Positions 1-42,243 of a stretch of DNA of 42,243 nt are shown here, piece by piece. Below the pieces are notes generated by a model that worked only from the letters and a program-made list of their open reading frames with translations, was not told the DNA's origin and ran no database searches. The position numbers were made by a program, and so were the translations under genes. Position 1 is the first letter of the stretch, and every line of letters starts with the position of its first letter. The DNA is from Diaphorobacter caeni (GTDB lineage Bacteria > Pseudomonadota > Gammaproteobacteria > Burkholderiales > Burkholderiaceae_C): the NCBI RefSeq assembly GCF_015354245.1, contig NZ_JADKYZ010000017.1, positions 1-42,243 on the forward strand, read 5' to 3'.

Positions 1-127
1 ACGCCACGAATCGCAGATTTGAAAGTGAACAGGAAAGTCAATGAAATCAACGATCTACCAACACCACCTCCGCGCCAGTGCTAGCTTTTCGTACCGTCAC
101 TTATTGCACTGAAAACGAGGAGACCCC
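1..127 (+). mobile_element. Terminal inverted repeat of an IS1071-like (Tn3-family) element, partial
   Basis: Read on the minus strand from base 127, this starts GGGGTCTCCTCG, which I recognise as the IS1071 terminus. About 106 bp match the inverted copy at 42117-42243 with roughly 6 mismatches, which fits the ~110-bp inverted repeats of IS1071. The outer end of the element is at base 127, so the body lies outside the window to the left. No transposase is present here. Confidence 0.8.
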
Positions 128-161
128 GACTTCTTGCATCAAGCGATTCCGCAAGTGGTGA
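128..161 (+). pseudogene. Possible 3' remnant of umuD
   Basis: Between the IS1071-like end and umuC an open frame ends at TGA (159-161), with last residues IKRFRKW, seven bases before the umuC ATG. In polymerase V operons umuD directly precedes umuC, so this may be the tail of a umuD cut off by the insertion. It is too short to be certain. Confidence 0.3.
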
Positions 162-165
162 TGCC

Positions 166-1458
166 ATGTTTGCGCTGCTGGATGCGAACAACTTCTACGT
201 CTCGTGTGAGAAATGCTTTCAGCCAGCGCTGAGAGACAAGCCTGTCGTTGTGCTCTCAGCAAACGATGGTTGTGCCATCGCTCGATCCGAAGAAGCCAAG
301 GCACTCGGCATCAAAATGGGTGAGCCGTATTTCAAGTTCAAGCACTTGGAGCTGACCCACGGACTTGTCACCCGGTCGGCTTGCTTCCCCCTCTACGCGG
401 ACTTGTCGAGCCGACTCATGTCAATCGCCTCAGGCATGGGTTGCGACGTCGAGCAGTACTCCATTGATGAGCAATTCATCGATCTGTCAGGCGTGCGTGA
501 GATCACCCGCCGCGCGTGGGTCATCCGCGATCGGATCCATCGCGGTCTGGGGATTGCATGCGGCGTGGGCATCGGCCCCACAAAAACCCTGGCCAAGTTC
601 GCCAACCACATCGCCAAAGCCTCAGAGCGCCGCCCCGGTAGCTACCCGGCACGCTTGCAGCGTGTCTGCAATCTCGCTGAGCTGTCGCCTCAGGAGCTCG
701 CAGCAGCGCTTGAGGCGACCCCAGTGGGCGAGATCTGGGGTGTTGGCCCCCGCATCAGCGCTCAGCTCTACGATGCCGGGATCCTCAACGCCCTGCAGCT
801 TTCGAAACTCGATCTCGGAACTGTACGCAGGCACTGGTCCGTCGTGATGGAGAGGACGGTACGCGAGCTCAACGGCGAGCCCTGCTTGACTCTTGAGAGT
901 CAGCCAGAGCCCAAGCAGATGATTGCCTGCACGCGCTCATTTGGAAGCCCGGTGAGCGAGCTCGATCCGCTCATTGAGGCGGTCAGCGACTTCGCCAGTC
1001 GCGCAGCGCAGAAGCTGCGCCTTCAGGGCAGTGTCGCCGGTCAGATTCAGGTCTTTGCGCACACGAGCCGGTTTCGGCCCCCGCCGCACTTTCACCGCTC
1101 GATCGTCGTACCTCTGATACGGCCCACGGCAGATACAGGCCTGATCGTTGCCAGTGCAGTCCATGGCATCAAGCGAATCTACCGGGAAGGCTTTGAGCTC
1201 AAGAAAGCTGGTGTCATCCTCATGGATCTGAATGACAAGGCAGATCTGCAGCACGAGCTGGACCTTGGCGACGAGATCTGCGATCGCGGCAGCTTGTTTG
1301 CAGCCGTCGACAAGCTCAACCAACGATATGGCCGTGGCACCGTTCACATCGGATCCACCGGCCTACAGACAAACCGTGCGCCGTGGCAACAGCGCCAGGA
1401 TCAGCGCAGTCCACGTTACTCAACGGTTCTCGCTGAAATCCCTGAGGTCAAGTGCTGA
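166..1458 (+). CDS. umuC: UmuC-like Y-family DNA polymerase (Pol V catalytic subunit)
   Basis: This is an error-prone lesion-bypass polymerase of the UmuC/RulB/ImpB type, 430 aa, close to the usual ~420. The N-terminal motif LLDANNFYVSCEK carries metal-binding Asp6, and YSIDEQF carries the catalytic Asp101/Glu102. This motif usually reads SIDEAF, so the Gln is a small variation. The GVGPRIS region around residue 190 matches the helix-hairpin-helix thumb element, and the C-terminal part matches the little-finger region. The partner umuD is missing because an IS1071-like end lies about 40 bp upstream. The SOS promoter has therefore been lost, and expression would depend on read-through from the element or on a UmuD encoded elsewhere. 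Confidence 0.95.
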   Translation: MFALLDANNFYVSCEKCFQPALRDKPVVVLSANDGCAIARSEEAKALGIKMGEPYFKFKHLELTHGLVTRSACFPLYADLSSRLMSIASGMGCDVEQYSIDEQFIDLSGVREITRRAWVIRDRIHRGLGIACGVGIGPTKTLAKFANHIAKASERRPGSYPARLQRVCNLAELSPQELAAALEATPVGEIWGVGPRISAQLYDAGILNALQLSKLDLGTVRRHWSVVMERTVRELNGEPCLTLESQPEPKQMIACTRSFGSPVSELDPLIEAVSDFASRAAQKLRLQGSVAGQIQVFAHTSRFRPPPHFHRSIVVPLIRPTADTGLIVASAVHGIKRIYREGFELKKAGVILMDLNDKADLQHELDLGDEICDRGSLFAAVDKLNQRYGRGTVHIGSTGLQTNRAPWQQRQDQRSPRYSTVLAEIPEVKC

Positions 1459-1755
1459 CTATGTACCTGCACTACCGTTCATTTCGGCTGCGTAGGCTTT
1501 CGCGTGCTCTTCTAATCGAGCAAATTCGGCGTCGGTAATTTGCCTCCCAAGCAATTGGTCAACGTGTTCCCTAACAACCTGAATTCCCTCTTCCGCATCC
1601 CCAATAGTGGCGTGCAGATAGAGCATTCCCCAAAGCCGATGCCAAGCGCCATTTAGCCCAATCATGTGAACACCCAGCGCATAGCCGGTATCCGTTCTAC
1701 CGATGGCGTCAGCAATGATCGACTCGATTGGCGGAGGGCCCTGTTCATTCGGCAT
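1459..1755 (-). CDS. Hypothetical protein, 98 aa
   Basis: Unrecognised small acidic protein. The ATG at 1755 follows a GGGAG ribosome-binding site; an in-frame extension upstream has no such site. It is convergent with umuC, the two stop codons being adjacent. It probably lies in one transcript with the membrane protein just upstream at 1772-2113. No membrane segment or known motif is visible. Confidence 0.7.
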   Translation of the reverse strand: MPNEQGPPPIESIIADAIGRTDTGYALGVHMIGLNGAWHRLWGMLYLHATIGDAEEGIQVVREHVDQLLGRQITDAEFARLEEHAKAYAAEMNGSAGT

Positions 1756-1771
1756 CACTACTCCCGAATAG

Positions 1772-2113
1772 CTATTTACCTTTGATTTGAGGATCACGAG
1801 TCGACCATGTTGCATTTCGACGTTTCACACGCTCGCGAAGCCCAACGGAGAAGAAAACAACACAACCCAACATGGACATCAGAACAAAGAAATTCCGAAA
1901 GACCGCTGACTCGAAGTATGGGAACAACAGACCAAGAACCATCAAGCCGCTGCCAATGGCCTCGCCGTATTTTCTCCATGTAGTCATTTGGCTCCAACCG
2001 GCATAAACCATGAAGACCACAAACACCACCAACACCCAGTTGATCGCCCAAAAAATGAGATCGAATTTTTCCACGCAAGCCACCATCGTCCAGTAATCAC
2101 GGGCCAATGCCAC
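1772..2113 (-). CDS. Small membrane protein, 113 aa
   Basis: Three hydrophobic stretches (roughly residues 18-38, 55-72, 77-95) are followed by a basic tail (RERVKRRN), so this is probably a small inner-membrane protein. The GTG at 2113 has an AGGGG nine bases upstream; the alternative ATG at 2086 has no ribosome-binding site. Function unknown. It lies 16 bp upstream of the next leftward gene. Confidence 0.65.
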   Translation of the reverse strand: MALARDYWTMVACVEKFDLIFWAINWVLVVFVVFMVYAGWSQMTTWRKYGEAIGSGLMVLGLLFPYFESAVFRNFFVLMSMLGCVVFFSVGLRERVKRRNATWSTRDPQIKGK

Positions 2114-2252
2114 ACTGTCATCGGCCCCTATCTATCCGAAGCATTGTGCGCCACTGCAAAATTCCGTGACGAGATATGACATCGCGAGTTGATGAATTGC
2201 AAGCCACCATCAATCGCTACATCTTCGCGGACTTTCGCGCACGATCGCCCGA

Positions 2253-2290
2253 GAAAAAACCCAGTCACATCCGAGGATGAAACTGGGTTT
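2253..2290 (-). terminator. Rho-independent terminator (family copy 1)
   Basis: On the minus strand, stem AACCCAGT/ACTGGGTT with inner CATCC/GGATG pairs and a T-run. It ends the 2329-3315 gene. The same hairpin recurs after several other leftward genes in this window. The remainder of 2114-2328 holds nothing else I can identify. Confidence 0.85.
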
Positions 2291-2328
2291 TGGGTTTCAG
2301 GCATCAAGTGCCCGAACAGAGAAGCCCA

Positions 2329-3315
2329 TCAATCGACGAGCTCATCATCTTCTTCGTGATCACATTCATAGTGCTCAAGAAGATCTTCATCGTAGGCAAC
2401 TACGTCAGAGGTATTTCCGCGCAGCAGACACAGCATCTCAGAGATACCGATCGGCGAACTCTCGATGCAGTAGTTGGCATACTTGGGTCGATCCGTGAAC
2501 CAAAATTCACCGCTGAAGGTAACTACCAGTTCAGGATCCCTCAAGCGAGCCTCTTCTTCAAAGCCCGCTGGACCCCACAAAAGCGGTCCATCGCTGGATC
2601 GAACTTCCGAGAGCTGATTGGCAACACACAGAGCGTGCATTTGCTGCAGGCGATTGACGAATGCCGGATTGACTTTCATTGAGCAGTATGTCGGACTATC
2701 TCCACTGTCGCTCGTGGCATGAGCACCGACCACGAAAGTGCGATTCAGATACCTGTCATGAAAGTGCAGCGTCTCGAACGATGCAACAGCTCTCAAAACG
2801 GTGTCCGTGTAGACCCGCAGATCCTCTTCGCCAAGATCAACCCACGACAGATCGAAATCGAATCGTGAGGACTGGTCAGTGAAGGGGCCATCAGCAGATG
2901 CAGCTTCAACGCGCATCAGCATCAGTTGCTGGCCGTCGATTTCGAGATACCAGCCATCATCGTCTTGGACAACAATGATTCCGGGACCCTTGTCGAGCAG
3001 CTTTCGGGCGAGCTCGTTTTCGGCTTCACACAACTTCTGCCAGAGCGATCCAATCTCACCCGGAACGTGCGCCAGAACGAGATCATCTTTGATGCGCCTT
3101 CCTGCGAAGCCGCGATCGATGATCTGAACGGTGTCCGTGCCATCGTAGAAAGCGCTCCAGGTGTCGTCGTTGGCGTGAAAGCCTACGCGTCCATCTTGTC
3201 GCCAAGTGACGCGTTCGATGGTCACGTCCTGCCGAGCATCCGCAAATGCGATCACATCGCCCTCAGTGACTGCGTGCGCGGGGATCTGCTTGAGGTTTCG
3301 TGCTTGAGTTTCCAT
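2329..3315 (-). CDS. Hypothetical protein with conserved cassette leader, 328 aa
   Basis: Unrecognised soluble acidic protein (METQARN start, acidic tail near YECDHEEDDELVD). The ATG at 3315 sits just after AAGGAGTG. The first codons resemble those of 4148-5089 (METQQQN) and 25850-26791 (MEIQQRN), so these three genes share both their leader and their 5' codons. No transmembrane segment or catalytic motif is seen. It is a single-gene unit, with its own leader upstream and its own terminator downstream. Confidence 0.8.
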   Translation of the reverse strand: METQARNLKQIPAHAVTEGDVIAFADARQDVTIERVTWRQDGRVGFHANDDTWSAFYDGTDTVQIIDRGFAGRRIKDDLVLAHVPGEIGSLWQKLCEAENELARKLLDKGPGIIVVQDDDGWYLEIDGQQLMLMRVEAASADGPFTDQSSRFDFDLSWVDLGEEDLRVYTDTVLRAVASFETLHFHDRYLNRTFVVGAHATSDSGDSPTYCSMKVNPAFVNRLQQMHALCVANQLSEVRSSDGPLLWGPAGFEEEARLRDPELVVTFSGEFWFTDRPKYANYCIESSPIGISEMLCLLRGNTSDVVAYDEDLLEHYECDHEEDDELVD

Positions 3316-3393
3316 TTTTACACTCCTTGAAAATGTGCCATCGCCGGAATTGGCGGGTAGGCGGTCATGTGCAGTGAAGTGATCTGTTGCGCC
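3316..3393 (-). promoter_or_regulatory. Conserved cassette leader (copy 1)
   Basis: Reading leftward: GCGCAACAGATCAC, a spacer, GCACATG, then a CGCC-GGAATT-GGCG hairpin region and TTTTCAAGGAGT just before the gene. An internal ATG at 3368 opens a 16-codon frame, MTAYPPIPAMAHFQGV, ending two bases before the gene start. Eight related copies exist in the window. Confidence 0.75.
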
Positions 3394-3417
3394 CCGCTCT
3401 ATGAGGGAGCGGCCAAG

Positions 3418-3455
3418 AAAAAACCCAGAATCATCCGAAGATGAAACTGGGTTTT
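3418..3455 (-). terminator. Rho-independent terminator (family copy 2)
   Basis: AACCCAG stem with an inner ATC(C)/GAAGAT pairing and a T-run on the minus strand, downstream of the 3499-3990 gene and upstream of the next leader. Confidence 0.85.
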
Positions 3456-3498
3456 GGTGATCGGCCATGAATGCCGACAACAGTGAAATGCCTGTGGA

Positions 3499-3990
3499 CT
3501 AGAACACCTTGCTTCGGTATGCATCCAAGGCCGTCACGATCGATTCGAACAGAATGGATCCGTCATCATCCAGCTTGGTCAAAAGCGCCATGCTGATCGA
3601 TTCAAGAGCATCCTTGTAGCCCATGTCATAGGGGTCACTTCCCGGCAAAGACTGCTCGAAAGTATCCAGAACCTCGCGAAGCCTTTCCCCTGCAGCAGCT
3701 CGTTTCTCGAAGGCCTGCACAATTTCTTGAGCAGTCAACGGTTTTTCAGCCTTTCTGGGGAATTGCAGAATCGGTCGATACGCACGGAAATGCGTGCCTT
3801 TCATCCACAAGGCAACGTACTCACCATGCGGATATCCAATAATCCCCGCGTAAAAATTGCCGCGAGCGACTTTCCCCTGATGCTCTTCGTTCCATCCAGA
3901 CTGAATCAGCACTTCGCGAAGGTGATCCTCGAAATCACAGATGTCCTTGCTGAACACAGACAAGCGGATGTCGGAATTGCGTTTCGTCAT
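3499..3990 (-). CDS. Hypothetical protein, 163 aa
   Basis: Unrecognised; N-terminus MTKRNSDIRLSVF, no membrane segment. I chose ATG 3990 because AAGGAGT lies 5-10 bases upstream. The frame is open back to an ATG at 4044, which would add the leader-encoded MHAYPPIPAMAHFQGVFN. The same leader is out of frame before other genes, so the extension is probably not part of the protein. Flanked by its own leader and terminator. Confidence 0.75.
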   Translation of the reverse strand: MTKRNSDIRLSVFSKDICDFEDHLREVLIQSGWNEEHQGKVARGNFYAGIIGYPHGEYVALWMKGTHFRAYRPILQFPRKAEKPLTAQEIVQAFEKRAAAGERLREVLDTFEQSLPGSDPYDMGYKDALESISMALLTKLDDDGSILFESIVTALDAYRSKVF

Positions 3991-4068
3991 GTTGAAGACT
4001 CCTTGAAAATGCGCCATCGCCGGAATTGGCGGGTAGGCGTGCATGTGCGGTATGTCATCGGTTGCGCC
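3991..4068 (-). promoter_or_regulatory. Conserved cassette leader (copy 2)
   Basis: GGCGCAACCGATGAC, GCACATG, the CGCC-GGAATT-GGCG hairpin and TTTTCAAGGAGT in the same order and spacing as the copy at 3316-3393. Here the leader ATG (4044) is in frame with the gene. Confidence 0.75.
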
Positions 4069-4092
4069 CTGCTCTACCGGCGATCAGGCAAG

Positions 4093-4127
4093 AAAAAACC
4101 CAGTTCATCCGAGGATGAAACTGGGTT
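4093..4127 (-). terminator. Rho-independent terminator (family copy 3)
   Basis: Minus-strand AACCCAGTTTCATCC / GGATGAACTGGGTT hairpin followed by TTTTT, ending the 4148-5089 gene. Confidence 0.9.
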
Positions 4128-4147
4128 ATGGGGGGGGTGTCAGAGCT

Positions 4148-5089
4148 TCAATCGCCTGAACTCGAAGAGTCTTCGACGACTTGCCTGTCCATGTAATGCC
4201 CATTTCCAAGATCGTCGAGGACGCCGTTCAAGGTATCCCAGAGACGCGACACATCACAGTATGCATGCAGCTTTTCAAGCTGATGTTCCTTGTGGATGCC
4301 GCGATCTCGAAGGAGGCCGATGAAGGCATTCAGAATGCAAGCATCATCTTCATGTGGGCTTGTCTCACCGCAGTTGGGACAACGAAAGCGCATCAGAACT
4401 GGTGATTCCGATTCACTGATCATGCCGCAGTAGTCCGCCTTGCGAACCAGTTGGCGATCAACCTCGTCACGGTCATTCTCAATGGCCGATCCATCACTCA
4501 GGTGCACTGAAATATTGAAGTCATCCAGCACTTCAATGCCCTGGCGCTCGTGGAACTCATTGAGAACCGCGTTGGCTATCTCTTCTCGCTCCAGCTCAGT
4601 CACCAGCTCAAGATCCAGATGCCGGGTTGTGTGCACTTCAACAAGATAGATGCCCTCAATTCCAACATCGTCCGGATCCGTCGCTTCACCAATGACGCGA
4701 ACGAAACAGCGGATAACCTCACCCTCATCCACCTTCTCAGCCTCATCAGGTATGCATTGCACATACCCATCACGCTCCAGTCGAGCGATCGCAAGATCGA
4801 GTGCACTGACCTTTGCCGATGCAAGGCCTTCGCAACGCAAAGAAACACCATCGAGCGTTTCAACTCGCCAGATCTTTTCTCCGGCATAGCGCCAGACAGT
4901 CCCGTAGCGCATTTCGCCAGTCTTGCTCTCCATACAGGAGACAGACTCGTAAAACTTCAGAGCATGCGTCTGGATATTGTTGGTCTGCCCCAGATCCACC
5001 CAGATCATCTGCGCGATGGCTTGGGTGCGTGTCAGCTTGGCTTCGTCACTGGGAACAGTCGCAGCCGTATTCTGTTGTTGCGTTTCCAT
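4148..5089 (-). CDS. Hypothetical protein with CPNCG motif, 313 aa
   Basis: Unrecognised. Residues near position 240 contain FRCPNCGETSPHEDDAC, a possible zinc-binding knuckle; the C-terminus is Ser/Asp-rich. Start ATG 5089 follows AAGGAGTG. Upstream lie a cassette leader and then an ACGT repeat array (5200-5269). The N-terminal METQQQN resembles the starts of two other cassette genes. Confidence 0.8.
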   Translation of the reverse strand: METQQQNTAATVPSDEAKLTRTQAIAQMIWVDLGQTNNIQTHALKFYESVSCMESKTGEMRYGTVWRYAGEKIWRVETLDGVSLRCEGLASAKVSALDLAIARLERDGYVQCIPDEAEKVDEGEVIRCFVRVIGEATDPDDVGIEGIYLVEVHTTRHLDLELVTELEREEIANAVLNEFHERQGIEVLDDFNISVHLSDGSAIENDRDEVDRQLVRKADYCGMISESESPVLMRFRCPNCGETSPHEDDACILNAFIGLLRDRGIHKEHQLEKLHAYCDVSRLWDTLNGVLDDLGNGHYMDRQVVEDSSSSGD

Positions 5090-5167
5090 TTTGATCACTC
5101 CTTGAAAATGCGCCTTCGCCGGAATTGGCGGGTAGGTGTGCATGTGCAAAAAGTGATCGGTTGCGTG
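5090..5167 (-). promoter_or_regulatory. Conserved cassette leader (copy 3)
   Basis: CACGCAACCGATCAC, GCACATG, hairpin and CAAGGAGT just before the 4148-5089 gene. The leader frame MHTYPPIPAKAHFQGV is in frame with the gene. The ACGT array lies about 35 bp further upstream. Confidence 0.7.
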
Positions 5168-5199
5168 CATCAGACGCACCGCGGATCATGAAATTGAAT

Positions 5200-5269
5200 G
5201 ACGTTGTTTGACGTCATCTAACGTCATTCGGTGTGATCGCACGTCATGGAGTTACCCCGCACGTCAATC
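5200..5269. repeat. 10-bp periodic ACGT array A (7 units)
   Basis: Seven consecutive 10-bp units, five with an ACGT core (GACGTTGTTT, GACGTCATCT, AACGTCATTC, ...), in perfect 10-bp register. It lies between the stop of the 5264-5767 membrane gene and the leader of the 4148 gene. Confidence 0.85.
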
Positions 5270-5767
5270 GTTCTTCCAGTACAGGACACCATCATTGCAA
5301 CGCCATCCCGTTTGAGGATCTGAAGAGGTGAACAAGCCCGTTTTCACTGGGTCACGTTTCTCCACCACTTTGCATTGATGGTCTGCCACGAACTTGTCCC
5401 ATTCAACACGCGTGGCATCCTCTCGCGCACGGGCCTCCGATACGGTGTCCCTGGCAACCTTCGCCGTCTCTTCCACGTAGTCAGGAATGAACTTGGCAAG
5501 AAGGGTCGCACCACCAATGAACCCACCGAATGCCAGAGCAAGCTTCAAGAAGAATAGATTGCGGCCCTGCTTTGGATCATCCTTGCGAAACTGGCTTGAA
5601 ATCATCGAAAGGCTCGTGGAGAAAGCCAACAGCATCCCCAAGCCCAGCACGATTCGCGAGCTCCATGAAGCTATATTGCTGGCCTCTTGCGGTGCTAAGC
5701 CAGCGAAAAACATCGCGAGCACGAAAGCACCAGTAATCACAGTACCGACAGTCACAATAGCTTGCAT
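5264..5767 (-). CDS. Membrane protein, 167 aa
   Basis: Three hydrophobic segments (about residues 4-24, 36-56, 73-93) precede a charged, coiled C-terminal region (VARDTVSEARAREDATR) and a final Cys-containing stretch. Unrecognised function. The start ATG 5767 is preceded by AAAGGTCGTT, a modest ribosome-binding site. Its last codons overlap the first unit of ACGT array A. Confidence 0.75.
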   Translation of the reverse strand: MQAIVTVGTVITGAFVLAMFFAGLAPQEASNIASWSSRIVLGLGMLLAFSTSLSMISSQFRKDDPKQGRNLFFLKLALAFGGFIGGATLLAKFIPDYVEETAKVARDTVSEARAREDATRVEWDKFVADHQCKVVEKRDPVKTGLFTSSDPQTGWRCNDGVLYWKND

Positions 5768-5784
5768 AACGACCTTTCTGACAG

Positions 5785-6156
5785 CTATCTTGCGAAATCA
5801 TCGTTCCCAACAAGGGACTCAGTTGCGATGAACCAATAGCGGCCACGACCGCCAACGGCATGTCCATCACGTTCGGCCTCTCGGCGTGCAAACTTATTTG
5901 CCTGCGCTTTGCTTGCCGCGTGAATGCTGGGATAACGGATTCCGTCCATTTCATCCCATGCCGGGTACTCAAAATGCATCACAACATCGAATACCTTCAG
6001 GGGCTTGCAGAGTGGCATGAATGCGATTCCCAATGCCTGCTCAACCTCATGAAGGGTGCCCACGATTTCAGGCTTGTCATAGCCCTGCGTGAAGGCGTAA
6101 AACTTCCCGTTTCCAAGCGCCCCAATTCGCGGGTCAAGATGTGTCGTTTGCATCAT
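5785..6156 (-). CDS. Hypothetical protein, 123 aa
   Basis: Unrecognised soluble protein with a basic, Gly-rich C-terminal half (GGRGRYWFIATE). It lies 17 bp upstream of the membrane protein at 5264-5767 and is probably co-transcribed. The first Met (MMQTT) or the second could be the start. Confidence 0.65.
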   Translation of the reverse strand: MMQTTHLDPRIGALGNGKFYAFTQGYDKPEIVGTLHEVEQALGIAFMPLCKPLKVFDVVMHFEYPAWDEMDGIRYPSIHAASKAQANKFARREAERDGHAVGGRGRYWFIATESLVGNDDFAR

Positions 6157-6235
6157 GACTGAATTCTGTCGCTGACATCAGATTTCAGCAAACTGCGTGT
6201 GCAGCTTCGACACAGCGTGACGGCATTGGTATGAG

Positions 6236-6664
6236 CTATTCCTTGCTGAGTCTCAAATTGTGAATGCGACCTTGGGCCGCAAGTTGGCAAATCTGTTCGA
6301 CGTCCACAAGTTCAGCCCGAGGAAGCATGACCTCCAGTTGGGTCAATCCGAAGTGGGTGAGGCGAACCGCTCGAATCTGTTTCCACTCCTTGCGCGACTT
6401 GGCATATTCAGCCGCATCAATGCCCACGATGGCACTCATGTAGCCATACAGGTACTGCTCTGCCCACAGCAAGGCCATGCGTGCCGTTTTACGCTGCTCT
6501 GGCGTGAACTTCGAAGGCTTGATCCCCTTCAGAGCATTGAGCTCAATGCACGCTTGTCGTGCTTCATCAGCATCCGGGCCTTCGCCATCGTAGGCTTGCA
6601 CCATATCCTTACGATCCGAAATGGCGTAGGGAATGGAGCGCTTGAGGGCAGAACCAAGATACAT
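6236..6664 (-). CDS. Hypothetical protein, 142 aa
   Basis: Unrecognised; starts MYLGSALKRS, mixed helical composition, no membrane span. I used ATG 6664, close to the end of the upstream membrane-protein gene (6673-6909); the much longer in-frame extension would overlap that gene. Likely part of the same leftward operon. Confidence 0.65.
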   Translation of the reverse strand: MYLGSALKRSIPYAISDRKDMVQAYDGEGPDADEARQACIELNALKGIKPSKFTPEQRKTARMALLWAEQYLYGYMSAIVGIDAAEYAKSRKEWKQIRAVRLTHFGLTQLEVMLPRAELVDVEQICQLAAQGRIHNLRLSKE

Positions 6665-6672
6665 GATGATTC

Positions 6673-6909
6673 TCACGCCCAGCGCGAGCGATAGATCCCG
6701 AGGATGCTGGTTGCTGTGAAGCCGACTTGCTGCAGCAGCAATCCATTGCGCTCCAACCCCAGCGCTAGGCCGATCATCGCAAAGTTGGCCAGAAGGAAAG
6801 CGACCCAGCCGAATTTCGATGCACGAGTGTTTGTCGCCAGCAGAAACGCTCCGAGCAAACCCAGACCGCATCCACTCCACTCAAGAGCGTTCAACATCGC
6901 ATGTCCCAT
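6673..6909 (-). CDS. Small membrane protein, 78 aa
   Basis: Three hydrophobic stretches (about 12-26, 33-49, 58-72) with the ending GIYRSRWA. The overall pattern resembles small plasmid-coded membrane proteins distantly like PnuC, but I cannot assign a substrate. Eight bases separate it from the next leftward gene. Confidence 0.6.
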   Translation of the reverse strand: MGHAMLNALEWSGCGLGLLGAFLLATNTRASKFGWVAFLLANFAMIGLALGLERNGLLLQQVGFTATSILGIYRSRWA

Positions 6910-6945
6910 TTCAGAATCTCATTATTGGGGGTTGGCAAGTGCCGA

Positions 6946-7134
6946 CTATTCGTGCTCACGCAAGGCCGTTAGCGATGCGTTCAGCACTTCAGCCGCCTCC
7001 GCATTCAGGTCGGCCTCTTTCTGATCGATCTGGAGGCCAGAAGGCATTTTTCGACTCTCCGCACAGTCGTTCAACACGTTGATCGCAAGGCGCAGTGCGT
7101 CAGCAAGGGTGAGGCTCCCGGATCTATCGGTCAT
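6946..7134 (-). CDS. Hypothetical protein, 62 aa
   Basis: Small helical protein (TLADALRLAINVLNDCAES). ATG 7134 follows a GAGG; two other in-frame ATGs lie within 12 bases upstream. Nine bases separate it from the end of the 7143-7517 gene, so it is probably translated from the same message. Confidence 0.6.
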   Translation of the reverse strand: MTDRSGSLTLADALRLAINVLNDCAESRKMPSGLQIDQKEADLNAEAAEVLNASLTALREHE

Positions 7135-7142
7135 GGTCATCC

Positions 7143-7517
7143 TCATGCAAGTGTTGATGTTGGTACGCCATCGCAGCACAGCTTCTCGTGAAGCCAGCGG
7201 GCATACTCGTTCGCACTGTGCAATTCGATGTCTCCACCTTTGCCATAACCCCAACGGATATGAAAGCGCAACACGGATTCCATGTAGCAAACGAGATTGC
7301 CAGTGGGGGTCACGGTAATTGAACGAGCAGGGCCGTCGAATGGCCGATGGAACGCACGATCCGAGGTCAACATGATGTCCGAGTTTCCCGATGAATCTTT
7401 GGCGACGTTCACCCACCCTCGCCTTTCAGGATTGCGCCAAAACTGCCACCATGCATGATTTGGCCGCACCTCATAGTCACCTGGGGGAAGCTCAGCAAGT
7501 CGTTTGTATAGGCTCAT
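7143..7517 (-). CDS. Hypothetical protein, 124 aa
   Basis: Trp- and His-rich soluble protein (HAWWQFWRNPERRGW) of unknown function. It lies upstream of the 62-aa gene on the same strand. The ribosome-binding site is weak. Confidence 0.65.
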   Translation of the reverse strand: MSLYKRLAELPPGDYEVRPNHAWWQFWRNPERRGWVNVAKDSSGNSDIMLTSDRAFHRPFDGPARSITVTPTGNLVCYMESVLRFHIRWGYGKGGDIELHSANEYARWLHEKLCCDGVPTSTLA

Positions 7518-7630
7518 GGCCTCTGCACCTCAATCAATGATTCGATACATTGAATTTTGCGAGTTCGCAAGGTGCAAGGCAAATGACGTGTGCAACGTCG
7601 ATATTTAGTTTCGACCTAGCTACTTTCCCC

Positions 7631-7930
7631 TTATTTCGCTACACAAGATGCTGTTGGCACGAGAAAAAGCAGAGCTTGCGCAAGGGCGCATACAGCAGCG
7701 CTGTAAGCGGCATATGAGTTCCAACGTGACTGCTCATTAAACGTGTCATGGAGGTCTATGCGTTCACCGTTCTTACCTTGAATAATGATGTCGCCATCCA
7801 ATAAAGCGCCAACACCGGATGTTCTGCTGTCAGCAAGCACCTTGGCTCTAGCTGATTTGACCCAAAGAAATGCTGACGTTACAGCAGACAAAACAACCAC
7901 CACAGTCAATACAAACTTCAAAATCTCCAT
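7631..7930 (-). CDS. Membrane protein, 99 aa
   Basis: Hydrophobic segments at residues 4-23 and 75-94 flank a central polar region (DGDIIIQGKNGERIDL). Good AGAGGA ribosome-binding site before ATG 7930. Function unknown. The flanking gaps 7518-7630 and 7931-8090 show nothing else I can identify. Confidence 0.65.
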   Translation of the reverse strand: MEILKFVLTVVVVLSAVTSAFLWVKSARAKVLADSRTSGVGALLDGDIIIQGKNGERIDLHDTFNEQSRWNSYAAYSAAVCALAQALLFLVPTASCVAK

Positions 7931-8090
7931 GTCATTCCTCTACCTGCAATATTGACCTTGATACGCGATTGCAACTAATTCTGAGCCATGATCTTGCCTC
8001 ATCCAAACAGCGTAAGGGTGACCGGAATCTCTGGATGATTCCGACAAGGCCAGTTTCACAACCGATGATTCGTTGTCAAGTCATTCTGAA

Positions 8091-9755
8091 TTAGGTCACG
8101 AGGTAGAGATGCCCAAACTCAGCATCATCTTTCTCCTTTGCTCCAACCAGCATAGGCATCATCCAGATCAGCTTACGCAAGGAGCGCCCCTGCCCGTGCA
8201 CCTGGTTGCGCCAGTGACCCCTGCGCCAGTGTGCCGCCATGCCGCCAACAGTCGTCCCGGCCAAGTTCAAGCGATCTCGCTGTTCTGCAATGCGCTTTCC
8301 ACAAATGTGGACAGGAACATAGCCCAAGGCAGATAGCTTGGAACGTGCACGAGCTTGTTCCTTCCCCACGCCGGAGACCGCCTTCTTCAGCAAAGCATCA
8401 GGCGTGCCAGCAGGCCAAGCAGTATCAATGTCGTCTGGGTAGGCGGCGACGTAGCACAGCGCATTGACGACCAACTGGATAGCGGCCTTGTAGACCGGAA
8501 AACGGAGACGCGTTACGTCCTCGCGGACACCAGCCATTTGGGGGCCAATATCTACCAGATCCAGATCCTTCGGAATCTCGTGCCCTGTAGCCGCCGCCTC
8601 GGCTTGAACCTCCTTGGTGATATTTCCTCCCGCCCTTTCCTTGGCCTTCCCGATTGCGGCCAGTCGCTCCGCCAGTACGGTGTCTATGGCCGTGGCCAGG
8701 TCCATGGTTCGGAACTCGCCCACGAAGTCCTGACTGAACTCCGGTTCGGGCCGGACGAACCATTTTTCAGAATCCGCGTGGTCCTTTGGCATGGCGGTTA
8801 CGGTGATGCGCAGGTCTCCCACCTCACCCCGTTGTTCGACGTAGGCACCGTCCACCAGCCATCCTGGCTCAAGCTCCAGTTCAGGCTGCGGGCCGAAGTG
8901 AACATATTGTGAGGCGTATGGCATTCGGATCGTGTTTAACGGAATGTCGTCAATGTCGGTCTTCGACAGCATCTCCGTGAGACTTGGCGGAAAGTCCATG
9001 ATTTGCCTTCCGGCCTGCACAAATCGGCCATACGCAGTGCACAGAGTCTGCTCGGCGTCGACGATGAGCGACGGTCCTGGACCATCAAGCGTCAGGCGCC
9101 GGGGGTGGTTCATTGCTTTGGCATTGAGTTCCCGCACGACATGCCCCATGGATTCGTTGAGTTGATCAATGGTCATGAATCCTGTCCGAGGATCTACTCT
9201 TTGCCGGAACATCTTGCCAATCGTCTCTGCATAGGTTCGGTTGGCCTTGTAGCGCTCAGGGTGGTAGCGGTACATCGGTGGTTCGGCTCGTTCATTTGAT
9301 ATCGGCGCACATTCGTAGAAGGCCAGGTCAAACTGATCGGCCACAAGAACGTAGGCCATCACAGGATCTTCGACGGATTGGGTCCATCGATCCCACACGA
9401 CGCGTCCGGCCCGCCGATCTTGCCAACCTAGTTCCATGGTTACCTCCGGACCGTGGTTGGTGACCTTCAGATAGTCTAGATAGTCGTTCATCCCCTTCAA
9501 AAACGTATGAAGGTTTTCCAACGACTCCACCACCTTGAGGAACAAAGCATCTTGCTCTTCGGTAGCGTCCCAATTAAATTGCCCTTGACGCTGATCGTCA
9601 CCACCGTGAATATCCAACGATGGGTCTATCTCAAAGAGGGCAGCGTATGCCTTTCCGAGTGCAGCCACCTTTTGCGGGCTAGTCTGGATCAGACGGGTGT
9701 ACGCCTTCAAGTCAGGGTTGTACCGTCTGCCAAAGAGGGTTTTTACACTTTCCAT
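8091..9755 (-). CDS. Large unrecognised protein with C-terminal HWRRGHWR motif, 554 aa
   Basis: The largest gene in the leftward array and not a family I can name. Its C-terminal third matches the 14948-16084 protein: a VNALCYVAAYPDDID block, then HWRRGHWRNQ, then a KLIWMMPMLVGA block. The repeated His-Trp-Arg element could bind metal or nucleic acid, but that is inference. The N-terminal ~400 residues look like a separate mixed alpha/beta region with no motif I recognise. No good ribosome-binding site precedes ATG 9755. Confidence 0.8.
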   Translation of the reverse strand: MESVKTLFGRRYNPDLKAYTRLIQTSPQKVAALGKAYAALFEIDPSLDIHGGDDQRQGQFNWDATEEQDALFLKVVESLENLHTFLKGMNDYLDYLKVTNHGPEVTMELGWQDRRAGRVVWDRWTQSVEDPVMAYVLVADQFDLAFYECAPISNERAEPPMYRYHPERYKANRTYAETIGKMFRQRVDPRTGFMTIDQLNESMGHVVRELNAKAMNHPRRLTLDGPGPSLIVDAEQTLCTAYGRFVQAGRQIMDFPPSLTEMLSKTDIDDIPLNTIRMPYASQYVHFGPQPELELEPGWLVDGAYVEQRGEVGDLRITVTAMPKDHADSEKWFVRPEPEFSQDFVGEFRTMDLATAIDTVLAERLAAIGKAKERAGGNITKEVQAEAAATGHEIPKDLDLVDIGPQMAGVREDVTRLRFPVYKAAIQLVVNALCYVAAYPDDIDTAWPAGTPDALLKKAVSGVGKEQARARSKLSALGYVPVHICGKRIAEQRDRLNLAGTTVGGMAAHWRRGHWRNQVHGQGRSLRKLIWMMPMLVGAKEKDDAEFGHLYLVT

Positions 9756-9772
9756 TTTGAGTATTCATATGT

Positions 9773-10087
9773 TCATTTGGATGCGGCGCGACGATAGCGG
9801 GCTATAGCCCTTTTGTCGGCGTTACGCTGTTCACGCATTCGAGTAGCTGATGCAAAAACCTCCCAGTCTTCTTTCGCTGCTGGAGTGAAAGATACGGCCC
9901 ACTTCAGAAAGCTGCTCACTGTGCAACTGCCGTGTGCTTTTTGTGCCGCCCGGAGGCTCACACTTGTGGTTCTCCAGATGACGATAGGCTGCTTGCCCGA
10001 TATTGCGCTAACGCTGATAACAATCCGCGCCTCACCTTGTTCAGATTGATAGACGTTGCCAGACTCTATGTCGTCCCGGTGGAGCAT
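9773..10087 (-). CDS. Hypothetical protein, 104 aa
   Basis: Unrecognised; very basic C-terminal third (MREQRNADKRAIARYRRAASK) that could contact nucleic acid. Lies 12 bp downstream of the DUF1643 gene and just upstream of the 554-aa gene, so probably co-transcribed with both. Confidence 0.65.
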   Translation of the reverse strand: MLHRDDIESGNVYQSEQGEARIVISVSAISGKQPIVIWRTTSVSLRAAQKAHGSCTVSSFLKWAVSFTPAAKEDWEVFASATRMREQRNADKRAIARYRRAASK

Positions 10088-10099
10088 TTTGTTCCTTTG

Positions 10100-10657
10100 T
10101 CAGTCAAAGTACGGGACTAGTGGCGCATTCAGCCGCTGGTAGAGAGGATGAACTGGAGAGCCGTTCTTGTTCTTTCCAAAGCAGACAACTTTCGACGGGT
10201 CACAGACCTCGCGCAGGATCTTTGCGACATCGGGACCACGGCCTGACTTGTGGCCTGGATTTCCCCAGCTCACCACGACAATGCGGGCTTGCGATGCAAT
10301 GCGTCGAATCCAATCATCGTTCTCGGGCAGGTTCACCATGCCTTCCTTGGTCAGATCATTCGAGTACGTGCCGCGAATCGACATGACGTTCAGTTGATAG
10401 TACGCCCCAACACCCCAGTGATCGCGGGCTCTTTTGCACATACCGTCTACGGTGTTGTCGCTAACGTCTTCTGCAGCACCGGATGGGTTCATACTAATAC
10501 CGCAAGCATAGTCATCAATGTCGCCCCAATAGCGGAACAGGGTGAGGCGATGGGTACGGTCGGAGTTGAAGATCGTGCGCTCGGCCACGATGGGATCAAC
10601 GAAAAGACTGGGTGGCGGTGCCGCTGATCCAATTTCAGCAGTAGCGTATTTGGGCAT
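10100..10657 (-). CDS. DUF1643 family protein, 185 aa
   Basis: Recognised by the order of DUF1643 blocks: CGISMNPSGA near residue 52, a YQLNVMSIRGT block, an NDDWIRRI block, VVVSWGNPG, and C-terminal KNGSPVHPLYQR. Family members are cytosolic proteins of unknown biochemical role, common on phages and plasmids. Length is normal. It is followed 12 bp later by a small basic protein gene. Confidence 0.88.
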   Translation of the reverse strand: MPKYATAEIGSAAPPPSLFVDPIVAERTIFNSDRTHRLTLFRYWGDIDDYACGISMNPSGAAEDVSDNTVDGMCKRARDHWGVGAYYQLNVMSIRGTYSNDLTKEGMVNLPENDDWIRRIASQARIVVVSWGNPGHKSGRGPDVAKILREVCDPSKVVCFGKNKNGSPVHPLYQRLNAPLVPYFD

Positions 10658-10666
10658 GCTTTCCTA

Positions 10667-11068
10667 TCAGATATCGCAATGTTTCGCAACGGGTCCGCGT
10701 GATCGGCCACGAAGAAACAGTGGTATCACGCTGCCGTAGATGACGAAAATGATCGTTGCCAACGACACCAACGTCATGGGCAACCACGACCGCCATAACG
10801 TCCAATAACTTGGCGGCTCGGCTGGCGGCTTGATGGTCAAACTCACTTTCGAGAGGTCTTTCAAATTCGACGTAGCGCCACCCTCCTTCAAGAGAATCCA
10901 GTCACGCGACCATGCGCGTTGCAGTGATCCAACTTCTGTTAGCCCGTTGTCGTGTTGAACTTGCACATTGGTTGTCGGATTGTTTTGGCTTTGCCAAATG
11001 TCGCCGTATGTGATCGCTGCGCCAATGGAAAAGTACCAGATTAACAATGCAAGGATAATTCGGATCAT
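10667..11068 (-). CDS. Membrane protein, 133 aa
   Basis: N-terminal hydrophobic segment (IRIILALLIWYFSIGAAI) and a second near residues 105-125 flank a polar domain, so probably two transmembrane helices with a periplasmic loop. ATG 11068 was chosen over upstream alternatives because the hydrophobic segment follows it directly. Function unknown. Confidence 0.65.
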   Translation of the reverse strand: MIRIILALLIWYFSIGAAITYGDIWQSQNNPTTNVQVQHDNGLTEVGSLQRAWSRDWILLKEGGATSNLKDLSKVSLTIKPPAEPPSYWTLWRSWLPMTLVSLATIIFVIYGSVIPLFLRGRSRGPVAKHCDI

Positions 11069-11115
11069 GTCTTCAAGTTTTCTCGATAGTGGGCATTGCG
11101 ACAAACCGACAAGCA

Positions 11116-11250
11116 CTCATGTGATTATCGCGTGTGCGATAGGATCAAATTCATTTAGATTCAGATCAATGATGGCGTCATCCGATAGCAGCATGCGCAG
11201 ATCGGTGTTTTCAAGCGTGAGCGATTTCGCGGCCTTTAAATCAACTTTGC
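11116..11250 (-). pseudogene. Start-less paralogue of the 16099-16278 gene
   Basis: An open frame ending at 11116 contains NTDLRMLLSDDAIIDLN, matching NTDLRILLSDDAIADLN in the 59-aa gene at 16099-16278. The frame meets a stop codon upstream with no plausible start, and its first part overlaps the end of the 11241-11495 gene. Most likely a decayed copy. Confidence 0.5.
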
Positions 11251-11495
11251 TTCGGATTTTTGATCAAAAGCGCACGACGCATCGACTCTGCGACCACCTC
11301 ATCAAGAATGGTTCCGCAAAGCCCTGCTAGTGAGACACCCAATGCATCGCACTGTGCATCCAAATATACGCGTGTCTCACCAGATACCACTACTGGGAAC
11401 CTTGAATCACCGGATATTTTGGACTGAATCCTCGCTTTGGATGATGCGCCCGTGAGCACATCAACAATAGACATTGGGCCGGTATCAAATGCCAT
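11241..11495 (-). CDS. Possible ribbon-helix-helix protein, 84 aa
   Basis: The block FPVVVSGETRVYLDAQCDAL, with following GVSLAGLCGTILDEVV, looks like a beta-strand plus two helices as in RHH regulators or antitoxins. No toxin is recognisable next door. Strong GAGGAA ribosome-binding site before ATG 11495. A regulator role is inference. Confidence 0.6.
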   Translation of the reverse strand: MAFDTGPMSIVDVLTGASSKARIQSKISGDSRFPVVVSGETRVYLDAQCDALGVSLAGLCGTILDEVVAESMRRALLIKNPKQS

Positions 11496-11564
11496 GAATT
11501 TCCTCGATTAGCTTGAAGTCCCTTTGGCAACACTGGTTCAGAGCGCTCAAAACTCGCTACTTTC

Positions 11565-11873
11565 CTAACATTGCCTGGCTGCAGCCCAAGCAGCCACCCA
11601 GACCGCTTTCATTTCATTCCCAGCAGGATCATTCCAATCTCGCTGATACGTTTGTTCGAACGCAGCTTGCATAGCGTGTGCATCAGCCTGCTTCGCTACT
11701 TCCAGGGCATTCTCAGATCGGGTGATCTCTTCGCGCATACGCTGTTGGTTTTCCTCGCGGCGACGCTCTTGAGCGCCGCTACCTTCAGAACGTTCACTAT
11801 CCTGACGAAGCTCGTCCAAATACATTGCATTTGCATTGTTCAATGCTTCTTGGGCAGTTTTAATAGCTTCACT
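11565..11873 (-). CDS. Coiled-coil hypothetical protein, 102-103 aa
   Basis: Highly charged, Ala/Glu/Arg-rich throughout (GAQERRREENQQRMREEITR), predicting a long helix or coiled coil. The C-terminus is Trp/Ala-rich (KAVWVAAWAAARQC). Unknown function, in line with the other small leftward genes. Confidence 0.6.
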   Translation of the reverse strand, partial: SEAIKTAQEALNNANAMYLDELRQDSERSEGSGAQERRREENQQRMREEITRSENALEVAKQADAHAMQAAFEQTYQRDWNDPAGNEMKAVWVAAWAAARQC

Positions 11874-11896
11874 CATAATATTCCTATATTTTTGAA

Positions 11897-12024
11897 TTAA
11901 CCTTTTAGCGATCTTGCTAGCTCTTTAGCCCCGTCACTCACATTTAATCTTGGATTCGCAGTACAGAATTTAGGCCAGCCTTAAGATCGGCCAGGAGTCG
12001 CATCCCTAGCAAGATCCCGTTCAT
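11897..12024 (-). pseudogene. Possible frameshifted small gene
   Basis: An ATG at 12024 opens NGILLGMRLLADLKAG, then runs to a stop. A second frame then reads PKFCTANPRLNVSDGAKELA to TAA at 11897. Adding one C in the GGCC near the middle would join them into a 42-aa protein. It could be a real frameshift or a base-call error. Nothing else is seen in 11877-12095. Confidence 0.3.
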
Positions 12025-12095
12025 ATTCACCCGCGAAAAGCCAGCCTATCTAGACCAAAATCAAAGTCGGCTGCACCATCATGGTGATCCACTCT

Positions 12096-12308
12096 TCACA
12101 TATACGGAAGAAGCGGGCGCATCTTCACTCTAGGATATAGCTCTTTCAGTGCGTCCAAGGTGAGTGGTTTACCACTCGAAGTTAGTTCTTTAAAGGCGTA
12201 CTTCACACCGCTATAAACCCGCTCTACTGGATCAGTTGGATACTCAACCAATAACTGCTTTACCGCTTCATTCAACAGATCGCCTGCTGCATTCGCTACT
12301 TGATTCAT
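12096..12308 (-). CDS. Hypothetical protein, 70 aa
   Basis: Small helical protein (GDLLNEAVKQLLVEYPTDP) with a basic C-terminus. ATG 12308 follows a GGAAAG ribosome-binding site. Fifteen bases separate it from the upstream 57-aa gene; likely co-transcribed. Confidence 0.6.
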   Translation of the reverse strand: MNQVANAAGDLLNEAVKQLLVEYPTDPVERVYSGVKYAFKELTSSGKPLTLDALKELYPRVKMRPLLPYM

Positions 12309-12323
12309 GGTCTTTCCTTCGAT

Positions 12324-12497
12324 TCAAATTTCGTAGATCAGGTAGTCCGTCTCGGAGAGCTTGACGATCCGCACCAGCATGTCATTGACACGCTTCGCTG
12401 TAGCCTCAGACTGGGCCACCGACTTTGCATTTACACCAGTGACCCGACCGCCAAGGCTGTACACACGTACATCAATTGTTCGTTGGCCTCGCTTCAT
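12324..12497 (-). CDS. Hypothetical protein, 57 aa
   Basis: Starts MKRGQRTIDVRVYSLGGRV after an AGGAAAG ribosome-binding site at ATG 12497. Mixed beta/alpha composition; unrecognised. The longer in-frame extension would overlap the membrane gene at 12506-12772, so I reject it. Confidence 0.6.
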   Translation of the reverse strand: MKRGQRTIDVRVYSLGGRVTGVNAKSVAQSEATAKRVNDMLVRIVKLSETDYLIYEI

Positions 12498-12505
12498 TTT
12501 CTTTC

Positions 12506-12772
12506 CTATCTGTCGCGTGTAATGGCACGATAAATGGCCCATCCAGAAAATGCGGATGCAAAAGCGATGATGCCAACCCGAATCCATGGAGCATCCAACC
12601 CATCTGGCAGGTGCCCGAGCATCTGGTACTCAAAGTAAAAAAGGAATCCGAGACAAGTAACGAGAATCAATGCCGCGAAGACGCTTGAAAAGTCGAAACT
12701 CCGTTTCCTTTTGGTGTTTCGGAACACCTTCAGGTCTTCAGTGACCGACCCCGTCGTGTTTGGCCTATGCAT
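12506..12772 (-). CDS. Small membrane protein, 88 aa
   Basis: Two hydrophobic segments (about residues 30-48 and 64-82) separated by a short loop; basic N-terminus. ATG 12772 has the typical AGGAAAG site. It overlaps the 3' end of the 12730-12975 gene by 43 bp. Confidence 0.6.
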   Translation of the reverse strand: MHRPNTTGSVTEDLKVFRNTKRKRSFDFSSVFAALILVTCLGFLFYFEYQMLGHLPDGLDAPWIRVGIIAFASAFSGWAIYRAITRDR

Positions 12773-12975
12773 GATTTCTTTCCTAGTTGTTTGATTGTTA
12801 ATTTTTTGTAGGCTGTCCATGCGTCAGCCGCCACACCTGTATTGCCAGCTCGGGCCATCCAGTCTTTGCGCTGCTCATCATTCAACCCTTTCCACCAAGC
12901 AATTTCAATGCCCTCATCTGCCGTTTGTGATGACCCGGCAATTACGTCCAACTCACGTATCGTTGCAAGCAACAT
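12730..12975 (-). CDS. Hypothetical protein, 81 aa
   Basis: Contains a WWKGLNDEQRKDWMARAG block of unknown function. The last ~14 residues (CIGQTRRGRSLKT) overlap the next gene in another frame and may be an altered tail. ATG 12975 lies inside the end of the 41-aa gene upstream, suggesting translational coupling. Confidence 0.55.
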   Translation of the reverse strand: MLLATIRELDVIAGSSQTADEGIEIAWWKGLNDEQRKDWMARAGNTGVAADAWTAYKKLTIKQLGKKSCIGQTRRGRSLKT

Positions 12976-13078
12976 GGGATGGTCTCAGCGCACTTTTTGA
13001 CGGGTTGTCAAACGCATTCGATGCATTCGCAGATTCAATGAACACAGCGGTTGGGGATTGGACTTTCGGATGCTCCAT
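12953..13078 (-). CDS. Small protein, 41 aa
   Basis: Starts MEHPKVQSPTAVFIESANAS after a strong GAGAGGA ribosome-binding site and ends overlapping the start of the next gene by 23 bp. The site and packing match its neighbours, which supports it being real despite its size. Confidence 0.55.
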   Translation of the reverse strand: MEHPKVQSPTAVFIESANASNAFDNPSKSALRPSHVACNDT

Positions 13079-13089
13079 GGTCATTCCTC

Positions 13090-13293
13090 TCAAATCCACG
13101 TTTCAACGATTCTGGGATCATCCTGCGGCGAGCGTTGCAGACAGGTCAGTCCCTGCGGCAACTTTGCCCGAAGACCGTCCAGCGTCTTGTCCAGCAGAAG
13201 TTCGTTAGTCGGCTGATCCATCAGCCACTTGCGAGCAACGAATCGCCCCGGAAGATCAATCGGGCTGTCGTAGATGGTCCATAGCTCAAGCAT
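13090..13293 (-). CDS. Hypothetical protein, 67 aa
   Basis: MLELWTIYDSPIDLPGRFVA start with a GAGAGGAAAG ribosome-binding site. Short soluble protein, unrecognised, ending 11 bp before the 41-aa gene. Confidence 0.65.
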   Translation of the reverse strand: MLELWTIYDSPIDLPGRFVARKWLMDQPTNELLLDKTLDGLRAKLPQGLTCLQRSPQDDPRIVETWI

Positions 13294-13305
13294 GCCGCTT
13301 TCCTC

Positions 13306-13530
13306 TCATTCGCGAGTATTGATTTCGAGCACCTTCTTGATCAGCGCTCGAACGGGTTTGTCGCAATCTGCACAGCGCGGATCGCTCTCAGCAGCTACTA
13401 AATACAAGCCCATATCCTGGCCCACTCCGTCCCATGTATAGGTCTGCTTGGCAGTGAGCACGACTCTCGTGGTATAGCCTGAAATCCCACCACAGTGGGG
13501 ACACTTCGAGATGGGATACACCGGCTGCAT
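13306..13530 (-). CDS. Zinc-ribbon protein, 74 aa
   Basis: Two Cys pairs, CPHC at residues 10-13 and CADC around 53-56, form a classic zinc-ribbon layout. Role unknown. It belongs to a run of three small Cys-pair proteins (13306, 13548, 13682). Confidence 0.7.
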   Translation of the reverse strand: MQPVYPISKCPHCGGISGYTTRVVLTAKQTYTWDGVGQDMGLYLVAAESDPRCADCDKPVRALIKKVLEINTRE

Positions 13531-13547
13531 GTAGCTACTTACCTTCG

Positions 13548-13673
13548 TTAAGCACCCTCTGCATCAAGCAGAGAGCGATGACACTGGCAGCACACATACT
13601 TGCAGCGCCATTCGCTGAATTGATGCAGCCGATTACCCTTGCAGTCGGCGCAATACTTGACAAAGATAGCCAT
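13548..13673 (-). CDS. Zinc-ribbon micro-protein, 41 aa
   Basis: MAIFVKYCADCKGNR, then RCKYVCCQCHRSLLDAEGA: two CxxC pairs spaced ~18 residues, a compact zinc ribbon. ATG 13673 has a TAGG/GAGAAT site. Lies between two other Cys-pair protein genes. Confidence 0.65.
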   Translation of the reverse strand: MAIFVKYCADCKGNRLHQFSEWRCKYVCCQCHRSLLDAEGA

Positions 13674-13681
13674 ACCTATTC

Positions 13682-13912
13682 TCATAGTTCGGGGTTGCAT
13701 ACGTCGCACGGGATGCCACGTTTGGCCTCAGTGACGTTCTCGAAAATGAGGAAGTCACTCTCAACTCCGCAGCGGCTGCACGTCATCTTGCAGAGCGGCT
13801 TTCCAAAGTCCTTCGGATCTCCAAATGACACCTGCCCCGCATCACTCACATGCATGAGAATGCGTGGTTTTGCACGCTTTGGACGCGTTTCTGGGAAAAG
13901 GTCAACGAGCAC
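13682..13912 (-). CDS. Zinc-ribbon protein, 76 aa
   Basis: Two CxxC pairs, CSRC and CDVC, in the C-terminal half. GTG start at 13912 after GAGGAAAGG. Ends next to the 41-aa zinc-ribbon gene. Function unknown. Confidence 0.65.
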   Translation of the reverse strand: MLVDLFPETRPKRAKPRILMHVSDAGQVSFGDPKDFGKPLCKMTCSRCGVESDFLIFENVTEAKRGIPCDVCNPEL

Positions 13913-13923
13913 GATCCTTTCCT

Positions 13924-14112
13924 CTACTTCTTAGCCAAGCTCGCCTGCTCGGCTTGATGAATTGCTAAAGCTTCCGCGAAGACTGCTTCGTCAAAGAAAA
14001 ATTGGTCGGAATGGAGATCGGCTACTTTTCGCTGCGCTTCATCGATTTGAGCATCCAGTCGCGAACACTTTCTCAAATTGCTCAACGCCTTCTTCAGTTC
14101 AGCGGATGGCAT
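13924..14112 (-). CDS. Helical hypothetical protein, 62 aa
   Basis: Charged helix-rich protein (LRKCSRLDAQIDEAQRKVAD). It follows the VapD-like gene by 9 bp, so it is in the same operon and might be its partner, though no evidence beyond position supports that. Confidence 0.6.
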   Translation of the reverse strand: MPSAELKKALSNLRKCSRLDAQIDEAQRKVADLHSDQFFFDEAVFAEALAIHQAEQASLAKK

Positions 14113-14121
14113 GACTTTTTT

Positions 14122-14571
14122 CTAATTGAGTTTTGGCACTTCAGATTGACTCAGATTTTCAAGCGAAAACTCTTGCTTTCCAATGACCTCGTCCACCTTT
14201 TCCAAAGCAAGGCCTGCATCAATCAGTTGTTGGCGCAGACCCGCTACGCGACGCTCAAACGCGGCACGCGCTTGCGTCACTCCGTCGATGATGAACTGGG
14301 CATTGAAGTCATCTGCCAAGTCATAAAACTGGACGTTTGCTACGCACTTATCGAACCATGCATACCGGATTGCCACTTCCTGCAGTGCAATCGTCCCATG
14401 CGCCTGACGCACGCCACGCTCACTCAGATAAACGGTTCCCTGAATGTTCTGAAAACGATGTTTGTAGAGCACTCGCTGAATGTCGGCGTAAGCGTTTCGC
14501 CAACTTGAGTTGTGATAATTTGCTTCCAGCGACTTGGTGTCCAGGTCGAAAACAATAAGACAGCGGTCCAT
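14122..14571 (-). CDS. vapD: VapD-like endoribonuclease, 149 aa
   Basis: The N-terminal ~95 residues match the VapD family (Cas2-like ferredoxin fold, mRNA interferase): IVFDLDTKSLEANY with the catalytic-site Asp, WRNAYADI, an FQNIQGTVYLS block and a later ANVQFYDLADDF. The protein is longer than typical VapD (~95 aa) by a helical C-terminal extension of about 50 residues. It is the first gene after promoter P2, whose spacer holds a palindromic operator. The neighbouring HTH-like protein is therefore a likely repressor of this ribonuclease. VapD can act as the toxin of VapX/VapD pairs. I see no VapX here. Confidence 0.85.
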   Translation of the reverse strand: MDRCLIVFDLDTKSLEANYHNSSWRNAYADIQRVLYKHRFQNIQGTVYLSERGVRQAHGTIALQEVAIRYAWFDKCVANVQFYDLADDFNAQFIIDGVTQARAAFERRVAGLRQQLIDAGLALEKVDEVIGKQEFSLENLSQSEVPKLN

Positions 14572-14595
14572 GAAATTCCTCGATTCGTTGATTGA

Positions 14596-14623
14596 ATTTT
14601 AGTGTGCACGCACACCACGTCAA
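14596..14623 (-). promoter_or_regulatory. Promoter P2 with palindromic operator
   Basis: TTGACG (14618-14623), 16-bp spacer, TAAAAT (14596-14601). The spacer contains the perfect palindrome GTGTGCACGCACAC (14602-14615). It drives the operon starting with the VapD-like gene. Compare P1 at 23674-23701. Confidence 0.85.
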
Positions 14624-14856
14624 GAGGTTTTTTGCAGAGGCCCAAATACTTTTTCCGCGTGAGCGAGAAGCTCAGGGCCGAAACCGCGATACCGAGCGGT
14701 TCCAGGAGTGCAGAAGTACCCCTTCCAAGTCGATTCTGAAAGGGGTCTAACCTTGATGGCATGATTGAAAAGCGCAAGCGCTGCTGGCTGCGTGAGGCCT
14801 GCGCCCATGACCAGCACGCGCAGACGTTCGTTATTCGAGGACGATACAGTGTTCAT
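14620..14856 (-). CDS. Putative HTH repressor 2, 78 aa
   Basis: Small DNA-binding-like protein whose LTQPAALALFNHAIKVRPLS block reads as helix-turn-helix. It is strongly similar over its whole length to 23698-23934. A -10 box TAAAAT ends 7 bp before the ATG, so the message is probably leaderless, like lambda cI. Its start codon is embedded in GTGTGCATGAACAC, a variant of the P2 operator, which predicts autoregulation. The next leftward promoter (P2) carries the perfect operator. DNA binding is inferred from sequence and context. Confidence 0.75.
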   Translation of the reverse strand: MNTVSSSNNERLRVLVMGAGLTQPAALALFNHAIKVRPLSESTWKGYFCTPGTARYRGFGPELLAHAEKVFGPLQKTS

Positions 14857-14862
14857 GCACAC
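14849..14862 (-). promoter_or_regulatory. Operator over the start of repressor 2
   Basis: GTGTGCATGAACAC, one half identical to the P2 palindrome and the other a near match, overlapping the ATG (14854-14856). Confidence 0.65.
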
Positions 14863-14863
14863 C

Positions 14864-14892
14864 ATTTTAGTGAGCCTATATGGCCCTCGCAA
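14864..14892 (-). promoter_or_regulatory. Promoter of repressor 2
   Basis: TTGCGA (14887-14892), 17-bp spacer, TAAAAT (14864-14869). The start point would fall at or next to the ATG at 14856. Confidence 0.65.
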
Positions 14893-14923
14893 CAATGTCG
14901 GACAGACACTGGATTTTCTTCAT
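14876..14923 (-). pseudogene. 3' remnant of an integrase-like gene
   Basis: A short frame ends DIVARAI-stop; its last 18 bp are almost exactly the 3' end of the integrase-like gene at 24748-25407 (DIVARAV-stop). It suggests the two repressor modules derive from a common ancestor that carried the integrase-like gene. Confidence 0.5.
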
Positions 14924-14947
14924 GATGACAGGTGGATCAACCTCAAA

Positions 14948-16084
14948 TCAACCAGAAACGACACCATCCGAGATCAGGTAAGGCCGTTCACGCACCGCTC
15001 CACCAAGCACCCTTGCAGCGCGAATCCAGATCAGCTTGCGCTGGGTCAGTCCTGCCCCAAAGGCTTGCCGACGCCAGTGCGCCCTGCGCATATGTGGCGA
15101 TGGACTATCGCTGATACCTCCGACACTCGCCTCCACTTGCATTGCACGTTCAAACACACTACCGACCCGTTTGATGAGGGTGAATCCACTACTTCGCGCC
15201 TTGGATAGGTTGCGCTCAAGAGCCTTACCTTGTGATCGTTCAATCCTCTCGCGAAACCCAGGAGGGAATCCATCCTGATAATCATCTTCAATGTCATCCG
15301 GGTACCGGCTGACATAAAGCAGCGCGTTGGCGACCATGCGAACGCACTCAAGGACCACCGGAATGTTCTCCAGATGAAGGCGACGATCTTCGTCCCGAGT
15401 TGCCCAGGACTCCAGAATTCTTACTCTCTCAGCCTCATCAAATTTCGATAGGTCTGAGAATTTTTCGTCATTGAGTGGGTCGCGCCCCTGTGCCTCAAGA
15501 TGTTGTTTTGCGCCCTCTAGAAGCGGCATATCCATTTGGCGGGAGCCAAAGTGAAAGGTGAATGTCTCCATGCCACGCTCACCCCAATGTGAAGGCGACT
15601 GCACAAGACTGCCAACCAAGGTAAGACTCACAGACTTTCCGTCCTTGTGACTCTTCTCGGATAGTAAAACCCCTTCAAGCCGAGTACGTCCACCGTTAAA
15701 AACCAAACCAACATCTGTTCCGATATGGATGTAGGAGTCCTCAAATGGAAACTGCAGGTCACGTGCTGTGGCGTCACCAAGCTCAGAGTGAAGGAACGCC
15801 TCTTTCAAGGCTGGAGCAATATGGAAAACGACCTGACCGCCCCTAAAGAAGTCTGCGAGTGCCGTTGACAACCAAGACTCATTCATGCAACAGGAGTGTA
15901 CAAGTTGGTCAAGTTTTGGGTCCGCCTTGATCATCTCTCGATCACCAAATGCCTGTCGCGTTCTAGCTAGGGTCAGTTGAACGAGGGAACTCCAGTTACG
16001 AGCTCTATCAGGCAGGCGCAAAAACTCCGCTATGTATGGCCTATTTTTATGTGCCCTGTAAGGAAAGTACCCAGCCTCAAGCAT
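14948..16084 (-). CDS. Unrecognised protein, smaller paralogue of 8091-9755, 378 aa
   Basis: The C-terminal part matches the 554-aa protein: VANALLYVSRYPDDIE, then MRRAHWRRQAFGAGLTQRKL and IWIRAARVLGGA. The HWR...HWR signature is reduced to one full copy (AHWRRQ). The N-terminal ~200 residues are shorter than in the paralogue. ATG 16084 follows AAGGAAAG; a GTG at 16102 overlaps the previous stop and would add six residues. It sits directly upstream of the HTH repressor 2 locus. Confidence 0.8.
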   Translation of the reverse strand: MLEAGYFPYRAHKNRPYIAEFLRLPDRARNWSSLVQLTLARTRQAFGDREMIKADPKLDQLVHSCCMNESWLSTALADFFRGGQVVFHIAPALKEAFLHSELGDATARDLQFPFEDSYIHIGTDVGLVFNGGRTRLEGVLLSEKSHKDGKSVSLTLVGSLVQSPSHWGERGMETFTFHFGSRQMDMPLLEGAKQHLEAQGRDPLNDEKFSDLSKFDEAERVRILESWATRDEDRRLHLENIPVVLECVRMVANALLYVSRYPDDIEDDYQDGFPPGFRERIERSQGKALERNLSKARSSGFTLIKRVGSVFERAMQVEASVGGISDSPSPHMRRAHWRRQAFGAGLTQRKLIWIRAARVLGGAVRERPYLISDGVVSG

Positions 16085-16098
16085 GTCAGTGCTTTCCT

Positions 16099-16278
16099 TC
16101 ACTTGCCGTACTCGGCCTGCTCGCGGGCCTGAACGTTCAGGTCTGCAATGGCGTCATCCGATAACAGGATGCGCAGGTCGGTATTCCCGATCAGCACATA
16201 GGTGTCGTCGATCTCGCTGCAACCAGCTTCTTCAAGCAGCTTGCGAGCGGCCTTCGTGAGCTTCTTCGGCTTCGCCAT
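16099..16278 (-). CDS. Small protein, 59 aa
   Basis: MAKPKKLTKAARKLLEEAGC start; Lys-rich N-terminus then NTDLRILLSDDAIADLN. Overlaps the alternative GTG start of the next gene. A decayed relative occurs at 11116-11250. Function unknown. Confidence 0.65.
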   Translation of the reverse strand: MAKPKKLTKAARKLLEEAGCSEIDDTYVLIGNTDLRILLSDDAIADLNVQAREQAEYGK

Positions 16279-16293
16279 CTTTGTGATTCCCTA

Positions 16294-16608
16294 TCAAGAG
16301 TCCGAAGGCTCATACGTAATTTGTGTCGGCGGTCTTTGGTCGTCGAACACTGCAAACAAGTCAACATCCTTCAAACGGTACTGCCCACCTGGGCCACCAT
16401 GCACGCAGTAATCCCCTGCAAACCCAATGCTGATGGGAAATAGTGCGTCGTTTTCGCCTTGACCGTAGTACTTCGACGACTTCCGAATGCGCCCCAGCAG
16501 TCGCTGGCCGTCTTGCATAAGCGCTGTTTGGCGAGCCTCAATTTCGGCAAACTGTTCTCGCATAAGCTCCGTATCGACTTTGCGGAATGGGGTGGACTTC
16601 TGATTCAT
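16294..16608 (-). CDS. Hypothetical protein, 104 aa
   Basis: Helical N-terminus (VDTELMREQFAEIEARQTAL) and a Gly-rich middle (GDYCVHGGPGGQYRL). ATG 16608 after AAGGA. Unrecognised. Confidence 0.65.
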   Translation of the reverse strand: MNQKSTPFRKVDTELMREQFAEIEARQTALMQDGQRLLGRIRKSSKYYGQGENDALFPISIGFAGDYCVHGGPGGQYRLKDVDLFAVFDDQRPPTQITYEPSDS

Positions 16609-16630
16609 GGTCAGTGCATTCCTTGATTGG

Positions 16631-16885
16631 TTAATTGGCTTGCTGGAGATGCACTGGCAGGATGTCAGGGTCGATCTCACTCCACTGCCAAAACTCCTGA
16701 GATGGCACACCACCGGGATTGCCATCTCTGTCACAGAAGAAGTCCAGGCCCGCGCCCTCATCATCAACTGCGAGAACCTCGCCTTGTTGGCCTCCCCTTC
16801 CCAAGTATTCAGCGCGAACTGTCAGCATGTCGCCACGCTTGATGGCAGCGGCCCAAGCTGGGCGTCCGGTTGTTGCTTCGCTCAT
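16631..16885 (-). CDS. Hypothetical protein, 84 aa
   Basis: Short soluble protein with a KOW-like RGDMLTVRAEYLGRGGQQGE region that could be a small beta-barrel; this is only a resemblance. ATG 16885 follows AAGGAAAG. Part of the tightly packed leftward operon. Confidence 0.65.
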   Translation of the reverse strand: MSEATTGRPAWAAAIKRGDMLTVRAEYLGRGGQQGEVLAVDDEGAGLDFFCDRDGNPGGVPSQEFWQWSEIDPDILPVHLQQAN

Positions 16886-16901
16886 GACTTTCCTTGGTGA
16901 T

Positions 16902-17120
16902 TTAGGCCTGCTTCGGCATTTCAATGCCCAGTGAACGCATTGCTGATAGCAAGTCAGGATCAATCTCATCAATCGTGACTGAGGTAACGAGTGCACCATC
17001 ACCAGTCCCATCATCCCAGGCAACCTTTCTCACACACTCCGCAACGTCAGCGTTTGTGTACGCGCCAATTACACGCGCACCAACGCCGATGCTAGTGGCG
17101 ACAATATGAAGCTTCTTCAT
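16902..17120 (-). CDS. Hypothetical protein, 72 aa
   Basis: Starts MKKLHIVATSIGVGARVIGA, alternating hydrophobic strand pattern, acidic C-terminal half. AGGAAAGCAG ribosome-binding site before ATG 17120. Unrecognised. Confidence 0.65.
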   Translation of the reverse strand: MKKLHIVATSIGVGARVIGAYTNADVAECVRKVAWDDGTGDGALVTSVTIDEIDPDLLSAMRSLGIEMPKQA

Positions 17121-17131
17121 CTGCTTTCCTC

Positions 17132-17254
17132 TCAAACAGGCACGATGTCGAAGGAATCTGCCATCTCATAAGCAACGTATGATTCGCACTCATCCAGCGT
17201 GCCCAAAAAATACGTGTCTCCGCTATAGCGCCCTACCACTTTGTGTGTCTTCAT
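17132..17254 (-). CDS. Small protein, 40 aa
   Basis: Starts MKTHKVVGRYSGDTYFLGTL and ends SFDIVPV, acidic in the middle. Placed 11 bp before the next gene, whose ribosome-binding site follows its stop. The CAAAGCAG sequence before its ATG resembles the operon's standard site. Confidence 0.6.
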   Translation of the reverse strand: MKTHKVVGRYSGDTYFLGTLDECESYVAYEMADSFDIVPV

Positions 17255-17264
17255 CTGCTTTGCA

Positions 17265-17459
17265 TCATTTGGTGGACGGTGGCACGGCCCGCATGACTTG
17301 CTTGCTGACACGATATTGCGTTCCGCTTTTCGTCGTCAGCACATGGGTGTAGGTGTACCCACCGCTGTAAAACGAGGTGGGTATTTCCTCCACTGAACCA
17401 CCGGCACTGAGAGCCCGTAGAACTTGGTCAACGCCCGCCGATTTCAAGTCGTAGTGCAT
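17265..17459 (-). CDS. Hypothetical protein, 64 aa
   Basis: MHYDLKSAGVDQVLRALSAG start, then a Tyr/Thr-rich stretch. Unrecognised. The start is chosen at ATG 17459 after GGAAACC; a longer frame would overlap the upstream gene. Confidence 0.6.
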   Translation of the reverse strand: MHYDLKSAGVDQVLRALSAGGSVEEIPTSFYSGGYTYTHVLTTKSGTQYRVSKQVMRAVPPSTK

Positions 17460-17472
17460 AGCTGGTTTCCGA

Positions 17473-17769
17473 TCATTTATTGAGCAAGTACGCAAGCGCA
17501 GCATCAGCCAGCGAATCACCGTACTCGACTTTCAACAAGCCCTTGCCTTCAAGCTCGCGGCCAATGTCCGCCAGCTTGTTAGACAAAGGGATCGCGTGCT
17601 TTGCTGTCATGAGCAGCATTGCGGTTTCCCGCACTTTTGAAGCAAACTCGTCAGATGGCCCAAAAGTGTCCACTGGCGAGCGCTCCACACAGTCTTGCGC
17701 GGACTGCAGGGCAAGCAGCTTGTTCAAATGTTCAATGCCATGCTGCACTTGCTTGTCTATGTCCTGCAT
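17473..17769 (-). CDS. Helical hypothetical protein, 98 aa
   Basis: Mostly helical (VQHGIEHLNKLLALQSAQDC), ending AALAYLLNK. GAGAGGAAAG site before ATG 17769. Unknown function. Confidence 0.65.
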   Translation of the reverse strand: MQDIDKQVQHGIEHLNKLLALQSAQDCVERSPVDTFGPSDEFASKVRETAMLLMTAKHAIPLSNKLADIGRELEGKGLLKVEYGDSLADAALAYLLNK

Positions 17770-17779
17770 GTCTTTCCTC

Positions 17780-18025
17780 TCAGAGGTTTTTCGCTGCCTG
17801 GCGGATGCGCTGTGCAGCAGCCTTTGCTGAATCGCCAACAGCTGACCAGTCGTGGTGCCACCATTCAATCACTTCTGCCGCCGCTTTCACAGAAGTAGCT
17901 GCACATACTCGGCGCACTTCGCTGGCGACTTCAATCCACCAGTCGGCACCCTCTGCATCAGTCGTCGTGGAGTCGATAGCGGCGCGGTAAACCCGCTTAG
18001 CCTTGTCCAAGGTCATTTCAGTCAT
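17780..18025 (-). CDS. Hypothetical protein, 81 aa
   Basis: Ala- and Trp-rich helical protein (EVIEWWHHDWSAVGD). Start at MTEMTLDK, overlapping the end of the 60-aa gene upstream by 8 bp, which suggests translational coupling. Confidence 0.6.
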   Translation of the reverse strand: MTEMTLDKAKRVYRAAIDSTTTDAEGADWWIEVASEVRRVCAATSVKAAAEVIEWWHHDWSAVGDSAKAAAQRIRQAAKNL

Positions 18026-18200
18026 CGGGTTGGTCTCTCTCCGAATCGGCAATCGCTGCAATCGCCGCGTCGGCTGCAACCAGGTAGTCTTGCCAGCGGT
18101 ACTCGTTTCCGCCAGCGTCGCCAATGTGGTCAGGGTTCTCATGGCATGCTGTGCAGATGGCCCGCGCCACCGAAATACGCTTCGCTGATTGAACTGTCAT
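18018..18200 (-). CDS. Hypothetical protein, 60 aa
   Basis: Contains CTACHENPDHIGD, a Cys/His cluster that could hold metal, and a repeated AIAAIA helix. GAGAGAGAC region precedes the ATG. Unrecognised. Confidence 0.6.
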   Translation of the reverse strand: MTVQSAKRISVARAICTACHENPDHIGDAGGNEYRWQDYLVAADAAIAAIADSERDQPDD

Positions 18201-18217
18201 TGCGTCTCTCTCATTGA

Positions 18218-18400
18218 TCAGGTCGTGATACCGTACCGCTCCGACAGCTCGGCAATGCGGTGCTCGCGCTGCACTTCCAGTGCATGGGATTCAGACGTAG
18301 CCAGCTCAGGGCGCGTGGCGACGGAAGCGCAATATCGCTCGCTCTGGCGCACCAGCCCGACCAGCTCGCTCAGTTCCTGCTGAATGTTCTCGAAAACCAT
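18218..18400 (-). CDS. Coiled-coil hypothetical protein, 60 aa
   Basis: Charged helix (IQQELSELVGLVRQSERYC). ATG 18400 after AGGAAATC. Unknown function. Confidence 0.6.
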   Translation of the reverse strand: MVFENIQQELSELVGLVRQSERYCASVATRPELATSESHALEVQREHRIAELSERYGITT

Positions 18401-18446
18401 TTGATTTCCTATGATTTCTAAGCTGTAGTCAGTGTTCGACTTGACG

Positions 18447-18713
18447 CTAAAACTTCGTCGGATCAGATACGACGGACTCGCTGAAGGAAATCGACGTCTT
18501 TGCGAGGCCCATGCCTGCAGTTGCGATCTGACTCTCAATGCTCCCTAACAGATCACCTTTGTAGAACGAAGTAATCTCAACATTTGTTGCACGGAGCATT
18601 TCTGGCGTAAGCTTTTCAGCCACCTTCTCAGCATCGCCCTTCAAAGCTTTCAAGTTAGTCCCAGTTGGCACAACGAACTGGAAATTGCGGTCTTGGTAAA
18701 TATCTACTTTCAT
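18447..18713 (-). CDS. Hypothetical protein, 88 aa
   Basis: Starts MKVDIYQDRNFQFVVPTG; alpha/beta composition. AGGAAAGT site directly before the ATG. Unrecognised. Confidence 0.65.
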   Translation of the reverse strand: MKVDIYQDRNFQFVVPTGTNLKALKGDAEKVAEKLTPEMLRATNVEITSFYKGDLLGSIESQIATAGMGLAKTSISFSESVVSDPTKF

Positions 18714-18721
18714 ACTTTCCT

Positions 18722-18910
18722 TTAAGGGGTATATCCCGGTTTATGAATCGGATCGTCTGGATGCCCACCACAAGCGCCACACCAAAACACGCCCTCTAAG
18801 GGTTGATCCATGGGGATCAACTGATGGCCGATCATCTCCCGTTCTTCGTTGTAGTGAAGTGGATTCAGCGAAGCCAATGGAGGGTCAAAAACTTGCTTTT
18901 TCGCGGGCAT
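18722..18910 (-). CDS. Hypothetical protein with CxxC motif, 62 aa
   Basis: Ends with FWCGACGGHPDDPIHKPGY, a possible metal-binding knuckle. ATG 18910 is 8 bp after AAGGG; a GTG at 18919 overlaps the previous stop. Unknown function. Confidence 0.6.
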   Translation of the reverse strand: MPAKKQVFDPPLASLNPLHYNEEREMIGHQLIPMDQPLEGVFWCGACGGHPDDPIHKPGYTP

Positions 18911-18915
18911 CTTGC

Positions 18916-19218
18916 TCACCCTTCGTTACTGAGCAACGGAGGCCTCTGCTCGCTGATCGGAAGAGAGCGAGCAGATTCAATATCAGCATGATTTATCGAC
19001 AACATGATGTTGTCACCGTAATGGAAAGCATGGAAATTCGGACTCTCCCATTCATCGCGCCCAAAGGGCATCGCATCAACAATGACCCCTTTCTCGGTGA
19101 CCGCTGGCAGAACGGCACGGAGCTGCTTGAGTACAGAGCGCCCCTGCGCCTTGCGTCTATTGCGTGTGTAGAACTCTATGCGCTTCGCAATGCGGCCTCG
19201 CGGTTTGTTCTTAGACAT
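18916..19218 (-). CDS. Basic hypothetical protein, 100 aa
   Basis: Very basic N-terminal half (KPRGRIAKRIEFYTRNRRKA) suggests nucleic-acid contact. AAGGGAAAC before ATG 19218; the ATG lies within the end of the upstream gene. Confidence 0.65.
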   Translation of the reverse strand: MSKNKPRGRIAKRIEFYTRNRRKAQGRSVLKQLRAVLPAVTEKGVIVDAMPFGRDEWESPNFHAFHYGDNIMLSINHADIESARSLPISEQRPPLLSNEG

Positions 19219-19417
19219 ACTGTTTCCCTTGCACCGTTGGAATGGACAGCAAATCAAGCACTGCTTGATTCGGAGCTGGTGCCACAATCAGTTGGCCCGC
19301 CCCCTCTTTCACCGCAATCTGCAGCACCTGCGCCCAGGCTTCCGGCGACAGTTTGAGCACCAGCACTTCACCGTTGATTTCGATGTGTGCAGCTTGCCTT
19401 GTAATTATCTGGCTCAC
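19211..19417 (-). CDS. Hypothetical protein, 68 aa
   Basis: Begins at GTG 19417 after AGGAAACC (VSQIITRQAAHIEINGEVLV). Alternating strand/helix pattern; ends eight bases inside the next gene. Unrecognised. Confidence 0.55.
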   Translation of the reverse strand: MSQIITRQAAHIEINGEVLVLKLSPEAWAQVLQIAVKEGAGQLIVAPAPNQAVLDLLSIPTVQGKQYV

Positions 19418-19431
19418 TTTTCTGGTTTCCT

Positions 19432-19632
19432 TTACCTCGTCTTCAATGCTTGCTTGCTGACTTTGGCCGCTGCACGACGCAAGCGCTTTGCCACCTCGCG
19501 GTATGCCGCGACTTGCGCACCACCATCGGGCTCCGGCCATTCTTCATTCTCCAAAAAATCGGCTGCGCACTCGTATGCATAGACGATATCGCCCGCCTTC
19601 GGCTTTGGTGGTTTTTTTGGAGCTTCGGGCAT
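19432..19632 (-). CDS. Hypothetical protein, 66 aa
   Basis: Pro/Lys-rich start (MPEAPKKPPKPKAGDIVYAY) and basic C-terminus. AAGGAAAGCAG before ATG 19632. Unknown function. Confidence 0.6.
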   Translation of the reverse strand: MPEAPKKPPKPKAGDIVYAYECAADFLENEEWPEPDGGAQVAAYREVAKRLRRAAAKVSKQALKTR

Positions 19633-19645
19633 CTGCTTTCCTTGA

Positions 19646-19912
19646 TTACGTTGTGCAAACGGATGGCAACCCGACCAACCGCAACATCTCATCCTGGCCA
19701 TCGCCATCGCGCAGCGGTCGGAGGTCATGGTCATCCCACATGACCTCAATATCTTGCCCCGTCTCAGCTCGCCAGAAATGTGGCGGATCAACCTGCCACG
19801 CCAGTCCCCAATTCGTGATGCGCAAAGCCAGCACAGTCACGATCCGGCCAAGACATTCGGGATCGTTGTCGGCTCGCACAATCACAGCCCGATCACCTAC
19901 CTTGCATCGCAT
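19646..19912 (-). CDS. Hypothetical protein, 88 aa
   Basis: MRCKVGDRAVIVRADNDPEC, probably a small beta-barrel (KOW/SH3-like look), no known family. AAAGGAAAGCAG site before ATG 19912. Confidence 0.65.
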   Translation of the reverse strand: MRCKVGDRAVIVRADNDPECLGRIVTVLALRITNWGLAWQVDPPHFWRAETGQDIEVMWDDHDLRPLRDGDGQDEMLRLVGLPSVCTT

Positions 19913-19925
19913 AGCTGCTTTCCTT

Positions 19926-20210
19926 TCAGGCCACGGCCTGTTGCTGATTTCTGGCCTGCATCGGCAACGACTTACCCTGCTGATACTCCGCGCCCCAATG
20001 CGCAAACGCATCGCGCCAAGTCCAGGCCGCAGTGCCATGAGTCGTATTGCCGCACTCTTGATGGATAGCGAAAGTTTTCTTCCAGCCGACACGCACCATC
20101 AGCGCAGCCTCTCCATCCTTGAGTACCCGGTTGCAGCATCTGCAGCGGTGGTGATGACCACGACGATCTGCCTTGTATGCCACCTCCCAAAATGCTGCGT
20201 TAGCTTGCAT
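19926..20210 (-). CDS. Cys/His-rich protein, 94 aa
   Basis: HHHRCRCCNRVLKDGEAAL followed by IHQECGNTTH gives a plausible zinc site. AAGGAAAGCAG ribosome-binding site. Function unknown. Confidence 0.65.
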   Translation of the reverse strand: MQANAAFWEVAYKADRRGHHHRCRCCNRVLKDGEAALMVRVGWKKTFAIHQECGNTTHGTAAWTWRDAFAHWGAEYQQGKSLPMQARNQQQAVA

Positions 20211-20228
20211 GGTCTGCTTTCCTTGATC

Positions 20229-20645
20229 TCATGTCGGCTCAAGAGCCGCCCTAAATTTTTGCCGCAGCTCTTCAATGTCGTCATCAGACAGATCGCTGCC
20301 ATTCCTCTTACTCTCACGAATGTGTAAGGCAAGCTGCAGTTCTACCTGCTCACGCTCTGCTCGATATAGATCCGCCAAGTCAATGAACACTTCCCCAGCA
20401 GCCTCGCGTTTTGTCATTGCGTTCTGACAGCGCACGCACTCATCTTCAATGAAGAGGTCACTGCCCCACCCGTGACGGGGCCACGTTCCACAGAGCGCGG
20501 TGCGACGTTTCCACCCATCGTAGTTCTCACCTCTTTTGAGTGCTATCGCGTGCAGCTTCCAGCCACGCTGCCCAGCGTCATAACCTGTACCTGGATGACG
20601 CGGATTGGGTGCTGTCACCATCCATTTAAAGGTCGTTGCACTCAT
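20229..20645 (-). CDS. Hypothetical protein, 138 aa
   Basis: N-terminal half has Trp, Cys and His (KRRTALCGTWPRHGWG) and ECVRC; the C-terminal half is a charged helix. Possibly a zinc protein; unrecognised. Confidence 0.65.
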   Translation of the reverse strand: MSATTFKWMVTAPNPRHPGTGYDAGQRGWKLHAIALKRGENYDGWKRRTALCGTWPRHGWGSDLFIEDECVRCQNAMTKREAAGEVFIDLADLYRAEREQVELQLALHIRESKRNGSDLSDDDIEELRQKFRAALEPT

Positions 20646-20668
20646 GACATTCCTGTCTTCCTATCTTT

Positions 20669-20944
20669 TCAGCCTACAAGTCCATCCACTTGAAACGGGA
20701 ATCTCAACGTAAAGCGATGAGCTTCCGCCTTTTCAATAATCTCCACTTCGGCATATCGATCTTCAACTTTGAATGATCCACCATTTCTCTCTGCCCACTT
20801 GTTGCGAGCAACCTTGTCATAGACGAACAGTGATCTATCCCCGGTTGTGAATGCGCCAATTCTTGTAGATGGGCATTTGTCCAGATGCGCTTGCAGCGCC
20901 TGTAGCCACGCCAATTCTTCTTTTGTGAGCTGCTTCGCTGCCAT
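20669..20944 (-). CDS. Hypothetical protein, 91 aa
   Basis: Helical start (KEELAWLQALQAHLDKC), then a beta-rich second half. AAAGGAAAGCAG before ATG 20944. Unknown function. Confidence 0.65.
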   Translation of the reverse strand: MAAKQLTKEELAWLQALQAHLDKCPSTRIGAFTTGDRSLFVYDKVARNKWAERNGGSFKVEDRYAEVEIIEKAEAHRFTLRFPFQVDGLVG

Positions 20945-20956
20945 GCTGCTTTCCTT

Positions 20957-21235
20957 TCACTTTTCATGCGTAGTTTTCAGCGTAAAAACGGGATGCAAAA
21001 TTTCTCGCCTGCCAGCGCTATCGCATGCTTTGATGTAGCCCTTCTGCTCAAAGAGTTTCGATCCCCGCGCAGCAGCAAGAACTGCTGCAATCTTGTTCAA
21101 CGGATGCACAAGCCGGCCTCCAGATTTTCGATAGGCTGCAAGCAACAAATCTGGATCACCTGCCCATGCACGCTTTGCGCCTTCATCGAGCATGGTCTGC
21201 TTTAACCCCTCTGCAATGGTCAGTCGGTCTGTCAT
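20957..21235 (-). CDS. Hypothetical protein, 92 aa
   Basis: Helical, Ala-rich (LLLAAYRKSGGRLVHPLNKI). It lies between the 91-aa gene and two membrane-protein genes. Unrecognised. Confidence 0.65.
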   Translation of the reverse strand: MTDRLTIAEGLKQTMLDEGAKRAWAGDPDLLLAAYRKSGGRLVHPLNKIAAVLAAARGSKLFEQKGYIKACDSAGRREILHPVFTLKTTHEK

Positions 21236-21251
21236 GCTCAGCTACATTCCT

Positions 21252-21497
21252 TCAATTCTTCGATTTAGTCCCAGCAATCACCTTCAATAAAACGCAACAC
21301 CAAATTGCCTGCACGGCCATCGATGCCGTTGCGTTACCAAGCGATCCGTGCTTGTAATCAGTTGTGATATCGAGAAGAGTCACCATCAGCAATGCAGGGG
21401 ATGTAAAGACAAGCAAAAAGACTATCGAGGCTAGAGCCTCTTTTGCATCCCACTGAGTTGATCTTTTGCGAAGTGCTTTACATATATGCTTTCTCAT
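21252..21497 (-). CDS. Small membrane protein, 81 aa
   Basis: Two hydrophobic segments (residues 23-43 and 58-75) around a polar loop. Overlaps the next membrane-protein gene by 4 bp (ATGA type), so the two are translationally coupled and may act together. Confidence 0.65.
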   Translation of the reverse strand: MRKHICKALRKRSTQWDAKEALASIVFLLVFTSPALLMVTLLDITTDYKHGSLGNATASMAVQAIWCCVLLKVIAGTKSKN

Positions 21498-21745
21498 TTG
21501 GCCTCATCCTTGACAGACTTCCACACAGGCCACCACGCCATAGCCAATCGAAATGCCAAGAAAGCGAAACACCAAACAAGGACGAATAGGTCACCCCCGC
21601 CTTCCGTGTTAGGAAATAATGTAGATAACGCCTCTACAACGCCTACCGCACGAAGGAGGCTTAGCATGAGTAAGGTAAGGAAAAATGCCAGCACAGATCT
21701 GAAAGACGCAGCTTTGATTAAAGGCTTGGACTTTGCACGTTGCAT
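21494..21745 (-). CDS. Small membrane protein, 83 aa
   Basis: Two hydrophobic segments (about 18-37 and 52-72). Upstream partner of 21252-21497 with a 4-bp overlap. Unknown function. Confidence 0.65.
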   Translation of the reverse strand: MQRAKSKPLIKAASFRSVLAFFLTLLMLSLLRAVGVVEALSTLFPNTEGGGDLFVLVWCFAFLAFRLAMAWWPVWKSVKDEAK

Positions 21746-21757
21746 GAATTCTTTCCT

Positions 21758-22132
21758 CTATCTTTTGAATGCAGCCCAGTCAGGCTTCTCTGTGAGCATC
21801 GTCAAGCCCTGCAGCACGTTCACGATGTCTTGAAGCCGGAACCACTGGTCGAGTGGTCGATCCTTGTCCGCCTCCGTCGCAATCCCTTCGTTTTCCAGCG
21901 CGGTACGTGCAGCCTTCAAAGCGCGCGGAATTCCCACTGCGGCGGTTACGGCGGGAGTGATCAGCTGCTGGTAGCGAGCTTCGAAAGCCCTGAATTCTGA
22001 GTCGTCGTGGAGGATGGGACCCATCGGGGTATATCCGAGTATGTCATTGCAAACCGCCAAGAATGGGTCCTCTGCCATCTCACTTGCAATCCTTGCGTGA
22101 GTCTCCAGAATTCTCGCATCTGTAAATTTCAT
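21758..22132 (-). CDS. Hypothetical protein, 124 aa
   Basis: Helical soluble protein (ILETHARIASEMAEDPFLAV). AAAGGAAAG before ATG 22132. Unrecognised. Confidence 0.65.
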   Translation of the reverse strand: MKFTDARILETHARIASEMAEDPFLAVCNDILGYTPMGPILHDDSEFRAFEARYQQLITPAVTAAVGIPRALKAARTALENEGIATEADKDRPLDQWFRLQDIVNVLQGLTMLTEKPDWAAFKR

Positions 22133-22143
22133 CGTCTTTCCTT

Positions 22144-22341
22144 TCAACCCAAACGACACTCGCCATCAAGAGACTTGCTGATGACGCCTAATCGCAGGAG
22201 AGACTCCACCGTTGCAGGGTGGACAGATCGGGTGGTGAAGTTGTCCTGTAAGCGGAACAGCCCAGTGTCAAGGTGGTGTCGAAGCTTCGCGCCAGCACGC
22301 AGCTTCGCGACAAGCAGTTCCTGAGGGGCACTGAGCTTCAT
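22144..22341 (-). CDS. Hypothetical protein, 65 aa
   Basis: MKLSAPQELLVAKLRAGAKL; contains an HTH-like ATVESLLRLGVISKSLDG region (recognition-helix-like; weak). Start at ATG 22341 after GGAAAG; an ATG at 22356 directly follows the upstream gene's stop. Confidence 0.6.
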   Translation of the reverse strand: MKLSAPQELLVAKLRAGAKLRHHLDTGLFRLQDNFTTRSVHPATVESLLRLGVISKSLDGECRLG

Positions 22342-22358
22342 TGCGTAGCTTTCCATCG

Positions 22359-22535
22359 TTATTCAGCGACGAGGTTGCCAGCAACCTCTTTGCATTGATC
22401 CGCGAGTCTCTTCAACTCATTCAAATTGAACTCATCCACATCAGCCCATTCGGCAGACATGACTTCGATTTTCTTCTGCAGCGATTTCAGGCTACGGCGC
22501 TGCGCACCAGCAAGTTGTTTTGGTGTTTGAGACAT
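22359..22535 (-). CDS. Small helical protein, 58 aa
   Basis: MSQTPKQLAGAQRRSLKSLQ start, charged helix throughout, ending AGNLVAE. Excellent AAGGAGC site before ATG 22535. Unrecognised. Confidence 0.65.
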   Translation of the reverse strand: MSQTPKQLAGAQRRSLKSLQKKIEVMSAEWADVDEFNLNELKRLADQCKEVAGNLVAE

Positions 22536-22547
22536 ACCAATGCTCCT

Positions 22548-22904
22548 TCAGTTGGCCCAGCAAGAACCCGTATCGCGCATACGGCGTGCCGCCTCAGGCA
22601 GGTCTTTTTCACCGAACATTTCGGTGTGCATTTTGAAAGCGGCTTGAAGTAACGGCTCCATCCAGTGCCACATCTTCACAACGCGGCCTGCGTTCGTCTG
22701 CAGCGTGCAAACGAGCGATTCTTGACCCACTTCGTGCTCAGCCCAGCGAATCAACTTGGTTGCAATCGCAGGGGCGATCACGCAATCCTTCAAGCACGGC
22801 GTCTCGCTGCCATGTTTTCGATGCTCTGGCTGGATAGCCACCGCTTGAAAGCTCGCAAGAAAACGATCAGTCTTGGTGCGTGGAATCGTTGTTGGTGTAG
22901 TCAT
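22548..22904 (-). CDS. Hypothetical protein, 118 aa
   Basis: Cys-containing (PCLKDCVIAPAIA) helical protein, ending CWAN. Next to the DnaJ-finger-like gene in the P1 operon. Unknown function. Confidence 0.65.
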   Translation of the reverse strand: MTTPTTIPRTKTDRFLASFQAVAIQPEHRKHGSETPCLKDCVIAPAIATKLIRWAEHEVGQESLVCTLQTNAGRVVKMWHWMEPLLQAAFKMHTEMFGEKDLPEAARRMRDTGSCWAN

Positions 22905-22907
22905 TGA

Positions 22908-23267
22908 TCAGCACCCCATCCGCATCTCAGCTTGGCGCTCAGCAGCAGAGATTCGCCGAAACTCAGTTTCCTCGCGCTGCTCGCGCAGGAACGCAACGTA
23001 GGCGCGGCGCTCCGCACGCGGCATGGCCGACCAGTCGGGCACCTTCACGCTGCCCCGACCGCCGCACTCCACGCATGGCACGTCGTAGTCGCCGCGCATG
23101 TAGCGCTGCTGCGCATTCATCTCGCCTTCGTTGTCCCAGTCATGGGCCATTTCCTGCCATTCAGAAGACGTGATGCCATTTGCGAACGCTGGGTGATCCA
23201 CCCTGCCCTCTCCACGACAGCAATCGCAGATTTGCCACTTTTTGTGGGGAGTGTTGAATGTTGTCAT
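22908..23267 (-). CDS. DnaJ-type zinc-finger-like protein, 119 aa
   Basis: Two CxxCxGxG-type motifs, CDCCRGEGRV and CVECGGRGSV, about 50 residues apart, as in the Cys-rich domain of DnaJ but with only two of the four repeats and no J domain. ATG 23267 follows AAGGGTGG. Likely a zinc-binding chaperone-like or nucleic-acid protein; role unknown. Confidence 0.7.
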   Translation of the reverse strand: MTTFNTPHKKWQICDCCRGEGRVDHPAFANGITSSEWQEMAHDWDNEGEMNAQQRYMRGDYDVPCVECGGRGSVKVPDWSAMPRAERRAYVAFLREQREETEFRRISAAERQAEMRMGC

Positions 23268-23279
23268 GGTGTCCACCCT

Positions 23280-23639
23280 TCAGTGCATTGCGCGAATCGT
23301 TGGAACCAACGGTTCAGCATCCTCTTCGCTCAGTCGGATGTGGGCACGTACCCAGCGCTTGAACTCATACTCACTCAGCGGATCATCCTTCGTGATGGTG
23401 TTGGAGTACCAGTGGCAGGAACCAAAGCCTTCAAGATGATCGAGCACAAAATCCGTGGTGATGAAGCACTCAGCACCTTCGATCAGACTTGGCTGGTGCT
23501 TGCGCATGAACGCCTCAGCCTTCTCGCTGCTGTGCGCAGCTACCAGATGCGTCTTCAGCTCACGGCGGTCATCTTCCAGCTTCTGCCACGCATAGACCGT
23601 GAAGATGGCTGGCTGGGATTCCTGTGCGGTGGTATTCAT
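23280..23639 (-). CDS. Hypothetical protein, 119 aa
   Basis: First gene after promoter P1. Soluble alpha/beta protein (KLEDDRRELKTHLVAAHSSE), acidic near the end. Unrecognised. It heads the long leftward operon, so its expression should follow the P1 operator. Confidence 0.65.
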   Translation of the reverse strand: MNTTAQESQPAIFTVYAWQKLEDDRRELKTHLVAAHSSEKAEAFMRKHQPSLIEGAECFITTDFVLDHLEGFGSCHWYSNTITKDDPLSEYEFKRWVRAHIRLSEEDAEPLVPTIRAMH

Positions 23640-23673
23640 GATTTCAGCTCAAAGAGTGATTCGATGGCTGAAT

Positions 23674-23701
23674 TATTTAGTGTACTTGTACACCATGTCA
23701 A
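23674..23701 (-). promoter_or_regulatory. Promoter P1 with palindromic operator
   Basis: TTGACA (23696-23701), 16-bp spacer, TAAATA (23674-23679). The spacer holds the perfect palindrome GTGTACTTGTACAC (23680-23693). It drives the operon beginning at 23639. Same architecture as P2 but with the operator arms changed from GTGTGC/GCACAC to GTGTAC/GTACAC. Confidence 0.85.
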
Positions 23702-23934
23702 GCATCTTTTCGCAAGGAACTGAAAACTTTCTCAGCATGGATCAAAAGTTCGTCCGTAAACCGGCGATGACGAGCAGTTCCAGGAGTGCAGAAATAGCTT
23801 TTCCATGCTGATTCAGACAAAGGACGGACCTTGATACCGCGATTGAAAAGCGCGAGCGCTGCGGGCTGCGTCAGGCCAGCGCCTGTCACAAGCTCGCGCA
23901 AGCGCTCATTGTTTACGTTATTTTTCGTGTTCAT
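23698..23934 (-). CDS. Putative HTH repressor 1, 78 aa
   Basis: Close paralogue of 14620-14856 (shared GLTQPAALALFN, KVRPLSES, YFCTPGTAR and HAEKVF blocks). The block LTQPAALALFNRGIKVRPLS reads as helix-turn-helix. The TAGAAT -10 box ends 7 bp before the ATG, so the message is probably leaderless. The ATG lies in GTGTACATGAACAC, a near-copy of the P1 operator. It probably represses itself and P1; DNA binding is inferred. Confidence 0.75.
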   Translation of the reverse strand: MNTKNNVNNERLRELVTGAGLTQPAALALFNRGIKVRPLSESAWKSYFCTPGTARHRRFTDELLIHAEKVFSSLRKDA

Positions 23935-23940
23935 GTACAC
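23927..23940 (-). promoter_or_regulatory. Operator over the start of repressor 1
   Basis: GTGTACATGAACAC, matching the P1 palindrome in its first half, overlapping the ATG of repressor 1. Confidence 0.65.
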
Positions 23941-23980
23941 CATTCTAATGAGGCTCAGCGTGAATTCGCGGAAATTGAAT

Positions 23981-24748
23981 TCACAGACCCAAAATGCGAC
24001 CGATATCGCTTTCAGTCCATGCATCTCTACTTCTGACAATCTGAGGCTTCAGATACCTGAGAAACCCTGCAAGGTCAGGAACTCGGTAAAAGGGCTCACC
24101 GGCAACAACGTATCCAACACTTCTCGGCCAAGTTTCATCCCAACCTTCGAACAGATTCGGCCAGGGCCTGTACCTGTACTGCTGTAGATAGGACAGGTAC
24201 AGAACCCACTTGGAGCCGTCCTGCAGCTCGTGGCAAAAGAAGGTGCTGCCAGGGTCGCGGTCGTCAGCCCAGAGTTGAGGCACTGCTGGCCTACGCATCC
24301 CGCCTTGGGCTGCGATTTTTGCCTGCATCATCGCGAGGCGGTGTCTCATGTTTTCAGCAACTTTCGCGTGCTCCTCGCGCTGTTTGGCAAGACTCTCCTG
24401 CCGCAACCGCTCACGTTCCTGCTCTTCATTGAATTCGTGTTTAAGCAGTTCAATGAACGCTTCAGTGTTCTCCAAAAGCTGCTTTCGCTCCTGTTCCGTC
24501 AGGCGTCGGCCACCGGCTGATGGGGAATAGTTGGGCATGTACTTCGGTCGGCCCAAGCTCCACTCATGGCCGTAAAGCGACTTGAAGCATTCACGCCCTA
24601 ACAGAGTGAATTGACCAGCACTGCGAACGACGAAAATCGCCGCGTAGGCCGAGTGCCCGCACCCTTCCCTCTGGCACCTTATTTTTTGGCTTTCCTGCAG
24701 GCTCAGAACAGCGTAGAGATACGCATCCCCACTGGATTGATCCGCCAT
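23981..24748 (-). CDS. Zinc-binding-like protein, paralogue of 30351-31064, 255 aa
   Basis: N-terminal block QKIRCQREGCGHSAYAAIFV then LLGRECF and an LYG..GRPKY stretch, probably a metal site (C-x4-C-G-H ... C). The middle is a charged coiled coil (NEEQERERLRQESLAKQREE), the C-terminus Trp-rich. Family unrecognised. The start ATG overlaps the stop of the integrase-like gene. Confidence 0.75.
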   Translation of the reverse strand: MADQSSGDAYLYAVLSLQESQKIRCQREGCGHSAYAAIFVVRSAGQFTLLGRECFKSLYGHEWSLGRPKYMPNYSPSAGGRRLTEQERKQLLENTEAFIELLKHEFNEEQERERLRQESLAKQREEHAKVAENMRHRLAMMQAKIAAQGGMRRPAVPQLWADDRDPGSTFFCHELQDGSKWVLYLSYLQQYRYRPWPNLFEGWDETWPRSVGYVVAGEPFYRVPDLAGFLRYLKPQIVRSRDAWTESDIGRILGL

Positions 24749-25407
24749 CACACGGCCCTCGCAACAATGTCAGCAAGCCGAACCGGATCACCCTCCACCA
24801 GTCGTTTGGTGGTGCTGACGCTCTTGTGGCCCAAGATCGCAGCGATATGCACCAAGTCACGCCCCTGGCGATGCTGCTTGACAGCAAAGGTCCGTCTCGC
24901 AGACTGGGCACTGCCACCCTCGATGCCCGCGTTTGAGTGGAGTTTTGTGATGTATGCACCAAGCGTGTTGCAGGAATAGCTCAGCACGCCCGATGGTAGC
25001 GATCTTCTGGTCAGCGCATAGGGTTGCCCTGCTTCGGTCAAGAAAATCGCTCCAGCGGGGTCTAGGCCACGATACGCTCCCTTCTTGACTGTGGCTCCGT
25101 GCTTCTGCTGCAACCGCCATTCGAGGTAGACATCAAGCGCAGCCACCACGCGCTTGTTTGACCAGTACAGGGGGCGCTCTTCGCCGTTGTGAGCTACATC
25201 CACGCGCACGGCACTTTCTCGCTTCACCGAACCATCAGCGTTCAAGTAGTTTGAGATGGTGATTGAGGCAAGCTCGGTGATCCCAAGCGCCGTGCCGTAC
25301 AGCGTGAGCAGCAGCGCTGTGTCGCGCTCCGGTACGCGGCTACATGCCGCCGTCGCCTTCAGCATGTGTTCAAGCTGCTTGTCCTCCACCACCTGCGGTT
25401 TTGCCAT
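24748..25407 (-). CDS. Degenerate tyrosine-recombinase-like protein, 219 aa
   Basis: The fold signature of a phage-integrase domain is clear: a TLYGTALGITELASI block, SARRTFAVKQHRQGRD, and AAILGHKSVSTTKRLVEGD. Key catalytic residues appear changed: the first Arg of the usual ALRIxEL is Gly, the H of HxxR is Ala, and the nucleophile Tyr position reads Leu or Val. The second Arg and the GH are kept. It probably binds DNA or is inactive rather than a working recombinase. ATG 25407 has a strong GGAGG site. Confidence 0.75.
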   Translation of the reverse strand: MAKPQVVEDKQLEHMLKATAACSRVPERDTALLLTLYGTALGITELASITISNYLNADGSVKRESAVRVDVAHNGEERPLYWSNKRVVAALDVYLEWRLQQKHGATVKKGAYRGLDPAGAIFLTEAGQPYALTRRSLPSGVLSYSCNTLGAYITKLHSNAGIEGGSAQSARRTFAVKQHRQGRDLVHIAAILGHKSVSTTKRLVEGDPVRLADIVARAV

Positions 25408-25551
25408 CTTGCAATTCCTCCACGACATTGAATTACAGAGATACTACCGCCAATTCCCCGGACAAAGAGGCCGCGCTGCTCAGCACAGTGCCAGATGAAG
25501 GAAAGTTGGATTCCAAAAGCTGTCAGAATTTCTCTTTTCACAGGAGAACAA

Positions 25552-25764
25552 ATGCAAGTCCAAGGCAAGAATATTTTTTTAACAGATAGCGAATGGAAGA
25601 CGGCGATCTCTTCGCCCATCTCGAAGGAGACAATGCGTGTTATTTGCCTTGCTGTTGTCAACAACGGCGGCGCAGTGATGGTGCTGATGAGCGATGACTC
25701 AAGCATCGCTAAACGCATGGACACAAGCGCCGAGGTGAATACATTCATCGACACCGGGCACTGA
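25552..25764 (+). CDS. Hypothetical protein, 70 aa
   Basis: The only rightward gene between 1.5 and 33 kb. ATG 25552 has a good CAGGAG site and gives MQVQGKNIFLTDSEWKTAIS. Alpha/beta composition, unrecognised. Divergent from the integrase-like gene. Confidence 0.6.
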   Translation: MQVQGKNIFLTDSEWKTAISSPISKETMRVICLAVVNNGGAVMVLMSDDSSIAKRMDTSAEVNTFIDTGH

Positions 25765-25793
25765 TCGGATATTTGGTTCAAGACCACCAAAAT

Positions 25794-25835
25794 AAAAAAA
25801 TAGCCCAGCCAATCCGAAGATTGAAACTGGGTTTT
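25794..25835 (-). terminator. Rho-independent terminator (family copy 4)
   Basis: CCCAG / CTGGG with an inner CAATC / GATTG pairing and a T-run, minus strand, after the 25850-26791 gene. Confidence 0.8.
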
Positions 25836-25849
25836 GGGGGTGTCAGGCT

Positions 25850-26791
25850 TTACATGCCTGGACTTGGACCGTCATCGGCAGTCTTCTGCTGGAATTGCTC
25901 CAGTAAGGGTGCTTTGTTCATCGCCCACCAGTCCGCAAGATGTTCAGTGCCGCGTGCCGTCACGATGTTGTCAAGATCACGTCTCGCTTGCTCAAACGCT
26001 TGCTGCTGCACTTTCTCAAGCGCTTCATCCGTCAGATCGAGTTCAATCACATCTTCGTCTTCATTGACGATGAATTCGAAGTCATCAGCCGACCACGCCT
26101 GCACTGACATTCCACGGCGCTGAAGTTCAGCGATCAACACATGCTCATCGAGCTTGGAAAGGTCGAGGGGAGTTTCCAACGTTGCAGCTTCCACGTTTCC
26201 GTTCAACTGCTCAAGCAAGGCTTTGGCATTGGCATACTCTGGAATGTCCTCTGGCTTCCACTCTGGTGAGTTGTTTTCCAGATCACGCTCGATGTATTGC
26301 GTCAACGCCAGCAACGATGCCTTCAGCTCGGTTTCAGTGCCCTGCAGCGATGGAGTCATCGTTGCACTTTCCACGTTTCCTTGGTGCGCCAGAAAACGCC
26401 CTTCAAACTCCTTCAGTTTCTCGGCAAAAAGTTCTGCTTGACCAGGCAGAACAAAATCGATCTCTACCTCGTCTTCAATCATGCCGTGAACGTTAGCCTT
26501 GGTTCCTGCCAGTGCTGCACGCACCTCTTGCAGATTCTGAGCCTTCAACCAAAACACTCTATCGTCAGTTTCGTCCAAAGAACCGTCGTACCCGAATGCC
26601 GTGACCTCAAAAATCTTCGTCCCGACGCTCAATGAAGATCCCACGTTTCCTTGCTGAAGCAATGAGTTTCGGAGACCTGCAACAGCCTGAACATCATCAC
26701 GAGTGAAGCCCGGATTCTCCTGCGCGATGCGGTGTTCCGTTGACTTGTAGTTCTCCACCTTTCCTTGTACGTTCCGTTGTTGAATTTCCAT
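25850..26791 (-). CDS. Hypothetical protein with internal repeats, 313 aa
   Basis: Contains a recurring NGNVEAAT / QGNVESAT / QGNVGSS motif, so it is probably built of repeated units, and an acidic C-terminal half. Start ATG 26791 (MEIQQRN) follows AAGGAGTG. Leader and terminator are of the cassette type. Function unknown. Confidence 0.75.
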   Translation of the reverse strand: MEIQQRNVQGKVENYKSTEHRIAQENPGFTRDDVQAVAGLRNSLLQQGNVGSSLSVGTKIFEVTAFGYDGSLDETDDRVFWLKAQNLQEVRAALAGTKANVHGMIEDEVEIDFVLPGQAELFAEKLKEFEGRFLAHQGNVESATMTPSLQGTETELKASLLALTQYIERDLENNSPEWKPEDIPEYANAKALLEQLNGNVEAATLETPLDLSKLDEHVLIAELQRRGMSVQAWSADDFEFIVNEDEDVIELDLTDEALEKVQQQAFEQARRDLDNIVTARGTEHLADWWAMNKAPLLEQFQQKTADDGPSPGM

Positions 26792-26868
26792 TTTGATCAC
26801 TCCTTGAATGTGCCCTCACCGGAATTGGCGGGTAGGCGGTCATGTGCAAGAAAGTCATCGGTTGCGCC
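26792..26868 (-). promoter_or_regulatory. Conserved cassette leader (copy 4)
   Basis: GGCGCAACCGATGAC, GCACATG, CCGCCAATTCCGG and CAAGGAGT in the standard order. The leader frame is one base out of register with the gene. No ACGT array lies beside it. Confidence 0.7.
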
Positions 26869-26892
26869 CTGCTCTACCAGCGACCGGCCATG

Positions 26893-26930
26893 AAAAAACC
26901 CAGTCGCATCCGAGGATGAAACTGGGTTTT
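26893..26930 (-). terminator. Rho-independent terminator (family copy 5)
   Basis: AACCCAGT / ACTGGGTT hairpin with CATCC / GGATG inner arm and T-run on the minus strand, after the 26973-27236 gene. Confidence 0.85.
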
Positions 26931-26972
26931 GGGGGTGGTCTGGCCGGATGGTCAGGCTTGCGCGATGACGAC

Positions 26973-27236
26973 TCAGCCGCCTAAACGAGCTGAGATGTCA
27001 CGTAACCATTTTTCTTGAGCTTCTGAGAGCTGCCTGTGCGTTGAGATGCAGGTTCTACACGACAGAATGAAGCTACGTTCACGCTCAGGAAGCCTTTCGT
27101 AGGCATCAAGGCACTTGTTGAGGTGTCCTTGTAACTCCGCGTCTTTCTTCGCTTGCTTCTCTTCGGCCTCTTCGCGTTCTCTCCGAACTTGCTCGCGGAA
27201 CACAGGGTCGTTCAATTTGTTGAAGTCGATTGGCAT
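26973..27236 (-). CDS. Coiled-coil hypothetical protein, 87 aa
   Basis: Highly charged N-terminal helix (REQVRREREEAEEKQAKKDA) and a Cys pair (SCRTC) in the middle. It starts 3 bp after the 27240-27572 gene, so both are on one message and translation may be coupled. Function unknown. Confidence 0.7.
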   Translation of the reverse strand: MPIDFNKLNDPVFREQVRREREEAEEKQAKKDAELQGHLNKCLDAYERLPERERSFILSCRTCISTHRQLSEAQEKWLRDISARLGG

Positions 27237-27239
27237 TGA

Positions 27240-27572
27240 TTACTCCTTTGCTTGCCGAACGAGTTCATCGTGTGCTTCATCACGCACAACAAACTCTTGG
27301 CCGGATCTCACACTCACTTCGGTCACGATGTACCCGATTGCGTCTTCCGAGTAGTGATTTCGGAAGACCACAAATCCGCCGTCCTCTTCTTCAATCGTCC
27401 AAATCCGTGCTGGAGTTTCGTTGAGAACCTTGCGAATGTACTCATCCTCAACACCGTAGGTTTCATACATCCAGCCGCAGAATGATGCTTTGTCGCTTTC
27501 AACCAAGTGATTGGCTTCAGGCTTGAACGTGGCTTCGAACTCTTCGATAGAGATGGTGGTCACTGATGACAT
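27240..27572 (-). CDS. Hypothetical protein, 110 aa
   Basis: MSSVTTISIEEFEATFKPEA start, alpha/beta composition with acidic patches. ATG 27572 after AAGGAG. Preceded by a cassette leader and ACGT array B, and followed by the 87-aa gene. Confidence 0.75.
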   Translation of the reverse strand: MSSVTTISIEEFEATFKPEANHLVESDKASFCGWMYETYGVEDEYIRKVLNETPARIWTIEEEDGGFVVFRNHYSEDAIGYIVTEVSVRSGQEFVVRDEAHDELVRQAKE

Positions 27573-27648
27573 TTGGGTTTCTCCTTGAATTTGCCCTCGC
27601 CGAAATTGGCGGGTAGGCGTGCATGTGCGCTATGTCATCTGTTGCGCC
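27573..27648 (-). promoter_or_regulatory. Conserved cassette leader (copy 5)
   Basis: GGCGCAACAGATGAC, GCACATG, CCGCCAATTTCGG and CAAGGAG before the 27240 gene. Array B lies 13 bp upstream. Confidence 0.7.
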
Positions 27649-27660
27649 GTCTGAGTGGAA

Positions 27661-27770
27661 AACGTTCTTTGACGTTATATGACGTTGATTGACGTCAATC
27701 GATACCGGCTCGTGTAAATGGACGTCATTGAACGTCAGATGAGCTCATGTGACGTGTATTGACGTTGAGG
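27661..27770. repeat. 10-bp periodic ACGT array B (11 units)
   Basis: Eleven 10-bp units in one register, eight with ACGT (AACGTTCTTT, GACGTTATAT, GACGTTGATT, GACGTCAATC, ...). Sits between the terminator of the 27857 gene and the leader of the 27240 gene. Confidence 0.9.
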
Positions 27771-27801
27771 CCATCCGCTCGTTGTGATGCGATCGCTCAT
27801 G

Positions 27802-27840
27802 AAAAAAGCCCAGCTCAACCGAAGTTGAAGCATGGGCTTT
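27802..27840 (-). terminator. Rho-independent terminator (family copy 6)
   Basis: AAGCCCA / TGGGCTT stem with a CTTCGG loop region and T-run on the minus strand, after the 27857-28480 gene. Confidence 0.8.
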
Positions 27841-27856
27841 GATTGAGCTGGGAAGC

Positions 27857-28480
27857 TCAGTTTGCGGGAACGCCAAGCAGCTCTTCGAGCGTCAGCATTT
27901 CGATCGTGAGTGATTCATCCTTATCGGGTTCATACTCGGAGTGCAGAAGCTTGATGGCTTCTTCTTCAGTGGGTTCATCAACGGACCAAAGGATGTACGT
28001 CGTTTGGCCGTAGTTGTGTCGATGAGTGATCGAGTACGGATTCTTGTGATCAAGACTTCGTGCATGCTGAAGATCGGCTAACGCCTTGCAGCGAACCGCT
28101 TGAGCCTGTGCGTTGATGCCATCGGCAATAGACTTGAGATGACGCATCCCAAGAACGTACTGCTCAAAGTCTTTGACGACCTCATCAACGATGTTCTTCA
28201 GATCGCTGTCTGTTGTTTGAGTCGACGACACAATGATCTGACTCTTGAAGTGAGCACAGTTCACCCTGTACAACCCATCCGGCAAGCGAGTCACGATGCA
28301 GCCGAAGCTGAAGCCATCGGGCTCATCACGACTGAAGTGGACCGAATGGATGCCGTCTCGTACCTGAAATGGCTCAGCTTGAAGTTGATGTGACGCCATC
28401 AACTCCAGAAACTCAGCTTCAGGAATGCGAACCACATTGAACCCTGTGTTAGCGCCCTGCTCCTTTGACTGTTGATTCAT
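27857..28480 (-). CDS. Hypothetical protein, 207 aa
   Basis: Unrecognised soluble protein with a possible helical middle (DSDLKNIVDEVVKDFEQYVL). Cassette leader, array C and a terminator flank it. AAGGAGT before ATG 28480; the leader frame ends with a TGA overlapping this ATG. Confidence 0.75.
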   Translation of the reverse strand: MNQQSKEQGANTGFNVVRIPEAEFLELMASHQLQAEPFQVRDGIHSVHFSRDEPDGFSFGCIVTRLPDGLYRVNCAHFKSQIIVSSTQTTDSDLKNIVDEVVKDFEQYVLGMRHLKSIADGINAQAQAVRCKALADLQHARSLDHKNPYSITHRHNYGQTTYILWSVDEPTEEEAIKLLHSEYEPDKDESLTIEMLTLEELLGVPAN

Positions 28481-28560
28481 TTCGAATACTCCTTGAAAGT
28501 TAAAAACCCGTGCCGGGATTGGCTTCGGGACAACATGTGCAAGGTGGTATCTGTTGCGTC
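28481..28560 (-). promoter_or_regulatory. Divergent cassette leader (copy 6)
   Basis: GACGCAACAGATACC and GCACATG retained; the hairpin is replaced by a different one, and CAAGGAGT is kept. The internal ATG opens a 19-codon frame that stops over the gene's ATG. Confidence 0.6.
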
Positions 28561-28575
28561 ACAGGAGGTCACCCG

Positions 28576-28655
28576 AACGTTCTTCGACACTGAATGACGT
28601 CATGTAACGTCAAATGACGTTCTTTAGAGTTAATGCACGTCGATGCACGTTTCAT
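28576..28655. repeat. 10-bp periodic ACGT array C (8 units)
   Basis: Eight units in 10-bp register: AACGTTCTTC, GACACTGAAT, GACGTCATGT, AACGTCAAAT, GACGTTCTTT, AGAGTTAATG, CACGTCGATG, CACGTTTCAT. Confidence 0.9.
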
Positions 28656-28664
28656 GCAAGCATG

Positions 28665-28704
28665 AAAAAACCCAGTCGCATCCGAGGATGTGAGCTGGGT
28701 TTTT
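28665..28704 (-). terminator. Rho-independent terminator (family copy 7)
   Basis: AACCCAG / CTGGGTT with an inner CATCC / GGATG arm, T-run on the minus strand, after the 28707-29615 gene. Confidence 0.85.
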
Positions 28705-28706
28705 GG

Positions 28707-29615
28707 TTAGAACGCAATCAACTGATCGGCCATAGAGGCGACAGGCGATTGCTTCGGTGCCGGAGCTGCAGGAGCTTTGACCACAGGTTGTGCCTGAGGA
28801 TCTGGGCTCGGGAGCTGAAAGCCTTTGCTATAGAGAGCAAAGGGATTCATCAACTGCTCACAGAGAGCATTCAGCAGCAGCACTTGCGATGGACCGATCG
28901 ATGGCGACTGGTCCAGTGTTTTGCAAACATCGGAGATAACCTCGTGCACGTTCTGAATCTTCGGAGACAGAAACGCAAACGAGCTCGCCTTGTCAGCAAT
29001 ACGAGCCAAGACCTGCAGGCCACGTTTGGTGTACTTTTCAGCAGCACCATCCATACCGGCATCCATCAAGGTTGCCTTGATTTCACGAAGTACCTGCATA
29101 GGCATGTCCGTGATTTCATCTTCGATAGAGGTGGTCTGCTCAAGATCATCGGCATTCAAGCGATACACAGCGAACAAGAACTTCGTTGAACGAAGGATGC
29201 TTTCACTTGTGGGTGCCAGGTCATAGATGGCCTGACGATTGCTTGGATTCCTGTCGGCAAATTCCCTCACGACGTTGCCGATCTTGTCAGCCAGCTCGGT
29301 CGTGTAGGCATACCAGTCTTCGCGATTCTTTTCCAAGATGGCACTGACTTCTGCGACTTTCTCGGGCGAGATGGCCCAAGCGCCCAGAGAGTCGATGCGG
29401 GTTCCGTAGTTGCGGCATACACGGCTGCAGTCAATCTTGATGCGATTGAATGGTCGCAGTGTCGCAGCATCCACACAGCGTTGCAGCACCTTTTCCATAC
29501 GACCTTCGCTTTCACTGCTGCCGAGGCCTGTGTCTCGGACGGCGGAGAAAGTGCGAGTCTGGAAAGTCACGAGGCTGCAGTTTTGCAGCAATTGTTCTGC
29601 GCTGACGGTTGTCAT
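28707..29615 (-). CDS. DUF3150-like hypothetical protein, 302 aa
   Basis: N-terminal LLQNCSLVTFQTRTFSAVRD resembles the start of DUF3150 proteins of plasmids and phages, which often sit near a CobS-like AAA+ ATPase. No such ATPase is in this window, so the assignment is tentative. The C-terminus is Pro/Ala-rich. It has a cassette leader, and its upstream region contains arrays D and E and a G-rich segment. Confidence 0.5.
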   Translation of the reverse strand: MTTVSAEQLLQNCSLVTFQTRTFSAVRDTGLGSSESEGRMEKVLQRCVDAATLRPFNRIKIDCSRVCRNYGTRIDSLGAWAISPEKVAEVSAILEKNREDWYAYTTELADKIGNVVREFADRNPSNRQAIYDLAPTSESILRSTKFLFAVYRLNADDLEQTTSIEDEITDMPMQVLREIKATLMDAGMDGAAEKYTKRGLQVLARIADKASSFAFLSPKIQNVHEVISDVCKTLDQSPSIGPSQVLLLNALCEQLMNPFALYSKGFQLPSPDPQAQPVVKAPAAPAPKQSPVASMADQLIAF

Positions 29616-29682
29616 GATGCGTTTCCCTTTTAAAGATGCCTCAATCGAGGCGGTTGATGTGCAAGGGGTCATCTGTTGCGCT
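29616..29682 (-). promoter_or_regulatory. Divergent cassette leader (copy 7)
   Basis: AGCGCAACAGATGACC and GCACAT are retained, but the conserved ATG is lost (ATC) and the Shine-Dalgarno is AAAAGGGAAA. The ATG inside the GATGAC element opens a frame in register with the gene. Confidence 0.55.
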
Positions 29683-29703
29683 GGGTGATATCCGTCATCG
29701 CAT

Positions 29704-29843
29704 CACGTTCATTGACGTTATTCGACGTTGATTAACGTCACTTAGCGTCATAGGGTATCTTTCGACGTAGACACACGTCATGCAGCGTGACTGCACGTCA
29801 ATACACGCCGGGAAACTTCAGATCACGTCTCGCGGCGTGCATG
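29704..29843. repeat. 10-bp periodic ACGT array D (14 units)
   Basis: Fourteen units in exact 10-bp register, nearly all with ACGT or GCGT cores (CACGTTCATT, GACGTTATTC, GACGTTGATT, AACGTCACTT, ...), upstream of the 28707 gene. Confidence 0.9.
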
Positions 29844-30046
29844 CAGGATCCGCACCGGCAGGGCAGCGGTGCCAGCAGCCTGCGACATGTGGCCGATGTG
29901 TGGGGCCGATGAGTGGGGCAGGGGCGTGGGGCAGGGGAGTGGGGCAACTGCAGCGTGGCCTGCGCACCGTGGCGTGTGCTGTGTGGCCGGTGCGTGGGGC
30001 CGGTAGTTTGTGGCTGGGAAATGTTTGGATGTTCGTCGAAGCCATT
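29844..30046. repeat. G-rich segment with quadruplex-forming runs
   Basis: 13-bp tandem-like GTGGGGC repeats on the + strand. Between 29902 and 29944 there are six GGGG runs; the last five are separated by only 2 to 3 bases, a strong G-quadruplex motif. It lies between ACGT arrays D and E. Its right half (CGCACCGTGGCG, GTGTGGCCGGT, TTTGTGGCTGGGA) is repeated at 32487-32535. No gene is seen here. Confidence 0.75.
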
Positions 30047-30106
30047 GACGTTAACTGACGTCATTCAACGTTCTTTAACGTCACAGAGCGTCAGGCCACG
30101 TCAGGC
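30047..30106. repeat. 10-bp periodic ACGT array E (6 units)
   Basis: GACGTTAACT, GACGTCATTC, AACGTTCTTT, AACGTCACAG, AGCGTCAGGC, CACGTCAGGC in exact 10-bp register. Confidence 0.9.
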
Positions 30107-30109
30107 ATG

Positions 30110-30146
30110 AAAAAACCCGCGACATACCGAAGCATGTGCGGGTTTT
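30110..30146 (-). terminator. Rho-independent terminator (family copy 8)
   Basis: AACCCGC / GCGGGTT stem with CATGCTTCGGTATG top and T-run on the minus strand. It ends the tiny unit at 30167-30253. Confidence 0.85.
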
Positions 30147-30166
30147 GGGGTGGAAGCTTGATGCTT

Positions 30167-30229
30167 CTACGCGGCAACAGTCTCGGGAAGTTGCCAGCCG
30201 GTCAGTTCCTGGAAGCGCTCATTGGTCAT
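30167..30229 (-). CDS. Tiny ORF in a minimal cassette, 20 aa
   Basis: MTNERFQELTGWQLPETVAA with an AAAGGG site, bounded by a GGCGCAACAGATGAC element upstream and a terminator downstream. It could encode a micro-protein, be the leftover C-terminus of a deleted cassette gene, or only mark a ~140-nt small RNA. Confidence 0.4.
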   Translation of the reverse strand: MTNERFQELTGWQLPETVAA

Positions 30230-30253
30230 GTGCCCTTTGTCATCTGTTGCGCC
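30230..30253 (-). promoter_or_regulatory. Cassette element (copy 8), GCGCAAC part only
   Basis: GGCGCAACAGATGAC followed by AAAGGGCACATG; the hairpin part is missing. Array F lies 13 bp upstream. Confidence 0.55.
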
Positions 30254-30266
30254 TCAGTGAGGCCTT

Positions 30267-30356
30267 AACGTTTTTTGACGTCAATTCACGTCAAACGACG
30301 CCCTACGACGTTCATCAACACCTCCGAACGTCAGCGCACTCCTGTTCACGTCAAAA
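30267..30356. repeat. 10-bp periodic ACGT array F (9 units)
   Basis: AACGTTTTTT, GACGTCAATT, CACGTCAAAC, GACGCCCTAC, GACGTTCATC, AACACCTCCG, AACGTCAGCG, CACTCCTGTT, CACGTCAAAA in 10-bp register, overlapping the end of the 30351 gene. Confidence 0.85.
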
Positions 30357-31064
30357 CGCCCTTCGAAAGTCATTCCAAACGCCCACTTGGGGCGAAGTAA
30401 AACCCAGTGCGGCCAGTTCCTTGATCGCACGGCCAATGTCTGGAACTCCGAATGCTCCCAACGCAAGATCCGCCGTGCCTACGTGGGCGGGCAGGGCGCT
30501 CTCCCAGCCGTCGAACAGCGGCCACGGCGCGAGCTTCTGCGACTGGTCCTGATGCTGGACTCGAAACCAAGCCTGTCCGTGTGGAGAACGCAACAACGCG
30601 ATCGAGTAGTTCCTTGGGTGTTGCCACGGCCAGGGCGACGAGGCCACTCGGCGCGTGACTTCTGGGGCGGGGAAGGCATACATCGACTGTGGGGTAGGGC
30701 GGGGCGCTGCCGGTTCAAGTCTGGACGCCTGCATGGCATTCATGCTGCGCAGCCTCTCCCTATTCCGTGCCTCAGTTTCGATCTTGGCCAACTCCCATTT
30801 GGCGAGCAATGCAGCCGTATTGCTGTCCAGTAGCGCCGCATCCTCTGCGCTGATCTTCCGGCCACCCCCCATGTACTGCGGACGGCCAAGCGCGTGCTCG
30901 CCGCCGTAGATCTCAGCAAAGCACGTCGATCCCAACACCTTCACCCGGCCATCGTGCTCAACGACATGGATGGCTGCGTATACACCATGCCCACAGCCGT
31001 CCTTTTGGCAGCGGACCCGTTGAACCTTCTCCACACTCACCACAGCCAACAACCTCGGATTCAT
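30351..31064 (-). CDS. Zinc-binding-like protein, paralogue of 23981-24748, 237 aa
   Basis: Shares the QRVRCQKDGCGHGVYAAIHV block, the VLGSTCF block and the YGG..ALGRPQY stretch with the 255-aa protein, so both carry the same presumed metal site. ATG 31064 follows GAGAGAAGG. Three ACGT units (array G) lie 15 bp upstream, with no cassette leader. Function unknown. Confidence 0.75.
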   Translation of the reverse strand: MNPRLLAVVSVEKVQRVRCQKDGCGHGVYAAIHVVEHDGRVKVLGSTCFAEIYGGEHALGRPQYMGGGRKISAEDAALLDSNTAALLAKWELAKIETEARNRERLRSMNAMQASRLEPAAPRPTPQSMYAFPAPEVTRRVASSPWPWQHPRNYSIALLRSPHGQAWFRVQHQDQSQKLAPWPLFDGWESALPAHVGTADLALGAFGVPDIGRAIKELAALGFTSPQVGVWNDFRRAF

Positions 31065-31079
31065 GGCCTTCTCTCGAAT

Positions 31080-31109
31080 GACGTTCAATGACGTCGATTG
31101 ACGTTAGTT
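31080..31109. repeat. 10-bp periodic ACGT array G (3 units)
   Basis: GACGTTCAAT, GACGTCGATT, GACGTTAGTT in register, between the stop of 31104-31478 and the start of 30351-31064. Confidence 0.8.
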
Positions 31110-31478
31110 CTTCTTCATCACATAGACCGGCTGTCCGCCGAGCTGGATCATCTCCATTCCTGGCGGCGGCAAACGATAGTCGCGGATCTGCGTGTTCCTC
31201 ACCAGCTCGACGGCCTCATCCAGTGATGCAACATATCCCCAGTTGGTTGAGCGATCCCACGCACCGAAATCAAGGCACCGAATCACGTACCTTCTCTCTT
31301 CACCATCGCCGGACGTCTTGATAAACGGGCGCAACTCCCAGCGCATCAAATCCTCGGGCGAACGATCATCGTTTGGCGTCGAATCAAAATCCACCGGCAG
31401 CACTGGATCAATCAATATTCCGTCTACACAGTCAGCCGCCAGATACTTGTGGCCGTCCAACTCATACTGCTTTTTCAT
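31104..31478 (-). CDS. Hypothetical protein, 124 aa
   Basis: MKKQYELDGHKYLAADCVDG start, acidic, with a C-terminal PPPGMEMIQLGGQPVYVM segment. It lies between the toxin-antitoxin terminator and array G. Unrecognised. Confidence 0.7.
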   Translation of the reverse strand: MKKQYELDGHKYLAADCVDGILIDPVLPVDFDSTPNDDRSPEDLMRWELRPFIKTSGDGEERRYVIRCLDFGAWDRSTNWGYVASLDEAVELVRNTQIRDYRLPPPGMEMIQLGGQPVYVMKKN

Positions 31479-31492
31479 TCACGTTTGCCCAT

Positions 31493-31534
31493 AAAAAAAT
31501 CTCCCAGAAACACCGAAGTGTTTGCTGAGAGATT
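31493..31534 (-). terminator. Rho-independent terminator (copy 9)
   Basis: AATCTC / GAGATT stem with an inner AAACACTTCGGTGTTT hairpin and a T-run on the minus strand, after the antitoxin gene. Confidence 0.9.
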
Positions 31535-31538
31535 TGGT

Positions 31539-31892
31539 TCAAGCGGTGGCAAGTTCGGCTTCATGCTGATCTTGCGTGCTTGTCTCCGTTGTCAATGTCA
31601 CACGCCAATTGAGGCGTTGAGCGAAGACAACCAGTGCATCCAGTGAGAACATGGATAGCTTACCCGTCATCAGATTATTGGCGCGTGTACGCGTCACACC
31701 GAGCAATTGCCCGATTTGTGTCTGATTCAGATTTCGACTCCCGAGCTCACCGACGATTTTACTCATCAGCGCAGCTTTGGGATCCAGCGCATGCTTTGCA
31801 GCATGGCTTTTCTTCATGTCGGCAATTACTTGATCATGTTCAGGACCGAATTCATCCCACGGTGTCGCAGGTTGGAACTTGTCTTGGAGCAT
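31539..31892 (-). CDS. higA: HigA-like XRE antitoxin, 117 aa
   Basis: HTH region LNQTQIGQLLGVTRTRANNL followed by a MTGKLSMFSLDALVVFAQRL block is typical of HigA/XRE antitoxins. ATG 31892 has AAGAGG 5 bp upstream; a GTG at 31898 overlaps the toxin stop. Probably neutralises the upstream-encoded HigB-like toxin and represses the pair. The order is toxin first, as in higBA. Confidence 0.8.
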   Translation of the reverse strand: MLQDKFQPATPWDEFGPEHDQVIADMKKSHAAKHALDPKAALMSKIVGELGSRNLNQTQIGQLLGVTRTRANNLMTGKLSMFSLDALVVFAQRLNWRVTLTTETSTQDQHEAELATA

Positions 31893-31894
31893 AG

Positions 31895-32323
31895 TCACCT
31901 CTTCAAATAAGTTTTGATGTTCCTTTTGAGAGTATCCAGCTCTGTCGTCGGCATCTTGTTGGATTTCTTGATGTATGTGTGCATCAAGACAAACTCAGGT
32001 GCTTTCGACTCTGGATTTCTCGCGTAGGGAGCCAATAAAAAACGATAGAAATGTTCAGGGTCATCCACAGATAACTGATGTATTGCAAGAACAGTATCCA
32101 GCGGAAAATTCTTTTCAGAAAATTTCACTGGAGGCCAATTCTTTACAAACTTCATCTCTTGCTGCATCGGAATCGCTTCTTGAATTGCTTCATAAAGCTG
32201 TGTCCGTTCACTCTCACAGACATATCTTGCGATCGTCCCAAATGAATAGCGAACATGCTCCGGATAAGACCTCAACGTTGCCAGCGAAGATCCCAACATA
32301 ATTAGTTCGCGATATCTTACCAT
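31895..32323 (-). CDS. higB: HigB-like toxin (RelE/HigB fold), 142 aa
   Basis: N-terminal IMLGSSLATLRSYPEHVRYS and C-terminal FVLMHTYIKKSNKMPTTELD match HigB/Gp49-type ribosome-dependent mRNA interferases. An insert of about 40 residues (near KNWPPVKFSEKNF) makes it longer than the usual ~110. ATG 32323 follows AAAGAGG. The frame stays open back to an ATG at 32407. A separate 16-codon leader frame (ATG 32367, strong AAGGAG) ends overlapping this start. Confidence 0.7.
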   Translation of the reverse strand: MVRYRELIMLGSSLATLRSYPEHVRYSFGTIARYVCESERTQLYEAIQEAIPMQQEMKFVKNWPPVKFSEKNFPLDTVLAIHQLSVDDPEHFYRFLLAPYARNPESKAPEFVLMHTYIKKSNKMPTTELDTLKRNIKTYLKR

Positions 32324-32367
32324 CGTGAACCTCTTTGTGTATAGGTTTCGATACCCCCTTTTGTCAT
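32317..32367 (-). CDS. Leader peptide overlapping the toxin start, 16 aa
   Basis: MTKGGIETYTQRGSRW, with an excellent AAGGAG site, and a stop inside ATGGTAA that overlaps the ATG of the HigB-like toxin. It could couple or limit toxin translation. Confidence 0.4.
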   Translation of the reverse strand: MTKGGIETYTQRGSRW

Positions 32368-32432
32368 GATTTGTACTCCTTGAGAATGCCTCGGTTAAGG
32401 CGGTCATGTGCACTAGGTCATCGATTGCGCGG
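32324..32432 (-). promoter_or_regulatory. Divergent cassette leader (copy 9)
   Basis: GCGCAATCGATGACC, GCACATGACC and CAAGGAGT retained ahead of the toxin-antitoxin operon; the hairpin is reduced to CCTTAACCGAGG. Confidence 0.6.
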
Positions 32433-32543
32433 CTGTGGTGGCAGCGCATGGCGTGGGACAGGGGAGCTGGGGCGCACTCGCGGGGCCAACGCACCGTGGC
32501 GGGTGCAGTGTGGCCGGTGGTTTGTGGCTGGGACATGTTGAAT
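32433..32543. repeat. G-rich segment, second copy
   Basis: GGG/GGGG runs at 32455-32457, 32461-32464, 32469-32472 and 32482-32485, a possible quadruplex. Then CGCACCGTGGCG, GTGTGGCCGGT and GTTTGTGGCTGGGA, closely similar to 29964-30020. It separates array H from the toxin leader. Confidence 0.7.
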
Positions 32544-32799
32544 GACGTTGAATGACGTCAATTCACACCGGGCAACGTTGAGCGGCGTGCAATGACGCCC
32601 AACACCTTGCACTGACGCATTTTGGCGTTGGGCAACGCTACTGCATATTGATTCACGTCGCTCAGCGTGCCGTGACTCCGTTTCGCGTTAGGGAGCGTCG
32701 GGCAACTTCGAATGACGTTCAGTGACGTCAACTCACGTTTTGGGCAGAGAACGCTGACCAACGTCGATTGACGTTAATCCACGTCGGCTTACGCCTTTT
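32544..32799. repeat. 10-bp periodic ACGT array H (~25 units)
   Basis: The longest array. Twenty units run in 10-bp register from 32544 to 32743 (GACGTTGAAT, GACGTCAATT, ...), then after a 6-bp slip five more run from 32750 to 32799. It overlaps the last codons of the 32789 gene. Many units are decayed (GCGT, ACGC). Confidence 0.85.
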
Positions 32800-33487
32800 T
32801 GGATGTGGCATTGATGTTTCCATACAGGTCGGCGCGAGGCCTTTTCTCCGGTTCAATGTGCGCGTTCTTGTCGATGATCTCTTCGACTTCTCGGAGGGTC
32901 TGGACGTACTCATCAAGGTTCGCGTTTCGCTCGCGAAGTATGGACTTCAACTTTTCATCGATCACAGCGTTGTGCGATTCGATGTTCTTGTTGTGCAACG
33001 CCGTTTGGATTCCCACCGTCCTGCGGAAATTGGCGATCAGGTCCAGTGTGCCTTGGCGCTTCTCGATAAGGCCACGTTGCGTTTGCAGCAGATCTTTCAG
33101 GCTGTCACGGATGAGATTGAACACCGTGCTCCTGGGGATGCGAAGGATGACTTCGTTGGACTGAATCCGCTCGTACAGCAGCTTGCCGTTTTTGGTTTGC
33201 TTCCACTGGATGAAGGTCGGGTGGCGCGAATCCGAGGTAATTCCGCGATGCTGCAGGTAGCGCACAGCGATTTTTCCGTCGATGGACGGCTGCAGGATCT
33301 CAAGTGCGTAGGCGTACTTCTCAATCAGCAAATCCAGCTCGTACAGGGTCTGGTAGATGGCACGCGTGGAGAGAATCAGGCGGTCTTGTTCTACCTGTTG
33401 GCGGGTAGGGCGGTACCGCATTGAGCCTGATTTATCGGGCCATGTGAGATCACCGTCGTTTGCAGCTTCGGGTGCTGCTTTCGTCAT
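32789..33487 (-). CDS. Coiled-coil hypothetical protein, 232 aa
   Basis: Predominantly helical and charged (LREVEEIIDKNAHIEPEKRP) with no known family. ATG 33487 has AAGG upstream. Divergent from the ParM operon. Possible roles are a DNA-organising or replication-accessory protein; neither is supported beyond location. Confidence 0.65.
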   Translation of the reverse strand: MTKAAPEAANDGDLTWPDKSGSMRYRPTRQQVEQDRLILSTRAIYQTLYELDLLIEKYAYALEILQPSIDGKIAVRYLQHRGITSDSRHPTFIQWKQTKNGKLLYERIQSNEVILRIPRSTVFNLIRDSLKDLLQTQRGLIEKRQGTLDLIANFRRTVGIQTALHNKNIESHNAVIDEKLKSILRERNANLDEYVQTLREVEEIIDKNAHIEPEKRPRADLYGNINATSKKA

Positions 33488-33821
33488 AGTTTGATGCCTT
33501 ATTATGTTTCGCCCGAAGGGCATCTTAACATGCGAGCTCATCACCGAAGTTTTTAGCAAAAGTGAATTTTGGGGGAGCCTCAGATTCCGTCTCTCAGTTT
33601 CAGAGATGGCCATCCAACATGTATGCCCTAGCGGTAAATAGAGTTGTTGCGTGAATGCATCGCGCAAAATCCTCTATTTGCGGATTTCCTCTTGTGTTGC
33701 GTGATCGTATATGTACAATGCACATTGTTCATTGCACATAGTTCATTTGCATATGTCCTTTGTACAAAGCACATAGTCAACACACCACAGCAGGGAAACC
33801 ATGAATTAAAGCCCATACTCA
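33488..33821. promoter_or_regulatory. ParM operon upstream region (parC-like) with palindromes and repeats
   Basis: AT-richer than its surroundings. Perfect palindromes ACAATGCACATTGT (33715-33728) and CTTTGTACAAAG (33758-33769). GCACAT-type repeats start near 33720, 33734, 33749 and 33769. The segment GTTGCGTGA occurs twice, near 33645 and 33695. In ParMRC systems the RHH ParR binds such repeats in front of parM. A two-codon frame ATG AAT TAA after AGGGA lies at 33801. Confidence 0.65.
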
Positions 33822-34826
33822 TTGCGAACCGTGATTGGCCTGGACATCGGGCGCAGCACTGTCAAAGCCGTTACCCGTTCAAAGAACGGCAATTCGGCTA
33901 TTCAGGTCATGTTCCCATCCATCGTTGCTCCGGCAATCGAAATATCGACGGATTCAGAACGCAGTAAAGCCGCTCTTGATACCGTAGTGGTCAACGGTAA
34001 AAGCTACTTTTTTGGCGAAACAGCAGCCATTCAATCTCGCGTCGATCTGGATTCAGGCATGCGTGATGACTGGGTTTTTACCGACGAACACCGAGCTCTT
34101 TTTCTCGGCGCAATCAAGCGTTTGAAAAATCGCGGCGTCGAGCGCACCGAAAATGCAATTGTGGTCGTTGGTCTGCCGGGTAAGCACTACAGCAATCAGC
34201 GTGGAGCTCTGAAAGATGATCTGAGCAAGATTTATCCCGAGGGCCAGATCATTGTTTTGCCGCAGCCTCTCGGACCATTTCAATTGATGCAGTTTCAATC
34301 AAATGGTCTAGAATCTGATGAATTGCAACGCCGTGGTAATTCGTGGGGCATTATCGAAATTGGTCAATACACGACTGATTTCTGTGTCGTGTTGAATGGC
34401 CGAATTGTTGAACGCTGCTTTGGCTCTTCAAATGGCATGACAGTGGTTGCAGAAAACCTGCAAAAGCTTCTCGCGAAACGGGGAATCTCAATTGGACTTG
34501 AAGAAGCTTCTCGCGCTTTCGTGAATCGTCAAATCAAACACTTCGGGCAAGTGGAAGACATCGGCGATGAAATCGATCAATCCATTCCTGCGCTCGCTGA
34601 AGACATTCGCGTGAAAGCAAATGCTCTGATGGGTGAACATGCGCGGTCTTTGGATGGCATTTTGCTCGCTGGTGGCGGTGCTCCATTGATTTTCGAACAC
34701 ATCCGCAGTCACTGGCCTCATGCGAAATTGTGTGACGACAGTCGATTTGCAGTCGCTGAAGGCTTTAGCCGCTTTGGAGCAGGTTTCCAGCTTCACAAGC
34801 AAAACCAGACAGTGAAGGCGGCTTGA
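33822..34826 (+). CDS. parM: ParM/StbA-like actin-family ATPase, 334 aa
   Basis: Actin fold motifs: phosphate-1 GLDIGRSTVK (residues 6-15), phosphate-2 IIEIGQYTTDF (177-187) and the adenosine loop ILLAGGGAP (280-288). In ParMRC systems this forms filaments that push plasmid copies apart. The start is TTG 33822 or GTG 33831; no clear Shine-Dalgarno lies at normal distance. Followed immediately by an RHH-type adaptor gene. Confidence 0.85.
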   Translation: MRTVIGLDIGRSTVKAVTRSKNGNSAIQVMFPSIVAPAIEISTDSERSKAALDTVVVNGKSYFFGETAAIQSRVDLDSGMRDDWVFTDEHRALFLGAIKRLKNRGVERTENAIVVVGLPGKHYSNQRGALKDDLSKIYPEGQIIVLPQPLGPFQLMQFQSNGLESDELQRRGNSWGIIEIGQYTTDFCVVLNGRIVERCFGSSNGMTVVAENLQKLLAKRGISIGLEEASRAFVNRQIKHFGQVEDIGDEIDQSIPALAEDIRVKANALMGEHARSLDGILLAGGGAPLIFEHIRSHWPHAKLCDDSRFAVAEGFSRFGAGFQLHKQNQTVKAA

Positions 34827-34827
34827 A

Positions 34828-35304
34828 ATGTCCAAGTGGGTACGCGCCAAGGCCGAACGCGAACCGGGGACGAAGGTACGCATCGTTTTACTCGTGGATC
34901 CCAATGATCCCGAGAACGAGCAATTGATGCAGTTCCACGACTCCCTCCCATACCGTTCGGCCAATCAAACCTATGTGCAGGTGCTGCGCGATCACGCGGC
35001 ATCTGAGTTGGCAGGATCCAGCAAATCCGCGCCACGACAACGGCATGCACCGCAAGCCAAAGCCAGTTATGAAAAACGATCAGTGTCAGTGAGCACTAAT
35101 CAACCCGGCTCCGCTACAGTTTCAGAATCTCGTGGCGTGCAACAAGCTCCTGAGCCTGCACAAACAGTTCCCGCAGCCATTGATGATTCAGCTACGCAAG
35201 CAGCTCACGATAAATCTGATTCGGTGGGCAATGAAACTGCGTCGAGTGGGCATGAAGTTTCATTCTCCGAAACAGCCCAGAGTCACTTCAACATGGTCGA
35301 TTGA
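34828..35304 (+). CDS. parR: ParR-like adaptor with RHH N-terminus, 158 aa
   Basis: The N-terminal region KVRIVLLVDPNDPENEQLMQ then SANQTYVQVLRDHA matches the RHH domain of ParR-type centromere-binding adaptors. The remaining ~100 residues are Ser/Ala/Gln-rich and probably disordered. Starts 2 bp after the parM stop. It should bind the repeats upstream of parM and couple them to ParM filaments. Confidence 0.75.
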   Translation: MSKWVRAKAEREPGTKVRIVLLVDPNDPENEQLMQFHDSLPYRSANQTYVQVLRDHAASELAGSSKSAPRQRHAPQAKASYEKRSVSVSTNQPGSATVSESRGVQQAPEPAQTVPAAIDDSATQAAHDKSDSVGNETASSGHEVSFSETAQSHFNMVD

Positions 35305-35345
35305 CCAACAGCCGTGGCAGCGGCCCAACTTGAAAAGAGGACGAT

Positions 35346-36335
35346 ATGAGCAAAAAAGCAAAGCCCGATCAGAATGTTTTTGTCGATCCGGCTGACTTCG
35401 ATGGTGATATCCCATTCGTTCCTGGCTCATCGCGCACTGCGATGAAGGAACTGGGTGCCAAATCGCAGGATCTGTGGTTCGCACATCCTGATGACATCAA
35501 GGTCTTCGAGCACTTCAATCCACGCACGGACACACCCACTCACTTGGCCTATATCCGCTGGCTCGCAGACCAGATGAAGATCCACGGGTTCAAGCGCGAC
35601 TTTCCACTGTCTGTGGTGGCCGTGCGCAATGAGGATGGATCCAGCTCGCCATTCGTGACGAACGGGCACACGCGTTTGCGTGCTGTGAAGATCGCTCGAT
35701 CTGAGGGCGCTCAAATCGAATCCATCCCGCTCATCTACGTGGAGCAAGGCACGAGCATGGAGGATCTGACGATCGCTCTGTCGCTCTCCAACAGCGGCCA
35801 GCCACTGACGATGTACGAGACTGCCGTCACCTACAAGCGATTGATCACCTTCGGACGCACGCCCGAGGACATCGCGAAAGTGATGGGGCGCTCCTTGGTG
35901 TACGTGGAAGGCCTGCTGATGCTCATTGCGGCCCACCGCGACATCCGCGCCATGGTGCAGCAAGACCAGATCTCCGCAACGCTCGCGATCGACACACTGC
36001 GCAAGCACGGTGTCAAGGCGCTGGACGTGCTGAAGAACGCCCTTGAAGAAGCCAAAGCGAAGGGCGCATCGAAGGCCACAGCCAAGAATGTCCAAGCAGC
36101 TCCAGCTCAACAGCGCCGCAAGGTACTGCACAAAGCTGCGCCGAAACTCTATGACACGCTTGGCGAGATCACCAAGGATCCAGAGTTCAAGTCGATATCG
36201 CCTCAACTGCAGGCCAAGATCGAAGACCTGCTTCTGGATCTCCGCGAGAGTGGTGCCGATCTGCCGGTCGAGGAAGAGCAACCCAACTCCAAAAACTTGG
36301 AGCTCGATCTGCACGATAACGAGGAAACGGAATGA
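35346..36335 (+). CDS. parB: ParB/Srx-domain protein, 329 aa
   Basis: N-terminal ParB-type nuclease/CTPase domain, with FVTNGHTRLRAVKIARSEGA containing the conserved GHxRLxA box. Next comes an HTH-like LTIALSLSNSGQPLTMYETA region and then a KorB-like central domain; the C-terminus is acidic. It lies between ParR and ParA rather than directly after ParA, so its partner is uncertain. RBS: AAAGAGGACGAT. Confidence 0.85.
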   Translation: MSKKAKPDQNVFVDPADFDGDIPFVPGSSRTAMKELGAKSQDLWFAHPDDIKVFEHFNPRTDTPTHLAYIRWLADQMKIHGFKRDFPLSVVAVRNEDGSSSPFVTNGHTRLRAVKIARSEGAQIESIPLIYVEQGTSMEDLTIALSLSNSGQPLTMYETAVTYKRLITFGRTPEDIAKVMGRSLVYVEGLLMLIAAHRDIRAMVQQDQISATLAIDTLRKHGVKALDVLKNALEEAKAKGASKATAKNVQAAPAQQRRKVLHKAAPKLYDTLGEITKDPEFKSISPQLQAKIEDLLLDLRESGADLPVEEEQPNSKNLELDLHDNEETE

Positions 36336-36453
36336 CGTCGATTGACGTCAAGTAACGTCAACTAACGCTGATGCACGTCCAATGACGCCGATAGGTATCA
36401 GCGAACGTCGATAGACGTCAGTTGGCGCTACGCAACGTTGACCGACGTTTTTC
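36334..36453. repeat. 10-bp periodic ACGT array I (12 units)
   Basis: GACGTCGATT, GACGTCAAGT, AACGTCAACT, AACGCTGATG, CACGTCCAAT, ... in exact register, starting at the parB stop and running towards the parA promoter region. Confidence 0.9.
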
Positions 36454-36517
36454 ACGAAATCACACACCGTCCGTCTTGTTGCGCGTTAACATAGCGGAAT
36501 TCGCGCCCAGTGCGCGA
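36454..36517 (+). promoter_or_regulatory. Spacer between arrays I and J, likely parA promoter
   Basis: Contains TTGTTGCGCGTTAACATAG and a perfect inverted repeat TTCGCGC-CCAGT-GCGCGAA (36501-36519). It is the only gap in the ACGT arrays before parA and is the best place for its promoter. I cannot fix the -35/-10 boxes. Confidence 0.5.
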
Positions 36518-36607
36518 AACGTGAATTGACGTTATGTGACGCTAGCACACGTCACGCAACGTGCAAAAACGTCGATTCACGCTATTTGACGTCAAATGAC
36601 GTCGAGC
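36518..36607. repeat. 10-bp periodic ACGT array J (9 units)
   Basis: AACGTGAATT, GACGTTATGT, GACGCTAGCA, CACGTCACGC, AACGTGCAAA, AACGTCGATT, CACGCTATTT, GACGTCAAAT, GACGTCGAGC in register, ending 25 bp before the parA start. Confidence 0.9.
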
Positions 36608-36632
36608 ATTCTTGCATCAGAAAGGGACTGAA

Positions 36633-37319
36633 GTGAGCAAGGCAAAGAGCAAAAACTGCCGCGTATTTGTAGTGGCAAATCCGAAGGGCGGCGTTGGCAA
36701 AACAACGCTGCTAGTGAACATGGCCGCCATGCGTCAAGCGCGTGGTGGCAACGTCATCATCATCGATACCGACAAGCAGGGAACTGCGAGCAAGTGGGCT
36801 GAGCGCCGCAACCGGCACCCTGAACTTGAAGGAACGGTGCAGTGTATTCAAGCGTTCAACGAGCTCGTTGCAACGACCGTCAAGGGCTTCAGGGCTACTT
36901 ACAGCGACATCTTCATCGACACCGCTGGTCGCGACTCGGCAGATCTGCGCCGCTCGTGGGGCATGGCTGATGATGTGTTGATTCCAATGAGCTTGTCGCT
37001 CTTTGATCTTGAGCACATTGCAGACCTGCATGAAACCTATCTGCGCATGCAGGAGTTCAATCCGGACGCTAACGTGTCGATCATCCTGCGCCCGCAAACG
37101 AATCCACGGCGCGAAGAGCTGCAGCGTGCCTACGATGAAATCGCGGAGAAGACCTCCATTCCAATCGCGAACGTCCATTTTCCTGAACGCCGGATTCACT
37201 ACCGAGCTACTGACAAAGGCTGGAGCTCAGAAGAAATTGGCGGAACAGCAGATGAGACAAAACGCACGGATCCCGGCGTTACTGACATGCTGAACATTTA
37301 CGGGTACTTGTATGGTTAA
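36633..37319 (+). CDS. parA: ParA-family partition ATPase, 228 aa
   Basis: Deviant Walker A KGGVGKTT (residues 18-25), Walker A' IIIDTDKQGT, Walker B IFIDTAGRDS. Short (type Ib, no N-terminal HTH), so autoregulation would need its partner. GTG 36633 follows AAAGGG; an upstream TTG is less likely. It overlaps the next gene by 8 bp. Flanked upstream by ACGT arrays I and J, which are candidate centromere/operator sites. Confidence 0.92.
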   Translation: MSKAKSKNCRVFVVANPKGGVGKTTLLVNMAAMRQARGGNVIIIDTDKQGTASKWAERRNRHPELEGTVQCIQAFNELVATTVKGFRATYSDIFIDTAGRDSADLRRSWGMADDVLIPMSLSLFDLEHIADLHETYLRMQEFNPDANVSIILRPQTNPRREELQRAYDEIAEKTSIPIANVHFPERRIHYRATDKGWSSEEIGGTADETKRTDPGVTDMLNIYGYLYG

Positions 37320-37791
37320 AAAGAACGCTGGGCCATTCCGGCCCGCTGGTGCAGCCAAACAAACAGCGCCTGCAGCAGCGCCAATTCCAACTCCTGCGCC
37401 TGCAGCGCCAGTCGCTGCCACAACGCAATCCGTCATCAAATCAACGCCGGTCGATCAGGCCATGCGCAACATGGCCGCGAAGCCACCCGTTCAAGACTTC
37501 GAGTCATTTGTCAATGAAGCGAACGAGGCGGATCAGCGAAGCGCCGTTGTTTTGCCAGGCGGTGCGATCATTGAAGGCTATACGCCCAAGCAGCCACCAT
37601 GGGCAGAGCTTGATGCGGAGAACGCGGGCAAGGCGTTCAACCTGCTCTTGTCTGATGCCGCAAAAGAAGCACTCAACTTTCTTGTGGCAAAGAAAAGCTA
37701 CGTCAAAGCTAGGTACTGCAAGAACGTCATTGAAGCAGCAATCCTCCAAGAAGCAAACGAGCTCTGGGAAGAGAAGTACGGCAAGCGTTGA
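37312..37791 (+). CDS. Likely RHH partner of ParA, 159 aa
   Basis: Ala/Pro-rich, probably flexible N-terminal ~60 residues, then a C-terminal LSDAAKEALNFLVAKKSYVK and VIEAAILQEANELW pattern that fits a ribbon-helix-helix dimer. It overlaps parA and lies in the position of ParG/ParB in type Ib systems. It is the best candidate to read the ACGT arrays. Confidence 0.7.
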   Translation: MVKKNAGPFRPAGAAKQTAPAAAPIPTPAPAAPVAATTQSVIKSTPVDQAMRNMAAKPPVQDFESFVNEANEADQRSAVVLPGGAIIEGYTPKQPPWAELDAENAGKAFNLLLSDAAKEALNFLVAKKSYVKARYCKNVIEAAILQEANELWEEKYGKR

Positions 37792-38105
37792 TCATGCAGG
37801 ACATGTCCTATCTTGAAATGCACTTTCTTCAGGGCTCGCGAGCTCTGAAAACCGGCGTCGGTGCCAAGTGGGACAGCGACTATGAAACGCTGGCGGTCTT
37901 GGAAAGCGCAAAGATGTTTTGCGTATCCAAGACCGAGGCGGAATTCACGCTCGATCACTACGATGACGCTGGCCGGTTGCTGGAGAGCGTGCCACTCTCA
38001 CGTCGTGGGTTCGAGATCATCTCCGGTGAAGAAGCTCTGAGCGCTGCTGAGTACGTGGCCTACGACACGATGTTTTGGACGCTGCAGAAGGCAGCGGGGG
38101 CGTGA
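37788..38105 (+). CDS. Hypothetical protein, 105 aa
   Basis: Overlaps the RHH gene's stop by 4 bp, so it is the last gene of the parA operon. Alpha/beta composition (KTEAEFTLDHYDDAGRLLES), no known family. ATG at 37794 (MQDMSYLE) or ATC/ATG just upstream is the start. A partition-accessory role is only positional inference. Confidence 0.65.
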   Translation: MIMQDMSYLEMHFLQGSRALKTGVGAKWDSDYETLAVLESAKMFCVSKTEAEFTLDHYDDAGRLLESVPLSRRGFEIISGEEALSAAEYVAYDTMFWTLQKAAGA

Positions 38106-38117
38106 GTGGCTGACCAA

Positions 38118-38888
38118 TCAGTTTATCGGCGATCCAAATTTTGCATTCGCGAGTGCCCGTGAGACAGTCGTGAACATGTGGCCCAAATACTCGCTTGCGG
38201 ATTCGAACTTCAGAGGATCAACGGATCCATCAAAATGAAATTGAATCTCGACACTCTCCACCAAGTCCTTCGATCCATGCTCGTCAATTGAGGCTTGTAT
38301 CGCTGCATCAGCAATCGCAGTGAAAGCATCCAAAGGGTTCTCTGGATTGATGGCTTCACTACAGCAGTTTTCAAGAGGCCAAATCTCTACAGTCAGTCCA
38401 TCGCCTGACTGCGGAAAATCAGCACTGGTCACCTCTAGGTACCGCTGGATGCAATACAGCTCATTCCCACCATGGACAGTCAGAGATAGTTGCAGGGAAG
38501 GTTCAGCTTGAAAGCCACCGCCGCCTGGATAGTGGAATTCACCAAAAATAGCGAGCGACATCCGGAATGAAGGCCATCTTGCAATTGCACGTTGGATGAT
38601 CTGCGGCCTACCTGTTGACGCATCGATTTCCGTGGTATCCGCAAGAAGCATTTCCGCAATGTTGTTGGGAAAACCGCCTTGTTCCCAAAGCCGATCTACA
38701 CCCCACATCCAGCGATCGCCTTCATGCAAGTCACCCAAGAGCACTTCGTGAAACCCTGCTGTTGCACCTGTGAACTCATCGGCAGCAGCAGCTCGAAAAG
38801 CATCCGCTGTTGCGGGCTGCATAGCTCCAATATCTCGCCCCTTCAGGCGGCGAAGCAATGTAATGATGGATTGTGTCGATGGATGCAT
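38118..38888 (-). CDS. Hypothetical protein, 256 aa
   Basis: Unrecognised soluble protein, rich in acidic and aromatic residues (PLENCCSEAINPENPLDAFT). It lies between the recombinase gene and the parA operon, convergent with the latter. Function unknown. Confidence 0.7.
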   Translation of the reverse strand: MHPSTQSIITLLRRLKGRDIGAMQPATADAFRAAAADEFTGATAGFHEVLLGDLHEGDRWMWGVDRLWEQGGFPNNIAEMLLADTTEIDASTGRPQIIQRAIARWPSFRMSLAIFGEFHYPGGGGFQAEPSLQLSLTVHGGNELYCIQRYLEVTSADFPQSGDGLTVEIWPLENCCSEAINPENPLDAFTAIADAAIQASIDEHGSKDLVESVEIQFHFDGSVDPLKFESASEYLGHMFTTVSRALANAKFGSPIN

Positions 38889-38901
38889 TGATTGTTGTTG
38901 G

Positions 38902-40053
38902 CTAGAAAACCTTACTCAGGATACCCGCCATTTTCGCCTTGTCCTTGTGGTCGTAGTTTGCCGTCACAGTCAGGCTTGAATGCGTTGCTTGAGCTTGCAC
39001 GTACCGAGGATCAATTCCGGCCTCAAGGGCGTGCGTGATCGCTGTGTGGCGAAAGGTGTGGGGTGTGGCTGCACGGATCCTGGCGCTCATGACAGGATCC
39101 TCAACACCATCAGCAACCAGCTCTGCGAACTCTGTCACAACGTTGTAGACGGTCTGGTCTGTCATGGGCTTGACACTGCCGCCAAGCGCCTGAAAAACCG
39201 GCCTACGGTCGTCTGCAGCGGGAAGATCCGTCATGCCAAGCGATCGCCGGTAAGTGATCAGCTCGTTGATCAGATGGTCAGTGACAACGATGTACTCATC
39301 ACCACCGCCTTTTGTGCGAATTTTCACGCGCCAGTGCCCCGACATTCGCTCGAAATCACGCATGCTCAGTGCGGCAAATGCACTACGCCGGATCCACGAT
39401 CGGTAAAGCACTGCGATGACCCACCGTATTCGGTGGTACCGAGCAAGCTCGCGCTTGGTGTCACGCGGCATCACCTCGATCGCAGCGAGTACTTCATCCA
39501 TTTCAGCAGCAGTCAGCGCCTTTCCTTCGTAATTCGGTGACGACTTCTTGCTTGGCAGATTCACAAGGCGCAGCGGGTTGATTTTGATGATCGGATTACC
39601 CTGCACCAGCACGTTGCGCATAGCCTCGAACATTCGATGCAATACCCTCACCGCCAGCCGAACGCTTGACCACGCGAGCGGTCCATCGATCGGCTGCTCT
39701 TTGAGCTGCATGAGATCCAAGACATGCTGGTCGAGAGGGAAGGGCGATCGAAGGTAGGCGACGAAGCGATTGGCGTCGTCCAGGCTGCAGTCGGCCAACT
39801 GCCGACGACTGAGCCCTTTGGTGTGATTGAGGAAGGCGAGCAGTCGACGCGATTCGCGCACGGCCTGCCGCCGTGTGTGCGGCGAACGCTGAGCGTAGGA
39901 TCCAAGCCAAATTCTCAGCAAACGGGCATCATCCGATGGATCCTCAACAGGCGAAACCGCCGTGTGGGCCAAAGATGCGGCATGCACGAGCGAAGCTGAC
40001 CGAATGAAGTCAGCATCGTCGTCGGAGAATGACTGGTTGTTCAAGGACGTCAT
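38902..40053 (-). CDS. Tyrosine recombinase (XerC/D-like), 383 aa
   Basis: N-terminal SAM-like core-binding domain (SPHTRRQAVRESRRLLAFLN) and a C-terminal catalytic domain with the Arg of YRSWIRRSAF, HTFRHTA (HxxR), ATHSSLT and the nucleophile Tyr of ANYDHKDK. All catalytic residues look intact, unlike the 24748-25407 protein. Probable role: resolving plasmid multimers or integrating a mobile unit; no core site identified. Confidence 0.88.
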   Translation of the reverse strand: MTSLNNQSFSDDDADFIRSASLVHAASLAHTAVSPVEDPSDDARLLRIWLGSYAQRSPHTRRQAVRESRRLLAFLNHTKGLSRRQLADCSLDDANRFVAYLRSPFPLDQHVLDLMQLKEQPIDGPLAWSSVRLAVRVLHRMFEAMRNVLVQGNPIIKINPLRLVNLPSKKSSPNYEGKALTAAEMDEVLAAIEVMPRDTKRELARYHRIRWVIAVLYRSWIRRSAFAALSMRDFERMSGHWRVKIRTKGGGDEYIVVTDHLINELITYRRSLGMTDLPAADDRRPVFQALGGSVKPMTDQTVYNVVTEFAELVADGVEDPVMSARIRAATPHTFRHTAITHALEAGIDPRYVQAQATHSSLTVTANYDHKDKAKMAGILSKVF

Positions 40054-40065
40054 GCGGCAAGGGAA

Positions 40066-40479
40066 CTAGAGGGGGAACTTATTTGCGTTTTCGCACGCCG
40101 CCTTTAGAGTCGCATACAGGCCAAGCGCCTCTGAAAGCGCCATTTCCATGATCCGCATCTCTTGAGTGACATAGGTGTCGCCTTGAAGATTTCTTGCCTC
40201 TACAACACGCTTCGCCAAGTCATGCTCAAGCAGAGCAATACGCGTGTACTTCTCTGCTAACGCCAATCGTTCAACAGTACTTAGATGGCGATCAGCTTCC
40301 GTCTTTGACCGTTCAGCGGCATAAAACCCAAACGCATGCACAGCTATTTCTGATGCTGCGTTTCGGACTAATTGCCCTTGGACTTTGAACCATGCGATCG
40401 TTGAATCAGGACTAGAACCAAGTCCCCTGAACACTTCATTTGTCTGAGCGGAAGGCAGGCTGGATGAATTGCTTTGCAT
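40066..40479 (-). CDS. Hypothetical helical protein, 137 aa
   Basis: Helix-rich (AAERSKTEADRHLSTVERLA), no known family. ATG 40479 has AAAGGGAG. It follows the interrupted membrane-protein gene by about 20 bp and was presumably co-transcribed with it before the IS insertion. Confidence 0.7.
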   Translation of the reverse strand: MQSNSSSLPSAQTNEVFRGLGSSPDSTIAWFKVQGQLVRNAASEIAVHAFGFYAAERSKTEADRHLSTVERLALAEKYTRIALLEHDLAKRVVEARNLQGDTYVTQEMRIMEMALSEALGLYATLKAACENANKFPL

Positions 40480-40502
40480 GTTTACTCCCTTTGGTTGAAA
40501 AG

Positions 40503-40530
40503 TCAGTGAAGGTAGTACCAGATACCACCA
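40503..40530 (-). pseudogene. 3' end of the IS-interrupted membrane-protein gene
   Basis: After the IS and its 3-bp target copy, the frame continues in phase, GIWYYLH and stop. Removing the IS and one TGG copy restores SFTYGGIWYYLH. Confidence 0.7.
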
Positions 40531-40569
40531 TGAACCGCCCCGGGATTCGTGGAGGCTGTTTGGTTTAAG

Positions 40570-41801
<1,232 letters not shown>

Positions 41802-41851
41802 AGCTCAATCCTCTCAGAGAAAAGAGCCTCCTCAAAAGCCGGGGCGGTTCA

Positions 41852-42116
41852 CCATAGGTGAAAGATGCAGCGATGAGGCCCACATAGACGCGGCCCATCC
41901 TCGTGCTGACGAAGCCATTTTTGGCGTGATGGAAGGTCACTGCCAACACCAGCAATGCCATCAGAAAGTAGACGATACCCAGCGCCCGAGCTCCTTCAAG
42001 GGGACCGAGCGATCGAGTCAAAGCGACCACTGCCAGGTGGACAAGACCGACCGACATAGAAGTACAGCCAAGCAGCCACTGATAGATTCGCCAGTTTCTG
42101 CTTTTTGACGATAAAG
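41852..42116 (-). pseudogene. 5'-truncated membrane-protein gene cut by two elements
   Basis: Open frame SRNWRIYQWLLGCTSMSVGL, followed by two to three hydrophobic helices, interrupted at the 3' side by the IS3-family element (after ASFTYG). On the 5' side it runs into the IS1071-like end at 42117. An ATG at 42057 could restart translation but the reading frame opens earlier. Original function unknown. Confidence 0.7.
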
Positions 42117-42243
42117 GGGGTCTCCTCGTTTTCAGTGCAATAAGTGACGGTACGCAAAGCTAGCACTGGCGCGGGGGTGGTCTGGGTAGACCGTTGATTT
42201 CATTGACTTTCCTGTTCGCTTTGTAAACGGGTATGGTGGCCTC
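42117..42243. mobile_element. Terminal inverted repeat of an IS1071-like element, partial
   Basis: Begins GGGGTCTCCTCG at 42117 and mirrors 1-127 with about 6 mismatches in 106 bp. The element body continues beyond the window to the right. Five-base flanks at the two ends (GACTT at 128 and TAAAG at 42112) do not match, so the two ends are not a simple single insertion. Confidence 0.8.

Follow-up and report, generated by a model that had tools for sequence, protein, structure and literature searches.

Analysis of a 42,243-bp stretch of Diaphorobacter caeni DNA (the window, which is the entire contig C9 of the assembly) revealed 11 arrays of a near-palindromic 10-bp unit, close to TTGACGTCAA, which are placed upstream of genes or between them. 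Comparison of par regions leads us to favor, with moderate confidence, the reading that these arrays are operator or centromere sites of the small protein encoded at 37312-37791, the partner of a ParF-type ParA (36612-37319). It is plausible from this analysis that one protein serves both segregation and regulation. A wider proposal is made tentatively, as one that may well not hold: a single partner acting on more than a dozen one-turn arrays across a large plasmid would provide a distributed centromere and the main gene control network of that plasmid, and it would belong to an undescribed PW...NLRL family in which the motif shifts between lineages and half-turn or one-turn spacing is kept.

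The periodicity was determined by counting pairs of ACGT cores over the whole window. Pairs spaced by 10 bp occurred 34 times compared to an expected 0.38, which is the mean of 200 first-order Markov simulations (maximum, 3). At 20, 30, 40, 50, and 60 bp, the window contained 30, 24, 21, 12, and 16 pairs, respectively, and no 10-bp pair was found in the window beyond the arrays. A position-weight scan of the window defined the 11 arrays, which lie between genes and together comprise 105 unit positions; the exact ACGT core is present at 66 of these. All 54 core-to-core steps inside the arrays are multiples of 10 bp, and the spacers between the cores vary in sequence. The array segments scored 33.8 to 97.2 bits, and the best segment from 20 simulated sequences scored 20.1 bits; the scan matrix was derived from the same arrays, which makes it circular for the shape of the matrix, not for the comparison with simulated sequences. 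The 39 degenerate units scored on average +1.5 bits in phase compared to -14.0 bits in other phases, and 22 of them kept three of the four core bases (chance, 0.044). The preliminary description had listed ten array sites with exact one-turn spacing. All ten were present, the spacing was borne out, and the comparison of ACGT spacing with simulated controls, set beforehand, gave the enrichment reported above. The site at 32544, described as one array, was resolved into a 21-unit array of 210 bp and a separate 4-unit array in a different phase. The arrays and the genes of the par region are as follows.

5188-5267, minus strand: array of 8 unit positions before gene 4148-5179, leader 24 bp away
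27659-27768, minus strand: array of 11 units before gene 27240-27572, leader 14 bp away
28574-28653, minus strand: array of 8 units before gene 27857-28480, imperfect leader 17 bp away
29702-29841, minus strand: array of 14 units before gene 28707-29672 (DUF3150), leader 23 bp away
30045-30104, minus strand: array of 6 units, from the scan
30265-30354, minus strand: array of 9 units before a leader (15 bp away) and a 20-codon ORF
31078-31107, minus strand: array of 3 units before ORF 30351-31088
32532-32741, minus strand: array of 21 units in one phase before gene 31895-32536, 97.2 bits
32748-32787, no strand assigned: array of 4 units in the other phase, directly 3' of gene 32789-33667
32789-33667, minus strand: gene of unassigned function; its Comamonas fluminis homologue also has ACGT arrays directly 3'
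33705-33780, plus strand: non-ACGT repeats before parM, candidate parC
33822-34826, plus strand: actin-like ParM, by family match
34828-35304, plus strand: ParR-like small protein, by position and reading of the sequence
35346-36335, plus strand: ParB-like protein with an HTH_ParB domain, by domain match
36332-36451, plus strand: array of 12 units, downstream of the parB-like gene and upstream of parA
36516-36605, plus strand: array of 9 units upstream of parA
36612-37319, plus strand: parA, ParF/MipZ-type ATPase, by profile matches
37312-37791, plus strand: RHH-like ParA partner and putative array binder, overlapping parA by 8 bp

Array placement was assessed against calls for 19 genes, some with starts set by eye. 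All 11 arrays are intergenic except for 4-bp overlaps with gene calls at four array ends. As described previously, two arrays (36332-36451 and 36516-36605) lie on either side of the parA promoter region, and the remaining arrays are mostly positioned before leftward genes, six of the 11 directly and three more (32748, 30045, and 30265) in leftward contexts. A common leader is found 14 to 24 bp from five of the 11 arrays. The 36516-36605 array ends 6 bp before the TTG at 36612, the earliest start that parA could have, and 27 bp before the likelier parA start, a GTG at 36633. The DNA beyond the 30045-30104 array resembles the start of 31895-32536 and is likely a truncated copy of it. Inspection by eye placed the likely start of the leftward gene 4148-5179 at about 5092. 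The listed TTG start of ORF 30351-31088 falls inside the 31078 array, and a later ATG is likelier. Further arrays were found on two other contigs of the assembly (C13 and C15), and a genome-wide search with a two-unit pattern (at most one mismatch) matched only C9, C13, and C15.

The par region has features of type Ib ParABS systems: a short ParA (235 amino acids, ATPase domain from residue 17) without an N-terminal DNA-binding domain, a small partner gene immediately downstream with an 8-bp overlap, and repeats upstream of the operon. A six-member ParA profile gave ParF as the best match in the Protein Data Bank (PDB) (1.3e-19). The description of the par proteins as RHH-like was upheld at the level of sequence pattern only, and an RHH fold of the 37312-37791 partner is weakly supported. 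The partner itself gave no match in Pfam. Its profile matched the Mnt repressor best in the PDB, weakly (E 0.28), and NikA-like, Arc, and RHH_7 were each matched once among six aligned members (E 0.005 to 0.16). A single-sequence AlphaFold monomer was predicted to be all-helical, with a sole PDB match at E 8.4; this model neither supports nor excludes an RHH fold.

The par genes of the window occur in the same order on a distant plasmid, NZ_CP066782 of Comamonas fluminis, with 26 to 29% identity between the ParA proteins. This plasmid also has ParB and ParM/ParR, so that the comparison does not isolate the partner. ACGT clusters are positioned before parA and directly 3' of gene 44570-45244, whose product is 38% identical to that of 32789-33667 (209 amino acids, E 3e-49). 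No 10-bp regularity was found in these two clusters; in a third cluster (47130-47180), successive cores are 5, 5, 10, 10, 10, 5, and 5 bp apart. BLASTP aligned just 20 residues of the window and C. fluminis partners (E 0.020), which are 23 to 26% identical in multiple alignments.

The partner family shares the motif PW...[FY]NL[RL]L, and its members are encoded next to ParA in nine plasmids or contigs. In the eight relatives, the partner follows ParA or, in a Methyloprofundus plasmid, forms a single fused protein with it. Clear tandem repeats lie beside parA in six of the nine and were not found there in the other three. The motif differs in other family members, which have TATGR spaced by 5 bp; this pattern was picked after their par regions had been viewed. 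Of five plasmids retrieved because they encode a related ParA, two (from Aeromonas caviae and Comamonas thiooxydans) have partners without the PW...NL motif and are not included in the family or among the nine. The partner of a second ParA in Methyloprofundus likewise is without the motif. Another ParA/RHH-like pair is present in C. malaysiensis; its GATAGC sites, spaced by 11 bp, are confined to about 71 to 75 kb except for two isolated matches.

In the proposed mechanism, a partner dimer would read each TTGACGTCAA unit via paired beta strands, with cooperation between neighboring dimers on a single helical face. Once filled, the arrays upstream of parA would form the partition complex moved by ParA and would also repress the par operon. 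Arrays before other genes would repress or tune those genes and may offer ParA extra capture points. If this is true, plasmid inheritance and gene control would be exerted by one protein through one DNA code at many sites. The system would then represent a natural set of proteins and motifs for studying how RHH partition proteins select DNA and a test case for the use of many centromeres per plasmid by ParA.

MetJ is an RHH repressor whose met boxes are tandem ACGT-centered palindromes (AGACGTCT) with 8-bp spacing in a chromosomal methionine regulon, with no role in partition. ParG sites are short boxes adjoining the operon, and we know of no dispersed ParG arrays. TP228 ParF/ParG, also type Ib, includes the closest solved ParA relative (ParF) and a small partner gene; its RHH protein ParG and the repeats, both direct and inverted, that precede the operon are described in PMC5016525. 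On our comparison, pSM19035 omega and R388 StbA are precedents for a putative array-reading segregation protein. Omega, the RHH protein that works with ParA in the type Ib ParABS system delta/omega, has six sites, each of 7 to 10 repeats, at the copS, delta, and omega promoters (PMC9499535); the window resembles it in having multiple repeat arrays and a putative RHH partner. The delta/omega system differs in its contiguous 7-bp WATCACW units, three promoters, and Firmicutes host, compared to a 10-bp TTGACGTCAA-like unit and 11 arrays, mostly before genes without assigned function. R388 StbA binds direct repeats around its own promoter, with fewer copies in other plasmid promoters, and represses several promoters (PMC3098194, PMC3937220); the ParA-like StbB is dispensable for stability, and StbA is not part of a ParA-RHH pair. 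The likeness to StbA drawn previously applies to the mode of working, not to motif and period, since the StbA repeats (TTGCATCAT) are 9-bp units spaced by 2 bp (11-bp period), compared to a 10-bp period and another motif in the window.

Three alternative readers were weighed against the ParA partner. Purely transcriptional operators of another plasmid or host regulator, with no segregation role, would fit the six arrays directly before leftward genes, the three in leftward contexts, and the leader shared by five, and ArdK of R388 provides a precedent. We consider this unlikely: a connection to parA is indicated by the two arrays that flank its promoter region and by the matching position in C. 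fluminis, and the confinement of two-unit pattern matches in the genome to C9, C13, and C15 argues against a host regulon. Equally improbable is a KorB-like role, at operators plus centromere, for the ParB-like protein 35346-36335. Its gene adjoins the 36332 array, it has the HTH_ParB domain, and a homologue (38.3% identical) is present in C. fluminis, but homologues with 37 to 42% identity in EbN1, pACP3.1, Vogesella, pND6-2, and p4782_002 are not accompanied by 10-bp ACGT pairs in the 25 to 37 kb examined around each. KorB-type sites, moreover, are usually longer isolated palindromes. Slightly less probable still is a reading of the arrays by the ParR-like protein 34828-35304 as dispersed parC sites for ParM. 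ParR proteins bind repeats at about one-turn spacing, with 10-bp repeats mentioned in PMC5016525. However, parM is preceded by its own, different repeats (33705-33780), and no 10-bp ACGT pairs were present in the stretches examined around a related ParM in EbN1 and in C. metallidurans Ni-2; the ParR proteins themselves were too diverged to compare. The protein, called ParR from its position after ParM and inspection alone, gave no family match, and its PDB matches did not fall below E 0.99. Of the two readers named in the preliminary description, the comparison points to the partner 37312-37791; less supported is 34828-35304, a ParR-like protein encoded after an actin-type ParM whose gene is preceded by separate, non-ACGT repeats.

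Overall, seven stretches (240,245 bases) that are parts of six plasmids with a ParB or ParM relative contained no 10-bp ACGT pair, and the whole C. malaysiensis sequence, chosen for its ParM, contained two isolated pairs. In a plasmid collection, all 40 listed of 260 records matching the DNA of 27500-42243 did so in an IS3 element, and the ParR-like and partner proteins gave no match. A blastn search with the parA-flanking arrays gave no match at E 1, and viral contigs searched with ParA and the UR115 partner gave no relative. The four-unit pattern matched at least 120 stretches in genome contigs and 43 in viral contigs. Relatives of 13 window proteins were not found in 166 listed loci (tblastn, E 1e-3). 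Most of the best 45 chained-ACGT loci, the window's own excluded, were simple tandem repeats; some had diverse spacers, and no par genes were seen in the stretches of three such loci (L066, L085, and L107). These simple repeats, and a reversed control pattern that matched 10 of 399 genomes (our count), are what could favor an origin of the arrays by chance or low-complexity expansion, which is refuted with near certainty by the excess of pairs (34 versus 0.38), the differing spacers, and the degenerate units that hold phase.

In the order scan, the four-unit pattern matched one of 399 genomes, the window's own. The family scan gave three matches among 399 genomes with the partner protein alone and six with the partner alignment; beyond the window's own genome and G747, only G774 matched in the C-terminal domain, and the other three matched in the proline/alanine-rich N-terminal part. 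The partner match in G415 (E 9.5e-4, residues 11 to 108) has an internal stop. The three-unit pattern matched seven of 399 genomes, with ten forward matches only in the window's own genome and G747 and one each in five others; in G494, the one read of these five, the match lies before an ORF read as Hsp20-like. Of 49 mismatches relative to G747, one lies inside the arrays (about 4 expected; not significant). A same-genus genome retains the arrays, and inspection by eye of its variant of the 5188 array revealed one additional 10-bp unit.

Analysis of the window revealed 177 ACGT sites. The number of ACGT cores paired at a distance of 10 bp was 34, compared to an average of 0.38 across 200 sequences simulated with a first-order Markov model, none of which had more than 3, so that the enrichment over simulated sequence on which the preliminary description had hinged its arrays was found. 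No 10-bp pair was located beyond the arrays. The 10-bp unit is a near palindrome, TTGACGTCAA. An in-phase segment scan with a matrix for this unit detected 11 segments scoring 33.8 to 97.2 bits, while the top segment in 20 simulated sequences reached 20.1 bits; since the matrix was derived from the arrays themselves, the test lies in this comparison and not in the score. The ten arrays with about 100 units described earlier were thereby retained, with the count corrected to 11 arrays and 105 unit positions, 66 of them exact. Each of the 54 neighbour steps within arrays was a multiple of 10 bp. Scores of the degenerate units were +1.5 bits in phase versus -14.0 bits in other phases. All 11 arrays are intergenic except that four of their ends overlap called genes by 4 bp; some starts in that gene set were chosen by eye. 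The arrays are a genuine feature of unusual scale. The sequence at about 29923-30025 resembles 32450-32539, and the array at 30045 stands before what is probably a truncated duplicate of the first part of gene 31895-32536.

The par region has the following gene order (start positions).

33822, ParM-like actin
34828, ParR-like protein, assigned from position and inspection
35346, ParB-like protein
36612, ParA (alternative start GTG at 36633)
37312, small protein, referred to as the partner

The arrays are most likely plasmid-wide predicted sites of a type Ib-like partition partner. Partner dimers would occupy consecutive 10-bp units on one helix face. At 36332-36605, the filled arrays would double as centromere and parA operator, and at the other arrays the partner would repress or modulate whichever gene comes next. 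Precedents are R388 StbA (PMC3098194, PMC3937220) and pSM19035 omega, with six arrays across three promoters (PMC9499535). A literature search found no report of the 10-bp ACGT motif or of the partner family, which does not prove absence.

The ACGT arrays are less likely to be read by the ParR-like protein, because repeats of another kind precede parM. These are AT-rich repeats (TGCACATAGTTCAT) at 33705-33780, a candidate parC; the Comamonas fluminis plasmid NZ_CP066782 has different AT-rich repeats at the equivalent site. The other rival reader is the ParB-like protein. Control plasmids were chosen for a ParB or ParM relative, namely, EbN1 (two stretches), pACP3.1, Vogesella, pND6-2, p4782_002, and C. 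metallidurans Ni-2 (one stretch each). These seven stretches of six plasmids, 240,245 bases of partial plasmid sequence, contained no 10-bp ACGT pairs. The whole C. malaysiensis plasmid (NZ_CP017756, four stretches) contained two such pairs, each isolated, one at 89.4 kb and the other at 106.9 kb, both distant from its parA (~70 kb). A different ParA/RHH-like pair lies there at about 70.9-74.7 kb, with many GATAGC sites spaced 11 bp apart upstream of parA.

The C. fluminis plasmid was reached by tblastn with the ParB- and ParM-like proteins. Its gene order is ParM, small protein, ParB, ParA, and small protein, ParB and ParA being separated by other genes. Its ParA is 26 to 29% identical to that of the window, and its partner is 23 to 26% identical in multiple alignments; pairwise BLASTP aligned only 20 residues of the partners (E value of 0.020). 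Four ACGT clusters were found.

39560-39631, before parA
45244-45425, directly 3' of gene 44570-45244
45673-45696
47130-47180, units TGACGTCATA/TCACGTCAAA at 10 bp

The first two clusters showed no 10-bp regularity (e.g., spacings of 28, 5, 23 and 5, 12, 15, 17, 22). Gene 44570-45244 is homologous to window gene 32789-33667 (38% over 209 amino acids, E value of 3e-49), and both genes are followed by ACGT arrays or clusters.

Searching for partner relatives with ParA, a two-member alignment (A1), and the UR115 partner as queries revealed further partners in Methylocaldum, Methylobacter, UR115, genome G774, Methylomagnum, Nitrosococcus, and Methyloprofundus. Plasmids of A. caviae and C. thiooxydans, fetched for a related ParA, have other partners and were left out of the count. 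The family signature comprises, in this order, PW (SW in the Methyloprofundus fusion), [FY]NL[RL]L, and two helix-like stretches. In Methyloprofundus, the partner domain makes up the C-terminal part of ParA; this fusion of ParA and the RHH-like partner domain in a single protein is encoded at 24004-24855 of stretch L201 (AP023241.1). Clear tandem repeats adjoin parA in six of the nine family members, including the window and C. fluminis. TATGR-type 5-bp repeats, a pattern picked after reading those par regions, adjoin parA in Methylobacter, Methylocaldum, G774, and Nitrosococcus; the repeat signal is weak in UR115, and no TATGR-type repeats were found beside parA in Methylomagnum and Methyloprofundus. 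In Methylobacter, they also occur away from parA, at about 17.0 and 52.5 kb.

Comparison of a profile of six ParA proteins with the PDB identified ParF (1.3e-19). The corresponding six-partner profile best matched the RHH protein Mnt repressor, at a nonsignificant E value of 0.28, over the [FY]NL[RL]L stretch. An AlphaFold model of the window partner domain alone (monomer, no alignment) was all-helical with a pLDDT of 87.5, and its sole PDB match had an E value of 8.4. An RHH fold remains the likely prediction for the partner.

The D. caeni assembly comprises 5.99 Mb in 34 contigs, and the window is the whole of contig C9. Searching the whole assembly with a two-unit pattern at up to one mismatch gave matches confined to C9, C13, and C15; at two to three mismatches, other contigs also matched. 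The segment scan and reading of open frames by eye gave the following.

C13 (13.9 kb), arrays at 6720-6856 in three segments; TraG-like frame
C15 (9.8 kb), array at 9582-9621; TraI/HD-like and SSB-like frames

A TraI/HD-like protein at 3440-5890 of stretch L003 carries a long proline-alanine-threonine repeat with an 18-bp DNA period. A leader sequence common to genes on C9, C13, and C15 has 10 exact matches on these contigs and none elsewhere in the genome, which supports their being parts of one, unclosed, plasmid. In the same-genus genome G747, a contig with 99.5% identity over 11.6 kb keeps ten arrays in that stretch; the 5188 array in G747 is a variant that is longer by one 10-bp unit (by eye), and the short contig L211 carries one further array. 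Of the 49 mismatches in the shared sequence, 1 fell inside arrays (970 of 11,573 bp), where about 4 were expected, a nonsignificant difference.

The leader has a form of about GCAACMGATGAC-N5-GCACATG, followed in several copies by CCGCCAATTCCGGCG (a possible hairpin) and AAGGAG.

Window, minus strand: 3367-3390, 4043-4065, 5142-5164, 26842-26865, 27623-27645
Window, minus strand: 28557, 29657-29679, 30228-30250, 32428
Other stretches: L002, 7789 and 10517; L003, 8517

Five of the 11 arrays lie 14 to 24 bp upstream of a leader. Arrays and leaders are linked only in part, because for four of the nine window leaders the next upstream array is 794 to 1798 bp (three) or about 100 bp (one) away. A sigma-70 consensus scan of 27000-37500 gave two similar sites, fewer than in shuffles and none at arrays, and so located no promoters. 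No Rfam family matched the leader at gathering scores. Exact leader matches numbered 8 in G747 and 0 in 38 other relatives searched, and four viral-contig stretches matched. The leader could be a common promoter or a leader RNA.

The window also contains a UmuC-type (impB/mucB/samB family) polymerase gene at 166-1458 and an IS3-family element at about 40531-42108 with an ALIL pseudoknot at 41407-41523. The contig ends carry repeats of about 105 to 127 bp in common with other contig ends.
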